Positions 1 through 64,000 of a stretch of 64,000 nucleotides of DNA are shown here, one piece after another (position 1 is the stretch's first letter; each line of letters begins with the position of its first letter). A program made the translations under genes and the position numbers. The notes under the pieces were generated by a model. It was not told the origin of the DNA. It saw nothing but the letters and a program-made list of their open reading frames with translations, and ran no database searches. Location of the stretch: contig NC_092671.1 in assembly GCF_964355755.1 (NCBI RefSeq), forward strand, positions 33,561,304 through 33,625,303, read 5' to 3'. This DNA is from Antedon mediterranea. Its lineage: Eukaryota; Echinodermata; Crinoidea; Comatulida; Antedonidae.

Positions 1-283
1 TAACCCTGTACTTCCATTACTGTGTTTTGAATGCAAATTGAAGAACAGGAGATTCTTGTGTTATAAGTTCTTTGCCATTGTCTGTTGTAGTAATTTACGA
101 GGATTAGAGTTTCAAAATAATTGCAAAATGATAAATTTCTTAAAATTGAATACCTGAATATAAGAAGGGTCCAAGTCCACGCAATAGTGTTTAGAGAAAA
201 TTAACAAAATAACTTATATATTCATATCTAAATGTAAAATGATATAGTACATGATTACAGGGCGGATCCAGGATTATTTTTGC

Positions 284-299
284 GGGGGGGGGGGGGGGG
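284..299 (+). repeat. Run of 16 G
   Basis: An uninterrupted G16 tract in AT-rich DNA. A similar G15 run lies at 4417-4431. Such runs are prone to length error and can form G-quadruplexes. Confidence 0.9.
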
Positions 300-624
300 C
301 ACACGTACGCGATCGTAGAGAGAAAATACACTGGGGGAAGCCCAGAATAAAAATGCATTTTATGGTGTTCGAGATCACTCTAACGCACTCCTGATTCGAT
401 CATCTGTAAAGGGTCTTGCACACCTGTTCACAGTTCCGAAGGGTGGCGAAAGTAGTGAGAAAGACTGAGAGAGGGCGTCCTATTTCGTCCCATTTTAGGG
501 GAGCATATTATGAATATGCATCTCTCTGCACTCGCCTTCTGAATGAACATTTTAATACGCTGCGCTTTCCCAATGAATTGCCGATTCTTACAAAGGGAGG
601 ATATCGCCTTGTTGTAACTACGTA

Positions 625-968
625 TAGGCCTTTTTCACGAAACGGGAGACATCTTCGACCGATGACAAACAATGTTGTGCAACGAAGCGTAACCAACAGA
701 AATAACATAACGTTTTCAGGAGATTTCAGGACACCATGTTAATTTAAAAATCGTAACTGTTCAACGGAAATGTTGAACAGTTAACTGTAAAATGTTCTTA
801 AAAGATTTGCCTACATCACTGTGTGATTGAAAAAAAATATTTTTTCACTGCTTAAAATCCATCGAAAAAAACACCACAGTGTATAAGCATAGGCTGAAAA
901 CGCTATGTTATTTCTGTTGGTTACGCTTTGTTGCACGGCATTGTTTGTCATCGTTTCGTGAAAAAGGC
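625..968. repeat. Inverted repeat (foldback) at 625-719 and 890-968
   Basis: The left arm (GACAAACAATGTTGTGCAAC, then AAGCGTAACCAACAGAAATA) reappears in reverse complement in the right arm with a few substitutions. The left arm has a 17-bp extra block. Short reading frames here are by-products of the arms, not genes. Probably a decayed foldback element. Confidence 0.7.
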
Positions 969-1049
969 GCATTGGTCCCTGGATGTAGCATTCAGATATC
1001 GACGCCCGCGGCGGCGTGAGCTGGGCCAACTTCTAAATATAGAAGAATT

Positions 1050-1120
1050 GTAACTTTAACTAGATTTGAACTCGTCACTACGGACGAGTTAGGTTATCCG
1101 CATCGCAAAAGCCACGTGCA
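1050..1120 (-). repeat. Possible tRNA-derived SINE head
   Basis: The reverse strand contains GCGATGCGGATAACC followed about 30 bp later by GAGTTCAAATCTAG, resembling degenerate A and B boxes and similar to the block at 43.43-43.50 kb. Weak evidence. Confidence 0.25.
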
Positions 1121-1326
1121 CGTCACGTCATAATCATTATACGCGCTTCTGTGGCATAATGGGAACGCGTTTAAGACAATGACTTGGGCCCTTCCTATAA
1201 TCATATATCATGTTTGTGCAGTGAAACAGACATATTATTTGTCAACAGAGGGCACTATTATCAAATGTGTAACTCATATACACAAGGTAGCCCAGTGACA
1301 ATTATTGTTTCTGCTGCAACTGCTCA

Positions 1327-2052
1327 AAATACGGTATAAAAATACGCTATAAAATACGGTATTTTTTATACCGTATTTTTTAGTACCCCGTTTCTGCTAA
1401 CAATACTTCTTGGGTGGTCGGGTTAAATTTCATCCTTTTTACCCAAATTGCCATTCATTTATTTGGTCGATAATTAAAAGTCGCAATAAAGGAAGTTTTA
1501 CGTCTCATTTTCAACAGCCTAGCCCTAGTGATAGAGATGTTGTGAGAGCACAGAAAACATCGTAATGGGGACAAATAATTCGTTCTCTCCCCGAGTTATT
1601 GTCTTTTGCAATGTTGTACTGCTTCGCAGGCGCTTCATCTTTGAATTTACTTGCTTGGAGACAAGTCTATTCCGTACTCTTGCTGCTTTATTTTTTTAGA
1701 AATGTCTTTATAAATGTGGTTGTCCCTTTTATTACCTTTTAATTGGCCGGAAATTTTAGCTTTCCCACACAGATTTATATAGTAAATACTGTGACGTCTT
1801 CGCTCCACATTTTCGCCGAATATATCTATACACGTGTGTAAAACAGCTGACAGCAACAGAAAATAAAAACACGATGTTGACTTCATGTCACAGGTAAAAA
1901 AAATACGGTATTTTTTATTGGCAGCAGAAAAGGGTACAACAAATACGGTATAAATGTGTAAATACCGTATTTTATCCACAAATCTTGTGGGGAAAATACG
2001 GTATTTTTTATGAGCGGTGTTTCTGCTGCCAAAAAAAATACGGTATTTTCTT
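1327..2052. repeat. Cluster of palindromic AATACGGTATT words
   Basis: The near-palindrome AAAATACGGTATTTT, or its half, occurs repeatedly at about 1327-1384, 1902-1922, 1938-1976, 1994-2010 and 2034-2050, often next to GGCAGCAGAAA. At 1350-1380 two copies form a head-to-head hairpin. The spacing is irregular, so this is not a simple satellite. Confidence 0.7.
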
Positions 2053-2059
2053 GGCAGCA

Positions 2060-3330
2060 GAAACAGGGCCTATGTTCAGCTCAATTTGGCCAAGTGATGG
2101 ACTATGGATACCATAAACGTCATTACATTGTAATTATGTGTTTGCCTTTTTTTTATACTCTGTGGAATCACTTGAATATTTTTCATTCCGACAAGAAAAG
2201 CGCAAGTTATGCCCTGTTGTAAACAAAATAATATGCGCATGCGTATTGTATTTTGGAAATAACCTTTGTTACGTAGTATGTCAGGAACATATTTTTTAAA
2301 ATTTGGATAATCAGATCATTCGATATCTTCCTTGTATGTAGAAATGACGAGGTTAATGATCTCGTTATCCGAACATCTCTTATAAATGTTTCAGACGTAA
2401 GAGATCTAAGATCTTGTCATCTGAACATCATTCTCTTCTAAAGGTAGACAAGACGTCATATCCGTTTCTTCTAAATCATGTAGATATGATGATTAATAAG
2501 CTAATTCATTCTCTTCTAAAGCCTGGTTCCAACTGAGAACGCAATGCAAGACACAAATCGCAATGCAAGCAAATTTTCCAATCAGACAATAGAGGATTAC
2601 AATTACGTATTAACCATAGGTTTATTTAATACAGTACCAATAAAGGCTAAGCATTCAAATTAATAAGCAAAAATTGAATACAAGAACTAACACATTTAGT
2701 AGATCTAGACATGTCACGTGTGTACAACACGGCATTCACAAGTTCGATTTTTCATGACGTATCCAAACCCAACTAAAAAAAAGGAAAGACATAATTTCAC
2801 TCATTTTTATTGTAATTAATGCTATGTGTGTGACCTGCACTATGTAAGGTCAAATGTCAGATAAAAGTGGGTTCTGGTACGGTATCGTTATCCGTCTTTC
2901 AGTACAATGTACTCACTTTATCCCTGTTTTCGTCTTCTGCCCTCTGAAATTAGTTTTACAGAAAAAAAGTACTATAAGATTATACAATAAAACAATCTTA
3001 CATTTGATTGTGGAAAATATAATTTTAGTAAATTAGTTCACAACTTTTTCTGTACTTTAAATTCTGAAATTTGCTTCATCTGGTACATTCTCGGTATAGC
3101 AACGTTGTAATTTCAGATATTAACTACCTATTTTGACAATTAATAAATAATCTGAACACAAATTTTGAGTTCAACAATGGCTGTGCGATTCATAATCGTT
3201 ACAAATAATTAAAGCGCATGCGAATGATTCTTACATAGCATGAAATAGTCTAAAACATAATTAATGTTTATGAGTGCAATAGAGAAAATAATTTAATGAG
3301 GTGGAAGATGAATACTTGCTTATCAAGTAA
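2060..3330. other. No gene recognised
   Basis: AT-rich DNA 3' of gene A. Only short chance reading frames are present. A few imperfect direct repeats (ATTCTCTTCTAAAG near 2430 and 2508) are visible. Confidence 0.5.
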
Positions 3331-3335
3331 AACGA

Positions 3336-6300
3336 TTACATAGCTGCGTTCAGCGTCGAGAAAACGAAACACTGAGATGCAATTTTATTTGCCGGAGCCA
3401 GACCGGAGCCGAATCGGAGAACATTTGAAAGATGCTTAATACTAACTTTTCCCTTTAGGCTTAACAGTTGTACCCACTAGAGATTTTGGTAATAATTCAA
3501 TTGAAATAATAAAAATTTATAATTATATAATGATCAATTTGATAATTTGATTAATGTATGATTTTTTCGTATAAGTTACGTTTCACGGGGTTCACGTAAT
3601 GAAACCATTGATCCGTCAAGCTAAAACTAGTTTGACAACATTACAACATGCACTGGCTTCCTTGTCATCTTTTTCGTATAAATAATGGTGTAAGAAACAA
3701 TGAAAACACTGCGTATCTTTTTAAGATGTTATGTTAATAATTAAATTTGTATTATATAGATACTTACGACGACCTAGTTGTATTCGGCGTTCATGGTCTA
3801 AAAATAGATAGAAAAAGTCCTGACAATGACAGGATATTATAATGCACATTTGTTACATATTTACATTACAAAATATTTTATAAATAAAAAATATTACATT
3901 TATTTAGATTTCAAGAACACACCTTAATTTTGTCAACGACCAAAGAATCCTAGGCCTAGCCATAGCTGGGCTAAAGCACCTAAAATAGGCTAGAAATGCA
4001 GGAAATATACTGTATGGCCCTTCGAATGATTAAACCTTGATGGCCCAAACGGGAATTGTAGGGCTCCTGTCGGGGGCTTGCAAGATAAGGTTGCTTCAAT
4101 GGTATTTGTGTGAATCCCAATGTGTAACAGCTGTAAGTCAACGTGAAATAGTCGTTTGGCTCTTTTTGCATGATTAAGTCTTGCATGAACCAACGTGCAT
4201 TTTGTGCTACTGCCTGCTGAAACTAGCAGGATGAAGTTGCTGTCAATGATATTTTTGTGCATCCCATAGTGTAACAGTTACAATGCAACATGAATTAGTC
4301 GTTTGGCTCTGTTTGCACGTCTTGTATGGCCCAACGTGTATTTCTAGGCTACAGTCTGGGGCAACTTACATAGAGGATAAAGTTGACATGATTAACATCA
4401 TTTGTGGGCCTACAGTGGGGGGGGGGGGGGGTGTAGAAAGCGATGACCCCGAATTGGACGACCCCAACGATTTGGGCGACCTCGAATTGGACGACCTAGA
4501 ATTGGACAACCCATAACACGAAACCGACGACCCCTATAGCCTAGCCTAGCCTAGGCCTAAGTGTGGTATAACATCCCGAAGCCGAACATAGCCAAATATT
4601 TTTAAACCATACCTTATATAATACTCGCAAGCTAGCAATTGATTAAAAAAATTCAGAAATATCGCCAGTTGATACTGAATGTGTCGACACGAACAAACGA
4701 ACACATATGGAACGCCAAGAGTGCATCATTAGAACTGCATAAATTGGTCCACTCACCAAGTGCGAACATTTAAAAAAAAAAACGATCGTTTTAGGTTAAT
4801 TTAAATATGGTAATTATATTATAATCAGGTCAAAGATCAAAGTGATACTTCCGGTCATTTTTGGAGAAAAAATCCATTAGAGTAAATGATGTATTCTGAA
4901 CAAATCCTCTCTAGCTAGTTACATAGATCTGGCAACATAAAATGTAGTCATGTCGTTGGCCGCCATCTTGGGGCAAACGTACAGATAGCCTTGATTGAAT
5001 TTGATTTGATTTTATTATTTGGGTTAACGATGACCAATCCACTGAGCAAACCTTACCCGCCGCTGAAAAAGGGGCCGTTTTGACATGGTTTGCCATGTTT
5101 ATGATATTTCGTGTGCTAATCGAGTCGAATGCAGTTTTAATGATGACCTCCTGGCATTCCATATCTGTTCGTTTGTTCGTGTCGACACATTCATTATCAA
5201 ATGGCGATATTTCTGTATTTTTTCAATCAATTGCTTGTATCAATCAATCAATCAATCAATCAATTGCGAGTATTATATAAGGTATGGTTTAAAGAGCGTT
5301 GGCTATGTTTGGCTTCGGGATGTTATACCGCACTTAGGCCTAGGCTAGGCTATTAGGGGTCGTCGGTTTCGTGTTATGGGAGCACATTTGAAAGATGCTT
5401 AATACTACTTTTTCCTTTAGGCTTAACAGTTGTACCCACTAGAGATTTTGATAATAATTCAAATTGAAATATTAACAATTAATTATCAATTTGATAATTT
5501 GTTTAATGTATGATCTTTTCGTATAAGTTACATTTCATGGGGTTCACGATATGAAACCATTGATATATGGTGAAACTAAGATCCGTTAAGCTCTGTTTAC
5601 ACTATCAAACTAGTTTGACAAAAATTACAGCAATGGCTTCCTTGTCATCTTTTTTGTATAATTGATGGTGTAAGAAACAATGAAACACTGCGTATCTTTT
5701 TTAAATGTTATGTTAATAATTAAATTTGTATTATAATTATATATACTCACGACGACCTAGTTGTATTCGGCGTTCATAGTCTATAAATAGATAGAAAAAG
5801 TCCTGATAATGACAGGATATTATAATGCATATTTTTTACATATTTACATTACAAAACATTTTTATAAATAAAAAATATTATATTTATTTAGATTTTATAA
5901 ACACACCTATAATACTACTGTATTGTTAATTTTGTAAACGACCAAAGAATCCTAGGCCTAGACATAGCTGGGCCGGCTAAAGCGCCTAAAATAGGCTAGA
6001 AATGTAGGAAATATACTGTATGGCCCTTCGAATGATTAAACCTTGATGGCCCAAACGGGAATTGCTGGGCTCCTGTCTGGGGCTTGCAAGATAAGGTTGC
6101 TTCAATGGTATTTGTGTGCATCCCAATGTGTAACAGCTGCAAGTCAACGTGAAATAGTCGTTTGGCTCTGTTCGCAAGTCTTGTATGGCCCAACGTGCAT
6201 TTCTGGGCTACAGTCTGGGGCAACTTACATAGAGGATAAAGTTGACATGATTAACATCATTTGTGGAGCTACAGTGGGGCTACTGTCTTACAAGATAAAG

Positions 6301-9300
6301 TTACTGTCATTGCTGTATACACATGTGGTATTTTATCCGTGTGGATTTTAACATGATATAGAAATAAATTCATTTATACATATTAACTAACCTTTGTTTT
6401 GCTTCACTTATTCCTAACTTATCTCTGTGTACACTGTCAAATATTTTAACAAAAAAGTGTGATGTTCCCAAAATGGTAGTGATATACCCAAATATGGTAG
6501 TGATATGACATCATCCCGTCCATATATGGAAACATCTTATTTTTTGCAACATAAACTTTGATAGTGTAGACAGAGCTTAACATCATGCAAATTCTCATAC
6601 AAAATTGCTGAAATAATAAAAAAAGTGAAGTTTTGCTTTAGGTTTGCATCTTTAGCAACCAAGGATATCACGTTTCAGTTATAAGTTTAACTTACCAGAA
6701 TCGGGTTCAGTTTTATTGTCTGAAAAACAAAGTGCAACTTTAAAAATAAAAAACAAATTATTTGAGTACAATGAATTCCAATTTAAAAAACGTAATCAGG
6801 CCTCTAATGTACTAATATTGGTTTTAACTCTGTTTTGTTCGGAATATGATGCGCTCTGAAATACATAAATTACCACATGATTTATTAAAGAACTAATACA
6901 TTCATAAACATATGTTTATATTACATAGTTTACTCCTACCAAGTTTGTTTTGTGTAAACAAAATGTATATATATATATGTATGTATGTATGTGCGTATGA
7001 TATTGTCAATCTTCATCGTCCTATTAATGAATGGCCTATTACGATATTTACTCACGTTCCGCATCTACTCCTCTCATTCTATCCGAGTCTGAATAGAGCA
7101 ACCCTTTAAATACAAAATACATACAAATATTTATTTAGATAATGACAAACGAAATATACAAATGCAAAGAAAAAGAAACAACAGCATGGGTATATTTTTT
7201 AACCAAAACTAAAAACATAAATTAACATAATTAAATTGATGAATAAAAGTGGTATGAACCCACAAAAGATAAAAAATATAATAAACACTATGATGGGTAT
7301 TGATATTATTATATCAACTTTGTTTTGAAAGAAATGCAACCAACCAATTAATTTTTAATTGTTGATGTCAACTGCCCGTTTTTTATTTTATGATGTTTTC
7401 CTATAAACTTATATGGTACTACTTTTTCCTAATGATTAGCTTCGGCCCGATGAACCACCCTAATAAATTATTTTTGAAATAAATAAATTAAAATAAAATC
7501 GAATGTTTACAAAAATTTATTCTTCTAGCGGAAACATGCTATAATCTGTGATACTGATACAAAACACACACTTTGTATCTCTAGAGTAGTAAAAATATTA
7601 CAAACCTACGCATCATTAGATCAACTCGCGTACCCCATAGTACGTGCCCACGGATGGTTCTCGAAGATATAAAGCTTTGACGTAAAGAACTGAAAATTTT
7701 TCAAAGTTAAACCAAGGAACTCCATAAACGCGATATAATGTTAAGTAGTTGGATATAATTGTGCCCATCATTAGCAGGTCTATAAGCTTAAGATAGATTA
7801 CGTGAAACAAATGCAAAATGTGATAAATACCAAAAAACATAACCCACATTGGGAAAAGGCACATACAATTAACATTTACATATTGCATTACAGAACCTTA
7901 TCCACTCACCACCTACCAAAAAATCAATATAATCCTAGCCAAAATTTAACCTAAATTCATTTAATCGTCAATAACTATGTATCAGTCTAACTAAACTTAA
8001 TTAATAAACATGTTTAAGGTGTTAAAATCAGTACCGAAAGTATGTATCAACTTACTATAGGGTAAACATTCCAAAGTGGAGCGCGATTTACCGAATTTTG
8101 CTCTTACGTAAATTTATATATAAATGATATATGCCTATTTTGTAAATATACAATGTTAACGTGTAATTACTTACCTGTATCCTGAAATACATTGTTAACA
8201 TTAATAAAAACAAAAACAAATCATGTAGGAGGACAATAAGTAAATGTAATAGATGGAGGCCTGATTACAAAACCATTAATTGATTCATATTTTCAACTTT
8301 TTGATTAGCTTTTTTTTAAATTATTATTTTTTTTTGTCATATAATAATATATGTATATATGCACATTTATATAATTCTCTTATTTATAAGGTACATTGTT
8401 AAAAAATACATATCTTTTGAACAGTATATACATAAGAATAAGATTATTTTGATGTTAAAAAGTAACCACATTTACATTCATATACATTTTTAAAAATACA
8501 ATTAGTTAAATTTGTCGATGGCAATAAAATGACGATAACAATTGATTTAAAAAAACGTAGTTATGAAAAAGTGATTATTTTTGTTTTATTCTGTTCGTGT
8601 CCGTTTCGTTTTTTTAAATTATTTAACGTTTAACACAAGGATCAGCTTTAGTCTCAAGAAGCCTATGCAACATACAACAAATATGAGCTAAGCAACAGAA
8701 GGTGTAAATATATTATAAAAAGACATGAGACAAGTAAATAGTAAATCAGTTTACCTTTCAGTGTTAACGTTTACTGTATTGGTACCTTTGTGATGTTAGG
8801 CCTACATTGTACACGCATTGTTTGTGGGTGATTAATTTGTATAGTATAATAGCCACTTTTCAACTAGGCGAATTTGTTCGCACGATTAAACGTTTTGCAG
8901 AGAAAAAAAACCCGCTATATTCTTTCCACCGCAAGAAAGCGAATAGCTGTGAATTATGATGTTCATCTTGTGTCTATTCAGCAGATTGTCGATTGTCATG
9001 AGTACTCATGAACGCACCATAGCTTATTTCATGAGCTCTGATTAGTTGCACAATGTTTCACTTCGTAAAAAATAAAACAATTCGAACTACCAATTTCGAC
9101 GAAAAAGAGAATATGCATGCGTAGAAGCAACTGCTTTTAATTCGAAAAATTCGTCACTAGTGAAAAATCGGCTTTACGGAAAATATTAATAGGCCTATGT
9201 ACATGTTTATAAAATACTATACATACATTTTACAAAAACTAATTGATAATTTACTTACTGCATCTTCTTGACAACACAAAGCTTCGACTGGAAATAAAAT

Positions 9301-9912
9301 TACAAGAAGCTTACTTGTTGACATTCAGATTGCCCGTCAATAAGTTTTAAGTTTAAAGCTTATAATAAGATTGGTTTATCATAAAATAATGTTTGTGTCT
9401 CGGTAAGGGAAACAACTAGTTTAAAATATTACTAGGCACTTACTTGGATATTGTCCATAAACAAACTGAAATGAAGACACGAACAAAATCACAAGGATCA
9501 AAGTTTGAAAACTGCCGAAAAAGAAATATTTTGGCAGCCATGAATGGATAATAATGAAAGAAAAGAATAGAAATTAAAATGTGTAGGTACAAAAGCAACA
9601 TTACTCTATCTTCAACTTTTGTGGTTTATCAAAGTTTCTGATATGCGAATAGTCTACTAACGAAACTTTTTTAGGTAAATGTATCAGTAAAATGGATTGA
9701 AAAAAAAAAACGTTTCATCCATTCCACTAAAAATGTAATAAGTAATAAAAAAAAAATACATTTGAATAATATTGTTCTATTTTTATTTTTATCCCTTTAC
9801 TATGTATGATGTTTATACAGTATTGTTATCTGTGACAAGAAAGGCCCATTTTAAACCTCTATTTTGACCAAAATTGAATTGGAAGTACAGGTACTTACAA
9901 TTTAGCTTGCAT
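3336..9912 (-). CDS. Gene A: micro-exon gene for a small secreted basic peptide
   Basis: Seen: exons 9899-9912, 9444-9511, 9259-9287, 8175-8181, 6696-6719, 5751-5780, 3768-3797 and a short last exon from 3343 (stop 3336-3338), most bounded by CAG or TAG acceptors and GTAAGT/GTGAGT donors. The 14-nt first exon gives MQAK plus two bases; exon 2 completes a hydrophobic signal peptide (FFQTLILVILFVSS, then FQFVYGQYP). Exon 3 (29 nt, CCQEDA) ends in phase 0 and the 7-nt exon 4 restores phase 1, so the pair totals 36 nt. Exon 5 is acidic (NKTEPDS). Exons 6 and 7 are copies made by a local duplication, each ending ERRIQLGR. Predicted length is about 69 residues. The 3' end is least certain: an alternative acceptor at 3372 would give a 36-codon hydrophobic tail. 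Inferred: a secreted precursor cut at RR sites; function unknown. Same family as genes B, D and F. Confidence 0.6.
3421..4416. repeat. Direct duplication, left copy (holds gene A exon 7)
   Basis: About 1 kb that recurs at 5386-6290 with small indels, starting ACATTTGAAAGATGCTTAAT. It contains the 30-nt exon 3768-3797 and a block of about 155-bp internal repeats (4030-4400, with GTCGTTTGGCTCT and GGCCCAACGTG recurring). The reading frames inside come from these repeats. Confidence 0.85.
4417..4510 (+). repeat. G15 run followed by a short minisatellite
   Basis: G15 at 4417-4431, then degenerate tandem copies of GAATTGGACGACC up to 4510. They give an Asp/Glu/Leu-rich chance reading frame. Confidence 0.6.
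4509..5379. mobile_element. Inverted-repeat element between the two duplicated copies
   Basis: Arms of about 220 bp: the left begins CCCATAACACGAAACCGACG and the right ends with its reverse complement (CGTCGGTTTCGTGTTATGGG). The arms share GTGTCGACACGAACAAACGA-type sequence and a CTAGCCTAGGCCTAAGTG block. No transposase. The right arm has an (ATCA)n expansion near 5240-5262. A non-autonomous foldback element, or one half of a larger inverted duplication. Confidence 0.75.
5386..6290. repeat. Direct duplication, right copy (holds gene A exon 6)
   Basis: Matches 3421-4416. Contains the 30-nt exon 5751-5780, whose flanking splice sites are conserved with the other copy. It has an extra segment CTCTGTTTACACTATCA near 5591, related to the terminal sequence of the small element at 6421-6579. 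Confidence 0.85.
6421..6579. mobile_element. Short inverted-repeat element (MITE)
   Basis: About 160 bp, with left end CTCTGTGTACACTGTCAAA and right end the reverse complement of AAGCTCTGTCTACACTATCA. Internal TATGACATCAT and GTCCATATATGG recur near 42.23 kb, at the right end of the outer nested element in gene D, so it is the same family. Confidence 0.6.
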
Positions 9913-9919
9913 GATGCTG

Positions 9920-11285
9920 TTGAACGAATACTACAATTCATCATTGGTTCAAATTAAAAACAACAGTAAAAATGGTAATTTAAATAATAATAATAATTCG
10001 ATAAATAATATAATAAATTTACAGCTGCTGTCTCTTCAAAAGACTAAATTAGTACACAGAATCATTATTTATATGGTAATTATTTGTTACAAATTATTTA
10101 AACAAATTTGAATATTATGTTAATCAATCGTGTAAGCAGTAATTCTTTTATCATTCCAATATCAATAAATTCTTTTATATTAAATTTAATATCTGTTTAG
10201 ATGTGTTTAGGTCTATTGTTTAATATTGTGCTATGGCAAAAGAAGAATGCATTGATTACACCAGTTATAGGAATGCAAATGTCTTTGTACTATCGAAGCA
10301 TTAATCTTATCGTTGGTACAGAATCGTAATTATACATCTACCTTTTGGCGTCTCTATCATAGTTTGTTTACTCTTGATATCCAAATTTGTAATCAAAAAG
10401 TATGTAAATGCATTAACATTTTGTCCCCATATAGCTTATGTTAGCTTGTCTCAATCCAAGTAAACTTTTGTAATGAAAGTCCTACAGTTAAATTTGTATA
10501 TGTACATAGGCCCATGGAGTAATTTATAATTCTTCCACAAGCGCCACATTTTGTATCTTATTTGTTAATTGTATGTGCATTGTATTTCAGTAACAAACGG
10601 CTACTGTTGTAAGGAAACATTTTGTTTTTACTGTATGGTAATCAAAATTTAAATAATAATATTTAATTATTTGTATATCTACGGACGTACCATAATTTTC
10701 AAAATTATTTTTAAAATGTTCTAGCAATACTTTTGAATTCTTAAATAACAGTTTTTAAACTTCATATTACGGACCGTACCAACAACTTAAACGTGTTTTT
10801 AAAATGTAGTGTAAAATGTTCTATATTTAGTTTTGTTACAATGAATTTTACTGACAGCATTCATTGCATACTTATAATAAGCATTTACTCTACTAGACGT
10901 ATGTTATGTTAAACTTTCTTTCAACCTTTTGTGTATTACGTATCAATGGAAATGAGATGTGGAAAATGAGACTTAAATTAACGCATATCATATATACGTT
11001 TGCGTTTTCTCGCCGCGGTTGAAATCTGTTAATAAGCGAGGCTCAAACCTGTCGAAGAAGAGTACTAAATGCTAGTATTTTATATTTTTGTTTATTCACT
11101 ACTTACAAGCTATGCTTTTATAGGCTTTTATTTTAAGTTAAGTGAAGTAAAATGAAATGAGGTTCTTTTCTTCTAGTTAGTTCTTAGCTGGGATGATGTT
11201 CCTGGCACATTTTCATCTGTCTTATCAAGTTCAGTTGATACGAAAACGTTTGGTAAATAAGCAGGAATTGTGTGAAAACAAAGTT
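9920..11285. other. Upstream region of gene A; no other gene recognised
   Basis: AT-rich. Near 10.68 and 10.77 kb two segments starting ACGGAC(C)GTACCA and ending AAATGTTCTA are imperfect direct repeats. No convincing TATA box for gene A was found. Confidence 0.4.
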
Positions 11286-11515
11286 TAACACTATTCCATT
11301 TTGAGAACTGATAGGGCGTGGTACAATCCTCTTGGACCACGCTGCTCTCACGTCTTCAACAATTATTCAGTAAGATATTTTTAATCTCCGTTTTCGTCAC
11401 TTTTCAGTTACCATCTGACAATATTTTTCTTAAACACCAATTCTTATAAACCACAGTATTTTTACTCATATTAATTTGACTTCAACCATAAAGGAAATAG
11501 TAATATTTTTCAACA

Positions 11516-12139
11516 ATGTTAACTGCTGTCATATTAGGCCACAGCTTTGTATCAGGTATGCTTCACATCATGGCGTACCACCATGGCAACAACGGGGTTC
11601 TAGGCCCCAAAAAAATACCTGACGTTTTACGCGTCAGCAACCATTACAGTGCTGTGCATTTTAAGGGGTTTTCGGGGCTTAAGATCGAAGACCTCCGTAA
11701 GCCTCAGTATTACACAATAATAACAGATATACAGCCAGACGTTCTGAATATTGATATAGGGTCAAACGATCTTACATCATCATCTAATACACCACTGGAC
11801 GTGGCTACACAACATATTATAACAACGTTACTGGTTGACATGTTAACTTTATGGCACCCACGTGAAGTCGTTCTATGCTCAGCCCTTTACAGAGCATACC
11901 ACAATGATGGGCATATTGAGGATTTCAATGAACGTATATTTCAATACAATGGCATATTAAAAGATTTTGCCACTTATCATTCCGAACATTTTTATTACCA
12001 TTTGCACCCAGGTTTTTGGCAGGTACCTGTGTCTTCTTGGTCCACTGATGGAATACACCCAAATTCACTAGAGGGAAGGAAAAAGTACAAAGCTTCCCTA
12101 CGAACTGCACTGCTTCAAGCAGCTGCCCGTTTAAAATAA
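11516..12139 (+). CDS. SGNH/GDSL-type hydrolase of the tyrosine-recombinase element
   Basis: A 207-residue intact reading frame. Block I is GHSFVSG (residues about 8-14, with Ser as nucleophile in a GHS variant of GDS). IGSNDL near residue 82 matches block III (GxND), and DGIHPN near residue 180 supplies the Asp and His of block V. The fold is therefore that of an SGNH esterase/lipase. It is the first ORF of the element, followed by A-rich DNA. In Ngaro-type elements such ORFs occur but their role is unknown. It is better preserved than the Gag and RT regions downstream. The first 80 or so bases are repeated at 31.66-31.75 kb. Confidence 0.75.
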   Translation: MLTAVILGHSFVSGMLHIMAYHHGNNGVLGPKKIPDVLRVSNHYSAVHFKGFSGLKIEDLRKPQYYTIITDIQPDVLNIDIGSNDLTSSSNTPLDVATQHIITTLLVDMLTLWHPREVVLCSALYRAYHNDGHIEDFNERIFQYNGILKDFATYHSEHFYYHLHPGFWQVPVSSWSTDGIHPNSLEGRKKYKASLRTALLQAAARLK

Positions 12140-12275
12140 AAAGATAAAAAAATAAAAAATATATAAAAAAAAAAAAATAAAAAAAAAAAAAAAACAACAA
12201 TAAATAAATTTAAAAAAAATAAATAAATGGAAAATTATAAAAAAAAGAAGAAATAAACAAACAAATAAAACACTT
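12137..12275 (+). repeat. A-rich low-complexity tract
   Basis: Long runs of A with scattered T, G and C directly after the hydrolase stop codon. Confidence 0.8.
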
Positions 12276-12295
12276 TTAAGCAATTCATTTGTTCA

Positions 12296-12935
12296 GGGTA
12301 CCACAGATTACAGGTCACACCGGGCCACTTTGCGCCACGATCTGTATTGTATAATTTTCAAACCACAGATTGTCACTGGTCACATCAGGCCACTTTCCGC
12401 CAAGACCTGCATTGTATAATTCTCATGCCAAAGATTGTCACAGGTCACATCGGGCCACTTTGCGCCACGATCTGTATTGCATAATTTCCAACCCACAGAT
12501 TGTCACAGGTCACATCGGGCCACTTTGCGCCACGACCTGTATAACTTTCAAACCACAGATTGTCACAGGTCAAATTGGGCCACTTTGCGCCACGACCTGT
12601 ATTGTATAATTCTCAAGCCACAGATTGTCACAGGTCACATCGGGCCACTTTGTGCCACGACCTGTTTTGTATAATTTTCAAACCACAGACTGTCACATGT
12701 CACATCGGGTCACTTTGCTCCACGACCTGTATTGTATAATTTTCAAACCACAGACTGTCACAGGTCACATCGGGCCACTTTGCGCCACGACCTGTATTGT
12801 ATAATTTTCAAACCACATACTGTCACAGGTCACATCGGGCCACTTTGCGCCACGACCTGTATTGTATATTTTGAAAACACAGATTGTCCCCGGTCACATA
12901 GGCCTACTATGTGCAATGATCTGTTGGTATAAATG
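12296..12935 (+). repeat. Tandem array, about 65-bp unit, about 10 copies
   Basis: Units contain GTCACAGGTCACATCGGGCC, then ACTTTGCGCCACGACCTGTA and a short AT-rich spacer. Most are about 65 bp, some 57 bp. It lies between the hydrolase and Gag. Reading frames over it are artefacts of the repeat. Confidence 0.9.
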
Positions 12936-12994
12936 TATTTACTTCATGTTTACTACGTTTCATTAACACAGCATTTAGTTTACAGGTTGGAAAG

Positions 12995-14010
12995 ATGGTT
13001 AAGAGGGCTGCCAAGAAAACTAAAGAACTTGCCAAAAACAGAAAAAATCTAACAATGCCAGGCAACCAAATAAAAAATCAAACTCAACTACCACCAGTAC
13101 TCCCAGTGCAGACGTCCACGACCGACTCACTGAGATGCAAACAATGATTACTCAACTGACTGAATTTCTAAACAAGATTAGTAAGTCTGACGAACCTTCA
13201 CAGGACTCCATTGAAAACATACTATCCTCTGAAGGTTCACTAAACACTAGCTTGTAATTAGATGAAACAACAGGCCCTTATAACCATAATGACAACCCCC
13301 TTAATACAGCACCCCTCCCTTTCACAATTGTTAATGGGGATGCCACGGAAAACCTCCTTCGTTATTCAGGAGGCATTAAGGCGGGTGTTTTGGTCCCTGA
13401 AAAAAAAAATCAAAATCAAAATCAAAGATCAAAATTTTATAGACTTCTGGGAGCTAACAAACCCTGATACAAACGACACATACACCTTGCAGTATAATGG
13501 GACTTTCCAACTTGTTCAAAAAATACGGAAACGCCAATTATCAGAACACGAATGGACTTTGGCTTTTTTCGACTTTTTAACCATACATCTAACCTTTCAC
13601 CCAGGAGACATGCAAGATCTGTTCACATACGGGAAACACATCAAAACATTGATGCAAAATAACCAAGGCACATGGAGGTCTTACGATGAAGGGTTTAGAC
13701 GAGCTAGGGAACATACGCTGTGCTCCTGGGCTACGGTCAGATGTGACCTAATACACACAATAATAACACAACACCAGGGGAAATTTCGTCCCTATAGCAT
13801 TTTCAAGGGCACAAACCATACCAACAATAGATTTCGGTTTCAAGGCCCCAGTGACCCAAACATACCAACGGGATACTGTAGGCATTACCACACCCAATCA
13901 CAGAGATGCATGCAACCCATGCAATGAAAATTCTCGCACAAATGTTGGAATTGCCACGATGATCGACCACACCCCTATTTTAGATGTAGGAAAGGGATCC
14001 AACAACAACA
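12995..14010 (+). pseudogene. Gag-like ORF of the tyrosine-recombinase element
   Basis: Starts MVKRAAKKTKELAKNRK (12995), a basic N-terminus. A frame change near 13.14 kb leads to a 221-residue stretch from 13262 with FIDFWELTNP, WTLAFFDFLTIHL and YGKHIKTL, similar in style to Gag of DIRS/Ngaro elements. After another frame change near 13.93 kb a zinc-knuckle-like CWNCHDDRPHPYFRC is readable. At least two frameshifts, so no full-length product. Confidence 0.55.
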
Positions 14011-14089
14011 ACAAATGCCTAAAGCAAAGCACACTACTGCATCAAGCATGCCAAAACAAACATACACACAACACAGACAATCAACTCCC

Positions 14090-15260
14090 AACACCAATAA
14101 GGACAAATAAACTCTCCTGCCTTTTAAAGGGGTATGCAGGCAGAGAATATTTGATCACAGGGTTTAAACATGGGTTTCTGCTCAATATGAAAGGCCCGAG
14201 ATAGGTTTTACTGCTAAGAATTCCGTTACAGCGGTAGAATGTCCAGAAATCATAACAAACAAAATACACACTGAGTTAGCATTAGGACGTATTGCAGGGC
14301 CCTCTAACACACCCCCACTGAGAGATTTTAAATCATCACCATTGAGCCTGAGAGAAAAGTCAGAGAAAGGAAAGTTTAGACTGATGCATAATTTATCATT
14401 TCCTTATGACGAAAGATCTGTTAACTACAATATACCACAACAACATAAAACAGTACACTATGAACGAATATCAACTGCAATTGATATTATTAAAAAAAAC
14501 AACCTACCCAGCATACTTAGCTAAAACAAACATTAAAGATGCATTCAGATTAATACCCCTACATCCTTCACAGTACCACCTCACAGGTTTCTCATGGGAT
14601 GATAAAATATATTACGACAAAGTCCTACCACAAGGTTGTGGGTCGTCATGTAAAATTTTTGAATCATTCTCAGATGCAATAAAATGGATCCTAACAGATA
14701 AGCTTGAATGCAAACAAGTAGTTAAAGTTCTTGATGACTTTCTATTTATTGGGAACAATCGAAATGAATGCCAGAGATCACTAAATTCTCTTCTCACTCT
14801 TGCTGAAACAATAGGTATACCTTTATCACCTCGCAAAACAGTTGCCCCACCACAAAATTAACCTTTTTAGGTATTGAACTAGATACGAAATGTATGGTTG
14901 CTAGATTACCACTTTATAAACTGCATAAGTACCAGGCCGATATCCAAAAATGGTTAACTCGAAAAGAAATTACACTTAGGGATCTGCAGTTCCTTACACC
15001 GACATCATGGCTAATGTCTACCATTTAAACAGTAAGACCAGCAGCAATGCTAATGTCATGAACATAATCAGACCACTTATGTTAATTCTACTTACAAACA
15101 ACATACATTTGACTGCACGAAGATTTAAAGATATGGGATATGTTCCTTAATCAATACAATGGGATCACCCTTATCAGTAAGTCACAGAAAAAGGATTCAA
15201 AATGTTTACACTTCTTTTCTGACTCATCTAAGCAAGCTTTTGATGCCACGTTTGAATCCT
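14090..15260 (+). pseudogene. DIRS/Ngaro-type reverse transcriptase, frameshifted
   Basis: Readable segments in three frames: ALGRIAGP near 14.28 kb, KFRLMHNLSFP, TNIKDAFRLIPLHPSQYHL near 14.53 kb, YDKVLPQGCGSSCKIFE, and the catalytic VLDDFLFIG near 14.73 kb. These are hallmarks of DIRS/Ngaro RTs rather than LINE RTs. A weak RNase H trace (FFSDSSKQAFDATFESSW) follows at about 15.22 kb. Frameshifts or stops occur near 14.20, 14.52, 14.86 and 15.03 kb. Confidence 0.7.
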
Positions 15261-15394
15261 CCTGGCCATAAGAACATTCTAAGTGACGCGATTTCTCGTT
15301 GGCAGGTCAACAAAGACTAAACAATTCCAGATGCACGAGTCACCATTAAAGATTCCACATCACCTCAAACTAGAAAACTTCCACAAGTTAAATG

Positions 15395-15553
15395 GAAGTT
15401 GATACATGCATCAGTAACACAAGGTACACAAACAACGTACCGTAGATGTTGGCAGAAGTTTTATAATTTTTTGATGAAACATACATTATCTTCCAATCTA
15501 CCTGTCTCCTTGGAAAATGTTTCTCTGTTCATTTGCCATCTGTCTGAGTTCGA
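15395..15553 (+). pseudogene. Tyrosine recombinase, N-terminal part
   Basis: TQTTYRRCWQKFYNFLMKH and ENVSLFICHLSE are typical of the N-terminal SAM-like domain of these recombinases. The reading frame is cut at about 15553 by a minus-strand LINE insertion and resumes at about 17600. Confidence 0.7.
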
Positions 15554-15555
15554 GT

Positions 15556-17605
15556 TCGTTCCCCTAACGGGGTTTTATTTCCACAATATTTAGGCCTCTG
15601 GCCCTTATATCTTATATACAAATCATACAATAATATTTTCTGGTTGGGTTGCAAAATAATATTTTCTATTTTCGTAAGCTAAATAAACAAAATTTGCTAA
15701 ATCTTGGACTACTCTAGTGTTACACATTAAAAAATAAAACTTATTTAAACAAGGGAACGTGTGATAAAAATTAGGAATATATAAGTTTCTAAGTTCGGAA
15801 TAATATGGACAGACTAACATAAAATGAAATTCGTCTTCAATAGAATTCATATTGCATAATTTACATAAACGGTTTTGAAGTGGGATTTTGTTCCATCTTC
15901 CCTTTTCTATTTCCAAATCTAACACTCCTAAACGAAATTTTGTGAATATATTTTTACGTTTCCAATCTTTTAAGTGTAACAAATGATAACTTATTTCAAT
16001 TTTCGTTTTAAAATACTTAAAATATTTTAGTTTTGAATGTAAAAAAATTGTTCAAAATATTTTTGTTTTTCTAAATCAATCAGTCGTAATTTAAATTCTT
16101 TAATAAATAATTTCTTGTCTTCAATCATTTGATTGTACCAAACATAACCAAAGCCGGTTGAACAAAGTAAATGTTTTACCTGACTAGCCCAGCAATATTC
16201 ATTTCTGTTAATTTTTCTTAACTGAAAACTGTAACATTTAAAAATAAATCTATTTTTATCCATGTCAATAATATGCAACCAAAAACGAATAATTGAAATT
16301 AAACAATCGACATGCAAGGAAACTCTGCCTAATTCTGTAGTTACGGCTGCGCTAGGGGCACTTTTTCCAATGTTCAAAATAAACCTCGCAAAACGCGTGT
16401 GGAAATTATTAATAATTATTTGGTAAGAAAACCCCCATATTTCACTGCCGTAAATTAAAATTGGTAATATTTTTGTGTCAAAAATATAATTCCATGTATT
16501 TTCTGGTAAATATTTCATATTTCGACTAATAAAAGATTTAACGGAAAATAACGCGTTGTTTGCTTTTTGACAATTATATTCAAGTGCTTTGTTCCACTGG
16601 CCATTTGAACTAAATACCACTCCTAAATAATTATAAGTCGTAACAACCTCCATTTGAATATTCCTGTAATACCATTTTTCAAAATATTTTAGTTTCCCAC
16701 CCTTTTTAAATACCATTATTTTTGATTTATTTATGTTTACACTGAGACCCCATGTGTCACAAAAATGTTCGAGTTTATTTATTAAAATTTGTAAGCCCCT
16801 TACCGTATCTCCAAATTATACTAAGTCATCAGCGTATAATAAATGATTGATAAAGCTGTCTTCAACTTGTATTTTGTCGCTATCTCTACTCTGATTTAGA
16901 TCATAACTTAAATCATTCATAAATATGTTGAAAAGTAAAGAGGATAAAGGTGAACCTTGTTGTATTCCAATAGAACAGTCAAATGGAAATGTCACTTTGT
17001 TACCAATTTTTACATGTGCAGACAAATTGTTATACATAGACTGAATTATATTGTACATATTACCATTTACACCTATTCGTTTTAATTTAAGTAAAAGAAA
17101 ACTATGATTTATACTATCAAAGGCACGCTTGAGATCAATGAAACAGCAGAATACCCTACCTCGTTTTTTACTTAAATATTTTGCAATGATACTATTTAAA
17201 ATAAAAATATTGTCGAATGTGCGAAAACCCTTACGAAAACCTGCTTGCTCTTGATAAATAATGTTGTTATTTTCAGTGAAGTGGTCTAATCTTGATTTAA
17301 GGATGTGTAACAACATTTTGCCAAGTATCGGAATAAGAGCAATGCCTCTGTAATTTTCTGGCTTATTCTTTTTGCCCTTTTTGTAAATAGGAATTATCAT
17401 GCTCGTCGCCCATTGTGTTGGGAATTGGCCCAACTGAAAAATTGAATTAAAAATAAGTTTTAGATTATCAAATAATAAATTGGGTGCATTTAAGATATAT
17501 TCTAAAAACATACCATCCATACCAGGAGATTTTCCTGATTTCTGCATTTTCAATGCTTGTTTGATTTCACCCAAGTCAATTTCTGAATTGAGGTTATCGT
17601 TTTCG
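15556..17605 (-). mobile_element. 5'-truncated LINE inserted in the recombinase gene
   Basis: Minus strand. RT domain: KSGKSPGMDGM, FPTQWATSMIIPIYKKG, NYRGIALIPILGK, CCFIDLKRAFDSINHSFLLL, GIQQGSPLSSLLFNIF and the catalytic YADDLV at 16.82 kb, directly followed by a TAA stop in the same frame that then continues to 16027. A frameshift near 16.0 kb leads to the C-terminal zinc-binding CKLCNMNS...H...CPYYSELR. The 5' end lies at the RT linker (about 17605), so endonuclease is missing. The clade is not assigned. It separates recombinase residues that join well across the gap. Confidence 0.8.
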
Positions 17606-18362
17606 TTAAGTTGGGCATGTCGCCAAGTACAATCAGAACATATTTAAGTTCTATATCATTCACACATAAAATAAACAATATGCCTGACCCAACGAATGCC
17701 CCTAACATTTCAATTATTCTCAGAGGTGTCAGCAAGCAGTACACCAATTCCAATTCACAGACTCGTAAACCATTGCTGCCTATTAGCACCAGTGTATTAC
17801 AGCAGCTTCTAGCGCACCTCCACCTCGCTACAAGAAATAAGTATGACATGCTCATGTACAAAGCACTGTTTCTCATTTGCTACTACGCCTGCACGAGAGC
17901 AAGCGAGGTTGTATTATCCACAAACCCACAACATGTCATATTAGAAAAGGATATAGAAATCAATGACACATGCATTACTATATGCTTCCGTTCATACAAG
18001 CACCGCATTGGCAAACGCAAAAAATGTAACATCAAAGAAAAACGTGGCATCCCGCTCTGCCCCGTTGAGGCGCTGAAACGTTACAGGTCTATTAGACCAG
18101 CAGCTACTGGACAATTTTTTGTGTTCCAAACAGGTTTGCCCTTACAACGGAAACACCTGAGCTGCATTCTTAAAAAAAGCTGCTTCGCATACCACTTTAG
18201 ATTACACACGTTTCAATACGCACTCATTCAGAATTGGTAGGGCTACACAACTACATAACATGGGAGCAAGTGAGATGGAGATCATGACCACTGGTAGATG
18301 GAAAAGCGATGCGTACAAACAATATATACGACCACATTGCATAACTTTAAGTAACAAGTAAC
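17600..18362 (+). pseudogene. Tyrosine recombinase, catalytic part
   Basis: Resumes with GMSPSTIRTYLSSISF, continuing the N-terminal half. The catalytic Arg is in ACTRASEV (about 17.90 kb). A frameshift near 18.22 kb precedes HSFRIGRATQLHNMG (H-x-x-R), GRWKSDAYKQYIRP supplies the tyrosine and the frame ends at about 18361. All expected catalytic residues are visible, so the gene decayed by frameshift and by LINE insertion rather than active-site loss. Confidence 0.75.
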
Positions 18363-18442
18363 ATTACAAATTGTTAATGACCCCATAGGCATGTACTCAA
18401 AGCCATGATTAATATTCTGTCAGCTCGACACGCACATGTTTT

Positions 18443-18865
18443 CAGGCATCTGCCCAGGCAGTGCCTGTTAGTTAGTATAAGGTTACAGGCATCTGCTCAG
18501 GCAGTGCCTTCTGTTTAGTATTATGGTTCCGGCATCTGCTCAGGCAGTGCCTTTCTGTTTAGTATTGAGGTTCAAGGAATCTGCTCAGGCAGTGCCTTTC
18601 TGTTTAGTATTAAGGTTACAGGCATTTGCTCAGGCAGTGCCTTCTGTTCAGTATTAAGGTTACAGGCATCTGCTCAGGCAGTGCCTTCTGTTCAGTATTA
18701 AGGTTACAGGCATCTGCTTAGGCAGTGCCTTCTGTTTAGCATTAAGGTTAAAGGCATCTATTTAGGCAGTGCCTTCCTGTTTGTATTAAGGTTACAGGCA
18801 TCTGCTCAGGCAGTGCCTTCTGTTTCAGCAATTAACGTGTTCTCGCCATCAGCTCAGGCAGTGTT
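18443..18865 (+). repeat. Tandem array, about 45-bp unit, about 9 copies
   Basis: Units read GGCATCTGCTCAGGCAGTGC, then CTTCTGTTTAGTATTAAGGT and a short end. They start just after the recombinase and degrade towards 18.9 kb. With the 65-bp array, the element carries two unrelated tandem arrays. Confidence 0.9.
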
Positions 18866-18964
18866 TTCTGCATTACCGTATTATAACTGGCAGTGCATTC
18901 TATCCTTCATCATACCAGTTCGCCGAGCGGGGCCTACTGTTTTGGTTCAAATAAATCTGTTCGT

Positions 18965-20470
18965 GTTTTTCTTTTGGAAGAGTGAACATTCTTGCGTCCA
19001 CCCTGCATTTACATGGGATGCTCTTGGCGGTGTTTTACACCTGCCATGGGCTTTTTTCTGAGCATCCATGTGATATTAGAATAATAAAATCTGCGTCTAA
19101 CTTTAATTATACATATCCACAATCACATGCAGGTTACACGTTTAGAATGTTCATTTTTCCAATAACATGTTTATATGCCAGAAAATGATGTTGTATGCTT
19201 TTTCTTAAGTCTCTGTGTATCAAAACATTCTTTGTTCTGCCAAGCTTGTGATAACAAAACGTTTAAAAATATTGGAAGTATATTTAAATCGCTTTATATA
19301 TGCAATGTCGTGGATTGTTGGAGTCAAATTTGGTATTAACGTACAGATTAAAAATATATTGTCCGACAAAAACATGAACAATTAGGATCAATACTTTTAT
19401 TTTGTAGTTTTAATAAAGTTAATAACTTAATGTTTTCACTTATAAAATGACAAAATAAATGGTTAAAAGAAACCATTGGCTGGAAGCCAATTTGACAATT
19501 GTTTTGCTTTAAATTACAGTTTTAAATATTATTTGTTTCGATCCAATTTTTGGTCAAAGTGGACATCTTTAATGGCATATTCAATAAAAATGTTTTAAGA
19601 ATTAATTTTTTTCAGGATGCTTTTCTCAAGATATCAAAATTAGGACGGGAATCAGATGGAATCTAAACTATATTATTTTAGTGGTTTTATTTGAAAGAAA
19701 AATACGATTTTTGTGTTTTTTTTTGGCCTACATACATACGGTGACATTTATCCCCCAAATAAAGCAATATGAAAATTTCAATTTTACTCCGTATTATGTG
19801 ACAGTTTTATGTGACATAAATATTTCAAAGAATTTGTTTTCTTCATTGTAAGTCAAATTCTTTCAGTTTCCATGGTTACAAGACACTGTTAAAACCCACC
19901 AATTCATTTGCGGATTTATATAATTTAGAATGTTTTCTTCCAAAGATAACTTAAATTTCCACCTTTACCATTTTGGACTTTTGGCACACACTTGATTCTG
20001 GCCCAATGTGTGCGCAGCGGCACGTGTTCGATTCCCGGTATAGGATGGACAATTTCTTAATTATTTAGTTTGCCTGTATATTATTTACTCTAAAAATATA
20101 ATTCTTCAGCTAAACATGATCTGTAAAATAATATAATATTCATTGGCTATTTATATGTTGGTTGCATCATTATAGTTTATATTAAACTTTCCAGTATTTT
20201 ATTATTCAACTTCTGTTTCCAATAATATTCAATATAAACAATTAATTTTTATTATTATCATTACTGTAAATAATCATTGTATATATTTTATAATTAATAT
20301 TTATATTGGTCTTGTTTTTTTGTAAAAATCTACTGTAATATTATATCTTATTGTGGTTACCATTATAACAAATGTACGATTGATTGAATAAAGTTCACAT
20401 GTATATGCTTCAGTCTCTGAGCTAAACATCAATAGCGAGTTTAGTCATAGTAAAAACTAGCTAGAGCTAT
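18965..20470. other. No gene recognised
   Basis: AT-rich spacer. Near 20.01-20.04 kb GTGTTCGATTCCCGG resembles a tRNA B box, but no matching A box or cloverleaf is visible. Confidence 0.4.
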
Positions 20471-20479
20471 TAAACGTGG

Positions 20480-20780
20480 AACTGGTGTAAATATTGCACT
20501 CAAGGGTAGACCGCCTCCTCCATGCAAGTTTTACCTGGGTAACATGTCTCCCGATAATACCACTGATGATATTAAATTGCATTTAAAAACCACTAAGGAC
20601 ATTGATGCCGATGTTTCTTCGTTGCCCTGTAAAGTTATTGACTGTGCTTCTTTTCTGATTAAATGTGATGCAGTTCATATAAGTGATGTCTATGATACAG
20701 AACTATGGCCATTGAATGCAATAATAAGACGGTATTATTATACAAGAAACACTAAACGTGATGATGGAGGATGGTTCTAA
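20480..20780 (+). pseudogene. LINE-A ORF1 fragment
   Basis: Reads GRPPPPCKFYLGNMSPDNTT, then DIKLHLKTTKDIDADV and ELWPLNAIIRRYYY before a stop at 20780. KFYLGNMS resembles the start of an RRM-like fold and the ELWP...RRYY ending is common in ORF1 of CR1-group and related LINEs. Only the C-terminal end of ORF1 is present. Confidence 0.5.
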
Positions 20781-20799
20781 CATGTCATTATCCAAGCTG

Positions 20800-22480
20800 A
20801 GGTGTGTTTCCTATAACTGATAACTAATATAAGTCTTTTAAATCTCGCAAAAAAAGAAGTTTACGATTTATGCAATGACAATGATATTGTGCCATACAAG
20901 AACATTGGCTTAGTGATGATGAATTGTTCATACTTAAGTCATGTTGATTTTGATTGCGTTCGTGTTTCACAGGTCTGCAGTTCTGATGGTTTACTATTGG
21001 GTCGCCCTTATGGTGGTGTAGCCATTTTTTACAGAAAGACGTTATCTAAGTTTATCTCTTGCATTGATTTTAATGACAAAAGATTGATTGGAATCACAAT
21101 AGGTAAAGGATCTAATGTATCCCTTCTTATTAATGTTTATCTTCCCTATGACGATAATGCTGATAATTTCATTGAGTTTGTTGATTATCTAGGAAAAATT
21201 CAAACGATTATTAATGAATTTCACAGTAACAAAGTTGTAGTTTGCGGTGACTTTAATGCTGACATAAATAGGAAATTTGGCAAAGAGCTTGTAAACTTTG
21301 TCTCTGAAAACGATTTGATACTGTCAGATTTATCTTACTTAGGGTTTGATTCAGATAACTTTACATTTTTAAGTGAATCCCATGGAACCACTAGTTGGTT
21401 GCATCATATTGTGTGTACACATGGAGCCAATGCTTGTGTAACTAAAGTAGATATTTTGTATTATATTTTAGGATCTGATCATTTCCCTTTGTTATTTGAA
21501 TTTTCGATCTCTATAGGCTTACAACAATGTAAAGGTGCTAATAATGAAATTGAATCTAAACATGACTACGTTAACTGGGCTAAAGTTAACGCCGCTGATA
21601 TTGAATATTATGCTACATGTACTGATCATTTACTAAGTAATGTTAAAATTTGTACTGATGCACTAACTTGTAATAATATTAATTGTAGCAATGAGAGTCA
21701 CCGCTATTGATGACCTGTATAACAATATTGTTGCTTGCCTAAAACGTGCATCTAGTGAATATTTAAAGCCCTCTAGGTCTAAGTCATATAATGTTGTGCC
21801 AGGCTGGAATGATTATGTTTCTGATCTGCATTCTGTTGCTCGTGAAGCCTTCTTATTATGGAGAACTCACGGCAAACCCAGGAATGGGCCCTTGTTTCAT
21901 TCTATGAAAATGTCTCGTTGGCGTTACGCAAGTGTAAACATAATGATCAACAACTGAGAGCTGATAAATTAGCTCAGTCTTACAGTAATAGGGACTAAAA
22001 AGGTTTTCGGGAAGGTGTTAAGCATATGAATGATACTAGAGCTAATACCTCTGAAGTTATTGATAATGTTAGTAGTGAATACAACATATGTAACCATTGG
22101 GCCAAACGTTATGATAATCTGTTTAACTGTGTGGATAACACGACTCATAAAGCATTTGTAGAGCAGACTCTAGAATACTGTCCGCCTGAGATTGGTATTA
22201 ATGTCACTCCTGATCTTGTATCTAATTGCATTGATAAACTTTCTGTAGGAAAATCACCCAGACTTGATGGTTTGGGTGGTGAACATCTTAAATATGGTAG
22301 TAAACGACTTAATATCCTATTGAGTTTATGCTTTAATGCTATGCTGTGTCATGGTCATGTAACTAAAGATCTTGTTAAAGTTATTCTAGTGCCGATTGTT
22401 AAGAGTAAATCAGGTGATATTACTAATAAGAATAATTATAGACCTATTGCTTTAGCGTCTGTATTATCTAAGGTGTTTTA
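20800..22480 (+). pseudogene. LINE-A endonuclease and start of reverse transcriptase
   Basis: APE-type endonuclease motifs: GGVAIFYRK, VVVCGDFNADINRKFG, TSWLHHIVC and LGSDHFPLLFEF (20.9-21.5 kb). A frameshift near 21.70 kb leads to VVPGWNDYVSDLH and FLLWRTHGKPR, and another near 21.96 kb to the RT start: CIDKLSVGKSPRLDGLGGEH and NNYRPIALASVLSKVF. The frame then meets the 10-bp target-site duplication of an inserted LINE at 22480. It resumes at 25.52 kb. Confidence 0.8.
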
Positions 22481-22489
22481 ATCTATTTT

Positions 22490-25400
22490 TAAATTTTTTT
22501 TATAGTTTTTTTTTTATTATTATTCATATTTCATACAGAGAAAAAAATTAAAAAAGGAAAAAATAAACAAAAAGACGTGTCTATACCAGCAGTAAAAAAG
22601 ATTAATATTATAATAAATTAATAAAGTCTACCCATTGTTTCTCAAAATCATTTGATTCTCCATTTTGTCTTGCAATATACCTTAACATCATTAAATAATT
22701 TCGTATATAAATATTTAAAGCCTTAATACTTGGCAGAGTTTTACCAATTCTACATTTATAAATTAAATACTTTGTAAGAATAATAATTGTCTTGAAAGAA
22801 TTTCATTTAGCTTCGATTTTGTACAGATGACAAATTTCGTTTTTGTAAAAGCACAAGTTAACGGAGTACTTACTCGAACGTTTCGATCTCTATCAGAGAT
22901 CCTTCTCAACTGACTGTTGAGTTTGGTACATGATTGTGTACACAATCATGTACCAAACTGGGAGGCTACCATCTTAACCAAAGAGCCTAAACGCAAAGAC
23001 AGACAGATTAGAGAATCATTACATATAAGGAGAAATAAGGAGAAGACCATGAACCGGGACACTGGAGCCCACGAACTCTCGCATTTGTACAATGATTTGA
23101 TAGACACATCACCTGGCCGAGCCCCACACAACCTCCAACCTACAACCGGAGGCGTACGACGTCATCAACAGATGACGTCAAGAATGACCAAGCTGCATTA
23201 ACACTCCGCAGTCAGTTGAGAAGGATCTCTGATAGAGATCGAAACGTTCGAGTAAGTACTCCGTTAACTTGTGCTTTTACAAAAACGAAATTTGTCATCA
23301 ATAATAATTGTATTAAACAGAAAAACATTGTGAAATATCTCCAAACAAAATCGAATCAATTGTAAAAGTTATTTTTTTTAAAGGAAATACTAATTTTGTG
23401 TTCTATATTTGACCAAAGTGGTTTTACATATTTGCAGCTTACAAACAGATGAGGAAGTGTTTCAGGTACATTGTCACAGAAAGTACATGCTTCATTTTGT
23501 CGAATACCGATTCTTGTCAAAAAAACATTTGTTGCAATTATTCTATTATTTATTCTATATTGGAACCATTGTAGGTTTGTTTGTCTGACACATTTAAAAG
23601 GAAGTTTGTACATTTGTTTCAGTTCCTAATCTGTTTTATTGACATTAATTTTTTCTTCCCATTTTCTCATACTTTTCGGTCTGACAAAAACATTTTCTTT
23701 AAATTTGTTGTAAAAAGCTTTACACCCTGTTGGATTTATAATAAAAATATCTAAATGAAAAGGAATTATTGGTGTTTGCAGTTTAGTCAAATTATTTATA
23801 TTGTAACTATATTTTATTGAATTAATTATACCTTGGTACTGTAAAAAATTACATTGAATATTATAATGTTTTTTGAAATGTTCCCATGACATAAAAAGAT
23901 TTTTTTTTCTGAACTTAATACATCGTTAATATAAACTATTCCCCTTTCATACCAATTTTTTTTAAAACACTGGCCTATTGGCAACTTTTATTTCGTTATT
24001 TCCCCACAAAAATATTCTTGGGATATCTAAAATTGTTTCTGGGTAATTACTTTGATTCAGATTATTCCAGGCAGTTACAACATCATTCCAAAAAGGCATT
24101 CCTTTCAGAAGTTAAAAAAAACACTTTTTCCCGACATTATACCACTCATAAGAGGAACAAAAAAATTAGAAAGAGATTTCCATTTACCCGAAGAAAGCAT
24201 GTATCTCCGGATCCATGTTAACTTTAAGGACTGAAAAAAATCTTCTATTTGAACCATATTAAAACCGCCTTGACTGTGATCTTTACAAATTTGTTTTCTA
24301 CTTATTTTCTAACTAGATTTCCAAATAAATTTAAAAAGTAATGTATTGAGCTTTGCAACAAAATTTGTATTGGGGTTTGGTATGGTTAGAATTATGTGAT
24401 TTATTTTTGGAATAATTAGAGATTTTACAATTGTAAGCCTTCCAAGAGGCGTGAGATATCTTTTTGACCATTGGGCTAGTGATTTTTGTATAGATGTCAT
24501 ACGTTTAATATAATTTAGTTCTGGCATTTGTAGTAAACACAATACATGGTGCAAAGAAGATTAAAGTGTCCATCATCTGGCCAATAGAAATCTTTTTCTT
24601 TACAAATTCTTTCTTTACAATGCGTTTTGCTCCCAATCCACATGTTTTTTGGTAGTTAACCTTTAAACCAGATATGTTGTAAAAACTATCTAACTCTTTA
24701 AATTCTTCTAGCATTCTGATTTTAAACTCGGTGCCTTCTATATTAATACCTTTCATGTACTCATTTGATCTGATATTTTTTGCTAACACCTCAATACATA
24801 AAATAAATAAATATGGTGAAAGAGGGTCGCCTTGACGTCATCCTCTTTGTATATATTAAAAAAAGGTGTTGGGTAACCATTTACAAGAACACTTGATTTA
24901 CATTCGGTGTAAACTAGGATGTCGTACATTGTTCTAGTACACTCACCTATATATCTACCCTTCATGAAACCTGGTTGGTCCTCATTAATTAGAAGATTTA
25001 AAACACATTTATTCTTTCGGCTATACATGATGAGGCACCCTTATATACAACATTTAAAAGTGAAATAGGTCTCCAGTTTTGAATCAATTCACGTGGTTTA
25101 TCAGATTTAGGTAATAGTATTATTAAACCCTGTGTTTGACTATTGAGAGATGACCTGTATCGAATGCATAATGAGTTAACAACAAATTGTCCCAGACTTT
25201 TCCAAAAAACTTTAAAAAACTCTACTGAAAAACCATCTGTGCCAGGACTTTTGTTATGTTTCATTTGTTTGAGGACTTTACTAACTTCTTCAAATGTGAG
25301 TTTCCCTTCTATTTTTAATTTATCACTTTCAGCTAAAGTTGGTAGTTTAGCACCCTTTAAAACCTCCTCAGCCTTGGCTGTATCAATAGGGTGTTCACTG

Positions 25401-25512
25401 TATAAATGTTTATAGAAAGTATATTTGCTTTCTTTAATTTCTATTTGCTATTAACTAAAGTAGAATCGTTTTCTTTTATGCAGGTAATTATAGATTGATT
25501 GATTATAGTTTG
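22490..25512 (-). mobile_element. L1/Tx1-like LINE inserted in LINE-A
   Basis: Minus strand, flanked by the 10-bp duplication AATCTATTTT (22480-22489 and 25513-25522). Motifs: KHNKSPGTDGFSVEFFKVFW, LIQNWRPISLLNVVYK, LINEDQPGFMKGRYIGE, GLKVNYQKTCGLGAKR, LAQWSKRYLTPLGRL, and the C-terminal CTFCDNVPETLPHLFVSCKY (23.36-23.61 kb). The catalytic YADD region is absent by internal deletion. The 5' end is in the RT linker and the 3' end is a T-rich tail at 22.49 kb. A Penelope-like fragment sits inside. Confidence 0.8.
22791..23299 (+). mobile_element. Penelope-like fragment with inverted terminal repeats
   Basis: Flanked by a perfect 12-bp duplication AATAATAATTGT (22779-22790 and 23300-23311). Ends are inverted repeats of about 90 bp containing GAGATCGAAACGTTCGAGTA. 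The interior on the plus strand reads TKEPKRKDRQIRESLHIRRN and NRDTGAHELSHLYNDLI, as in the C-terminal part of Penelope-like GIY-YIG proteins. Inverted partial copies at the ends are common in that group. The family call is from memory of such motifs. Confidence 0.55.
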
Positions 25513-26064
25513 AATCTATTTTGATCAGTAATTGCGGTAACTCACTGGAATTCAATGACTACCAATTTGCATTTAAAGCAAAGCACTCGACTGATACGTG
25601 TATCTTTGTATTAAAACATGTAATTGACTACTACAATAGAAATGGTAGTCCAGTTTTTGCCGGCTTTCTAGATGCCAGTAAGGCTTTTGATCGAGTCAAT
25701 CTCTGGATTCTTTATAATAAGCTCATTAACAATGGTATTAATCTTTGTATTGTTAAATTGCTTAAATGTTGGTATGAGAAACAGAGTTTTGTGATACGTT
25801 GAGGAAACTCTGTTTCAAAAGCATTTACAGTATCTAATGGAGTTAGACAGGGTGGGGTTATGTCCCCTCTCCTTTGTAACATATATATCAGTACTCTTAA
25901 TTGTAGACTAAGTGGTTTGTGCCAGGGTTGCCAATTTAAAAACATTATCTTGAATCATCTTATTTATGCGGATGATCTTGTTCTACTTGCCCCCTCAGTT
26001 GCTGGTCTCCAGCAATTGGTACATGTTTGTGAAGAGTTTTCGCAAGAGAATGATGTTTTATTTA
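25513..26064 (+). pseudogene. LINE-A reverse transcriptase, middle part
   Basis: Continues LINE-A after the first insertion: QFAFKAKHSTDTCIFVLKHV, FAGFLDASKAFDRVNLWIL, a TGA stop near 25.80 kb, VSNGVRQGGVMSPLLCN and the catalytic HLIYADDLVLLAPS near 25.96 kb. It ends at ENDVLF where LINE-B is inserted, and resumes at 29.40 kb with NDKKSF. Confidence 0.8.
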
Positions 26065-26132
26065 TTTTATTTATTTTACTTATCTTTTTGCGTCATGTAC
26101 ATTATATATAATATTAATTTTTCAACTGTATA

Positions 26133-27278
26133 ATGATTGATAGTGTAACTTCGAATCTACCTAACTTTAATCCGTTAACTCACAGCCTTGATAATTTTGA
26201 TGAGCAGTCAGCAGATTTAATCGACCAATTAAACTCGAAATCAACTACTCTTGATAACTGCTCATATTATGATTGTGACAAGTTTAATTCAACCTTCACA
26301 AATGATTCCAATACTAGCCTTTCCCTTTTTCATCTGAACATTAGAAGTATTAAAACTAAAGTAGACCCACTCATACCTCTGTTAGACAATTTAAGCATTG
26401 ATTTCTCAATAGTAGGTCTCTCAGAGACATGGCTACATGATAACTCGCAAACTTCCTCCTTACATAACTATACTTTTTTCTCTAAAAATAGGTCAACTAG
26501 AATTGGTGGTGGTGTTGCTTTATTTGTTCATAATGATATAAATGTTAAAATCAGACATGACATCTTGCTTCCTCTGCCTTATGAATCTCTATTCATTGAG
26601 CTTAGTAACCATAACAAAAAATCTACTGTTGTCGGTATAATATACCGTCCACCTGGAAGTTGTATTGACCATTTTTCTGAATCACTAGACAGTGTTCTAA
26701 GTAAAATTGATTCTGAAAATAAGAAGTGTCACATTATGGGGGATATAAATATTGATCTAATTAAATATCATAATCATCCCAGCACTGGAAATTATCTTGA
26801 TCTACTTCTTTCACATTCTTTTTATCCCACTATATCGAAACCTACCAGAATAACTACAACAACTGCCTCTCTAATTGATCACTTTTATACCAACCAAACT
26901 CATTTTAATATTTCCTCCGGTGTTCTTATTACAGATATTTCTGACCATCTTCCCATTTTTCAACTTATTCATGATGACCAATGCCATTATAACAAATCTA
27001 CTGATAGACAGTCTCCCCGCATACAGGATGTTAATGCCTTTTGTAATGACATCATAAACGAAGATTGGTCTGAAGTTTATAACGCCACACCTAATCTCGC
27101 TTTTGACACATTTTTATTAAAATTCTATAATATACATGACAAACATACCACCTATAAATCTGTACCCAAAACTAAAATGTCTAAACAACCATGGATGTCG
27201 CCTGGTCTTAGAAAATGTAGTAAAAAAAAGCAAAAATTATACAAAAAATTTTATCACAAGATCCTAATCGCAAACTAA
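26133..27278 (+). CDS. LINE-B endonuclease part of the polyprotein
   Basis: 381 residues. APE-type endonuclease: LFHLNIRSIKTK, IVGLSETWLH (catalytic Glu), GGGVALFVHND, VVGIIYRPPGS, CHIMGDINIDLIKY, LIDHFYTN and ITDISDHLPIFQLI. The frame ends at 27278 because of a one-base shift in an A-rich run near 27.25 kb. The next frame continues LSQDPNRKLTYTKYNN up to 27.37 kb, where a second shift in an A8 run returns to the original frame. Confidence 0.85.
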   Translation: MIDSVTSNLPNFNPLTHSLDNFDEQSADLIDQLNSKSTTLDNCSYYDCDKFNSTFTNDSNTSLSLFHLNIRSIKTKVDPLIPLLDNLSIDFSIVGLSETWLHDNSQTSSLHNYTFFSKNRSTRIGGGVALFVHNDINVKIRHDILLPLPYESLFIELSNHNKKSTVVGIIYRPPGSCIDHFSESLDSVLSKIDSENKKCHIMGDINIDLIKYHNHPSTGNYLDLLLSHSFYPTISKPTRITTTTASLIDHFYTNQTHFNISSGVLITDISDHLPIFQLIHDDQCHYNKSTDRQSPRIQDVNAFCNDIINEDWSEVYNATPNLAFDTFLLKFYNIHDKHTTYKSVPKTKMSKQPWMSPGLRKCSKKKQKLYKKFYHKILIAN

Positions 27279-27350
27279 CATACACAAAATATAACAATAT
27301 GTTTAATAAGCTTTGCCGCACTGCAAAAAAGAATTATTTTTCTTTACAAT

Positions 27351-29159
27351 TTGACACGGTCAAAGGCAATCTTAAAAAAAACCTGTTCCATTATTAATTC
27401 TGTTTTATCCCCTAATAAGTCAAGTCGAAACTATCCCAAACAACTTACAATAAATGACAATACCATTACATCTGAAATAGATATTTGTAATCAATTTAAT
27501 AAATATTTTTCTCAAATTGGCACTTCACTTAAAAATGCAATGCCAGATTCCTTAATTAATCCAAAATCATATCTTCCTGATCCCCTTCTCCATTCTTTCT
27601 TTATAAATCCTGTAACTGAACATGAAGTGATGATAATTATAAATGATCTTGATCCAAAGAAAGGAGGTGGCGATGATAGAGTTACACCATACGTTATTAA
27701 ATTGATTTCTCCATTCATTATTAATCACCTTACGTTCTGTATTAATTCATCTTTTTCTTCAGGTAGTTTTCCCAATTATTTAAAGTTAGCAAAAGTTATT
27801 CCAATTTTCAAGAAAGGTAGACAAGATATACTTTCAAATTACAGACCCATTTCACTACTTAGTACCTTTTCCAAAATCATTGAAAAATTAATGTACTCCC
27901 GTCTCTATGAGTTCCTGGATTGCAATAACGTACTCTTTGCTCATCAATATGGTTTTCGTAAATGTCATTCCACTTCACATGCAATCCTTGATCTCATAAA
28001 TAATGTAACAAACTCCTTTGAAAAAAGAAAATTTTTGTTATCTGTCTTTGTCGACTTATCCAAGGCCTTCGATATTATAGATCACCGTATACTTATTAAT
28101 AAACTTAACAATTATGGAATCAGGGGTATTACCTTAAACTGGTTTCGTAGTTACTTAAGTATGAGGAAGCAATATGTCTCGTTTGGTAATTGTATGTCAC
28201 CGGAGGAGGAGATGACACGTGGGGTGCCACAAGGGTCGGTTCTTGGCCCTCTCTTTTTTTTAATTTACGTAAATGACTTATCCAGAGTCAGTGACACCCT
28301 CCATGTTATCTCCTTTGCTGATGACACTACACTATTTTTTTCTCATTCAGATTTAAAAGTTTTATTTTCTATAGTTAATAATGAATTGTCAAAATATAAT
28401 GACTGGTTCATCTCAAATAAACTCCTTATAAACTCCATGAAAACCAATTACATTCTTTTTCATACACAACGTCAATCGTTAGACCTTACTGATTACAATA
28501 TATTTATTAATGGAGATAACATTAAACAAACGTCAGAGACTATGTTCCTTGGTGTTTTAATCCAGGAAAACTTGAGATGGACCAGTCATCAGAATCATAT
28601 TGCAAATAAAATTTCTAAAACAATTGGGATTATAAATAATCTTAAGCACACTTTTCCCCGGCGTATCCTTCTTTCATTATATAATTCTTTAATTTTACCT
28701 CATCTTTATTATTGTAACATTATTTGGGCTGCTGACTATCCATCACATCTCGATAAACTTAATAAGCTGATTAAGCGTGCTATTAGAAATATTACTTGTA
28801 CGTCTCGCATTACTCCATCTGAACCTTTATTTTATGAACTTAAGTTACTGAAGTTAGGTGATATACATAAATTGCAAAGTGCCTCTTTTGTCTTTCAATA
28901 TTTTTCTAACAATCTTCCTTCTCCCATGATGAATTTATTTAACACTGCTGATTTCAACCATGGTCATAATTTAAGAAGTACTGTTCATAAGTTTCAGTTA
29001 ACTATTCCTTTTGTTAGATTAACTAGTTCTTCTCACTTTATTTATGTTTCTGGCCCTAAAATTTGGAATCAATTAGATACTAGTATTGTTAACTCTTCCT
29101 CTCTCCCAACTTTTCGTAAAAAACTTAAAAGTAATTTGTTATCATTGTACTCAATCTAG
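27351..29159 (+). CDS. LINE-B reverse transcriptase part
   Basis: 602 residues in the same frame as the endonuclease part. RT motifs: NYRPISLLSTFSKIIEKLMY, QYGFRKCHSTSHAILDL, FVDLSKAFDIIDHRIL, GVPQGSVLGPLFFLIYVNDL, VISFADDTTLFFSHSD (FADD catalytic box) and FLGVLI. The C-terminal part has HLYYCNIIWA and ends FRKKLKSNLLSLYSI. No internal stop. With the upstream endonuclease it forms one ORF broken only by two compensating single-base shifts. Confidence 0.9.
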   Translation: MTRSKAILKKTCSIINSVLSPNKSSRNYPKQLTINDNTITSEIDICNQFNKYFSQIGTSLKNAMPDSLINPKSYLPDPLLHSFFINPVTEHEVMIIINDLDPKKGGGDDRVTPYVIKLISPFIINHLTFCINSSFSSGSFPNYLKLAKVIPIFKKGRQDILSNYRPISLLSTFSKIIEKLMYSRLYEFLDCNNVLFAHQYGFRKCHSTSHAILDLINNVTNSFEKRKFLLSVFVDLSKAFDIIDHRILINKLNNYGIRGITLNWFRSYLSMRKQYVSFGNCMSPEEEMTRGVPQGSVLGPLFFLIYVNDLSRVSDTLHVISFADDTTLFFSHSDLKVLFSIVNNELSKYNDWFISNKLLINSMKTNYILFHTQRQSLDLTDYNIFINGDNIKQTSETMFLGVLIQENLRWTSHQNHIANKISKTIGIINNLKHTFPRRILLSLYNSLILPHLYYCNIIWAADYPSHLDKLNKLIKRAIRNITCTSRITPSEPLFYELKLLKLGDIHKLQSASFVFQYFSNNLPSPMMNLFNTADFNHGHNLRSTVHKFQLTIPFVRLTSSSHFIYVSGPKIWNQLDTSIVNSSSLPTFRKKLKSNLLSLYSI

Positions 29160-29400
29160 ACCTTCAAACTGTTTTTGTCATGACTTTTTTTTATTTTATT
29201 TAATAATTATATACAAATGTATTTTTTTCTTTTGTTTATGGGTCTTGCGTGACAAGTATTCTCTTCTTGCAAGATCCTCTATTAATGGTATTTTTTGTAT
29301 TTTCTCATTATAAATTATCATTCTTTTTTATTGTATTGTTATACCATTGATAGAAACTAATAAATGTTGAATTATTATTATTATTATTATTATTATTATT

Positions 29401-29923
29401 TAATGATAAGAAATCTTTTTGTATGTGTTTATGTCCTCGTACTTGCAAACTTGAAGGTAATTCTATTACTAAACTTTTTGGTAAAAAAGTTGCTTATGTT
29501 GAGAATCGTACCTACCTTGGTCATATTCTTATGTGTGATTGCAGTGATGAGGCTGACATTCAAAGTCAATACAGATCTTTATGTATTAGAAGCAACTCAC
29601 TCAATCGCAAATTTATGAAATGCTCTACCAATGTTAAATGTTGTCTCTTTAGATCTTACTGTATTAGTATGTATTGTGCAGCCCTTTGGTGTAACTATCG
29701 TATGAAGAATATTAGATCTCTTAATGTATGTTACAATAATGCTCTGCGCCGTATACTTAATGTCTCTAGAAGTAGTAGTGCCAGTGCAATGTTTATTGAA
29801 CATGGTGTCCCTTCCTTTAATGAGTACATGCGAAAATCTACCTATAGTTTTATGCAACGTATGTTGAATAGTGGTAACGTCCTTGTTGCTTGTGTTTGCA
29901 AAATTCTCCAAAATGTATTTTAG
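29401..29923 (+). pseudogene. LINE-A C-terminal part
   Basis: Resumes LINE-A: NDKKSFCMCLCPRTCKLEG, NRTYLGHILMCDCSDEADI, SYCISMYCAALWCNYRM and NNALRRILNVSRSSSASAMF, then a stop at 29923. A T-rich tract and AATAAA near 30.02 kb probably mark the element's 3' end. Confidence 0.75.
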
Positions 29924-30029
29924 ATGGAGAAGCATTCTATATACTTAAGTTTAGAGTTTACAATTTTTTTTTTTTTTTTTCTGATTATACGTTTATTAAT
30001 ATGGATGATATTTCCGAAATAAAAAGAAA

Positions 30030-30535
30030 TTGAAAAAGCAATGTCAGTTCTAAGTAATAACAATACAAGGACTTCACACGATTAGAAGTATAGTATAAGG
30101 CTCTATTTATTCAAATTGTTTGCTCAGTAATATACTATTAAAAATGTTGGCAAAAAACAAAATGTTTTGAACATTAACCAAAACACAGTTCGTTCTTCTG
30201 GTAGATACTTGTAGGTATGTTTGATGCCACTACAGTAGGCCTACTTGTGTGCAATGCTAGACTACCGTTTGCCATGTCCACTTCATCTTTATCCTGGCCT
30301 CGGCCCTCTTACTGCTGATTTATGTGAAAAAAGAAGATATGTAATCATCTACATGTTAACACATGTTTATTTCTAACAATTTGCCTGACCTCTTACACAT
30401 ACCTAATAACAACATGTTGCTTTATTGACTAATGTGATGACACACTAGAGGTCCAGTTCAACCTAAAGCATCCCATATGTGTGGTTACCACCAAATCGTA
30501 GTTAATTGCATTAAGCATTATACTTACCTCCGTAT
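30030..30535. other. Spacer between LINE-A and gene B
   Basis: No reading frame of note. Contains the likely 3' untranslated region of gene B on the minus strand. Confidence 0.3.
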
Positions 30536-30540
30536 CAGTT

Positions 30541-33294
30541 TCAGTAATAGAATATTGTGTATTGTACTGCAAATATTATGATGAATGCAATTTATGTACT
30601 TAGTAATATTTGAATACTTTAGTGGTTCTTATGTAACCTTTTGATAATTATTATAAACTATGAAATTGCTAAATCTGTCTAGTTACTTACGCCCTAGTTC
30701 ACGGAGGATTCGGTCACCATCTAAATATAGAAGGGAAAAAATGCATGATGATTACAAGTTCATATAATAATAATAACATAGTAAAGTCTTCATAGTAACT
30801 TACAACGATGTACGCTTTAAATGTTAGTACGTTGTATACAATTATTATCTCAAACAGCATTGTAATTTAAATAACACATCACACAAAATGAAAGCAGTAA
30901 ACCACACGATTGCACAGCAATCTGCAACTGATATCAAATGTATCTTGCCATGAACGGTACTCACCTAATCCTCGACGGATTCTGTTATAAACTGACATGC
31001 ATTCTGTTGAAATATTAACAGAAATTATAGAAATTATAAAGTAACAACATTATTACTTATTATATAGTAGGCCTAATAACAATAATAATACTCCCAATAT
31101 ATATTAATGATAATAGTTTATTGAACTATTGATTATCGATCAAAGAACTATGAGAAAAAACATCTAATTATATACTCATAAATCTCCTTTGATATAATTA
31201 TTTTGGTTACAATATTAGACAACCAGCTCTAACACAGCAAAGGGTATACCACGCTTGATTTGTTTAAAGTTGTACCATTTCAGTTATACGGTATTTAAAT
31301 AATGATAATGATACTAATATCACTTGAATGTACTGTATATAGCACAAATCCCACTAAGTACATAAAACCTAAAAGGAAAATCCAGTTTTTAAAGGACCAA
31401 TACCAGTCAACGTTTAACACGAATCTATTTTGAGAACTGAGAGGGCGTGGTACAAACCTTTTGGACAACGCTGCTCTCGCGTCTCCAATAATCATTCAGT
31501 GATATATTTCTAATCTCCTTTTTCATCACTTTTCAGTTACCATATTTTGACAATATTTTCCATAACCGGCCTTTTCATATAAACCACAGTATATAGGCCT
31601 ATACTCATAATTGAATATACTTCAGTAATAAAGGAAATAGTAATATTTATTAACAATGTTATTTGCTGTCATATTAGGCCACAGCTTTGTTTCGGGTATG
31701 CACTACACAGTATGGCGTCACAGCGACGGGGGTCTAGGCCCCGAATAATATATCTGACATTAAAGAATGTTTATAGAGATTTGAGACTAGGAAAGCCAAT
31801 CAGTTTCATTTTCCTTGTATGAGTGGAGAAGACAATGGCCACTAGCACTGGAAATTGTTCTTTATTGATAAACTATTGATAGCTACACCTAAACCTTAAA
31901 AGTTTAGAGTCATCGTCTAGGCCTACTAAACGATTGTATACAGCCCTACCTTAAAATAAGATAATGGATTGCGCAAAGACATCAATAAAGTGCAATATGT
32001 AGAATAAATTAAACAATAACACGCGTTGTTTATACAACTTGTACATTTTACTTACCTTTAGTGTTACCATTCAGGTCAATACATTCTTCTTCCCATGGAT
32101 CTGAAATATAAAATACAAAGATATTTTTTAATCCGCATCACACTAAAGAGTAGAGAAAAGAAATATCGAGTAATAATATAACAAGAAGAGGATATAACAT
32201 AGCAAAACAATAATTTTGACACAGCAAAGTCATTATTGGTACATTCAAGGGTAAATAACATATAAATATGCGACAGAAACCAATACTTACACTGACATTG
32301 CCCAAATTCAGCCTGAAATAAAAATACGGCTAAACACACAATGATCAACGTTTGCCATCTCCTGAAAAAAATGTGTATGTATACCTGTAGTTTTTTTTAT
32401 AAATCTAACCCACATAAACTACAACAAACAAAATATTTCTAAATGTGATATGTAAATAAATCAAAATTAAAATATCTAGAAGCATTTGTGTTCACATAAG
32501 TACCTTTTTCGATCACAAAATGTTATATAATATTACTGTTAAAGTTCTTGCTGATCCACCAATCACCAATAATGTTATTTTAAGTACTCTGTATCTTGTG
32601 ATTTTTATTATTTATAAAAGACGCAATAAATGAAATGAATTGGAAAATTGCGTCAAAGCATAATAAGCAAGTAAGGGTAGATTTGATAAACATTTTGTGT
32701 CAAGCTATTCAAAAGTTAATGAACAGAGGTATTCTAAATAACACTTAGTAAACGGATGCCAGGTTTTGGCCAGAAATCATATTCTTATTCCCGTCGCATT
32801 ATGCCTTCTTATTCTACCAAATTTCCGAACACTAGACCTATCATAATTTAATCTTTTGTGACGATTACAAAGACCACCTAACGACAAAGACTCAAATCCA
32901 ACTCATAATATGAGTAGGATCAAACCCAGTACCGTTTGATTACGATCATGCGGGAAATTACCTCACGATGATATTACACAGTTTAAGGTCAAAAGATTAG
33001 GCCTATATAAAATATTTTGATATTATGTTTAAATCCTTTAATAAAATGGTATAGTTGTATTATGTGTGATAAATAAAGACATTTTTAACATAATGTTGCT
33101 TTCAAGATTTACATGAATTATATGATAGAATAACAAAATAATATACATGCAAAGCTAAACCCAAATCGCTCAATCTATAGTTAATACAAATTTATAAAAA
33201 AGTGTCTTCAGATTTATCATCGTGGTTCCACCATTGCAAGATTACAGTAGTCAAATTATTATATGTCAATAAATACTTACAGTTTAGCTGACAT
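30541..33294 (-). CDS. Gene B: micro-exon gene for a small secreted peptide
   Basis: Seen: exons 33281-33294 (14 nt), 32291-32361 (71), 32056-32100 (45), 30965-31003 (39), 30691-30720 (30) and terminal 30541-30566 ending in TGA. Intron 1 is phase 2, all others phase 1, and every junction keeps the frame. Exons 1-2 encode a signal peptide: MSAKL, then RWQTLIIVCLAVFLFQ, with likely cleavage near EFGQCQ. The rest is an acidic block (YPWEEECIDLNGNTK), a Cys-containing block ending RIRRG, then DGDRILRELG and a hydrophobic tail QYTIFYY. Total 74 residues. Signal exon and start exon are nearly identical in sequence to those of gene D, so these are recent paralogues. The intron between exons 3 and 4 carries a 5' fragment of the tyrosine-recombinase element. 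Inferred: secreted precursor with a dibasic processing site. The terminal exon is the least certain part. Confidence 0.7.
31422..31765 (+). mobile_element. 5' fragment of the tyrosine-recombinase element in a gene B intron
   Basis: Aligns with 11290-11610: TTGAGAACTGAGAGGGCGTG, CTTTTCAGTTACCAT and ATTAGGCCACAGCTTTGTTT all recur. It covers the leader and the first part of the hydrolase ORF, including the GHSFVSG block, then stops. It lies between exons 3 and 4 of gene B, in the opposite orientation. Confidence 0.8.
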
Positions 33295-33344
33295 GATGAT
33301 AGCGGACATCAGTTAAATAAGTAATATTGTATCTTGTATGGTTG

Positions 33345-35905
33345 CTGTATAGACTTTATAGACACACTTTGATATTATACATAATCCGATGCTTAAATAT
33401 CGTTTTAAACCTGTATAATAAATTTACGACTGAAAATGTTTAATTACAAAGGTTTTCATAATTATTTGAAATAAAATTTACAATATCACTATAGTCGTTA
33501 TTGTTATTATTCGAATATAATTCAATAAAACTCTGCATAAAAATATATCGTTTTAAACCTGTATAATATATTCACGACTGAAAATGTTTAATTACAAAGG
33601 TTAAACAACTATTTTCATAATTATTTGAAACAAATTTTACAATATCACAATAGTCGCTATTGTTATTATTCAAATATAATTCAATAAAACTTTGCATAAA
33701 CGAATAAAGTATGATTGAGGTGTTTTATTGTCTATGGAATGATAATTAATTGCACCTGTTGTATTTTCCAAATACAAGTCGAGAAATTGTACTGAAATGT
33801 ATACGTCAATAAATTTAGGTAGATCTGGTTAATAATTTTCTTCTGGATATTCCAAGTTGATATGAAAATTGGATTATTTAAACTGTCGTTTGTCATTGGT
33901 CAATTCGCTTGCGTTGCGTCCTATAAGTTTGAAACCAACTCGAGAGAGTAAGTTTTATATATTCTGAACTTGGATCGCCAAAAAGAAGATTATAACAAAA
34001 TACTATGATTGTTGTTATTATTATCAATAAGTGAAATAGAGAAAATGGTTAATCTTGTTTGAATCTTAGAAATTTAAAGTGTATGCATACATAACATTTC
34101 CATCTGTCAGATGCTGTAATGGACGAACTTGTTGGAATAATATACCTGATGAAATTCGTGTTCTATCTAACAACAAACTTTTTTCTTCTAAATAAAAAAA
34201 AAAACAACATTATTTCTAGATACTATTTACAACGTTTACGTTTTCTGAATCTGAACTGTTTGATCTGTGTACCGGTGTGAGTGTGGGTGTGTACCTGCTT
34301 GTGATTGCGTTTCAAAGAAATTAACAAAGTTAATATATGGCTCCTCCAACTCAGGCTTGCATTTTGGATGTGACTACCTTTTTTCAGCTTTCTATTTTTT
34401 TAATTATTATACATAATTATTTCGAGATAGAAATTTTGACATTCTTATATGATTGTCTGATGAAAATTCTAAATTGTATGTTTGTTTCCTTTTTGAAACC
34501 TTTTTACCTTTCATTGTTGTTATTGATTTTGTTTCTATCTTTTCTGTTTTAGAAGGAAATAAATGTTTATTTAGATTTGATTTGATGGAATTATTTCATT
34601 ATAGTTGAATCGGTAGTAATATTTATATAGACTTTATAGACACACTTTGATATTATACAGATAATCCGATGCTTAAATATCGTTTTAAACCTGTATAATA
34701 AATTTACGACTGAAAATGTTTAATTACAAAGGTTTTCATAATTATTTGAAATAAAATTTACAATATCACTATAGTCGTTATTGTTATTATTCGAATTTAA
34801 TTCAATAAAACTTTGCATAAAAATATATCGTTTTAAACCTGTATAATATATTCACGACTGAAAATGTTTAATTACAAAGGTTAAACAACTATTTTCATAA
34901 TTATTTGAAGCAAATTTTACAATATCACAATAGTCGCTATTGTTATTATTCAAATATAATTCAATAAAACTTTGTATAAACGAATAAAGTATGATTGAGG
35001 TGTTTTATTGTCTATGGAATGATAATTAATTGCACCTGTTGTATTTTCCAAATACAAGTCGAGAAATTGTACTGAAATGTATACGTCAATAAATTTAGGT
35101 AGATCTGGTTAATTATTTTCTTCTGGATATTCCAAGTTGATATGAAAATTGGATTATTTGAACTGTCGTTTGTCATTGGTCAATTCGCTTGCGTTGCGTC
35201 CTATAAGTTTGAAACCAACTCGAGAGAGTAAGTTTTATAAATTCTGAACTTGGATCGCCAAAAAGAAGATTATAACAACATACTATGATTGTTGTTATTA
35301 TTATCAATAAGTGAAATAGAGAAAATGATTAATCTTGTTTGAATCTTAGAAATTTAAAGTGTATGCATACATAACATTTTCATCTGTCAGATGCTGTAAT
35401 GGACGAACTTGTTGGAATAATATACCTGATGAAATTCGTGTTCTATCTAACAACAAACTTTTTTCTTCTAAATAAAAAAAAAACAACATTATTTCTAGAT
35501 ACTATTTACAACGTTTACGTTTTCTGAATCTGAACTGTTTGATCTGTGTACCGGTGTGAGTGTGGGTGTGTACCTGCTTGTGATTGCGTTTCAAAGAAAT
35601 TAACAAAGTTAATATATGGCTCCTCCAACTCAGGCTTGCATTTTGGATGTGGCTACCTTTTTTCAGCTTACTATTTTTTTAATTATTATACATAATTATT
35701 TCGAGATAGAAATTTTGACATTCTTATATGATTGTCTGATGAAAATTCTAAATTGTATGTTTGTTTCCTTTTTGAAACCTTTTTACCTTTCATTGTTGTT
35801 ATTGATTTTGTTTCTATCTTTTCTGTTTTAGAAGGAAATAAATGTTTATTTAGATTTGATTTGATGGAATTATTTCATTTTAGTTGAATCGGTAGTAATA
35901 TTTGT
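33345..35905. repeat. Tandem duplication, 1.28-kb unit, two copies
   Basis: Copy 1 about 33345-34625, copy 2 about 34626-35905, nearly identical. Each starts TATAGACTTTATAGACACAC and holds a short internal duplication of about 147 bp (33.40 and 33.54 kb in copy 1). Each also has a 71-codon hydrophobic chance frame starting MAPPTQAC. The unit begins at the presumed core promoter of gene B and covers its upstream region. The segment GTCGTTATTGTTATTATTCG recurs upstream of gene D near 44.49 kb. Confidence 0.9.
33354..33360 (-). promoter_or_regulatory. TATA box of gene B
   Basis: Reverse strand reads TATAAAG about 60 bp upstream of the gene B start codon. It lies at the start of the 1.28-kb unit that is tandemly duplicated, so a second copy of the same box sits near 34.63 kb. 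Confidence 0.45.
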
Positions 35906-36490
35906 GATATAGTTAGGGAATTGGATAGACACACCTTAACTGGTGAGAGCTTTTTAATATTGCTGTTGTCTATCCTCGGCATTGTATATTTATTCTGTCG
36001 AAATGAATAAAACAATATTTAAAAAAAACTAAAAAACGACGTGATGCGTCTGCCACTTATTTTTTCAAAAACTCATCACGTCCATTACCAGATAATTCTG
36101 CATCTTAGGTTCATATCATATTTGGTAGATAGTTATTTGCAATCTTACACAATCAAAATGGAGATGCAACAATTCTCGAAATTTGAAATCAATAGTTGCA
36201 ACATGATTTGCAAATGTTGTTGTTGTTGTGTCTGTATCATTTATTAGTTTAAATTGTAAAAATGCATAAATAAAGGTAATCTTGGTATATTTTAATATAG
36301 TGCAACTCCTTAAATGTTTTGTTGCAGAGGTTTTTATCTGTTTTCCAATTCTGTGTGATACAGGAATCATTTGCTTAAGATTGAAATTTCAAGCTCTGAC
36401 TGTAGATTGAAAAAAGTGTTTTGCATATGCCGACCGGAATGTGACACTACTACAAACCTAGGGTGAAATGTATTATATGAAGTTTCTTCG
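35906..36490. other. Spacer; no gene recognised
   Basis: AT-rich, with short overlapping frames on both strands and no recognisable domain or splice-bounded exon. Confidence 0.35.
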
Positions 36491-36496
36491 GTCAAA

Positions 36497-37213
36497 GGGT
36501 CTGTTACAACCGCTGATGTAAAAAAACGCCAGCTAATATCGAAACAACCACTAATGTAGAACAATCCACAATGTAGTAACACAAATTGCCTCCCAACTAA
36601 TGTAGTTACTATTGCCAGCTAATTTATAACATATTATATATTTAACAAACATTAGAAAATCATGTGCAAATGCATCTCTCTCACAAACGACTGATAGCCA
36701 CCACCACCTCTGTTAATGGAACGCTTCTCATAATTGACCACCTTAAGCGATCACACCTCTCGTCAGAAAAAGGTGGTCACTTACGAGAGTTGGTTGTCCT
36801 TTAACAGAGGTTGTCACTTAAGAGATGGCCGCGTTTTAAAAGTCAGTCGTTTACGAGAAGGGGATAGACTGAGAGCAGCTAAGTAAAGAAATGCATTTTC
36901 ACATGATTTAGACATAGGTTTGTAAAATATATAATATTTTCTGCATTAGCTGGCGACAGTAACTACATTAGGTGGAAGGCAAATTCCGTTACTGTATTAG
37001 CTGTTGACCGTTCTACATTAGCTGGTGTTGATTTTTATTTACTTTCATTTTATTTTAATACTTACATTTATTTATAATCAGCGTATGCTGACAATCAAGG
37101 GCCCTCTTACTAACTAAGCTGTTGGTGTTTCTACATTAGATGGAGGTTTTACTACATTAACGGTTGTTTCGACATTTGCTGGCGTTTTCTACATTATCGG
37201 TTGTAACAGGGGC
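36497..37213. mobile_element. Foldback element with repeated internal words
   Basis: The left end CTGTTACAACCGCTGATGTA is matched in reverse complement at the right end (CATTATCGGTTGTAACAG). Many copies of ACATTAGCTGG or its variants occur in both arms, and a central part has GGTGGTCAC/ACCACC-type inverted words. No coding capacity. It lies just 3' of gene D. Confidence 0.65.
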
Positions 37214-37575
37214 TTTTTTTTTAAATATCCCCACAACAAAACAAATTGATCTGCGTATGAAGAAAATCCTTAGTTTATGCCAGATATATTTAAAAAACAT
37301 GTCCGTTTAACCGTAATGTTATAAATAAATTCCTAAACTAGTGTTGAATAATGACAACAAACATGTTCAAGTTCTGTGTGTATTTAAGTAAACAAGAAAA
37401 ACATCTATATTCAAAGCATGAACAAGGTCTTACATCATTCCGGGTCATTTTCATGGGAATGAATACTAATTATTATAATTGAACAAAGAAAGTCACCCAA
37501 ACCGAGCGGATCCAAATGGAATATTGAAGTGTTATAATATCTCCATCGTCAATCTCACTGTGGCTGCTGCGACGA

Positions 37576-40500
37576 CTAAACATTCGGAATACCTATAAAT
37601 AATCGAAATATTTAAATATTATTAATTGTATGAAGCCATATTTAAATAAAAAAAGTTATGATTTAAAGTAATACGTTAGCCTATCATAGTTAAGTAACCC
37701 GCAAACTCCGTGTTCTTTGAGGTTTAAAAGGACTACAGTAAGCCATGTGTTCCCCAGATGGAAAGTCTCCTTAACCTTTATTTGTTTTAAGACTTTTTAA
37801 AACTTACCCTCTTTCCGAGATTTTGGTCTTGCTATTACAAAATTAAAAGAAAAACCCCACATTAATCGAACAATTTGTAAATACACGAACTTATAATATT
37901 ATTCTATTTAGTTCTATTGAACAAAAAAGTTATACTCTGTATCTACTGCACGTTGTGCTTTTTGTAAACATTTTCTACCACGCCTGAGGTTGTTGAATGA
38001 TCCTCATTTGAAAATCAACCTATAGCGTCGTCTATATCTGTTATATTCCGAGTTCAAAATTGGAGTACTGTCACGTTGAATGACATAGTTTTCAGGCGTA
38101 GACTTTGACAATGATTCAAGATGGGAGCAGATAATTAATTGTATAACATTTTACTTTTGTAGGTGTGATATAATTCAAATAATACATGTAAACTGTATTG
38201 TAATAATTTATATAAAATAATTTTCTCAATCTTTCATTATGTGTATGCTACTGTATTACAAACATGTTTAGTATACTTACTTTCAGAGTTTATTGAACGA
38301 GTAGGTACTGAAACAAAGATCAGAAGAAAATAAATACATAATATTTATTTCAGGGTAGATAAGCAAGGTATGGTAAAAAGCCTATTTAAATACAATACTT
38401 ACATTCATCCCGACGAAATCGTTTCTTTACTGAAAAATACAAACACGATAACTTAAAGTTCAAGTGAAAGATTATGCATAATATTATAGTGTGTTTTATT
38501 TGGCAAGGGGTCTATTTGTTAAAATTATGATAACTACGACCCATTTAGGCCATACATTTTTATACGATGTAGTTATAGATCAGGATGTATTGGTGAGGGG
38601 CAGGAAGTAACGCTGGTATTTTCCGCGATGTAGGCCGTTTAATACGTGACGAGTTTTAGATTGCACACACTAGTTAAAAAATATTTAAATACAATACTCA
38701 CATTCATTCCTACCATATCGTTTCTTAACTGAAAAATACAAACACGATAACTTACAGTTCAAATGAAAGATTATGCATAATATTATACAGCTTTTAACCT
38801 GACTAGTGGTTTAAGCGACTGCCTTAAATAGCATTAATTAAATAATAGAGAAAGCCTATTTTTAAAGTAATCACAATTTGAATTAAATCAATCGTTATTC
38901 ACTTAAAAGAACATTAAAAACAAACAAAAAAAGAACCAAAATAATGAATTCACTTAAAAGATACAGTTAACCCAATGACCAAGGGTTGACTAAATATTTT
39001 TTTAAAGACACTTTCCTTGTCATTTTTTGACGTTTTGTAAAATATGCATATAATATATTACTATATGGTTATAACAGGTTCCAAAGGACAATTTGAGTGT
39101 CAAATGGTAAAAATGTAATATGTGACATTAAAATGACACATTTAAAAAAAATCAAGGTGAAAATTTATCTTTAATGTTTTGTTTTCAACAAATTTTTTGG
39201 TTAAAGTAAGTAACTGATAATTATGTGACAATAAAATAGAGATAAGCAAAGATCGACTCTTGCTAGTCTCAAAACAATATTATGTATTACTATTGTAAAA
39301 AATTAGGCATGTGGTATATGTAATGTTGTGTCTAAGACTTACTACTTTCCTGACATTGCCCAAATTCAGCCTGGAATAAAAACACAACTAAAAACACAAC
39401 GACCAACGTTTGCAATCTCCTGAGAAAAATATATCTGTATGTTTAAAGCTCTGTCTACACAAATATCAAACTGGTTTGACGTGTCCAAATATCGTATCGT
39501 ATTCATGAAAGGGGACTAACTTTAGTCCTGGACTATCTCTGAAAATTAGTCCTAGACTATCTAGAAATGGTATTCATGAAAGGGGACTATCTTTAGTCCT
39601 CCACTTAACCTGGGCCGATTGCAATAAAGGCCTTAACCGCAGTCTTAGACTTAAACCCAAGATGAAACCTTTAGCAACGAGGGTCATAGATTTAAGACCA
39701 TTGCAATAAGAAGTTTAAGCATAAGATTTTCAGAGCCGAGGACTTAGATTCCAAGCCTCCTCCAGGCAGGCTTACGCTAACAACACGACGCGAGCGCTCT
39801 TAAAGGGGGATTCTGGGTTTAAAATTGCTTTTAAATATCGTTTATTTATTAAATAAAAAATATTATAACAATATAGACATTTCAGAATGAAGAAGTAATA
39901 ACGAGAAATTAAAAAAATTAAATTTCATATACATTTTAGGGTAAATTCATGGAAAGTCTGTCTTTTAGCAGCTTAGGGAAGCTCATTAATATTCATGAGA
40001 TATTCACAAAATCACGTCACCAGTGGATTCCAAACTCGCGACGTCATGTACGTTGTGTTTGTCAACTAATTTACATCTCTCTCCCCTGTCAAACGACGAC
40101 CACCATTGTGATCATTGTGAAATACATTTTTTGTAGATTTTCTAAGCTAGGCCTAAAGTGTAATAATAACAGTAGTAGCATATATTTATTTGACATTTAA
40201 TGAAATAAAAAATTTAGTACAGATACGGAGTCATAAATTATACTATTTTTATACCTCTATAGTACAGATCGTATTATCGGCTTCACGTACAATACTACTC
40301 TAGGCCTAGCCTAATAATAATATGGGCGAGAGCCATTCTGACTAGGGATTCCATGCCACGATGGCTACGTTAAAACAATGGGGCCCATGGGCCTAGCTAG
40401 TCTACTACTAGACGATTGGCCCATAAATAACAAAACCCATCCTATCAACCAAACTCTTAAACAATCTAAACCTAAAACATTCTACAAAATCGGCTGTAAA

Positions 40501-43500
40501 TATTGAAGCAAAACAAGGTCCGATCGCCGTCCACACGTATGGTGTCCCGATCGTCTAAGTAGGCCTAAAATAAATAGGTTTAGTTTACTCTCCAAAAAAG
40601 CGGATACTCATGCATCAAGCAAGTAGACCAGGTAGTAGGAAGGAGACCTAGCCGATCCGGCCGAGTTAAAAATTGAGCTAGCTAGTGTAGTAGACCCTAT
40701 GCGAATTGATACTACCAGGCCTTTTACTATAGAGGCTGCACTACACAAATATTCCAACTCTCTCATTCGAGCTATATTATCTATACCATTCCGGTAGGTC
40801 GAGTCGACTTTCAATCAAATACTGTACATCGTTCATGTTGTGATTATAGACGGGGTGTACACTCGACTCGACCAGTTTGGTATTGTTGTATCTGCTTATC
40901 ACGTGACGATGCCAGACATGGGCAGCAGAGAGAGCACGTGTATCGTCGTCTCGCTCGATCCTCAGCAGGAATGTACAGTATACGTTACGCTTCATTGATT
41001 TTGATTTTTCCCTAAGTCGGTGCGAAAATCGGCAAACGTAAAGTGCAAACATATCTAATTTTTCACTGTTTTGATGAATTTTCATAAAAAATTGACTTTA
41101 TAAATGGGAAGACCGACTAAAATTACATCAGATAAGTATAATTTTACAAAATTAATTGATATGGTTTATGATAACGAGTCGTCGGAAGATGGACCATTTC
41201 ACGAATTTCCTATTTTGTAACCACAGTGTGATTTTGCCGTAGCTGCACTTGTAATCTGGCCTGATTTCACAGCCTTCGTTCTGCTTCACTGGGCGCTTAT
41301 ATAAATTGAAACTTTTACCGTTCAAGAGACAAACAAATATATTTTACATTTTTTACTATTCATTTTAAACCCGGAACCCCCCTTTAATTTCATGGGAAAA
41401 TTAACTTCTTTAAGTACTGCTGTGAATTGATTTATGATACTAGTGTAGAAAAGGGGTATTGAACTATAAGACATGTGTATTATTATTTTTATCTACCAAT
41501 TGTTTCAATAGATAAAATCTATATAGGCCAACACCTACTTGACGATCAATCACTGTTAGCGGTCAACAACCGCACCAACAAGCTGTGCGCATATTCTCCA
41601 TATAATACGCGGCCTAGTGCTACACCATTTTGACCAAGAAAAGACTACATATAGTAGCATATTTAAAATTTATTTTGTTGAAATATTTATTAGTAAACTT
41701 TAAAAATGTATTAGTTAACCAATATTTACTATCACATTACATATAATTTTGTTGCCAATATTTTTAATTATTTTCTAAAATCTCCTAGTATTTACCTAAT
41801 CTTAACGCTATTGAATAAGCAGTGTGTCCATTAATGCATTAACATGGCCTCAATATGTCCTACCGAGGAGCTTGTCGCTACTCCTTTTTGTTAAATTACT
41901 CTATATGCACTTGTTGGTATAGCGCCCTTATTTGTCGGTAACTAAAGGCTGGTTGGATTGTTTGAAATTCTTTAGTAACTAAGACCGCTATATTGCAATT
42001 GACTTTGCTGAGAGGCTTAACTAAGACTTTCGCAAGGGGCTTAGGACTTATATCTAAGCCTAAGACAAAGTCTTGCAATCCGCCCCAGGACTAGTTAGTC
42101 AAGGTTCCATGGATACCATATCAATGATAGTCCAGAATTATCATTAGTCCTGGACTAGATAGTCCAGGACAAAGGATAGTCCAGGACTAAAGATAGTCCC
42201 ATTTCATGAATTGCAGTGATATGACATCATCATGTCCATATATGGGAACATTGCATTTTTGGTTTGTCACAAGTTTGATAGTGTAGACAGAGGTTTAATT
42301 AAATAGTTAAAACAGTTCAGTTTAAAAAAAATTAGAATCAATATTGTTCACATACTACAAATATTTACTGAAAACTGATTTTAAACCTTATTAAACTAGA
42401 ACACGGAAGGACCTTTTTAGGAACCTGCATTCCAGCATAAACGGCTATCATCATTCTGATATGTCATGCTTTTTTAAATTGTAGGTTTAAGATATATTTG
42501 GTTAATGTTTGTGTTAATGTATTGTTCTATTTCGCATAGCAATACATATTACAAATAAAAAGCTACACAATATTGTATTTTACGTGGCAAACTGGAACAA
42601 AATGACAGCACCATCGCAAAACAATTTAAAACCTGTGTATAGAACGTATCAGATTTTGTAAATCCACAGTGCGTGGTTTTGTTACATTTTTTGGAATAAA
42701 GTTACCTATATATATAGGATTGCGTCTTGTAATGCAGTAAGGTATACAGTGCAAATATGTCAAGAAATGCATTTTTTTATCTTAAATGTATTACCATTAC
42801 TTAATAAATTGCAAAAAATACGTCCCCATAGGCCCTATTGCAATACCTTTTGAGTAAGTTGGAAAAGACATTCTACTCGATATAACTTTTTAGGTTTCTA
42901 GTTTACCGACAAGATGAATGCGTTGTTAATTGAGACGAACCGACTTTACATTACTAATCAGCGTATCATAATTTAAAGTAAAATATAGTGTAATATTAAT
43001 TACATGGCATTATGTAAATAGGTGAACGTGATTGGTTGAAACTGTATCACATGACTACCGCTGCGAGGATCGTAAATGGTATATGAGGTGAGGTGAGTCC
43101 CGTGTTCTCTGAACGTAGGGGAATGAGCTGTTAGGAGCTCATTGTACTAAGCCTCGGCATTATGTGGTAGGGTGGCCAGTTCCTTTCCATGCCGCCTTTT
43201 TTCTCCCTAGTATTTTCAACCAGGTACTCATTTTACAGCTGAGTGAACTGGGAGTTGTCGGGCATTGAACCCGGGTCTATCTGTACGACAGTCAAGTGTC
43301 CTAACCACTCGGCTATCCAATGGTATATATGATATTGAATTGAAAATTCTCGAGTACGATGATATTGACTGTGTAATTTTCGTGTGGCAACATTCGCGTT
43401 TGGCGATAAATAAACAACAAAAGTCATCTACTGAGACTTGAACTCGCGATGATGTCCATCATCAAAATACAACGTTTCACCCGTTGCGCCACGCAACTTG

Positions 43501-44099
43501 CTTAAAGAAATTAATCAATGCATACATAGCGCTCTAATTTGTTATTAGCCCTCCCTAGATGTGATGAAAGGCCGTTTTTGATTGGTTAATACTCACGGTA
43601 TGAACCTGGTACACGCGGCGCGCTGAACATGCGGTGATTCGGCTCCTTGAAGAAGACGAATTATTAATTATTCGGCCTACTTGATAATAATATTATTATC
43701 ATTAATGTAGGCTCGTTGATGAAAATTCTTCCGTCAATTTAAATGACCTAGGCCTAAGTGAATATTTAATTGCCAAGAAATCATTAATTAGTAATTATCT
43801 GTATACCATTATTATTCTTCGCAGGCTTATTACATAAAAGAGGCCTAGCTACACCCGACCCAGCAACAGTAGATATTCAACTGGTTGTTGGCTATGTAAT
43901 ATAAAAGATATCGCCTTTTATATCAGTAAAATATAAGATTTGACATCCCCTTGTGAATGATGTAATGTTCTTGAGAAATATATTTCTCTCAGCTAGCGCT
44001 ACGGGAAATATATTCCCTCGGGGATGTCAAATCTTATATTTAACCTCTAAGCAGGCAATATATCTTATAATATAAGCCTACTTACAGTTTAGCTCCCAT
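37576..44099 (-). CDS. Gene D: micro-exon gene for a secreted peptide with repeated basic 9-mers
   Basis: Seen: exons 44086-44099 (14 nt), 39343-39419 (77), 38702-38728 (27), 38403-38429 (27), 38281-38307 (27), 37808-37831 (24) and terminal 37576-37592 ending in TAG. All acceptors end in AG after T-rich tracts and all donors are GTAAGT/GTGAGT. The protein (70 residues) starts MGAKL, has a strongly hydrophobic core (QTLVVVFLVVFLF), then QAEFGQCQES as in gene B. Three 27-nt exons give nonapeptides IKKRYGRNE, LKKRFRRDE and LPTRSINSE, followed by TRPKSRKE and GIPNV. The first two 27-nt exons and their flanking introns are direct copies of each other (38.40 and 38.70 kb). Intron 1 is 4.7 kb because of nested inverted-repeat elements. 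Inferred: secreted precursor yielding short cationic peptides; antimicrobial or signalling roles are possible but unproven. Confidence 0.75.
39612..42086. mobile_element. Third nested inverted-repeat element
   Basis: Left GGGCCGATTGCAATAAAGGC with CTTAGACTTAAAC; right end in reverse complement GGGGCGGATTGCAAGAC with TTAGGCTTAGATAT. Arms are diverged but long (over 100 bp). Contains the fourth element. Confidence 0.55.
39799..41386. mobile_element. Innermost nested inverted-repeat element
   Basis: The left end TAAAGGGGGATTCTGGGTTT is matched by TTTAAACCCGGAACCCCCCT in the right end. About 1.6 kb of AT-rich interior with short frames only. No transposase recognised. Confidence 0.6.
43090..43320 (-). 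mobile_element. tRNA-derived SINE
   Basis: The reverse strand starts near 43319 with TAGCCGAGTGG (A-box consensus), then GGGTTCAATGCCC (B-box-like), followed by a body with CAGCTGTAAAATGAGTACCT, a sequence type common in SINEs of marine invertebrates. No complete cloverleaf, so not a tRNA gene. Confidence 0.55.
43431..43498 (-). repeat. Second tRNA-like block
   Basis: The reverse strand has TGGCGCAACGGGTGAAACG (A-box-like) and GAGTTCAAGTCTC (B-box-like) about 35 bp apart. Probably another SINE head or a tRNA pseudogene. Confidence 0.4.
43929..44041. mobile_element. 113-bp hairpin element with perfect 22-bp arms
   Basis: Arms 43929-43950 and 44020-44041 are exact reverse complements (AAATATAAGATTTGACATCC plus CC). 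It sits 45 bp from gene D's first exon, inside intron 1. Typical of a very short MITE. Confidence 0.75.
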
Positions 44100-44155
44100 G
44101 TTGATAGTGAACGTCAATTTCGTACTAATGGTTGGTGCTCATCTTAAAAGACACT

Positions 44156-44163
44156 TTTATATC
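44156..44163 (-). promoter_or_regulatory. TATA box of gene D
   Basis: Reverse strand reads TATAAAAG about 60 bp upstream of the gene D start codon, the same spacing as in gene B. Confidence 0.5.
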
Positions 44164-44169
44164 GTCACC

Positions 44170-45060
44170 CCAATACATTAACATTTTAAAAGGTTAAATC
44201 AACACAACAATGAGATATAAGTAATATTTTATACACGAATTTAAAATATTTTTTTTGCATGTGATAATCAATTTTGTCAATTGTCGTTATTGTTATTAAA
44301 TATTATTCAAATGTAGTTACATAAAATAGTGCCTATATTTAATTTGTGCTTATTATTATATTGTGTATGGAATTAAAAGAATGTATGATAATACACACCT
44401 GCTGTAAGGAATTGATTAATATATAAAACATGAATAAAATGTTTAAACAAGATTATTCAAAAAAACAGTTTTATATGTGTAATTTTACAATTTTCGTTAT
44501 TGTTATTATTCGAATATCATTAAATAAAACAATGTTTATGAATAATTTTTAATGTATTGTTGACGTGTTTTTATTATGTTTTTATTGTTTAAAATGGGAT
44601 TAATTATTTTATTAATTTACACCAGTTGTCTGTCAAAATGTAATATTAAATACATGTTTTGATACGATGATGATCAATAGTATTCTTTTCTTAATTCTTC
44701 AATCCAAAGCTCTCCATTTACTCATTTCTATATATCTCATTTTTGTATTAGCAATAGTATTATTGTTCAAGTATACTTCTACCTTTATATCTTATTGCAT
44801 ACTGTAGGGCATGTAGTACGGTGTATATAAATAGAAAAAAGGCTCATATTCAGTTACAACTGTTTGTATTTTCTGTTTTGCCACCTTCGAAATTTACCAT
44901 TTTTTATTTATCCTGAACAAGACTGGATTACTAATTTGGTAATATTCTTTGTACTTCTGTACGCGGAGCACATCGATATTTCACCGTAAAATGTCCAATT
45001 AAATTGTTTTAATATAAGAAAAAGTTGAAAGTATTTTGTTGCTCTTATACTTTACATGCA
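44170..45060. other. Upstream region of gene D; no other gene recognised
   Basis: AT-rich, with GTTATTGTTATTATTCGAAT near 44.49 kb shared with the gene B upstream duplication. Confidence 0.4.
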
Positions 45061-45099
45061 TTAACAAAGTCAAGTTTGACACAATTTGATCTGCATATC

Positions 45100-45930
45100 A
45101 CGTGACTTTAATTCAATGTCGTAACTCTTTATTTCTCTGGCGTTGCTTGGCTAGCAACCACGCAGCGCCCCTACCGTCGTGTCGTCAGCACCGCAGAATG
45201 CTATACACAAAATAAGCAGCTAGTAAATCAAAGATCTGCAGTCGTTCGCCCACAACATAAATCGCATGTTTCAATAACTTTTATATCAGAAATGTAGGCC
45301 TAATTATGATTATCATTTGGCACCAATAATCAGTGAGACTTTACTTGATGTATTTATATTTTATTATTATATTTATTTCTATACAATAGAGCCTATATTT
45401 AAAAATAATTTATAATTGGGCAAATTAATTAAAGCAAAGTAATTATTGTTATTATGCTATTTTCATCATTTTCATTGTCATGTATATATTAATAATTTTA
45501 TGAAACGATTAGAATAAGGAGGGGCGACTTTTTCTTATTCTCACAGATTTCCTCATCTTAATCGTTTCAAATTAATTAATTCAATTTCAGTATATCACCG
45601 GGCAGATTGGATTCATGTTTTGTTCCTGTTAATATTAATTTTATAATATTTAATTCCTGAAAACCAACAATTAAGGCATTAGAAAATATTATTAGCTAAG
45701 AAACGAATACTATTATTATGGGTTTGACAGTCGTCGTAGTACCACCATGGCGGCTTGTACAGTCAATGATGTAATTAATAACTGTAAAAACAGAAGTTCA
45801 GTAGTCTTGAATGCTGAGGGTTATAACGTTCTAACGCCCTAATTATACAATCCGTTCACACGTACATGCGCATGCTTAGTACATCAACAAACCCAGAACC
45901 ATAAAGAGTTACGACTTTGAATGGATTGAA
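45100..45930. mobile_element. Possible inverted-repeat element
   Basis: Left TTCAATGTCGTAACTCTTTA (about 45114) is matched in reverse near 45.90-45.93 kb (TAAAGAGTTACGACTTTGAA). The interior holds a 5'-truncated SINE copy at 45.52-45.57 kb. Confidence 0.4.
45520..45575 (+). mobile_element. Truncated SINE body
   Basis: GGGGCGACTTTTTCTTATTC, then TCACAGATTTCCTCATC, matches the sequence that follows the tRNA-like block at 57.25 kb (read on its minus strand). It begins exactly at the end of the tRNA part. Confidence 0.5.
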
Positions 45931-45992
45931 TCAATTTGTTTAAAGGTTTTTGTTAAAATAATAATAATATTATTTTGATGTTACAAAATAAT

Positions 45993-46177
45993 TGTTTTCT
46001 TTGGCAGAAATCAGCCTGGCATGTGTAAATATGTTCGTCTACGGATGTAAAACTACAGGTCAGGAAAACAGTCAAGATTTCAATTCTAACGTATGGCATG
46101 TATTGTGTAAATCTGATCAAGAAGGATATTTTGAATTAAAGCAGCGTTGGGTTTACCTACCTGTCCAACATATTTGA
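45993..46177 (+). CDS. Candidate terminal exon of unknown gene
   Basis: A strong acceptor (TTGTTTTCTTTGGCAG, ending 46009) precedes an open frame with a good mix of residues: ISLACVNMFVYGCKTTG, NVWHVLCKSDQEGYFELKQR and WVYLPVQHI, then TGA. There is no upstream partner exon, and no domain is recognised. It could be a relic of a transposon or a terminal exon of a plus-strand gene starting in the repeat-rich DNA to the left. Confidence 0.3.
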
Positions 46178-46295
46178 TTTATGTACAATTAACCAAATAT
46201 TATATTTAAAATTCATGCCTGTACCTGAGCTTTAAAACAATAAGGATATTACAGTAAGTTAATTATAGTTGGACTTTTTTATTGTTGCGACTTAC

Positions 46296-49012
46296 TTCCA
46301 GTGTTTATTCCTTTAGGAGGTGTTGAAAAAAAAACAAGAATAATAATATGAACGTATTGAAGTGAATAATTTTTTTTCATTTTTTTATATCGACGTCGAC
46401 AAAACCATGTTTTAAAACCGTGGTTGCGTTAGGTTTGACCTAACAAAGGGTTCAGATAACACTTTTAGCCCTAGCTAATTTTTTCTAGGTGGGATCAGGG
46501 AAACGACCCGCAATATTTTAAATAATATTTACTGAGTCTAATTATTTTACAACTACCAATTTTTTTAGATCCTTAAACCATGGAAAATTTGTCAATGCCG
46601 GTGTCATGAGCAGCTCCCTCTATATTTTATAAATAAACTTGTGCATGTTCCTGTAGCTACCCATAAAAAAAGGATTAAACAGCCTGATACGAAAAGCCAA
46701 AAAGATTGAAAATAAAAGAAATATCATAAGTACGTAACACTTTTATAAATACCAGCATGTACCTGACTGAATCTATTTAATATGTTTAAAAGGGCAGATT
46801 AAAAGTTTTATATTTTTAGTTAAACAAGTATAAAACAAAATTGGTTGCTGGTTGTAAGAACTGGATAGAAATTTAAAACATAACAAGCTTCTGGCATTAA
46901 AAACACTTACAATAAAATATTATAAAACTTCAAGTAAAATACAGCACAACATTATTTAATGCATGCACATTATTGCAAATATTAGGTTGTTGTACCTACA
47001 TCTAGTTATCTACTCACCTTCATTCAGACAGATTCTTTCATTATCTGAAATAAGTAAAGTGACATGGAGTAATAAAGAAGGTTATTCAATAGGCCTACGT
47101 TCTTATGATTAGTACCAAAGTTTGTATATCATTACAGGTGAAATTAATCTATTATATACATTTCGTTTACAAAATTCTATTGATTGTCTTTTTTTTAATT
47201 TACGTTTTTATGACCACCAATTTCTGTCAAGTTTCCATACATCATTTCTGACAGGGGACAGAATCAATCGTAATTGGCATACATTTCGCATCTTACCATT
47301 CTCATTTTCAGTACAGACTCAAATAATACTATAAATAATAAATACAACAATACTACAAATACAACAACTAGGCATAAAGTTAAGAAGTTTCTGTGAATAG
47401 AATATACGGTACACATTGCCAAAAGCAATAGTTACACAGATAAATAAAAACAAGTATGCTTAATCATAAGAAAAAAATGAGTAAATAATACAATTAATAG
47501 CTAATTTTAAATATATAGGATTAATTTACGTTTCATATATTTTCATAATATTAAAAAAAGAAGATCAGCTTTATGATATTTCGTCAAAGATCGGTTGGTG
47601 ATTGTATTAGGAAATAGAGTAAACAGGCGCATCGATAAATAGATTTCAATAATATAAAAATTGTAGAATGTTATTAAAAAAAATATAACCGATGATAAGT
47701 TTTAGGATGTTATAATTTTATAATAGTAAATATTCAAAGGAAAATAAAATGTAATAAACTATATAGTGACAGCATACAGTGACTTCATTACCAATCTGTT
47801 TAGAAAAAAAGATAACCGGAATTGTTTTCCAGTGTGGTGGGTGTACCGTAAAAAACATATAAATATGCTAGAATCCGTTCAGAGGAGAGCTACCTGCATG
47901 ATCTTAAAGAAAGGTTATTTTAGATCAACATTATATAGATAGAAGAAAGGGGCTAGGTCTAATGTCAATAGAGAATAGGCGTGATTTCTTAAACATGACA
48001 TTCATTGCCAATATAATAATTTCTCCACGATCTGATTTTATGAGTGAATATGTTGATTCTTTTTTAGTTAATAACCGACACCTATATATACTCACCTTTC
48101 ATCATGGTAGAGCTCGTACTGATGCTTTTAAATACTCAGGATTAGTACGGTTTCCTAAAATGTTTTCAGAACTTGGTGCTACGATCAGAAACAATCTTAT
48201 TGAAGAGTCGTTTTTTAAGTTTAAACACAGTTTAGAGCAACATTTTACAGATTTTTTAACTTTTCATATTTTTATTAACATGATTGTACATACTTTGAAT
48301 TTTTAACTTTTTAACTTTTATACAATGAGAATTTTTTACTTTTATACAATCAGAATTTTTAACTTTTATACAATCAGAATTTTTTACTTTTATACAATCA
48401 TAATTTTTAACTTTTATACAATCAGAATTTTTACCTTTTATTCAATCAGAATTTTTAACTTTTACACAATCAGAATTTTTAACTTTTACACAATCAGATT
48501 GTTCAGATAGCAATTGCATTTTTATTACACTTTTGTTAACATTTTATTATACCATATTTTTCTATGTATTTTTCTAAAGTTGTTAAATGTCGGTTTTATT
48601 GTATCGTTCAAGTTGACAGTGGCTGGTCAAGCACATCACAAGATGACAGTTTTATACTTTTGCTTTTCCGCTACTCCCCTGTTATACTTATATGTTTGTT
48701 TTTTTGCTATGTAGAAAGATTAAATATATATTAAAATGAAGAATGTTCAAGTATCGGGAGTATATACACTAATAGTTATAACTTAGTTGAAATAGAAAAT
48801 GTTACATTAGGTTTGGGCATGGCAAACATGCTTGCGGTCAATATTTATCTAAAAATGTTTAGCCAAACGATATAATATTAGATAATAATCCTGTGAGTAA
48901 CTTCTAACTTTTTGGAGAAACGAAATCTCATGATAATAACCATGTATGTGTTAGCTTGGGAGTATAGGATATGCAACAATAACCTACAATGTACTTACAT
49001 TTTACTCGACAT
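46296..49012 (-). CDS. Gene E: partial or decayed micro-exon gene
   Basis: Seen: a family-type start exon at 48999-49012 (MSSK plus AT, donor GTAAGTAC), a 27-nt exon at 47018-47044 with TTATCTGAAA-type acceptor in reverse and GTGAGT donor, reading NERICLNE in phase 1, and a possible 15-nt exon at 46296-46310 (INTG) with a long T tract before its acceptor and a GTAAGT donor. No signal-peptide exon is visible between the first two, where a decayed LINE fragment (47.83-48.31 kb) and a 24-bp tandem repeat sit. The copy is therefore either broken by insertion or uses an exon I could not recognise. No stop exon identified. It is included because start-exon length, phase and context match genes A, B, D and F. 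Confidence 0.35.
47800..48306 (+). pseudogene. LINE 3'-end fragment
   Basis: Reads CFPVWWVYRKKHINMLESVQ and RRATCMILKKGYF, then after a frameshift LGLMSIENRRDFLNMTFI, SDFMSEYVDSFLV and LGATIRNNLIEESFFKFKHS, ending at 48306. These are typical of the C-terminal tail of APE-type LINEs. The RT core is absent. It lies between gene E exons. Confidence 0.65.
48300..48505 (+). repeat. 24-bp tandem repeat, about 8 copies
   Basis: Unit TTTTTAACTTTTATACAATC plus AGAA, directly after the LINE fragment stop codon. It may have grown from the LINE 3' end. Confidence 0.9.
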
Positions 49013-49428
49013 GATGATACAAGAATGCCGATGACAGCTTTAGATAAACAAAATAATAAAATAGTTTGAATAGTTTACTTTAAAGGAAGGGGTGAGGCTG
49101 AGAATATTATTTGAACGTTTCGTTTTCTGGATCGATAGTAATCAAAGAATAGATTATAAACAAGGACAGTCAAGTGGTGCGAGGCTTAGTTTTATTGAAA
49201 ACATTTTCAAAAAATGACCTCATGCACTGATTATAAATACAGTAGACATAGATATACTTTATTCTTCAAATGTAGGCAAAAGAGATTTTTGAAAATCGTG
49301 TCATTGTCGGTGTAAATTGTGGTAAAATGAAAAAAAGTATTTTGCATGTCTGAAAAAAAGTCCCGATCAGACCAAATAGCGTAAGCGATGCATGATGGGA
49401 CGGAATTTGATGCCAGTAAAATAATATA

Positions 49429-50093
49429 TCTATCTATCTATATTATAAGTGAGAGAGTTTGTCTGTCTGTTTGTTTGTTTGTTCGTTCGTTATACAAATT
49501 TTTGTTACTGCACATAATCTTACATATGGGGTATCAAAATGACCGCAATTGTACCGGGAATGTGGTTGTTTGTGATGTCATTTTTGCTAGGGCTCGGGGT
49601 TGTAGGCTATGGAATTGTAAAATTATACTACAACAGTTTTACAGTATTTGAATTATCCTCAGCAAGGCGTTTGGGGAAATATAGATATAGATATACATAT
49701 TTTATTCATTAACCAATAGGACACCTATTCGATTACACATTTAGCAAAGTACTTTAACCATATCCAGCTATGTATCGGTCTCTTGGATTGTCTCATTACA
49801 GAAATCCATGTGTGAACATATAAATGTGTGAACATACACATGTTGTTTACTGTTACTGTGTTCAACTACATCACCAATTCTCCAAGGAAAGAAACGTCAA
49901 TTGTGGGAGAGTGGGGTTGGGAAATTAGGTTAAATTGAATTTGTCCATCACTGGGAAGAATTTGTTTTTAAGAAAGAGTATGGGGTGTTATTGAAGAGGG
50001 GTGAGTATAGACAGATACTGCCGTCGGGTGTTAAGTACTGAGAAGGCTGTAAACTAATCTTGAAACCCGCCCTGGAGCGGGTATAATTGCTAG
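49429..50093 (+). mobile_element. Helitron-like non-autonomous element, copy 1
   Basis: Starts TCTATCTATC, ends with a GC-rich hairpin (ACCCGCCCTGGAGCGGGT) and then CTAG followed by T, fitting the TC...hairpin-CTRR layout of Helitrons with A/T target. Contains GTTCGTTATACAAATTTTTG and TCAAAATGACCGCAATTGTA, which recur in later copies. No helicase. Confidence 0.5.
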
Positions 50094-51780
50094 TATTATA
50101 TAAGTGAGCGAGTTTGTCTGTCTGTTTGTTCGTTATACAAATTTGTGTTACTGCACATACCTATACATATTGGGCATCAAAATGACCGAACTTGTACCGG
50201 GAAGGTTCTAAACTACATTTCAACATCATCCGTCAGCTAGGATCTAAGTTAGGGGCCAACGTGTTGTCAAAATGACCCTCTTTTCCCCACTTTCGATGTC
50301 TGTTTGTTATACAAGTTTCTGTTTCTGCACGTAACCATACATATGAGGTATCAAAATGATCGCAATTGTACCGGAAATTAACTACATTAAAAAAATTCCC
50401 CGAGTCCTGGGGTTTTTGTGGGAGGGGGAGGGTGGGGTTTGTGATTTCATTTTTGCTTGGGCTCGGGGTTGTAGGCTATCGAATTGTAAAATGATACTAC
50501 CAATGTTTTACAGTATTTGAATTATCCTTAAGAAGGGCTTTGGGAAAATATAGATATACATATTTTAATCATTAACCAATATGACACCTATTCATTTACA
50601 TATTTAGCAAAGTACTTTAACCATATCCAGCTATGTATCGGTCTCTTGGATTACCTCATAGTCCGGTGGCAGGAAGGAGGTGGGAATCAAATTGCCATCT
50701 AACGTTTCTAGACCAAATTTTTTCGTAGATTACGAATATGAAAGGTAAAAGATCAGGATAGGAAGCGTTTTCGAGATATAATGGGTCAAAGTTCAAAATT
50801 GACCAATTACAACAATGTATTATGTATTTGTATTATAACAAATTTATTGAAGCACAATTTGTTCTTTTATTACATGTTTATGATTATAGGTGTCTATTCA
50901 ATCACCTTATGAAAAAAAAAATGCTTTGTGATTAAGGGTCAAATGTCAATATTGACCAATCATAGAACGTACCTATAATGTTTTCTCATCCTGTGAATCA
51001 ATCATTCGCAATGTAAAAGAGTGAATAAATCATTTCAACAGCTGACATAAAGTCAATTTCATCAGTTGACATAATGTCAAAGGTCAAAATTTTAATGCGC
51101 GTATTAGTTAACAAATAAATGCAAAGTTGTCCAAACAAAATATTAATTGTTTTACAAGTAATCAAATTATTTGATCAGTAAAGTTATGTTCTTTCATTAT
51201 AATTTTGAATAATATAATTATAATACTTTTTTAAATCAAATCAGACTTCGATCAGGATAGAAAGCGAATAGGAAGAGAGATAAGGGGTCAAAGTTCAAAA
51301 TTTACCAATTATAACAATGTATTATATACATATGTATTATAACCAATTTATTGAAGTTCAATTTGGTCTTTTAATACATTTGTATGGTTATAGGTATCTA
51401 TTCAGTCGCCTTATAAAACAAATACTTTGCAATTAAAGGTCAAATGGCAATATTGACCAATCACAAAATTTGCATATAAAATCAAATAAAAACTTATTTA
51501 TTTAAGACAAATGTTATGTTTTATCATTCTGACATCAATCATACACAATCAAAGAGCACATTCATCTTTACACTAGTTGACATAGGTCAAAGGTCAACAT
51601 TTGAACAAGTGATATACTAAATAATGCAAAGTTATTCAAACTATGAGATCGATCGTTATTTGATCAGTGAACTTATGGTATTTTTTCTAGTGCGCATTAT
51701 TTTAAATGTATATAATACTGTAAAATAAATAATAAAATTAATATTACTAGAGGGTGAGCTCGCTTCGCTCGCTCCCCCTC
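50094..51780 (+). mobile_element. Helitron-like copy 2 and associated duplications
   Basis: Begins directly after copy 1 with TATTATATAAGTGAGCGAGT, and repeats the TTATACAA/TGACCGAACTTGTACCGG block twice (50.11 and 50.30 kb). It then contains a direct duplication of about 360 bp with a 500-bp period (50.75 and 51.26 kb, both with GGGTCAAAGTTCAAAATT-type words). It ends in a GC-rich hairpin, CTAGAGGG...CCCTCTAG, at 51746-51782. Confidence 0.4.
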
Positions 51781-51789
51781 TAGGAAGTG

Positions 51790-52850
51790 TAGACGATGGT
51801 TTTCGGAATGATAATGTTCTCCTTATACGTTTTCTGTCGGTTACCATTATTGAAAATGAAAATGCTTGACATTCGTAAAACTAAACTACTTTGTTTTACA
51901 GTGTTTTAGATGATTAATAACATTTTAAAGTACAGTTTTTATTGTTTGGTAGGGCCCTTTGGGGAGGCGGAGGTCATTTGAGGGAGGTGCTTATTCGAGG
52001 GATATATGTTACATTTTGTAGTTTTAATAATAATGGTAATCAAATGAAATCCTCTAATAGATATGAAAAGTTCTAAAAAAGAATAACAAATGCTTGGTAA
52101 ATTGTAGATAACAGTGCGGTGAATTCTACTACAAATAGTACCGTATAATTGTGTTGTTATAAATATGTGGATGGACGTTTATTAGATAGTTGGGTTGGGG
52201 GGGGGGGTGTTTATTATTCAAAGTGATGTTTTATTGGAGAGGCGTTTATTCAAATGAATACCATCCTAATAATTATTAATACATTATTTAATTTAATCAT
52301 CTTTTGAAACTTACTGCTGTGACAGAGTGGGCCCAAGAAAGAAGAAATTATGGTACGGCTTGCAACATGGGCAGACATCTCGGTCCTAACGGGCCACAGG
52401 AAGATAGCCTACAGTTATTCCTGCAAGCTTACTCAATAAAACTCAGCTATCGGGATTTCACTCGAAAAATGTCTTATCATCAAATCTCCCTATGTAATTT
52501 TATAATACTATTCCCCACAATATATTCTGATTCTTTATGGCGTATATTTAATTTGATCTTTATCAATTTGCAGTATAATTCCTATTATTTAACGACTGTA
52601 CCTTCACACACGCGCCGCGGTATGTTTTAAAATAAACAAAAAACTGAAATGGCTATGATTAATGGCCAACTTAAGCTCCAGTCCTACCATATCTGATTTT
52701 TTTTTCGTCTTCCAAAGGGACACTGTATTGATTGATGGAAAGTGCCTGTTTCCAGTCACCATTAGGGTCAAATCTATTATTTTAACTGCTCCCTTGTGTA
52801 TAAAAGAGAGAAAATATTTGAATCCAGGTTGTTGCAAGGTGAACTTATCA
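51790..52850. other. No gene recognised
   Basis: Contains a G11 run near 52.20 kb. A 108-codon frame at 52304-52630 and a frame on the other strand lack recognisable domains and splice context. Confidence 0.35.
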
Positions 52851-52852
52851 TA

Positions 52853-53940
52853 GGCCCTGTTCAAACCCATGGCGTTAGACCGTTTTAGCGTACAACGTTA
52901 CTAGCAAGGTCACGTTACAAACCGCAGAGAAAAAAAACGAGGTGTTCAGACCCATAGCGTACGATTATCGTTACAACGGAAGTACGTCATTCAGGTTGTT
53001 TCTAGTTGCATATTCATGTGCTCTTACCCACATGTTTTAATCATTATTTCCACTGTATATAGGCCTAGATCTCAGCCCTACAATTATGACAAAATTTGCC
53101 GTAAATAAAGCATACCTCAGCATTTATTTAAGAAAAATATAGTAAAGCCAAATTTCTGTTTCTATTATTTTTATTTTGTAGTAAAAAAACATTTTCCCCA
53201 GGCTCTTGTGTTGCGAAAATAAAGCAGGCCTCCTAATGATGAAGAAAAAATTGATTGTGATTAGTCTATCCAGTCCAGTCAAAGATATATATTCCCACCC
53301 AGAGTCCAGTGCAGTCGGTTGCTAATAACCCTTAACTTGCTAATAAAAGGGACCCAGCTCTCTTGTTTGTTTACTGAATTTTTTAGGAGTTAGGGGGTTT
53401 TCAGCATTAAACTTGTCCAGTCTAGTCTGCCTTGTATGATGAATGAGTGACTTGATGTCCCACGCTAGTTTTTAGCTTGAATGAAATGCGTGAATGGCTC
53501 TAGGCCTAGCTAGGCCTAAAATCGGATGGGATCGTAGTCCCTATGTTTAAATACAAGGTGCAAGTATTTAGTCATTTGTTTGAAAATATAATGTTAATCA
53601 GTTGATAGTAGTTTGTAGCCTTTGTAACAGTTGTATTTCTAGTGTAGTTAGGCCTTATTTATTCTGCCCTTTTTGTTATTGAAATCCATCTCACACATTG
53701 ACGATACAAGATGTCAGCCTAGGTCAAATCTTGTTTCGCGTCATAACAGGAAACGTTCTGATTGGATACAACGTTGACTTACAGTAGCGTCGTACGCTAA
53801 AATGGTACTATCAACCGTTTTCCACTACAACGCTACAACCGTTGTACGACGCGTTGTACGCTAATCCCCAACTGTTCAGACACACATTCTTTTAGCGTCG
53901 TACGCTAAAACGGTCTAACGCCTTCGGTCTGAACAGGGCC
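52853..53940. mobile_element. 1.1-kb terminal-inverted-repeat element without transposase
   Basis: The left end GGCCCTGTTCAAACCCATGG and the following GCGTTAGACCGTTTTAGCGT are matched in reverse at the right end (ACGCTAAAACGGTCTAACGC, then GAACAGGGCC). Sub-terminal repeats of TTAGCGTACRACG occur in both arms. No coding capacity, so a non-autonomous DNA transposon. The superfamily is uncertain. Confidence 0.75.
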
Positions 53941-54289
53941 TTAAACCCGGAAATTACTTTGACCGGGAAGAATTGAAATTGAGATAAAAATCTAATGTTG
54001 AAATCATAAATTGTGTTAAAAAACTCTTTATAATATCTTCCTAAGATAGAAATATGGAACAATAGCGTCGCTGTGAACACTAATGTTATCAAATCTACGT
54101 TTCGCGGTACATCTCAGATAGATAAGGTAGGTATCCAATGCGGAGATTTGTACCGAAGTTTTTGCATTGTGCTCGCCTATGTCAGAAATAACCATAATTT
54201 ATATATAGATGACTGTTAAAATGTTATGATGTTAAAATGTTACGCTGACCTTCAATGATTTGCCACTACACAGTTGCATTTATTAGGGC

Positions 54290-55520
54290 TACAATATTCG
54301 TTTTTGGAAAATAAACTACTATTCATCAGAACCAGAGAATACCAATTCGTCCACAAGATAGGGCATAGGCAGATCTATGTGGCCACATATAGTTTGGCCC
54401 ATACAGCAAAGAGTTGCCTGTACACAAAGGATTCTAAAATAACCCATAAGGATTTTCCCGAATGAACCCTCTAAGGAACCTTTCGGAAACTCTATGTGGT
54501 GTCACTTAACTCTTCCCTGGTGGTGTGCTACATAAGGCCCTGTATTAGAAATTAATATGGGGTAAATAGTTCATAGATGAACTATAGAATAAAACTAAAT
54601 GTGCACCCTCAATCTTTAAATAACATTTATGAATTTGCCCAAATGAATCCAAGGGCTGACCTTCACGGACCTTTTGGGGTTCTCTATGTGGGCTACAAGA
54701 GACCCTATATTGGAAATACTGTATGTGGGGTGAACATGTAGGTTCATAGAGATATAATAAATATCTCTGTGCACCCTCGATCATCCATAAGGAACATTTA
54801 TCGATTTTCCCAAATTAACCAAAAGGCCGGTCATCCTCTGTGGATGGACATTAAGCCCCATAATGGAAATATAAGTGGTGACACTGTGAGTTCATATAGA
54901 CAGGCGCAGCCCATGGAATAAAGCTGCCTGTGCACTCTCGATTCTTAAGGAAAATTATGGATTTGCCCAAATTAACCCAAGGGCCGGTCCTCCATGGATG
55001 GACATTAAGCCCCATAATGGAAATATAATGGGTTACACTGTGGGTTCCTATAGACAGGCGAGGCCCATGGAATAAAGCTGCCTGTGCACTCTCGATCCTT
55101 AAGAAACACTTATATGGATTTTCCTAAATTAACCCAAGGGCCGGTCCTCCATAGACATTAAGCCCCATAATGGAAATATAAGGGGTGACAATGTGGGTTT
55201 ATATAGACAGGCACATAGAATAAACCCTCTCGATCCTTAAGGAACCCATATGGATTTTGCCTAAACTGAAAGAACAGGTCATCTATTTAGACCCTTCTGG
55301 GGTTCTCTATTGTATGTTCAGTTCAACATTAGGCACCTCTATCGGATCAATGCATTTGGCTACATTTAAGTTACTGTGTTAGAAATATATCGGGTAACTA
55401 AAACTGTGGGTTCCAAGATTAAGCCATGGGAAAAGTCATGTCTGTGTACCCACAATCCTTTTAAAAGGAACTCATATGGATTTGCCAAAATGAACCACGG
55501 GTAATTTCTGGACTCTCTAT
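54290..55520 (+). repeat. Satellite-like tandem repeat, about 158-bp unit
   Basis: Three clear units at about 54.82, 54.98 and 55.14 kb share GACATTAAGCCCCATAATGG, AATAAAGCTGCCTGTGCACT and GATTTGCCCAAATTAACCCA. More diverged units of about 160-180 bp extend on both sides. No gene. Confidence 0.8.
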
Positions 55521-55599
55521 GAGCCGTACATTCCGTTTAATTAGATATACATGGATACCTGAATGAAATTGCTCAAATTTTTCTGAAAGACATTGTACT

Positions 55600-56460
55600 G
55601 TATATATTCCCCTTCCACACCTCTTTGAATTAAATCAGCCCCGATAGGCTCTTAGGTACAGGATTTCAAAGCAATAATCACACTTGTATTTTTCAAACAG
55701 TTATTCTAGTAGATTGAATAAAAATATCTATCATAAACGTTAGAAATATCTATGCCATGTCGTTATTTAGATGATAAAAACAGGTCAAAGGTTAAAATTA
55801 CAGAAAAATAGGTGTTTCAGTCACTTTTTGAAAAAAATGTTGCATTATGGCAAGTATAAACATATATATTGTGAATAATTTGACACCAAAATTGGCTCCC
55901 TATGATAAATATTTATTAATTTATGTTATTGTAACCTTATTCAATTATGTCAAAGGTCAATAACCACACTTCCTGTCATTTTCAAGCAATATCATCTGTT
56001 ACACTGAATATAAATGTATATCTTAGGAACAATTTGCTCCTATTTTTAATTCTCTCCGACCTGCCGTTACTTATAGATATAGCGAAAAGAGGTCAAAGAT
56101 CAAAATTGCTAAAAATGGGGTTTCCGGTCAATTTTACATAGACAATTCTGTTAGAGCTAATATAAACATATACATTGTGAACAATTTGACACCAAAATTA
56201 TCTCATTATGTCCAGTATTTCCAGAGATATAGCATGTTTTATAAAAAAATAGCGGCCATTTTGTTTATGCTAATTATGCAAATTGTTCAATGCTGACAGC
56301 CGTCCAGTAAAAAAAATCTTCATTCTGATGGTATAGAGAATCAAAATCCATAAAAAAAAAACTATAGAAAACATTGCAAGGTTAAACCCTTTGGCTTCCG
56401 GACTATAGGTACGTTCTATGATTGGTCAATATTGACATTTGACCCTTAATCACAAAGGGA
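55600..56460. repeat. Diverged inverted relative of 50.7-51.6 kb
   Basis: The segment 56403-56458 (GGTACGTTCTATGATTGGTC, then AATATTGACATTTGACCC) is the near-exact reverse complement of about 50926-50978. Several AGGTCAAAGGTCAAAA-type words are shared. Confidence 0.6.
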
Positions 56461-57194
56461 TTTTTTTTCATAACTTTCGATGTTTGTTCGTTATACAAAT
56501 TTATATATCTGCATGTACGTCGTAACCATACATATGGGATAACAAAATGATCGCAATTGTACCAGGAATTGTGGTTGGAAAATGTTAAAGTATTTTAATT
56601 ATCCCTGGAAAGTGGCTGGGAGTTCGGGGTGAGGATGGCCTATAACCAAGACCGAAACTGTATTGGAAATGTTTTTGAAAACTGCCACTGAGGGATTATG
56701 AGTGATGGCTAACATAATTTTTACTGGAACCTCCCTTTGAAGAGGGAGAGGAGGAGGACCGAAAATACTGGCGTAATGAAGTAGCCTATAGGATTGGAAT
56801 TGTAATAGGAAAAGCTACTACATTTGAACTGTCCAGGGGATGAGGTATTAAGGTCTGTTGATTGTGGCTTGGATATTGAGAGGAGAAAGAAGGCTAGGGG
56901 GCAGCAGTATCAAATTAGATATTTTAATAATCAGCCATGACACCCATTTATTTACACAGTTTACAACGTACTTAAACCATAGACCTATCGTAGATGTATT
57001 CTCTCTCATTTTGAAACTGAAGTTGAATTAAATTTGTACTGGGAAGAATTTGTTTTTAAAAAAGAGTGTGAGGTGTTATTAAAGAGAGGTGGGGGTTGGT
57101 GAGTATATGTAGGCCTACTGGCGTCGGCTTTCATGTACTGAGAAGGTTTTAAACGAATTTTAAAACCCGCCACGGGGCGGGTATAATTGATAGT
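56461..57194 (+). mobile_element. Helitron-like copy 3
   Basis: Repeats GTTCGTTATACAAATTTATA and TGATCGCAATTGTACCAGGA, and ends with the hairpin ACCCGCCACGGGGCGGGT followed by ATAATTGATAGT, so the terminal CTAG of copy 1 is ATAG here. Confidence 0.45.
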
Positions 57195-57199
57195 ATAAA

Positions 57200-57320
57200 T
57201 ATATTTGAAACGATAAAGATGAGGAAATCTGTGAGAATGAGAAAAAGTCGCCCCAAACGAGACTCGAACTCGGACCGCCTGCTTGATGTTCAGATGTCTT
57301 AACCATTAGACCACTGGGGC
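57200..57320 (-). mobile_element. SINE with tRNA-like head
   Basis: Reverse strand 57320-57250 (71 nt) folds like a tRNA: 7-bp acceptor stem GCCCCAG/TTGGGGC, perfect 4-bp D stem, 4 of 5 pairs in the anticodon and T stems, and B box AGTTCGAGTCTC. Position 33 is C instead of T, and the sequence runs directly into a body shared with 45.52 kb. SINE head is therefore favoured over a working tRNA. Best tRNA resemblance is to Arg-type sequences. Confidence 0.5.
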
Positions 57321-57324
57321 TTTT

Positions 57325-58315
57325 ATGGTATTGTTCAAACTCGATTGGATAGCGACTCTTTAACATTCTCGGCTTGGTACGGCGGAACAGCGCTAGTCCT
57401 AAGTTGTACGCACGCGCACCAGAGATCAAATTGATATGCCTCGTGAATAAAAATGTATTGTTTCGATCTTATCTCGTCAGTGCAGCTCAGGTTTCGAAAT
57501 GAAATGTACCGCAGAACATAATTATATATATATATATATTAATGTTTTGTGTTTAAAAAAAAATGTAATACACCACTGGGTAATTAGCCTTATGGGTTCG
57601 TTCTACGACAAAAAAAAAAACTAAACAACAATTCGAATTCATAATTTATTTATTTGATTATCTTTTAAAGAAGAAATTATCAACATTATTCAATTTGATT
57701 GTTTTTCTTTTTTATTCCTTATGGCCCATTTTACAGGTTTACCAGTTACAAATACGGTAGAAAATCATAATTTTATTTCAATTGATACGTACTTTAACAT
57801 TGTTAAGTTTATAAATAATACTAGCATATACATTATTGATTAAATGCAAAATGTGATAAAATATAATATACATTAACAACTATATTCATTTTTTATGCTA
57901 CGACTGTGATTTTCGTCGAAACGAGTATATTTTTCGAATATGAAAGGTGTCAGCTCACAAAAAATTTGTGATGTTTTTATTTATATTATTATATTTCTAA
58001 CCAATTCACCATTCAGAACCCCAACAATTTAAATCACTTGAGAAAATTATAATAAGTGATGTAGACCTACTAAAAAAAATACATTAGGATAAAGCTACAT
58101 ATTTACAAGCTGTAATGATAATCATTTCACTCAACAAAGAAATTCATCCATATTGGTTTTAAACAGAAACTAGCTTTGTCGAAATGTACGTCTATTATTG
58201 ATGCATACTAATATAGAGAGTAGGTCTATAATAAATACTTTTGTGAAGTTGTCGAAAAAACAGTTACATAGACCCACTTCAAATGATCTACCATGAACCG
58301 ATGACGTTACACGTG
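57325..58315. other. Spacer 3' of gene F; no gene recognised
   Basis: AT-rich with a short (TA)n near 57.52 kb. Holds the likely 3' untranslated region of gene F. Confidence 0.35.
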
Positions 58316-58320
58316 ATAAT

Positions 58321-61300
58321 TTACCGACGGCGGCGGCGGCCAAAAGAAACTTAAAATAATCGAAATATTTGAATTATCAACCCTATTTTAGACGATTTAC
58401 AATTTTCGTGTGGTAGCCCTAGTATATAAAAGTATAATATTAAACTGATATTAAGGTTTTATAAATTTAAAAATAAGAATAATTATGGTTACAATATTTA
58501 AGTTATTAAAGATGTATTGTCATCCACAAACCCACATAAATATTACTACAATTTAATTTTGAATAGCCCATTTTGTAGTTTTAGTTAATCACTTCTGAAA
58601 TAAAAATTGTTTTTACTCTTAAAAGACAAAACAAATTCAACCCATTTAGGCCTACTGGTAGTCAGTTTTAAATTAGTTCTTTTGGTCAAAGTGAATAATC
58701 ATTATGGAATATTCAACAAACTAATTTAAAAAAAAGTCAAGGGGACAATTATTATATTATCTTTAATACTGTAATGCCTTGTAACCTAAACTCTCTTTTT
58801 TGCCACTCAATATCCTACAAATAATAATGGTGTTTTCTATAGACCTTCATTATCATACTGTGCAACTGGCCTATGTATTTTCTCAATTAACATATTATTA
58901 TTATTGAAAAACATCACAATTTGTATTTATATTCAACATAATCAGTTTACTTATTGCCTTGAAAGTTAAAAACTTAAATACAATATTGAAGTGTACGACA
59001 TAATATTATATAGATTTATTTAAACTTACTTATTTATCTTTGTTCTAAAATTGAGTTAAAAATCTTACCTATTTTGTTCACCTGCTTGCTTCCTTACATA
59101 AAATAAAAGAAATAATTAGAATATCCATCAATTAATTGTCTTAACTGGAATGTTGTAAAACAAATAGCCTAGGAAGAATAGTATGTTATAGGAAGTTGGT
59201 GGTACACATTTGACATAATTACATATTTTACTTATGATTAGGTTTAGTTATAATTTGTTATTGTTGTTTCAAAACTTCAAATGCGGCGAGCTTATCCATT
59301 CGAAAGTGTGCACACATTCGGGTGAATTTAAAATCAACTGAGTTGAATACTTAAATGTTCCCCTCTTCAAACTCTGGACACACTGAGGTTTATACGGTAG
59401 CAATTATAGGTTATTAAATGCAAATGGTAGGAGTAGAGTATGACGACACAACTGTTTATCTCCGTGGTTTGAACACGGTAGTTACACACCAATTGGTATT
59501 GTGTCAACAAAATGCATTTAACGGTACTTAAAATGAATATGTAAAAACGTTTTTCTAATAATACTATTTTCAAATAATTCTATTGAAAATTCTATTAAAA
59601 ACTGGATGCCTATTACAAACGCATCGGATTTTTCAAAGTATTAAAATAAATGTATACAGCTAAATCATTCCAGACTCACCTCCATCCCGACGGACTCTTT
59701 CATCTGAAGTGCATTCTAATGAATAGTATCAAAAGTATATAGTAATTAACCAGAGAATAGTAAAATTAAATTTGTAATTCAATCAATTATTTGTTTGTCT
59801 TATCAATATTGTCAAATGAATTATAACACAAAACTATGGTTATACATTTTTTAACCATTTAACATAATCTAATAATAATTATTAACTTAGCCTAATTATA
59901 ATGTACACGGGTTAAATTGAGTATGACAAAGTATAAAAATAATTATTGTTTATGATTACAAGGGGTAAACTAATTTCACGAAGTTCTCGTTTGGTTAGCC
60001 GTTCTCGATTGAGAACGTCAGGCCGTAGGTCACCTAATTGTGTGAGGTTCTTGTTTGGTTAGCCGTTCTCAATTGAGAACGTCAGGCCGTAATTGACAAG
60101 TTGACATATGCATTGCCTTTGCGTTAGAGAGACCAGTAACGTATTTGCATTATATATGTATATTAAAATTAAATAAAATTGAATTAATAATAAATAATAA
60201 GTATAAATCAATTAATCAATGTCTAGGGTCACACAACCAATCTAAAGCTCATGGATATAATACAAGTGATCGACTACTATACCTTCTTGGCTTAGATAAA
60301 TTATACTATACTACACTAGATTAGAATATGCATGTTGCAAAATATCTAAGTGCTGTGAATATGTGCAATGTATAACTATAATATTTTTTTTTATTACACG
60401 TCCAAATGTATTGTTTATTATAAATTTATTTTAGTTAAGATCATCAAGCATAATTTTGATTCTTAGTCTAATTCTCGAATCACTTTATGATACTACGGTT
60501 TTATTGTTTAATTCCTACATAGTTACCAATACTTATCACCAGCCTGATTGCCTTCTGGAGTGCATTCTATTGAATATAATAAAGCAGATCATTTGAAATT
60601 GCAATGATTGTATGTATTATCAATATTATTAATGATAATCATGATAATATAACATAACTTAGGTTAATAAGTTTTGATAAATTATTAAAAAATAAAATGT
60701 CTCGAATAATAAATTAATCAAAATACCGTTATAAATTACTTATTAGAAATTTAGAAATATTAATTTATTATTTGTTGACGGGTGTGACAAATTTAAGGTA
60801 TTTTACAAATAACTGTAACTGTAATTATTTAATTTATCATTATTTTTTTTTACAGGTTTTCAAGTAATTTATTCGTGTTTTAAAATTATTCCGATCAGGA
60901 ATGTGTAGTTATTCACATATCTCTACCTTCCCGGCGGATTGTGTTATGACCTGAAATTGATATGAATAAAAACTATTAATGATTCGGTAAATAAGATTGT
61001 TTGTATTTCATAATTATGACTTTGATAACATGAATTACGATATAAATAAAATATTAAACCTTTGATTTTTTATTAGTTTAAAAATGTAAACAAATATAAC
61101 ATTTGACTGTATTTGACCAGGGAGTTGTAACATTTTACAACTCCCTGATTTGACTTACTTTCTTTATTTATTCCAGAAAGAATAACACCTGGATCTGAAA
61201 GAAGAAATTATGTCAGGTTTAGTTTCAGTTGTTTTAAATTGTTATGTTCGTAAATAAATGAACCACGCGTTAAAACGTACATAGGAATGTGTAATGCATC

Positions 61301-62483
61301 TGTTTTTCTTTTCCATTTTCTTATACATTATTATTTCACAGCAAGATTTTGTTCTTTTTTTTTATTAATATAAAGCAAAATGTGAATAAAAATGATGAAA
61401 TAGATCGAATATCCAATCAAGCAAAGGAGAATAGGCCCTAATTAGTACCTTATATTGTCATTGTTATTTTCACCTACAAAATAAAAAAATTGTTGATTTC
61501 AGATAATATAACAGCAATTGGAAGAGTGAAACCTTGATTAAACCACCTAATCAAATACCACCCTGATAATAGTAAATGTGTCCTGCGTTGAACAGGACTT
61601 TTGAGACCAACTCGAAATTTCCAACAAACTTTATTGGCTACACAGTATCTGGCTTAGAGTTAAACACAATTGCTCTGAGAACTAGCTACATCATTACGGG
61701 AGTTATCAGCGTGTTTGATTCGATAACATAATTTGAAGCTTTAGGCATTAAGCGCTATAGTAATCACAATGGTATTGACAGTGTACCTGCAATGATTTAT
61801 GATTACTTACCCTCACTTTTCCCAAAACCTAAGTTAGAATGAAATATAAAACCTATCAAATATACAGCAACAAAAGATAGCAGGCTCCTGTAAATAAAAC
61901 AAAATAGAAAAAAAGAAATAAATTAAGCATTGAGAATTGCAACATATTATACTTACTAGATTTTTCAACATCTTCAATGTATCGATTTTTCTTAAAATAG
62001 TAGGCATAATACGTTAGTTGTATATTATTTACGAAAAAACATGAAAATAACTTTTAGTATTGTTTCACTAATGTACATGCATTCTTCTTTATAAATTACC
62101 ACTCAGGAGATAAATAAAGATATACAATTGAATTGCTGACTTTAAAGTAGACTTTATACTATGTCAACATACATAAATACAAAACAAGTAATATCATACA
62201 TTTATGTTTCATAAAATATCATATTGCTTCACACCCTAATTAGTATATCGAAATAACGTGACTGCAAAATAACAATATATCAATATTTATACTACGAGAT
62301 GCAAGTATTTAATTGTAAGCATCAGTGTATCTGTTTACCAATGAATAATCTTATTTTTTCTGAATATGGTTTGTTACATAGACACTCATTGCATCTCGTA
62401 GTAGGCCTATTGATATTATTATCAATAATAAAAGCGCTAAATAGATAGACCCACTTAACAAATACTTACAGTTTACCCAACAT
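58321..62483 (-). CDS. Gene F: micro-exon gene for a secreted peptide ending in FGRRRRR
   Basis: Seen: exons 62470-62483 (14 nt), 61811-61887 (77), 61159-61194 (36), 60927-60950 (24), 60540-60566 (27), 59680-59715 (36), 59069-59092 (24) and terminal 58321-58349 with TAA. All internal introns after the first are phase 1 and every junction codon closes in frame, giving 88 residues. MLGKL plus SLLSFVAVYLIGFIFHS is a clear signal peptide. The mature part reads DPGVILSGINKE, SHNTIRRE, ECTPEGNQA, ECTSDERVRRDG, GSKQVNKI and VSFGRRRRR. The last exon's upstream flank resembles that of gene D's last exon (ATAATCGAAATATTT in both). A Gly followed by five Arg is the usual context for C-terminal amidation in neuropeptide precursors, so an amidated product is possible; this is inference. 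A second possible terminal exon (59.03-59.05 kb) would end the protein EQR. Confidence 0.7.
59983..60092 (+). repeat. 64-bp direct repeat, two copies, each with a hairpin
   Basis: GTTTGGTTAGCCGTTCTC occurs twice, followed by a (near-)palindrome around GTTCTCAATTGAGAAC and GTCAGGCCGTA. In an intron of gene F. Confidence 0.85.
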
Positions 62484-62527
62484 GATTAAAAGTACGATCA
62501 GCTTTAGTAGATTGAATAACCTCGTTC

Positions 62528-62534
62528 AAATATA
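62528..62534 (-). promoter_or_regulatory. Possible TATA element of gene F
   Basis: Reverse strand reads TATATTT about 48 bp upstream of the gene F start codon. Weaker and closer than in B and D. Confidence 0.3.
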
Positions 62535-63151
62535 CATACACATAATTGACACGTTCAACATGTGGAGTTTTTCACTTCATTAATTTTATCACCTTTTTCA
62601 TTTAAAATTTCAATTAGCCATCTTATTGTTTTTACTACATTAAAATAATTATCACACTAAAACTAAATTAATTGCACTTTAATTTTTATTACAATAGTTG
62701 AATTTATTCAGATAATTAAATGCTTTAATTAGGGTCAAACTGTACCATAAGTAAGTGAACTTTAGACTGACAAATACATTCAACTACCATCATTTTAACT
62801 TAATGTTTAAGTATACGTCGTGCATATTTCATTCCCTTGATTTTTTTATGTAAATAATATATAAAGATGAAATTATGTGAATTAAAATCCATGATCTAAA
62901 TTGAAAGAACATTAACTTACCGTTTTATTGATTGAATATGTATATAATAGTTTATTCAAATTAAACAGTCCATTATTAATTTTAATATATACCACCTTTG
63001 TTATTTGTATTTTTTATTTATTTAACTAAGGGAACATCTCCACATGTTTGAAATGACGTAAACCTATACATGTCAACATCGTAATGACTTTAATTGAAGG
63101 TTCATTATCGAAACTGATCGACCTCTACGTTAACATTGCTCTTGCATCATG

Positions 63152-63165
63152 ATGCTAAGTAAACT
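63152..63165 (+). CDS. Gene G: first exon of a sixth micro-exon gene, divergent from F
   Basis: On the plus strand the 14 bases reading M-L-S-K-L(partial) are followed directly by GTAAGTATAC, the same exon length, phase 2 boundary and donor as the start exons of A, B, D, E and F. An extra in-frame ATG lies just before at 63149. It faces gene F head to head with about 670 bp between the two start codons. No signal-peptide exon is recognised in the remaining 0.8 kb, so the rest of the gene should lie beyond the window. Confidence 0.4.
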
Positions 63166-63169
63166 GTAA

Positions 63170-64000
63170 GTATACATTACAAAATGATACAGTACCCGGT
63201 TTAATACCGTAGTCTATGTGCGTATGTACCATGTGTACTTTTACGTACGCGAAGGTATATTATCATTCTATTGCATGGTCTAATAGTATGATAAACCCTA
63301 CCATGGATAATAGGTCTAAACTACAATTGAGCTGCTCATGCGGTGTAATATCAGTGAAACATGTTGGGAAAACATCAACATTTTACCAACATCCAATCTA
63401 GAAAAATGGATCAAGTTTATGAAACGATCAGTATTTTTAAAAATTCAGTAACCTATATATATTCCCTACTTTGACGTAATTGTAATTTATACAAAGTACA
63501 TGTGAACAACAAATAAATAAATAATAAAGTGATCAATCAATATCTGGTAACAAACTAAAACTATCTAGCTATGTCTTTTACAGAAGCTTGTCATTGTTCG
63601 TGCTTGCATTTTTGTTTTATATTGACTCGGGCTTTGGTCAAAAAATTAAAAGTAGGTAATCTTTCGGATACTTCTTTAAGTTTTGTAGTTCATATATGCG
63701 TATTCAGCATGTTTCAGAATTTTTGCTTGTTTAAAATATGCTTTTTTTGTGTTCATCTCAGATTATCACATTTTCTATTATTTTTTTCCTTTTGTGTATA
63801 CTCTTATTTTATACCATGCATATTACTCTTAAATTAAATTTCCATTTAACTAACAAATCATCATATACATATTATTTTCTACGTATAGTCCTTTCTTTAT
63901 AACATACCGGTACCGTATTATCCATTAATACAATTTAATTAATAATCCATTACCATACTATTTATTTTATTTTATATATTTATCTATTATAATCGCACAG
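63170..64000. other. Presumed first intron of gene G
   Basis: No family-type signal exon recognised before the window end. Two short frames (63216-63401 and 63571-63837) lack supporting splice context. Confidence 0.3.

Follow-up and report, generated by a model that had tools for sequence, protein, structure and literature searches.

What kind of gene is encoded where a 14-nt start exon and a hydrophobic exon are followed by little more than a series of exons of a few dozen nucleotides? This question is raised by the window (the whole stretch of 64,000 nucleotides analyzed here), in which six loci with such a start exon, A to F, were considered. We think it probable that they belong to a family of secreted prepropeptide genes that has grown by tandem duplication, with each microexon corresponding to one small peptide module, and that the host is an ambulacrarian, probably a crinoid.

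A regular-expression scan recovered all six of the 14-nt start exons with an MxxK peptide and a GTAAGT donor that had been described in a sequence-only reading of the window. A seventh match, at 39356 on the minus strand, lies inside the signal exon of gene D and was taken as spurious. The same reading had placed signal-peptide exons after four of the start exons; the number is five of six (A, B, D, E, and F, at 68, 71, 77, 77, and 68 nt, respectively), all in frame. As it had also claimed, QAEFGQCQ is common to B and D, and QTL[IV][LIV]V is found in A, B, and D. The start and signal-peptide exons are as follows.

9899..9912, minus strand: start exon of gene A (MQAK)
9444..9511, minus strand: signal-peptide exon of gene A, 68 nt
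33281..33294, minus strand: start exon of gene B (MSAK)
32291..32361, minus strand: signal-peptide exon of gene B, 71 nt
44086..44099, minus strand: start exon of gene D (MGAK)
39343..39419, minus strand: signal-peptide exon of gene D, 77 nt
48999..49012, minus strand: start exon of locus C (MSSK)
62470..62483, minus strand: start exon of gene E (MLGK)
61811..61887, minus strand: signal-peptide exon of gene E, 77 nt (71 nt with an alternative donor)
63152..63165, plus strand: start exon of gene F (MLSK)
63584..63651, plus strand: signal-peptide exon of gene F, 68 nt, donor GTAGGT

A signal exon for locus C was sought in two scans, one of which recovers the signal exons of A, B, D, and E, and was not found; the start exon of C looks degenerate. 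Judged by eye and by hydropathy, a hydrophobic signal exon is present at five of the six window loci and at 10 loci on contig 2. The family had been called dispersed. At the scale of the host genome, which measures 354 Mb in probably 11 chromosomes, it is instead a tandem cluster. Its 13 loci, of which at least two are degenerate, occupy no more than 350 kb on contig 2, and a single further signal exon lies on contig 8. Among the outlying members, gene K has one microexon only, with a weak donor, and locus L is followed by no good microexons downstream. The host genome also contains an ordered cluster of 12 Hox genes, read as Hox1–8, 9/10, and three 11/13 genes, which we take to fit Ambulacraria. 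Judged by this cluster the host is not a flatworm, and the earlier suggestion that another animal joins a signal peptide to series of symmetric phase 1-1 microexons is borne out for the predicted runs. A search for COX1 gave no match and hence no mitochondrial code to read, and a reverse-transcriptase search was uninformative about the host.

Eleven signal exons are open and have AG and GT ends, ten of them on contig 2 and the other on contig 8; they are 65–80 nt long, and the length is 2 mod 3 in all 11, a rule that matches the 14- or 17-nt start exons where these were found (9 genes). In nine distant pairs the identity of the signal exon is 0.74–0.89, versus 0.42–0.60 in the 150-bp flanks. 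Values of dN and dS were calculated for 12 pairs of 7 genes; the K–J pair gave no usable dS and G and H are identical. dN is below dS in every one of the 10 computable pairs; the genes covered are K, J, G, I, D, and B, with A, E, and F outside the comparison. These comparisons indicate purifying selection on the signal exon. For the short exons, the 39-nt exon of gene B (B3) and its homologue in G share 32 of 39 bases, versus flank identities of 0.62 and 0.52, and the exons of G and I are 94.3% identical versus 90.3% for their surroundings, a difference that is not significant (p = 0.067).

The predicted microexons and related segments of the window loci are listed below.

9255..9287, minus strand: possible microexon of gene A, 33 nt (EALCCQEDAV); the boundary is ambiguous, and a stronger donor would give 29 nt in another phase
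7056..7088, minus strand: microexon of gene A, 33 nt (SDRMRGVDAE)
6696..6719, minus strand: microexon of gene A, 24 nt (NKTEPDS)
5751..5780, minus strand: microexon of gene A, 30 nt (YERRIQLGR)
3768..3797, minus strand: microexon of gene A, 30 nt (HERRIQLGR), within a duplicated segment
2917..2943, minus strand: short exon-like segment of gene A, 27 nt, with a stop in phase 1
2714..2772, minus strand: putative terminal coding exon of gene A (GFGYVMKNRTCECRVVHT*), with AATAAA within 2635-2619
32056..32100, minus strand: microexon of gene B, 45 nt (PWEEECIDLNGNTK)
30965..31003, minus strand: microexon of gene B, 39 nt (CMSVYNRIRRGL), with a homologue in G, H, and I
30691..30720, minus strand: microexon of gene B, 30 nt (GDRILRELG), similar to GDRIIRST of G, H, and I
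38702..38728, minus strand: microexon of gene D, 27 nt (KKRYGRNE)
38403..38429, minus strand: microexon of gene D, 27 nt (KKRFRRDE); its segment matches that of 38702..38728 at 86%
38281..38307, minus strand: microexon of gene D, 27 nt (PTRSINSE)
37808..37831, minus strand: possible microexon of gene D, 24 nt (RPKSRKE), weak acceptor
47018..47044, minus strand: microexon of locus C, 27 nt (NERICLNE)
46296..46322, minus strand: degenerate microexon of locus C (PPKGINTG), with the GTAAGT donor intact and the acceptor AA for AG
61159..61194, minus strand: microexon of gene E, 36 nt (PGVILSGINKE)
59680..59703, minus strand: possible microexon of gene E, 24 nt (ERVRRDG), weak acceptor
C2:33625845-33626720, plus strand: four predicted microexons of gene F (30, 27, 27, and 30 nt), just outside the window

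The predicted runs are 30-39-27-27-33 nt in G, 30-27-27-30 in F, 33-24-30-30 in A, and 27-27-27-24 in D, the last of these with the weak acceptor; B has three predicted microexons and E has two. Two features of the 3' end of gene A count against the gene-family model. The exon-like segment at 2917..2943 has counterparts of 28 nt in G and 31 nt in I, and the phase-1 stop is found in all three genes; in addition, the likeness of A to G at the last exon continues into the introns and the 3' flank. Separately, should 3336, the coordinate at which the sequence-only description starts, mark an exon, paralogue G has a 14-nt gap beside it.

The number of such short exons was compared with expectation by a fixed scan (length 18–48 nt, acceptor score at least 0, donor score at least 4) that used hand-written splice-site matrices. 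The setting was fixed after several changes of threshold, when many exons, those of F, J, and K included, were already known, so the scan was not blind. On the minus strand of the window it returned 30 candidates (Markov mean of 10.2), 21 of them divisible by 3 (Markov, 3.9); divisible-by-3 candidates open in phase 1 numbered 19 (Markov mean of 2.0), with 7 in phase 0 and 4 in phase 2. The plus strand gave 4 candidates, 1 divisible by 3 and 1 open in phase 1. At one candidate per donor the minus-strand set falls to 16, and removal of 4 pieces of start or signal exons leaves 12 microexons of 24–45 nt; two or three more in the window have a weak acceptor or an ambiguous end. The internal exons had been put at 7–45 nt, nearly all of them symmetric and divisible by three. 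The phase-1 excess agrees with that description; the smallest exons supported here measure 24 nt, and exons as short as 7 nt find no support.

Both the window and the G/H/I region show a strand-specific excess, and the same scan finds no microexon excess in a 75-kb flank. In the G/H/I region the excess is not phase-specific, with 13 candidates open in phase 0, 12 in phase 1, and 8 in phase 2. Likewise, the excess in gene F is not phase-specific (4, 4, and 1 open in phases 0, 1, and 2). Phase-1 candidates number 4 on its own strand versus 2 on the opposite one, and for gene K the figures are 1 versus 2. The fact that the predicted models read open is partly a consequence of how the exons were selected.

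The 12 window microexons, at their predicted boundaries, are all shorter than 70 nt and divisible by three, as micro-exons are defined in the relevant passage of PMC7653826, where a micro-exon gene has at least seven exons, at least half of them micro-exons. Of the 8 exons predicted for G, 5 are micro, and the model of A comprises 7 or 8 exons, including 4 or 5 micro-exons; the models of B, D, E, and F end without an identified last exon.

Microexon motifs of the window reappear in paralogues outside it. Two are recurrent, [IL]N-x-E and the furin-like R-x-x-R-[DNSEG]; R-x-x-R is the minimal furin-type cleavage site. Seeds from the window and the G/H/I region led to new candidates in F (2, on the plus strand), J (2), K (1), and G (1). 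These seeds matched the plus strand 3 times in 235 kb, 2 of the matches being in F, and four 120-kb Markov runs yielded 0, 1, 2, and 1 matches. Three minus-strand seed matches (scores of 20–24) fall at places read as unrelated. With seeds from the window only, 10 of 20 strict outside candidates scored at least 20 (6 of 15 distinct peptides), versus 3 of 127 looser candidates from real control DNA and 1 of 105 from Markov sequence. The R-x-x-R motif is present in 9 of the 31 distinct strict candidates, compared with 3 of 143 controls and 0 of 77 Markov candidates, counts that are too high because of homology. Such sites are found in the predicted secreted precursor, as expected for furin processing. 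A Pfam search of the gene models returned matches below the cut-off only, and among 27 candidates no relative of the G model appeared at E ≤ 10.

Promoter parts are shared as well. In B, D, G, H, I, and J, a TATA box lies 53–69 bp 5' of the ATG, and an upstream element is matched at 18 or more of 21 positions; the best score among 660 background stretches of 900 bp is 16. B and D served to define the element, and the other four genes are partly recent copies. A, C, E, and F lack it.

33495..33515, minus strand: upstream element of gene B, TTCGAATAATAACAATAACGA, with TATAAA at -66 (33360)
44494..44514, minus strand: upstream element of gene D, TTCGAATAATAACAATAACGA, with a TATA box at -62 (44161)

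In the gene plan that we propose, a start exon of 14 or 17 nt would be followed by a single signal-peptide exon that ends in phase 1, then by a series of symmetric phase 1-1 microexons of 24–45 nt, and finally by a short last exon. Since the microexons are predicted to be in phase 1-1 and divisible by three, they would be self-contained modules of about 8–15 residues, which could therefore be gained, lost, duplicated, or skipped without a break in the frame. The recurrence of an R-x-x-R followed by D, N, S, E, or G suggests, as the likely product, a small secreted precursor from which short charged peptides would be cut, and exon skipping would perhaps add further variety. We infer from the DNA that the exons are spliced and skipped and that the product is secreted and cleaved; any role in defense or signaling is likewise an inference. 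We put forward only tentatively the stronger proposal that an echinoderm has independently evolved a system like that of the flatworm micro-exon genes (MEGs), in which every phase 1-1 microexon forms a peptide unit, many of these units carry a furin-type site of their own, and skipping selects the peptides that a secreted precursor releases.

Less probable than the preferred reading, but a serious rival to it, is a real family with real microexons that are spliced constitutively into a fixed small secreted protein, such as a component of mucus, matrix, or skeleton or an antimicrobial one. The microexons would then stem from intron-mediated exon duplication without a combinatorial role, and R-x-x-R would be part of a charged repeat. 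Simple exon duplication also yields symmetric exons, as in the 27-nt pair of gene D with its 86% identical segment, and 22 of the 31 distinct strict candidates are without R-x-x-R. However, this motif is commoner than in the controls, and the number and kind of modules vary among the paralogues, as expected if modules are interchangeable.

That the cluster is decaying, a formerly active family now largely of pseudogenes with many exons as relics, we regard as unlikely. Locus C, with its missing signal exon and changed acceptor, would fit such decay, as would the degraded signal exon of locus Z, the GC donor at one exon of gene H, and the stop in the last exon of gene I, which comes earlier than in G. 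Against this stand the eleven open signal exons with splice sites, the values of dN below dS in the ten computable pairs, and the TATA boxes and upstream element retained in six genes. Less probable still, to the point of being very improbable, is that the exons are chance AG...GT pairs of AT-rich introns, which any reader could chain into genes. The hand-written matrices and altered thresholds leave room for such chaining, single short exons are weak individually, and the excess in F, J, and K by themselves is small. The strand and phase specificity in the window, the flanking DNA without excess, the selection on the signal exon, and the return of the same motifs in paralogues all argue against it.

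If the preferred reading of a modular prepropeptide family is true, micro-exon genes are no flatworm oddity of parasitism or blood feeding, and the architecture can arise more than once, a deuterostome included. Echinoderm secreted-peptide repertoires may then be undercounted, since standard gene finders and homology searches have difficulty with genes of this kind. Thanks to the short motifs and the promoter element, the idea is open to direct testing by RNA-seq. Among the matches listed for literature pairing echinoderm or crinoid with microexon, there was no report of such genes.

Within the echinoderms, the sea urchin Sp185/333 (SpTransformer) genes are also a clustered and diversified family, with secreted immune products built of modular elements, but they have two exons, and the variable elements lie within one large exon. 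Crinoid SALMFamide neuropeptide precursors are likewise secreted echinoderm precursors that hold several peptides; in the portion of PMC9793003 concerned with their genes, however, the introns are in phase 0 and the peptides lie in one or a few exons, with no phase 1-1 microexon run. Schistosome MEG-4, MEG-8, MEG-14, and MEG-26 encode secreted proteins with a signal peptide, and MEG-26 has been duplicated recently and contains an internal duplication in which exon lengths are repeated (PMC5825161). The signal peptide, secretion, and duplicated exons liken their gene build to that of the present genes; they are flatworm esophageal proteins, and the passages of PMC5825161 that describe them do not mention furin-like modules. 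On chromosome 6 of Hymenolepis microstoma, ten micro-exon genes within ~430 kb share a conserved N-terminal motif and multiplied by tandem duplication, as described in the pertinent section of PMC7653826. Our cluster is likewise tandem, within ~350 kb, the shared motif being that of the signal peptide, and the microexons are divisible by three in both. Those genes are from a tapeworm, the motif printed in that section is unlike the one here, and they are annotated with transcripts, whereas the genes described here are predictions from DNA. By analogy, the gene build is like that of the flatworm micro-exon genes and may be an independent invention.

All six start exons of the sequence-only reading, at the minus-strand loci A, B, D, C, and E and the plus-strand locus F of the predicted secreted-peptide family, were recovered with the pattern ATG-x-x-AAR-NN plus a consensus donor, together with one match within the D signal exon. 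Signal exons had been claimed after four of these starts; they are present, but the number was too low, and five starts precede a phase-1-ending signal-peptide exon (A, 68 nt; B, 71; D, 77; E, 77; F, 68), with none found downstream of the start of locus C. Among signal exons bounded by AG and GT, 11 in all, the lengths are 65, 68, 68, 71 (four), 74, 77, 77, and 80 nt, each of them 2 mod 3. A 14- or 17-nt start exon was located for A, B, D, E, and F and for G, H, I, and J, further family loci on the same contig (C2) outside the window; none was found for K, another such locus, or for the signal exon on contig 8.

The signal exons were compared in 12 pairs among seven genes (K, D, B, I, J, G, and H). 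The nine distant pairs have signal-exon identities of 0.74–0.89, versus 0.42–0.60 in the 150-bp flanks. dN was lower than dS in all 10 pairs with both computable (dN 0.019–0.185; dS 0.147–2.318), the pairs outside this count being K-J, with no usable dS, and G-H, which are identical. Upstream flanks are also conserved in the close pairs I-J and G-I, as expected because these are recent copies.

Candidate exons 18–48 nt long, with a fair acceptor before and a good donor after them, were tallied on both strands, using limits settled after many exons were already known, and first-order Markov versions of the sequence served as the chance control. The minus strand of the window holds 30 candidates; 21 have a length divisible by three, and 19 stay open when read in phase 1, compared with 7 in phase 0 and 4 in phase 2. 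Markov means for the total, the multiples of three, and the phase-1 set are 10.2, 3.9, and 2.0; the plus strand holds 4, 1, and 1. Merging the window candidates by donor gives 16, and subtracting 4 start- or signal-exon pieces leaves 12 predicted microexons. The excess in the G/H/I region is strand-specific and comparable (28 candidates, 18 divisible by three; Markov, 13.6 and 5.0; opposite strand, 11 and 4), without phase specificity (13 open in phase 0, 12 in phase 1, and 8 in phase 2). Candidates for the proposed symmetric phase 1-1 microexons in multiples of three are above chance on the minus strand of the window, but the phase is not specific in G/H/I. A 75-kb flank gave no clear excess on the minus (15, 7, and 5 open in phase 1; Markov 15.9, 5.8, and 2.8) or the plus strand (10, 3, and 3; Markov 18.1, 6.8, and 3.3). 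Open phase-1 candidates number 4, 3, and 1 in the short regions of F, J, and K, versus 2, 1, and 2 on the other strand.

When 18 peptides of the window and of G/H/I served as seeds for a search of 235 kb, 37 matches were obtained on the minus strand, mainly the seeds and their alternative acceptors; the others were one new G exon and three seemingly unrelated matches. Two of the 3 plus-strand matches lie in gene F just past the window, where four consecutive candidates read TLPPGIHNG, HDRIGRDV, NDRIRRDE, and KSRIRCLDE. The seeds also found new candidate exons in J (2) and K (1), and four 120-kb Markov runs gave 0, 1, 2, and 1 matches. In a further test (14 seeds from the window only, score ≥20), 10 of the 20 strict candidates outside the window, those passing fixed splice-site limits, reached the limit (F 1/4, J 2/3, K 0/1, G/H/I 7/12). 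This falls to 6 of 15 distinct peptides because the seven G/H/I matches are two exons in three copies plus one. The controls gave 3/127 looser candidates (opposite strands and flank) and 1/105 Markov candidates. Microexon B3 of gene B and its G copy are identical at 32 of 39 bases (flanks 0.62 and 0.52). A degenerate DNA pattern combining motif and donor has two matches in the window, one each in an exon of D and of E, and none in 100 shuffles; its six distinct places in the family loci examined are read as family exons belonging to D, F, G (two), H, and I.

The predicted peptides include two types of module. The first is approximately x-[DEKN]-R-[IVFY]-x-R-[DNGSE]. The minimal furin-type site, R-x-x-R, occurs in 9 of 31 distinct strict candidate peptides (start- and signal-exon pieces included), versus 3/143 controls and 0/77 Markov peptides, a count raised by homology among the exons. 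The second ends in [IL]-N-x-E (PTRSINSE, PPKKINTE, SSIMEINAE, PAAKRSGLNAE, and PGVILSGINKE). A copy at locus C, PPKGINTG, retains its donor and has AA at the place of the acceptor AG; loci C and Z, the latter on C2 outside the window, look degenerate. K has a single microexon with a weak donor, and the VDQIHQEQ microexon known from G has a GC donor, not GT, in gene H (C2:33535934-33535851). Locus L (C2:33644001-33653900) has a signal-exon-like stretch after a CAR-rich repeat, is glycine-rich past the signal, and yielded no convincing microexons.

Several observations speak against the models, among them the degenerate look of C and Z, the scarcity of good microexons at K and L, and the GC donor in H. 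Exon conservation between G and I is not significantly higher than that of the surroundings, and the frames of the models are open partly because open exons had been picked. A protein search with the G model gave no relative at E ≤ 10, and a Pfam search of the predicted models gave nothing above cut-off, which fits novelty but could equally come from a wrong model. We consider the predicted gene architecture well supported and very probably correct. The genes would make small secreted precursors with one short module per microexon, the phase rule would permit free duplication, loss, or skipping of modules, and proprotein convertases would cut the R-x-x-R modules. Such peptide processing and combinatorial module use are much less supported, at somewhat below an even chance.

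Other elements of the window are as follows.
4542-5352, inside the gene A span: nested pair of inverted repeats with 103- and 107-nt arms
11504-18240, plus: ORF matching a GDSL/SGNH-type hydrolase (PF13472), then several long ORFs; resembling a Ngaro/DIRS-type retroelement
12245-12927: tandem array, period ~65 bp
15623-17643, minus: more ORFs, reverse-transcriptase-like by eye
18440-18834: tandem array, period ~44 bp
26118-29159, plus: non-LTR retroelement lying between B and A; two adjoining same-frame ORFs with a single stop between, matching endonuclease (PF03372) and reverse transcriptase (PF00078)
33357-35758, upstream of gene B: tandem duplication, spacing ~1280 bp, repeating the B promoter element too
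48260-48547: tandem array, period ~24 bp
57249-57320, minus: tRNA-Asp-like gene (Rfam 41.4 bits; ARAGORN anticodon atc), touching an inverted-repeat arm (57190-57254); possibly SINE-borne

The window occupies C2:33561304-33625303. The assembly comprises 354,431,138 bp in 18 contigs, with C1, C2, C10, and C11 of 41.4, 40.9, 25.0, and 22.3 Mb and C12, C13, and C18 of 567, 136, and 13 kb. From the contig sizes and the confinement of all 104 homeodomain matches listed to C1–C11, the chromosome number is probably 11. Crinoids typically have 11 chromosomes. Against this number for crinoids, a review spanning all five classes gives 36–46 diploid chromosomes for most echinoderms (extract of PMC3308324). 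Readable homeodomains were found at 12 of 13 places in C2:7.79-8.21 Mb. We take these 12, which lie in order with one inverted, to be Hox1–8, 9/10, and three 11/13 genes; the cluster fits Ambulacraria. The feather star Anneissia japonica (33.22% GC, estimated 553 Mb) has 12 such genes, the first ten ordered on one scaffold (extract of PMC7351957), and Hox4 is absent from sea urchins (extract of PMC3308324). On these features a crinoid is likely, and a hemichordate or a different echinoderm is less probable. COX1 was searched for without a match.

A literature search on echinoderms or crinoids and microexons, with most subscription journals outside its coverage, gave no micro-exon-gene report among the matches listed. 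As predicted, the G and A models would probably count as micro-exon genes under the criteria published for tapeworms.(PMC7653826) The nearest parallel to this family is in a tapeworm, where ten clustered micro-exon genes have an N-terminal motif in common.(PMC7653826) The predicted family is built like a micro-exon gene family, a likeness of build and not a claim of descent.
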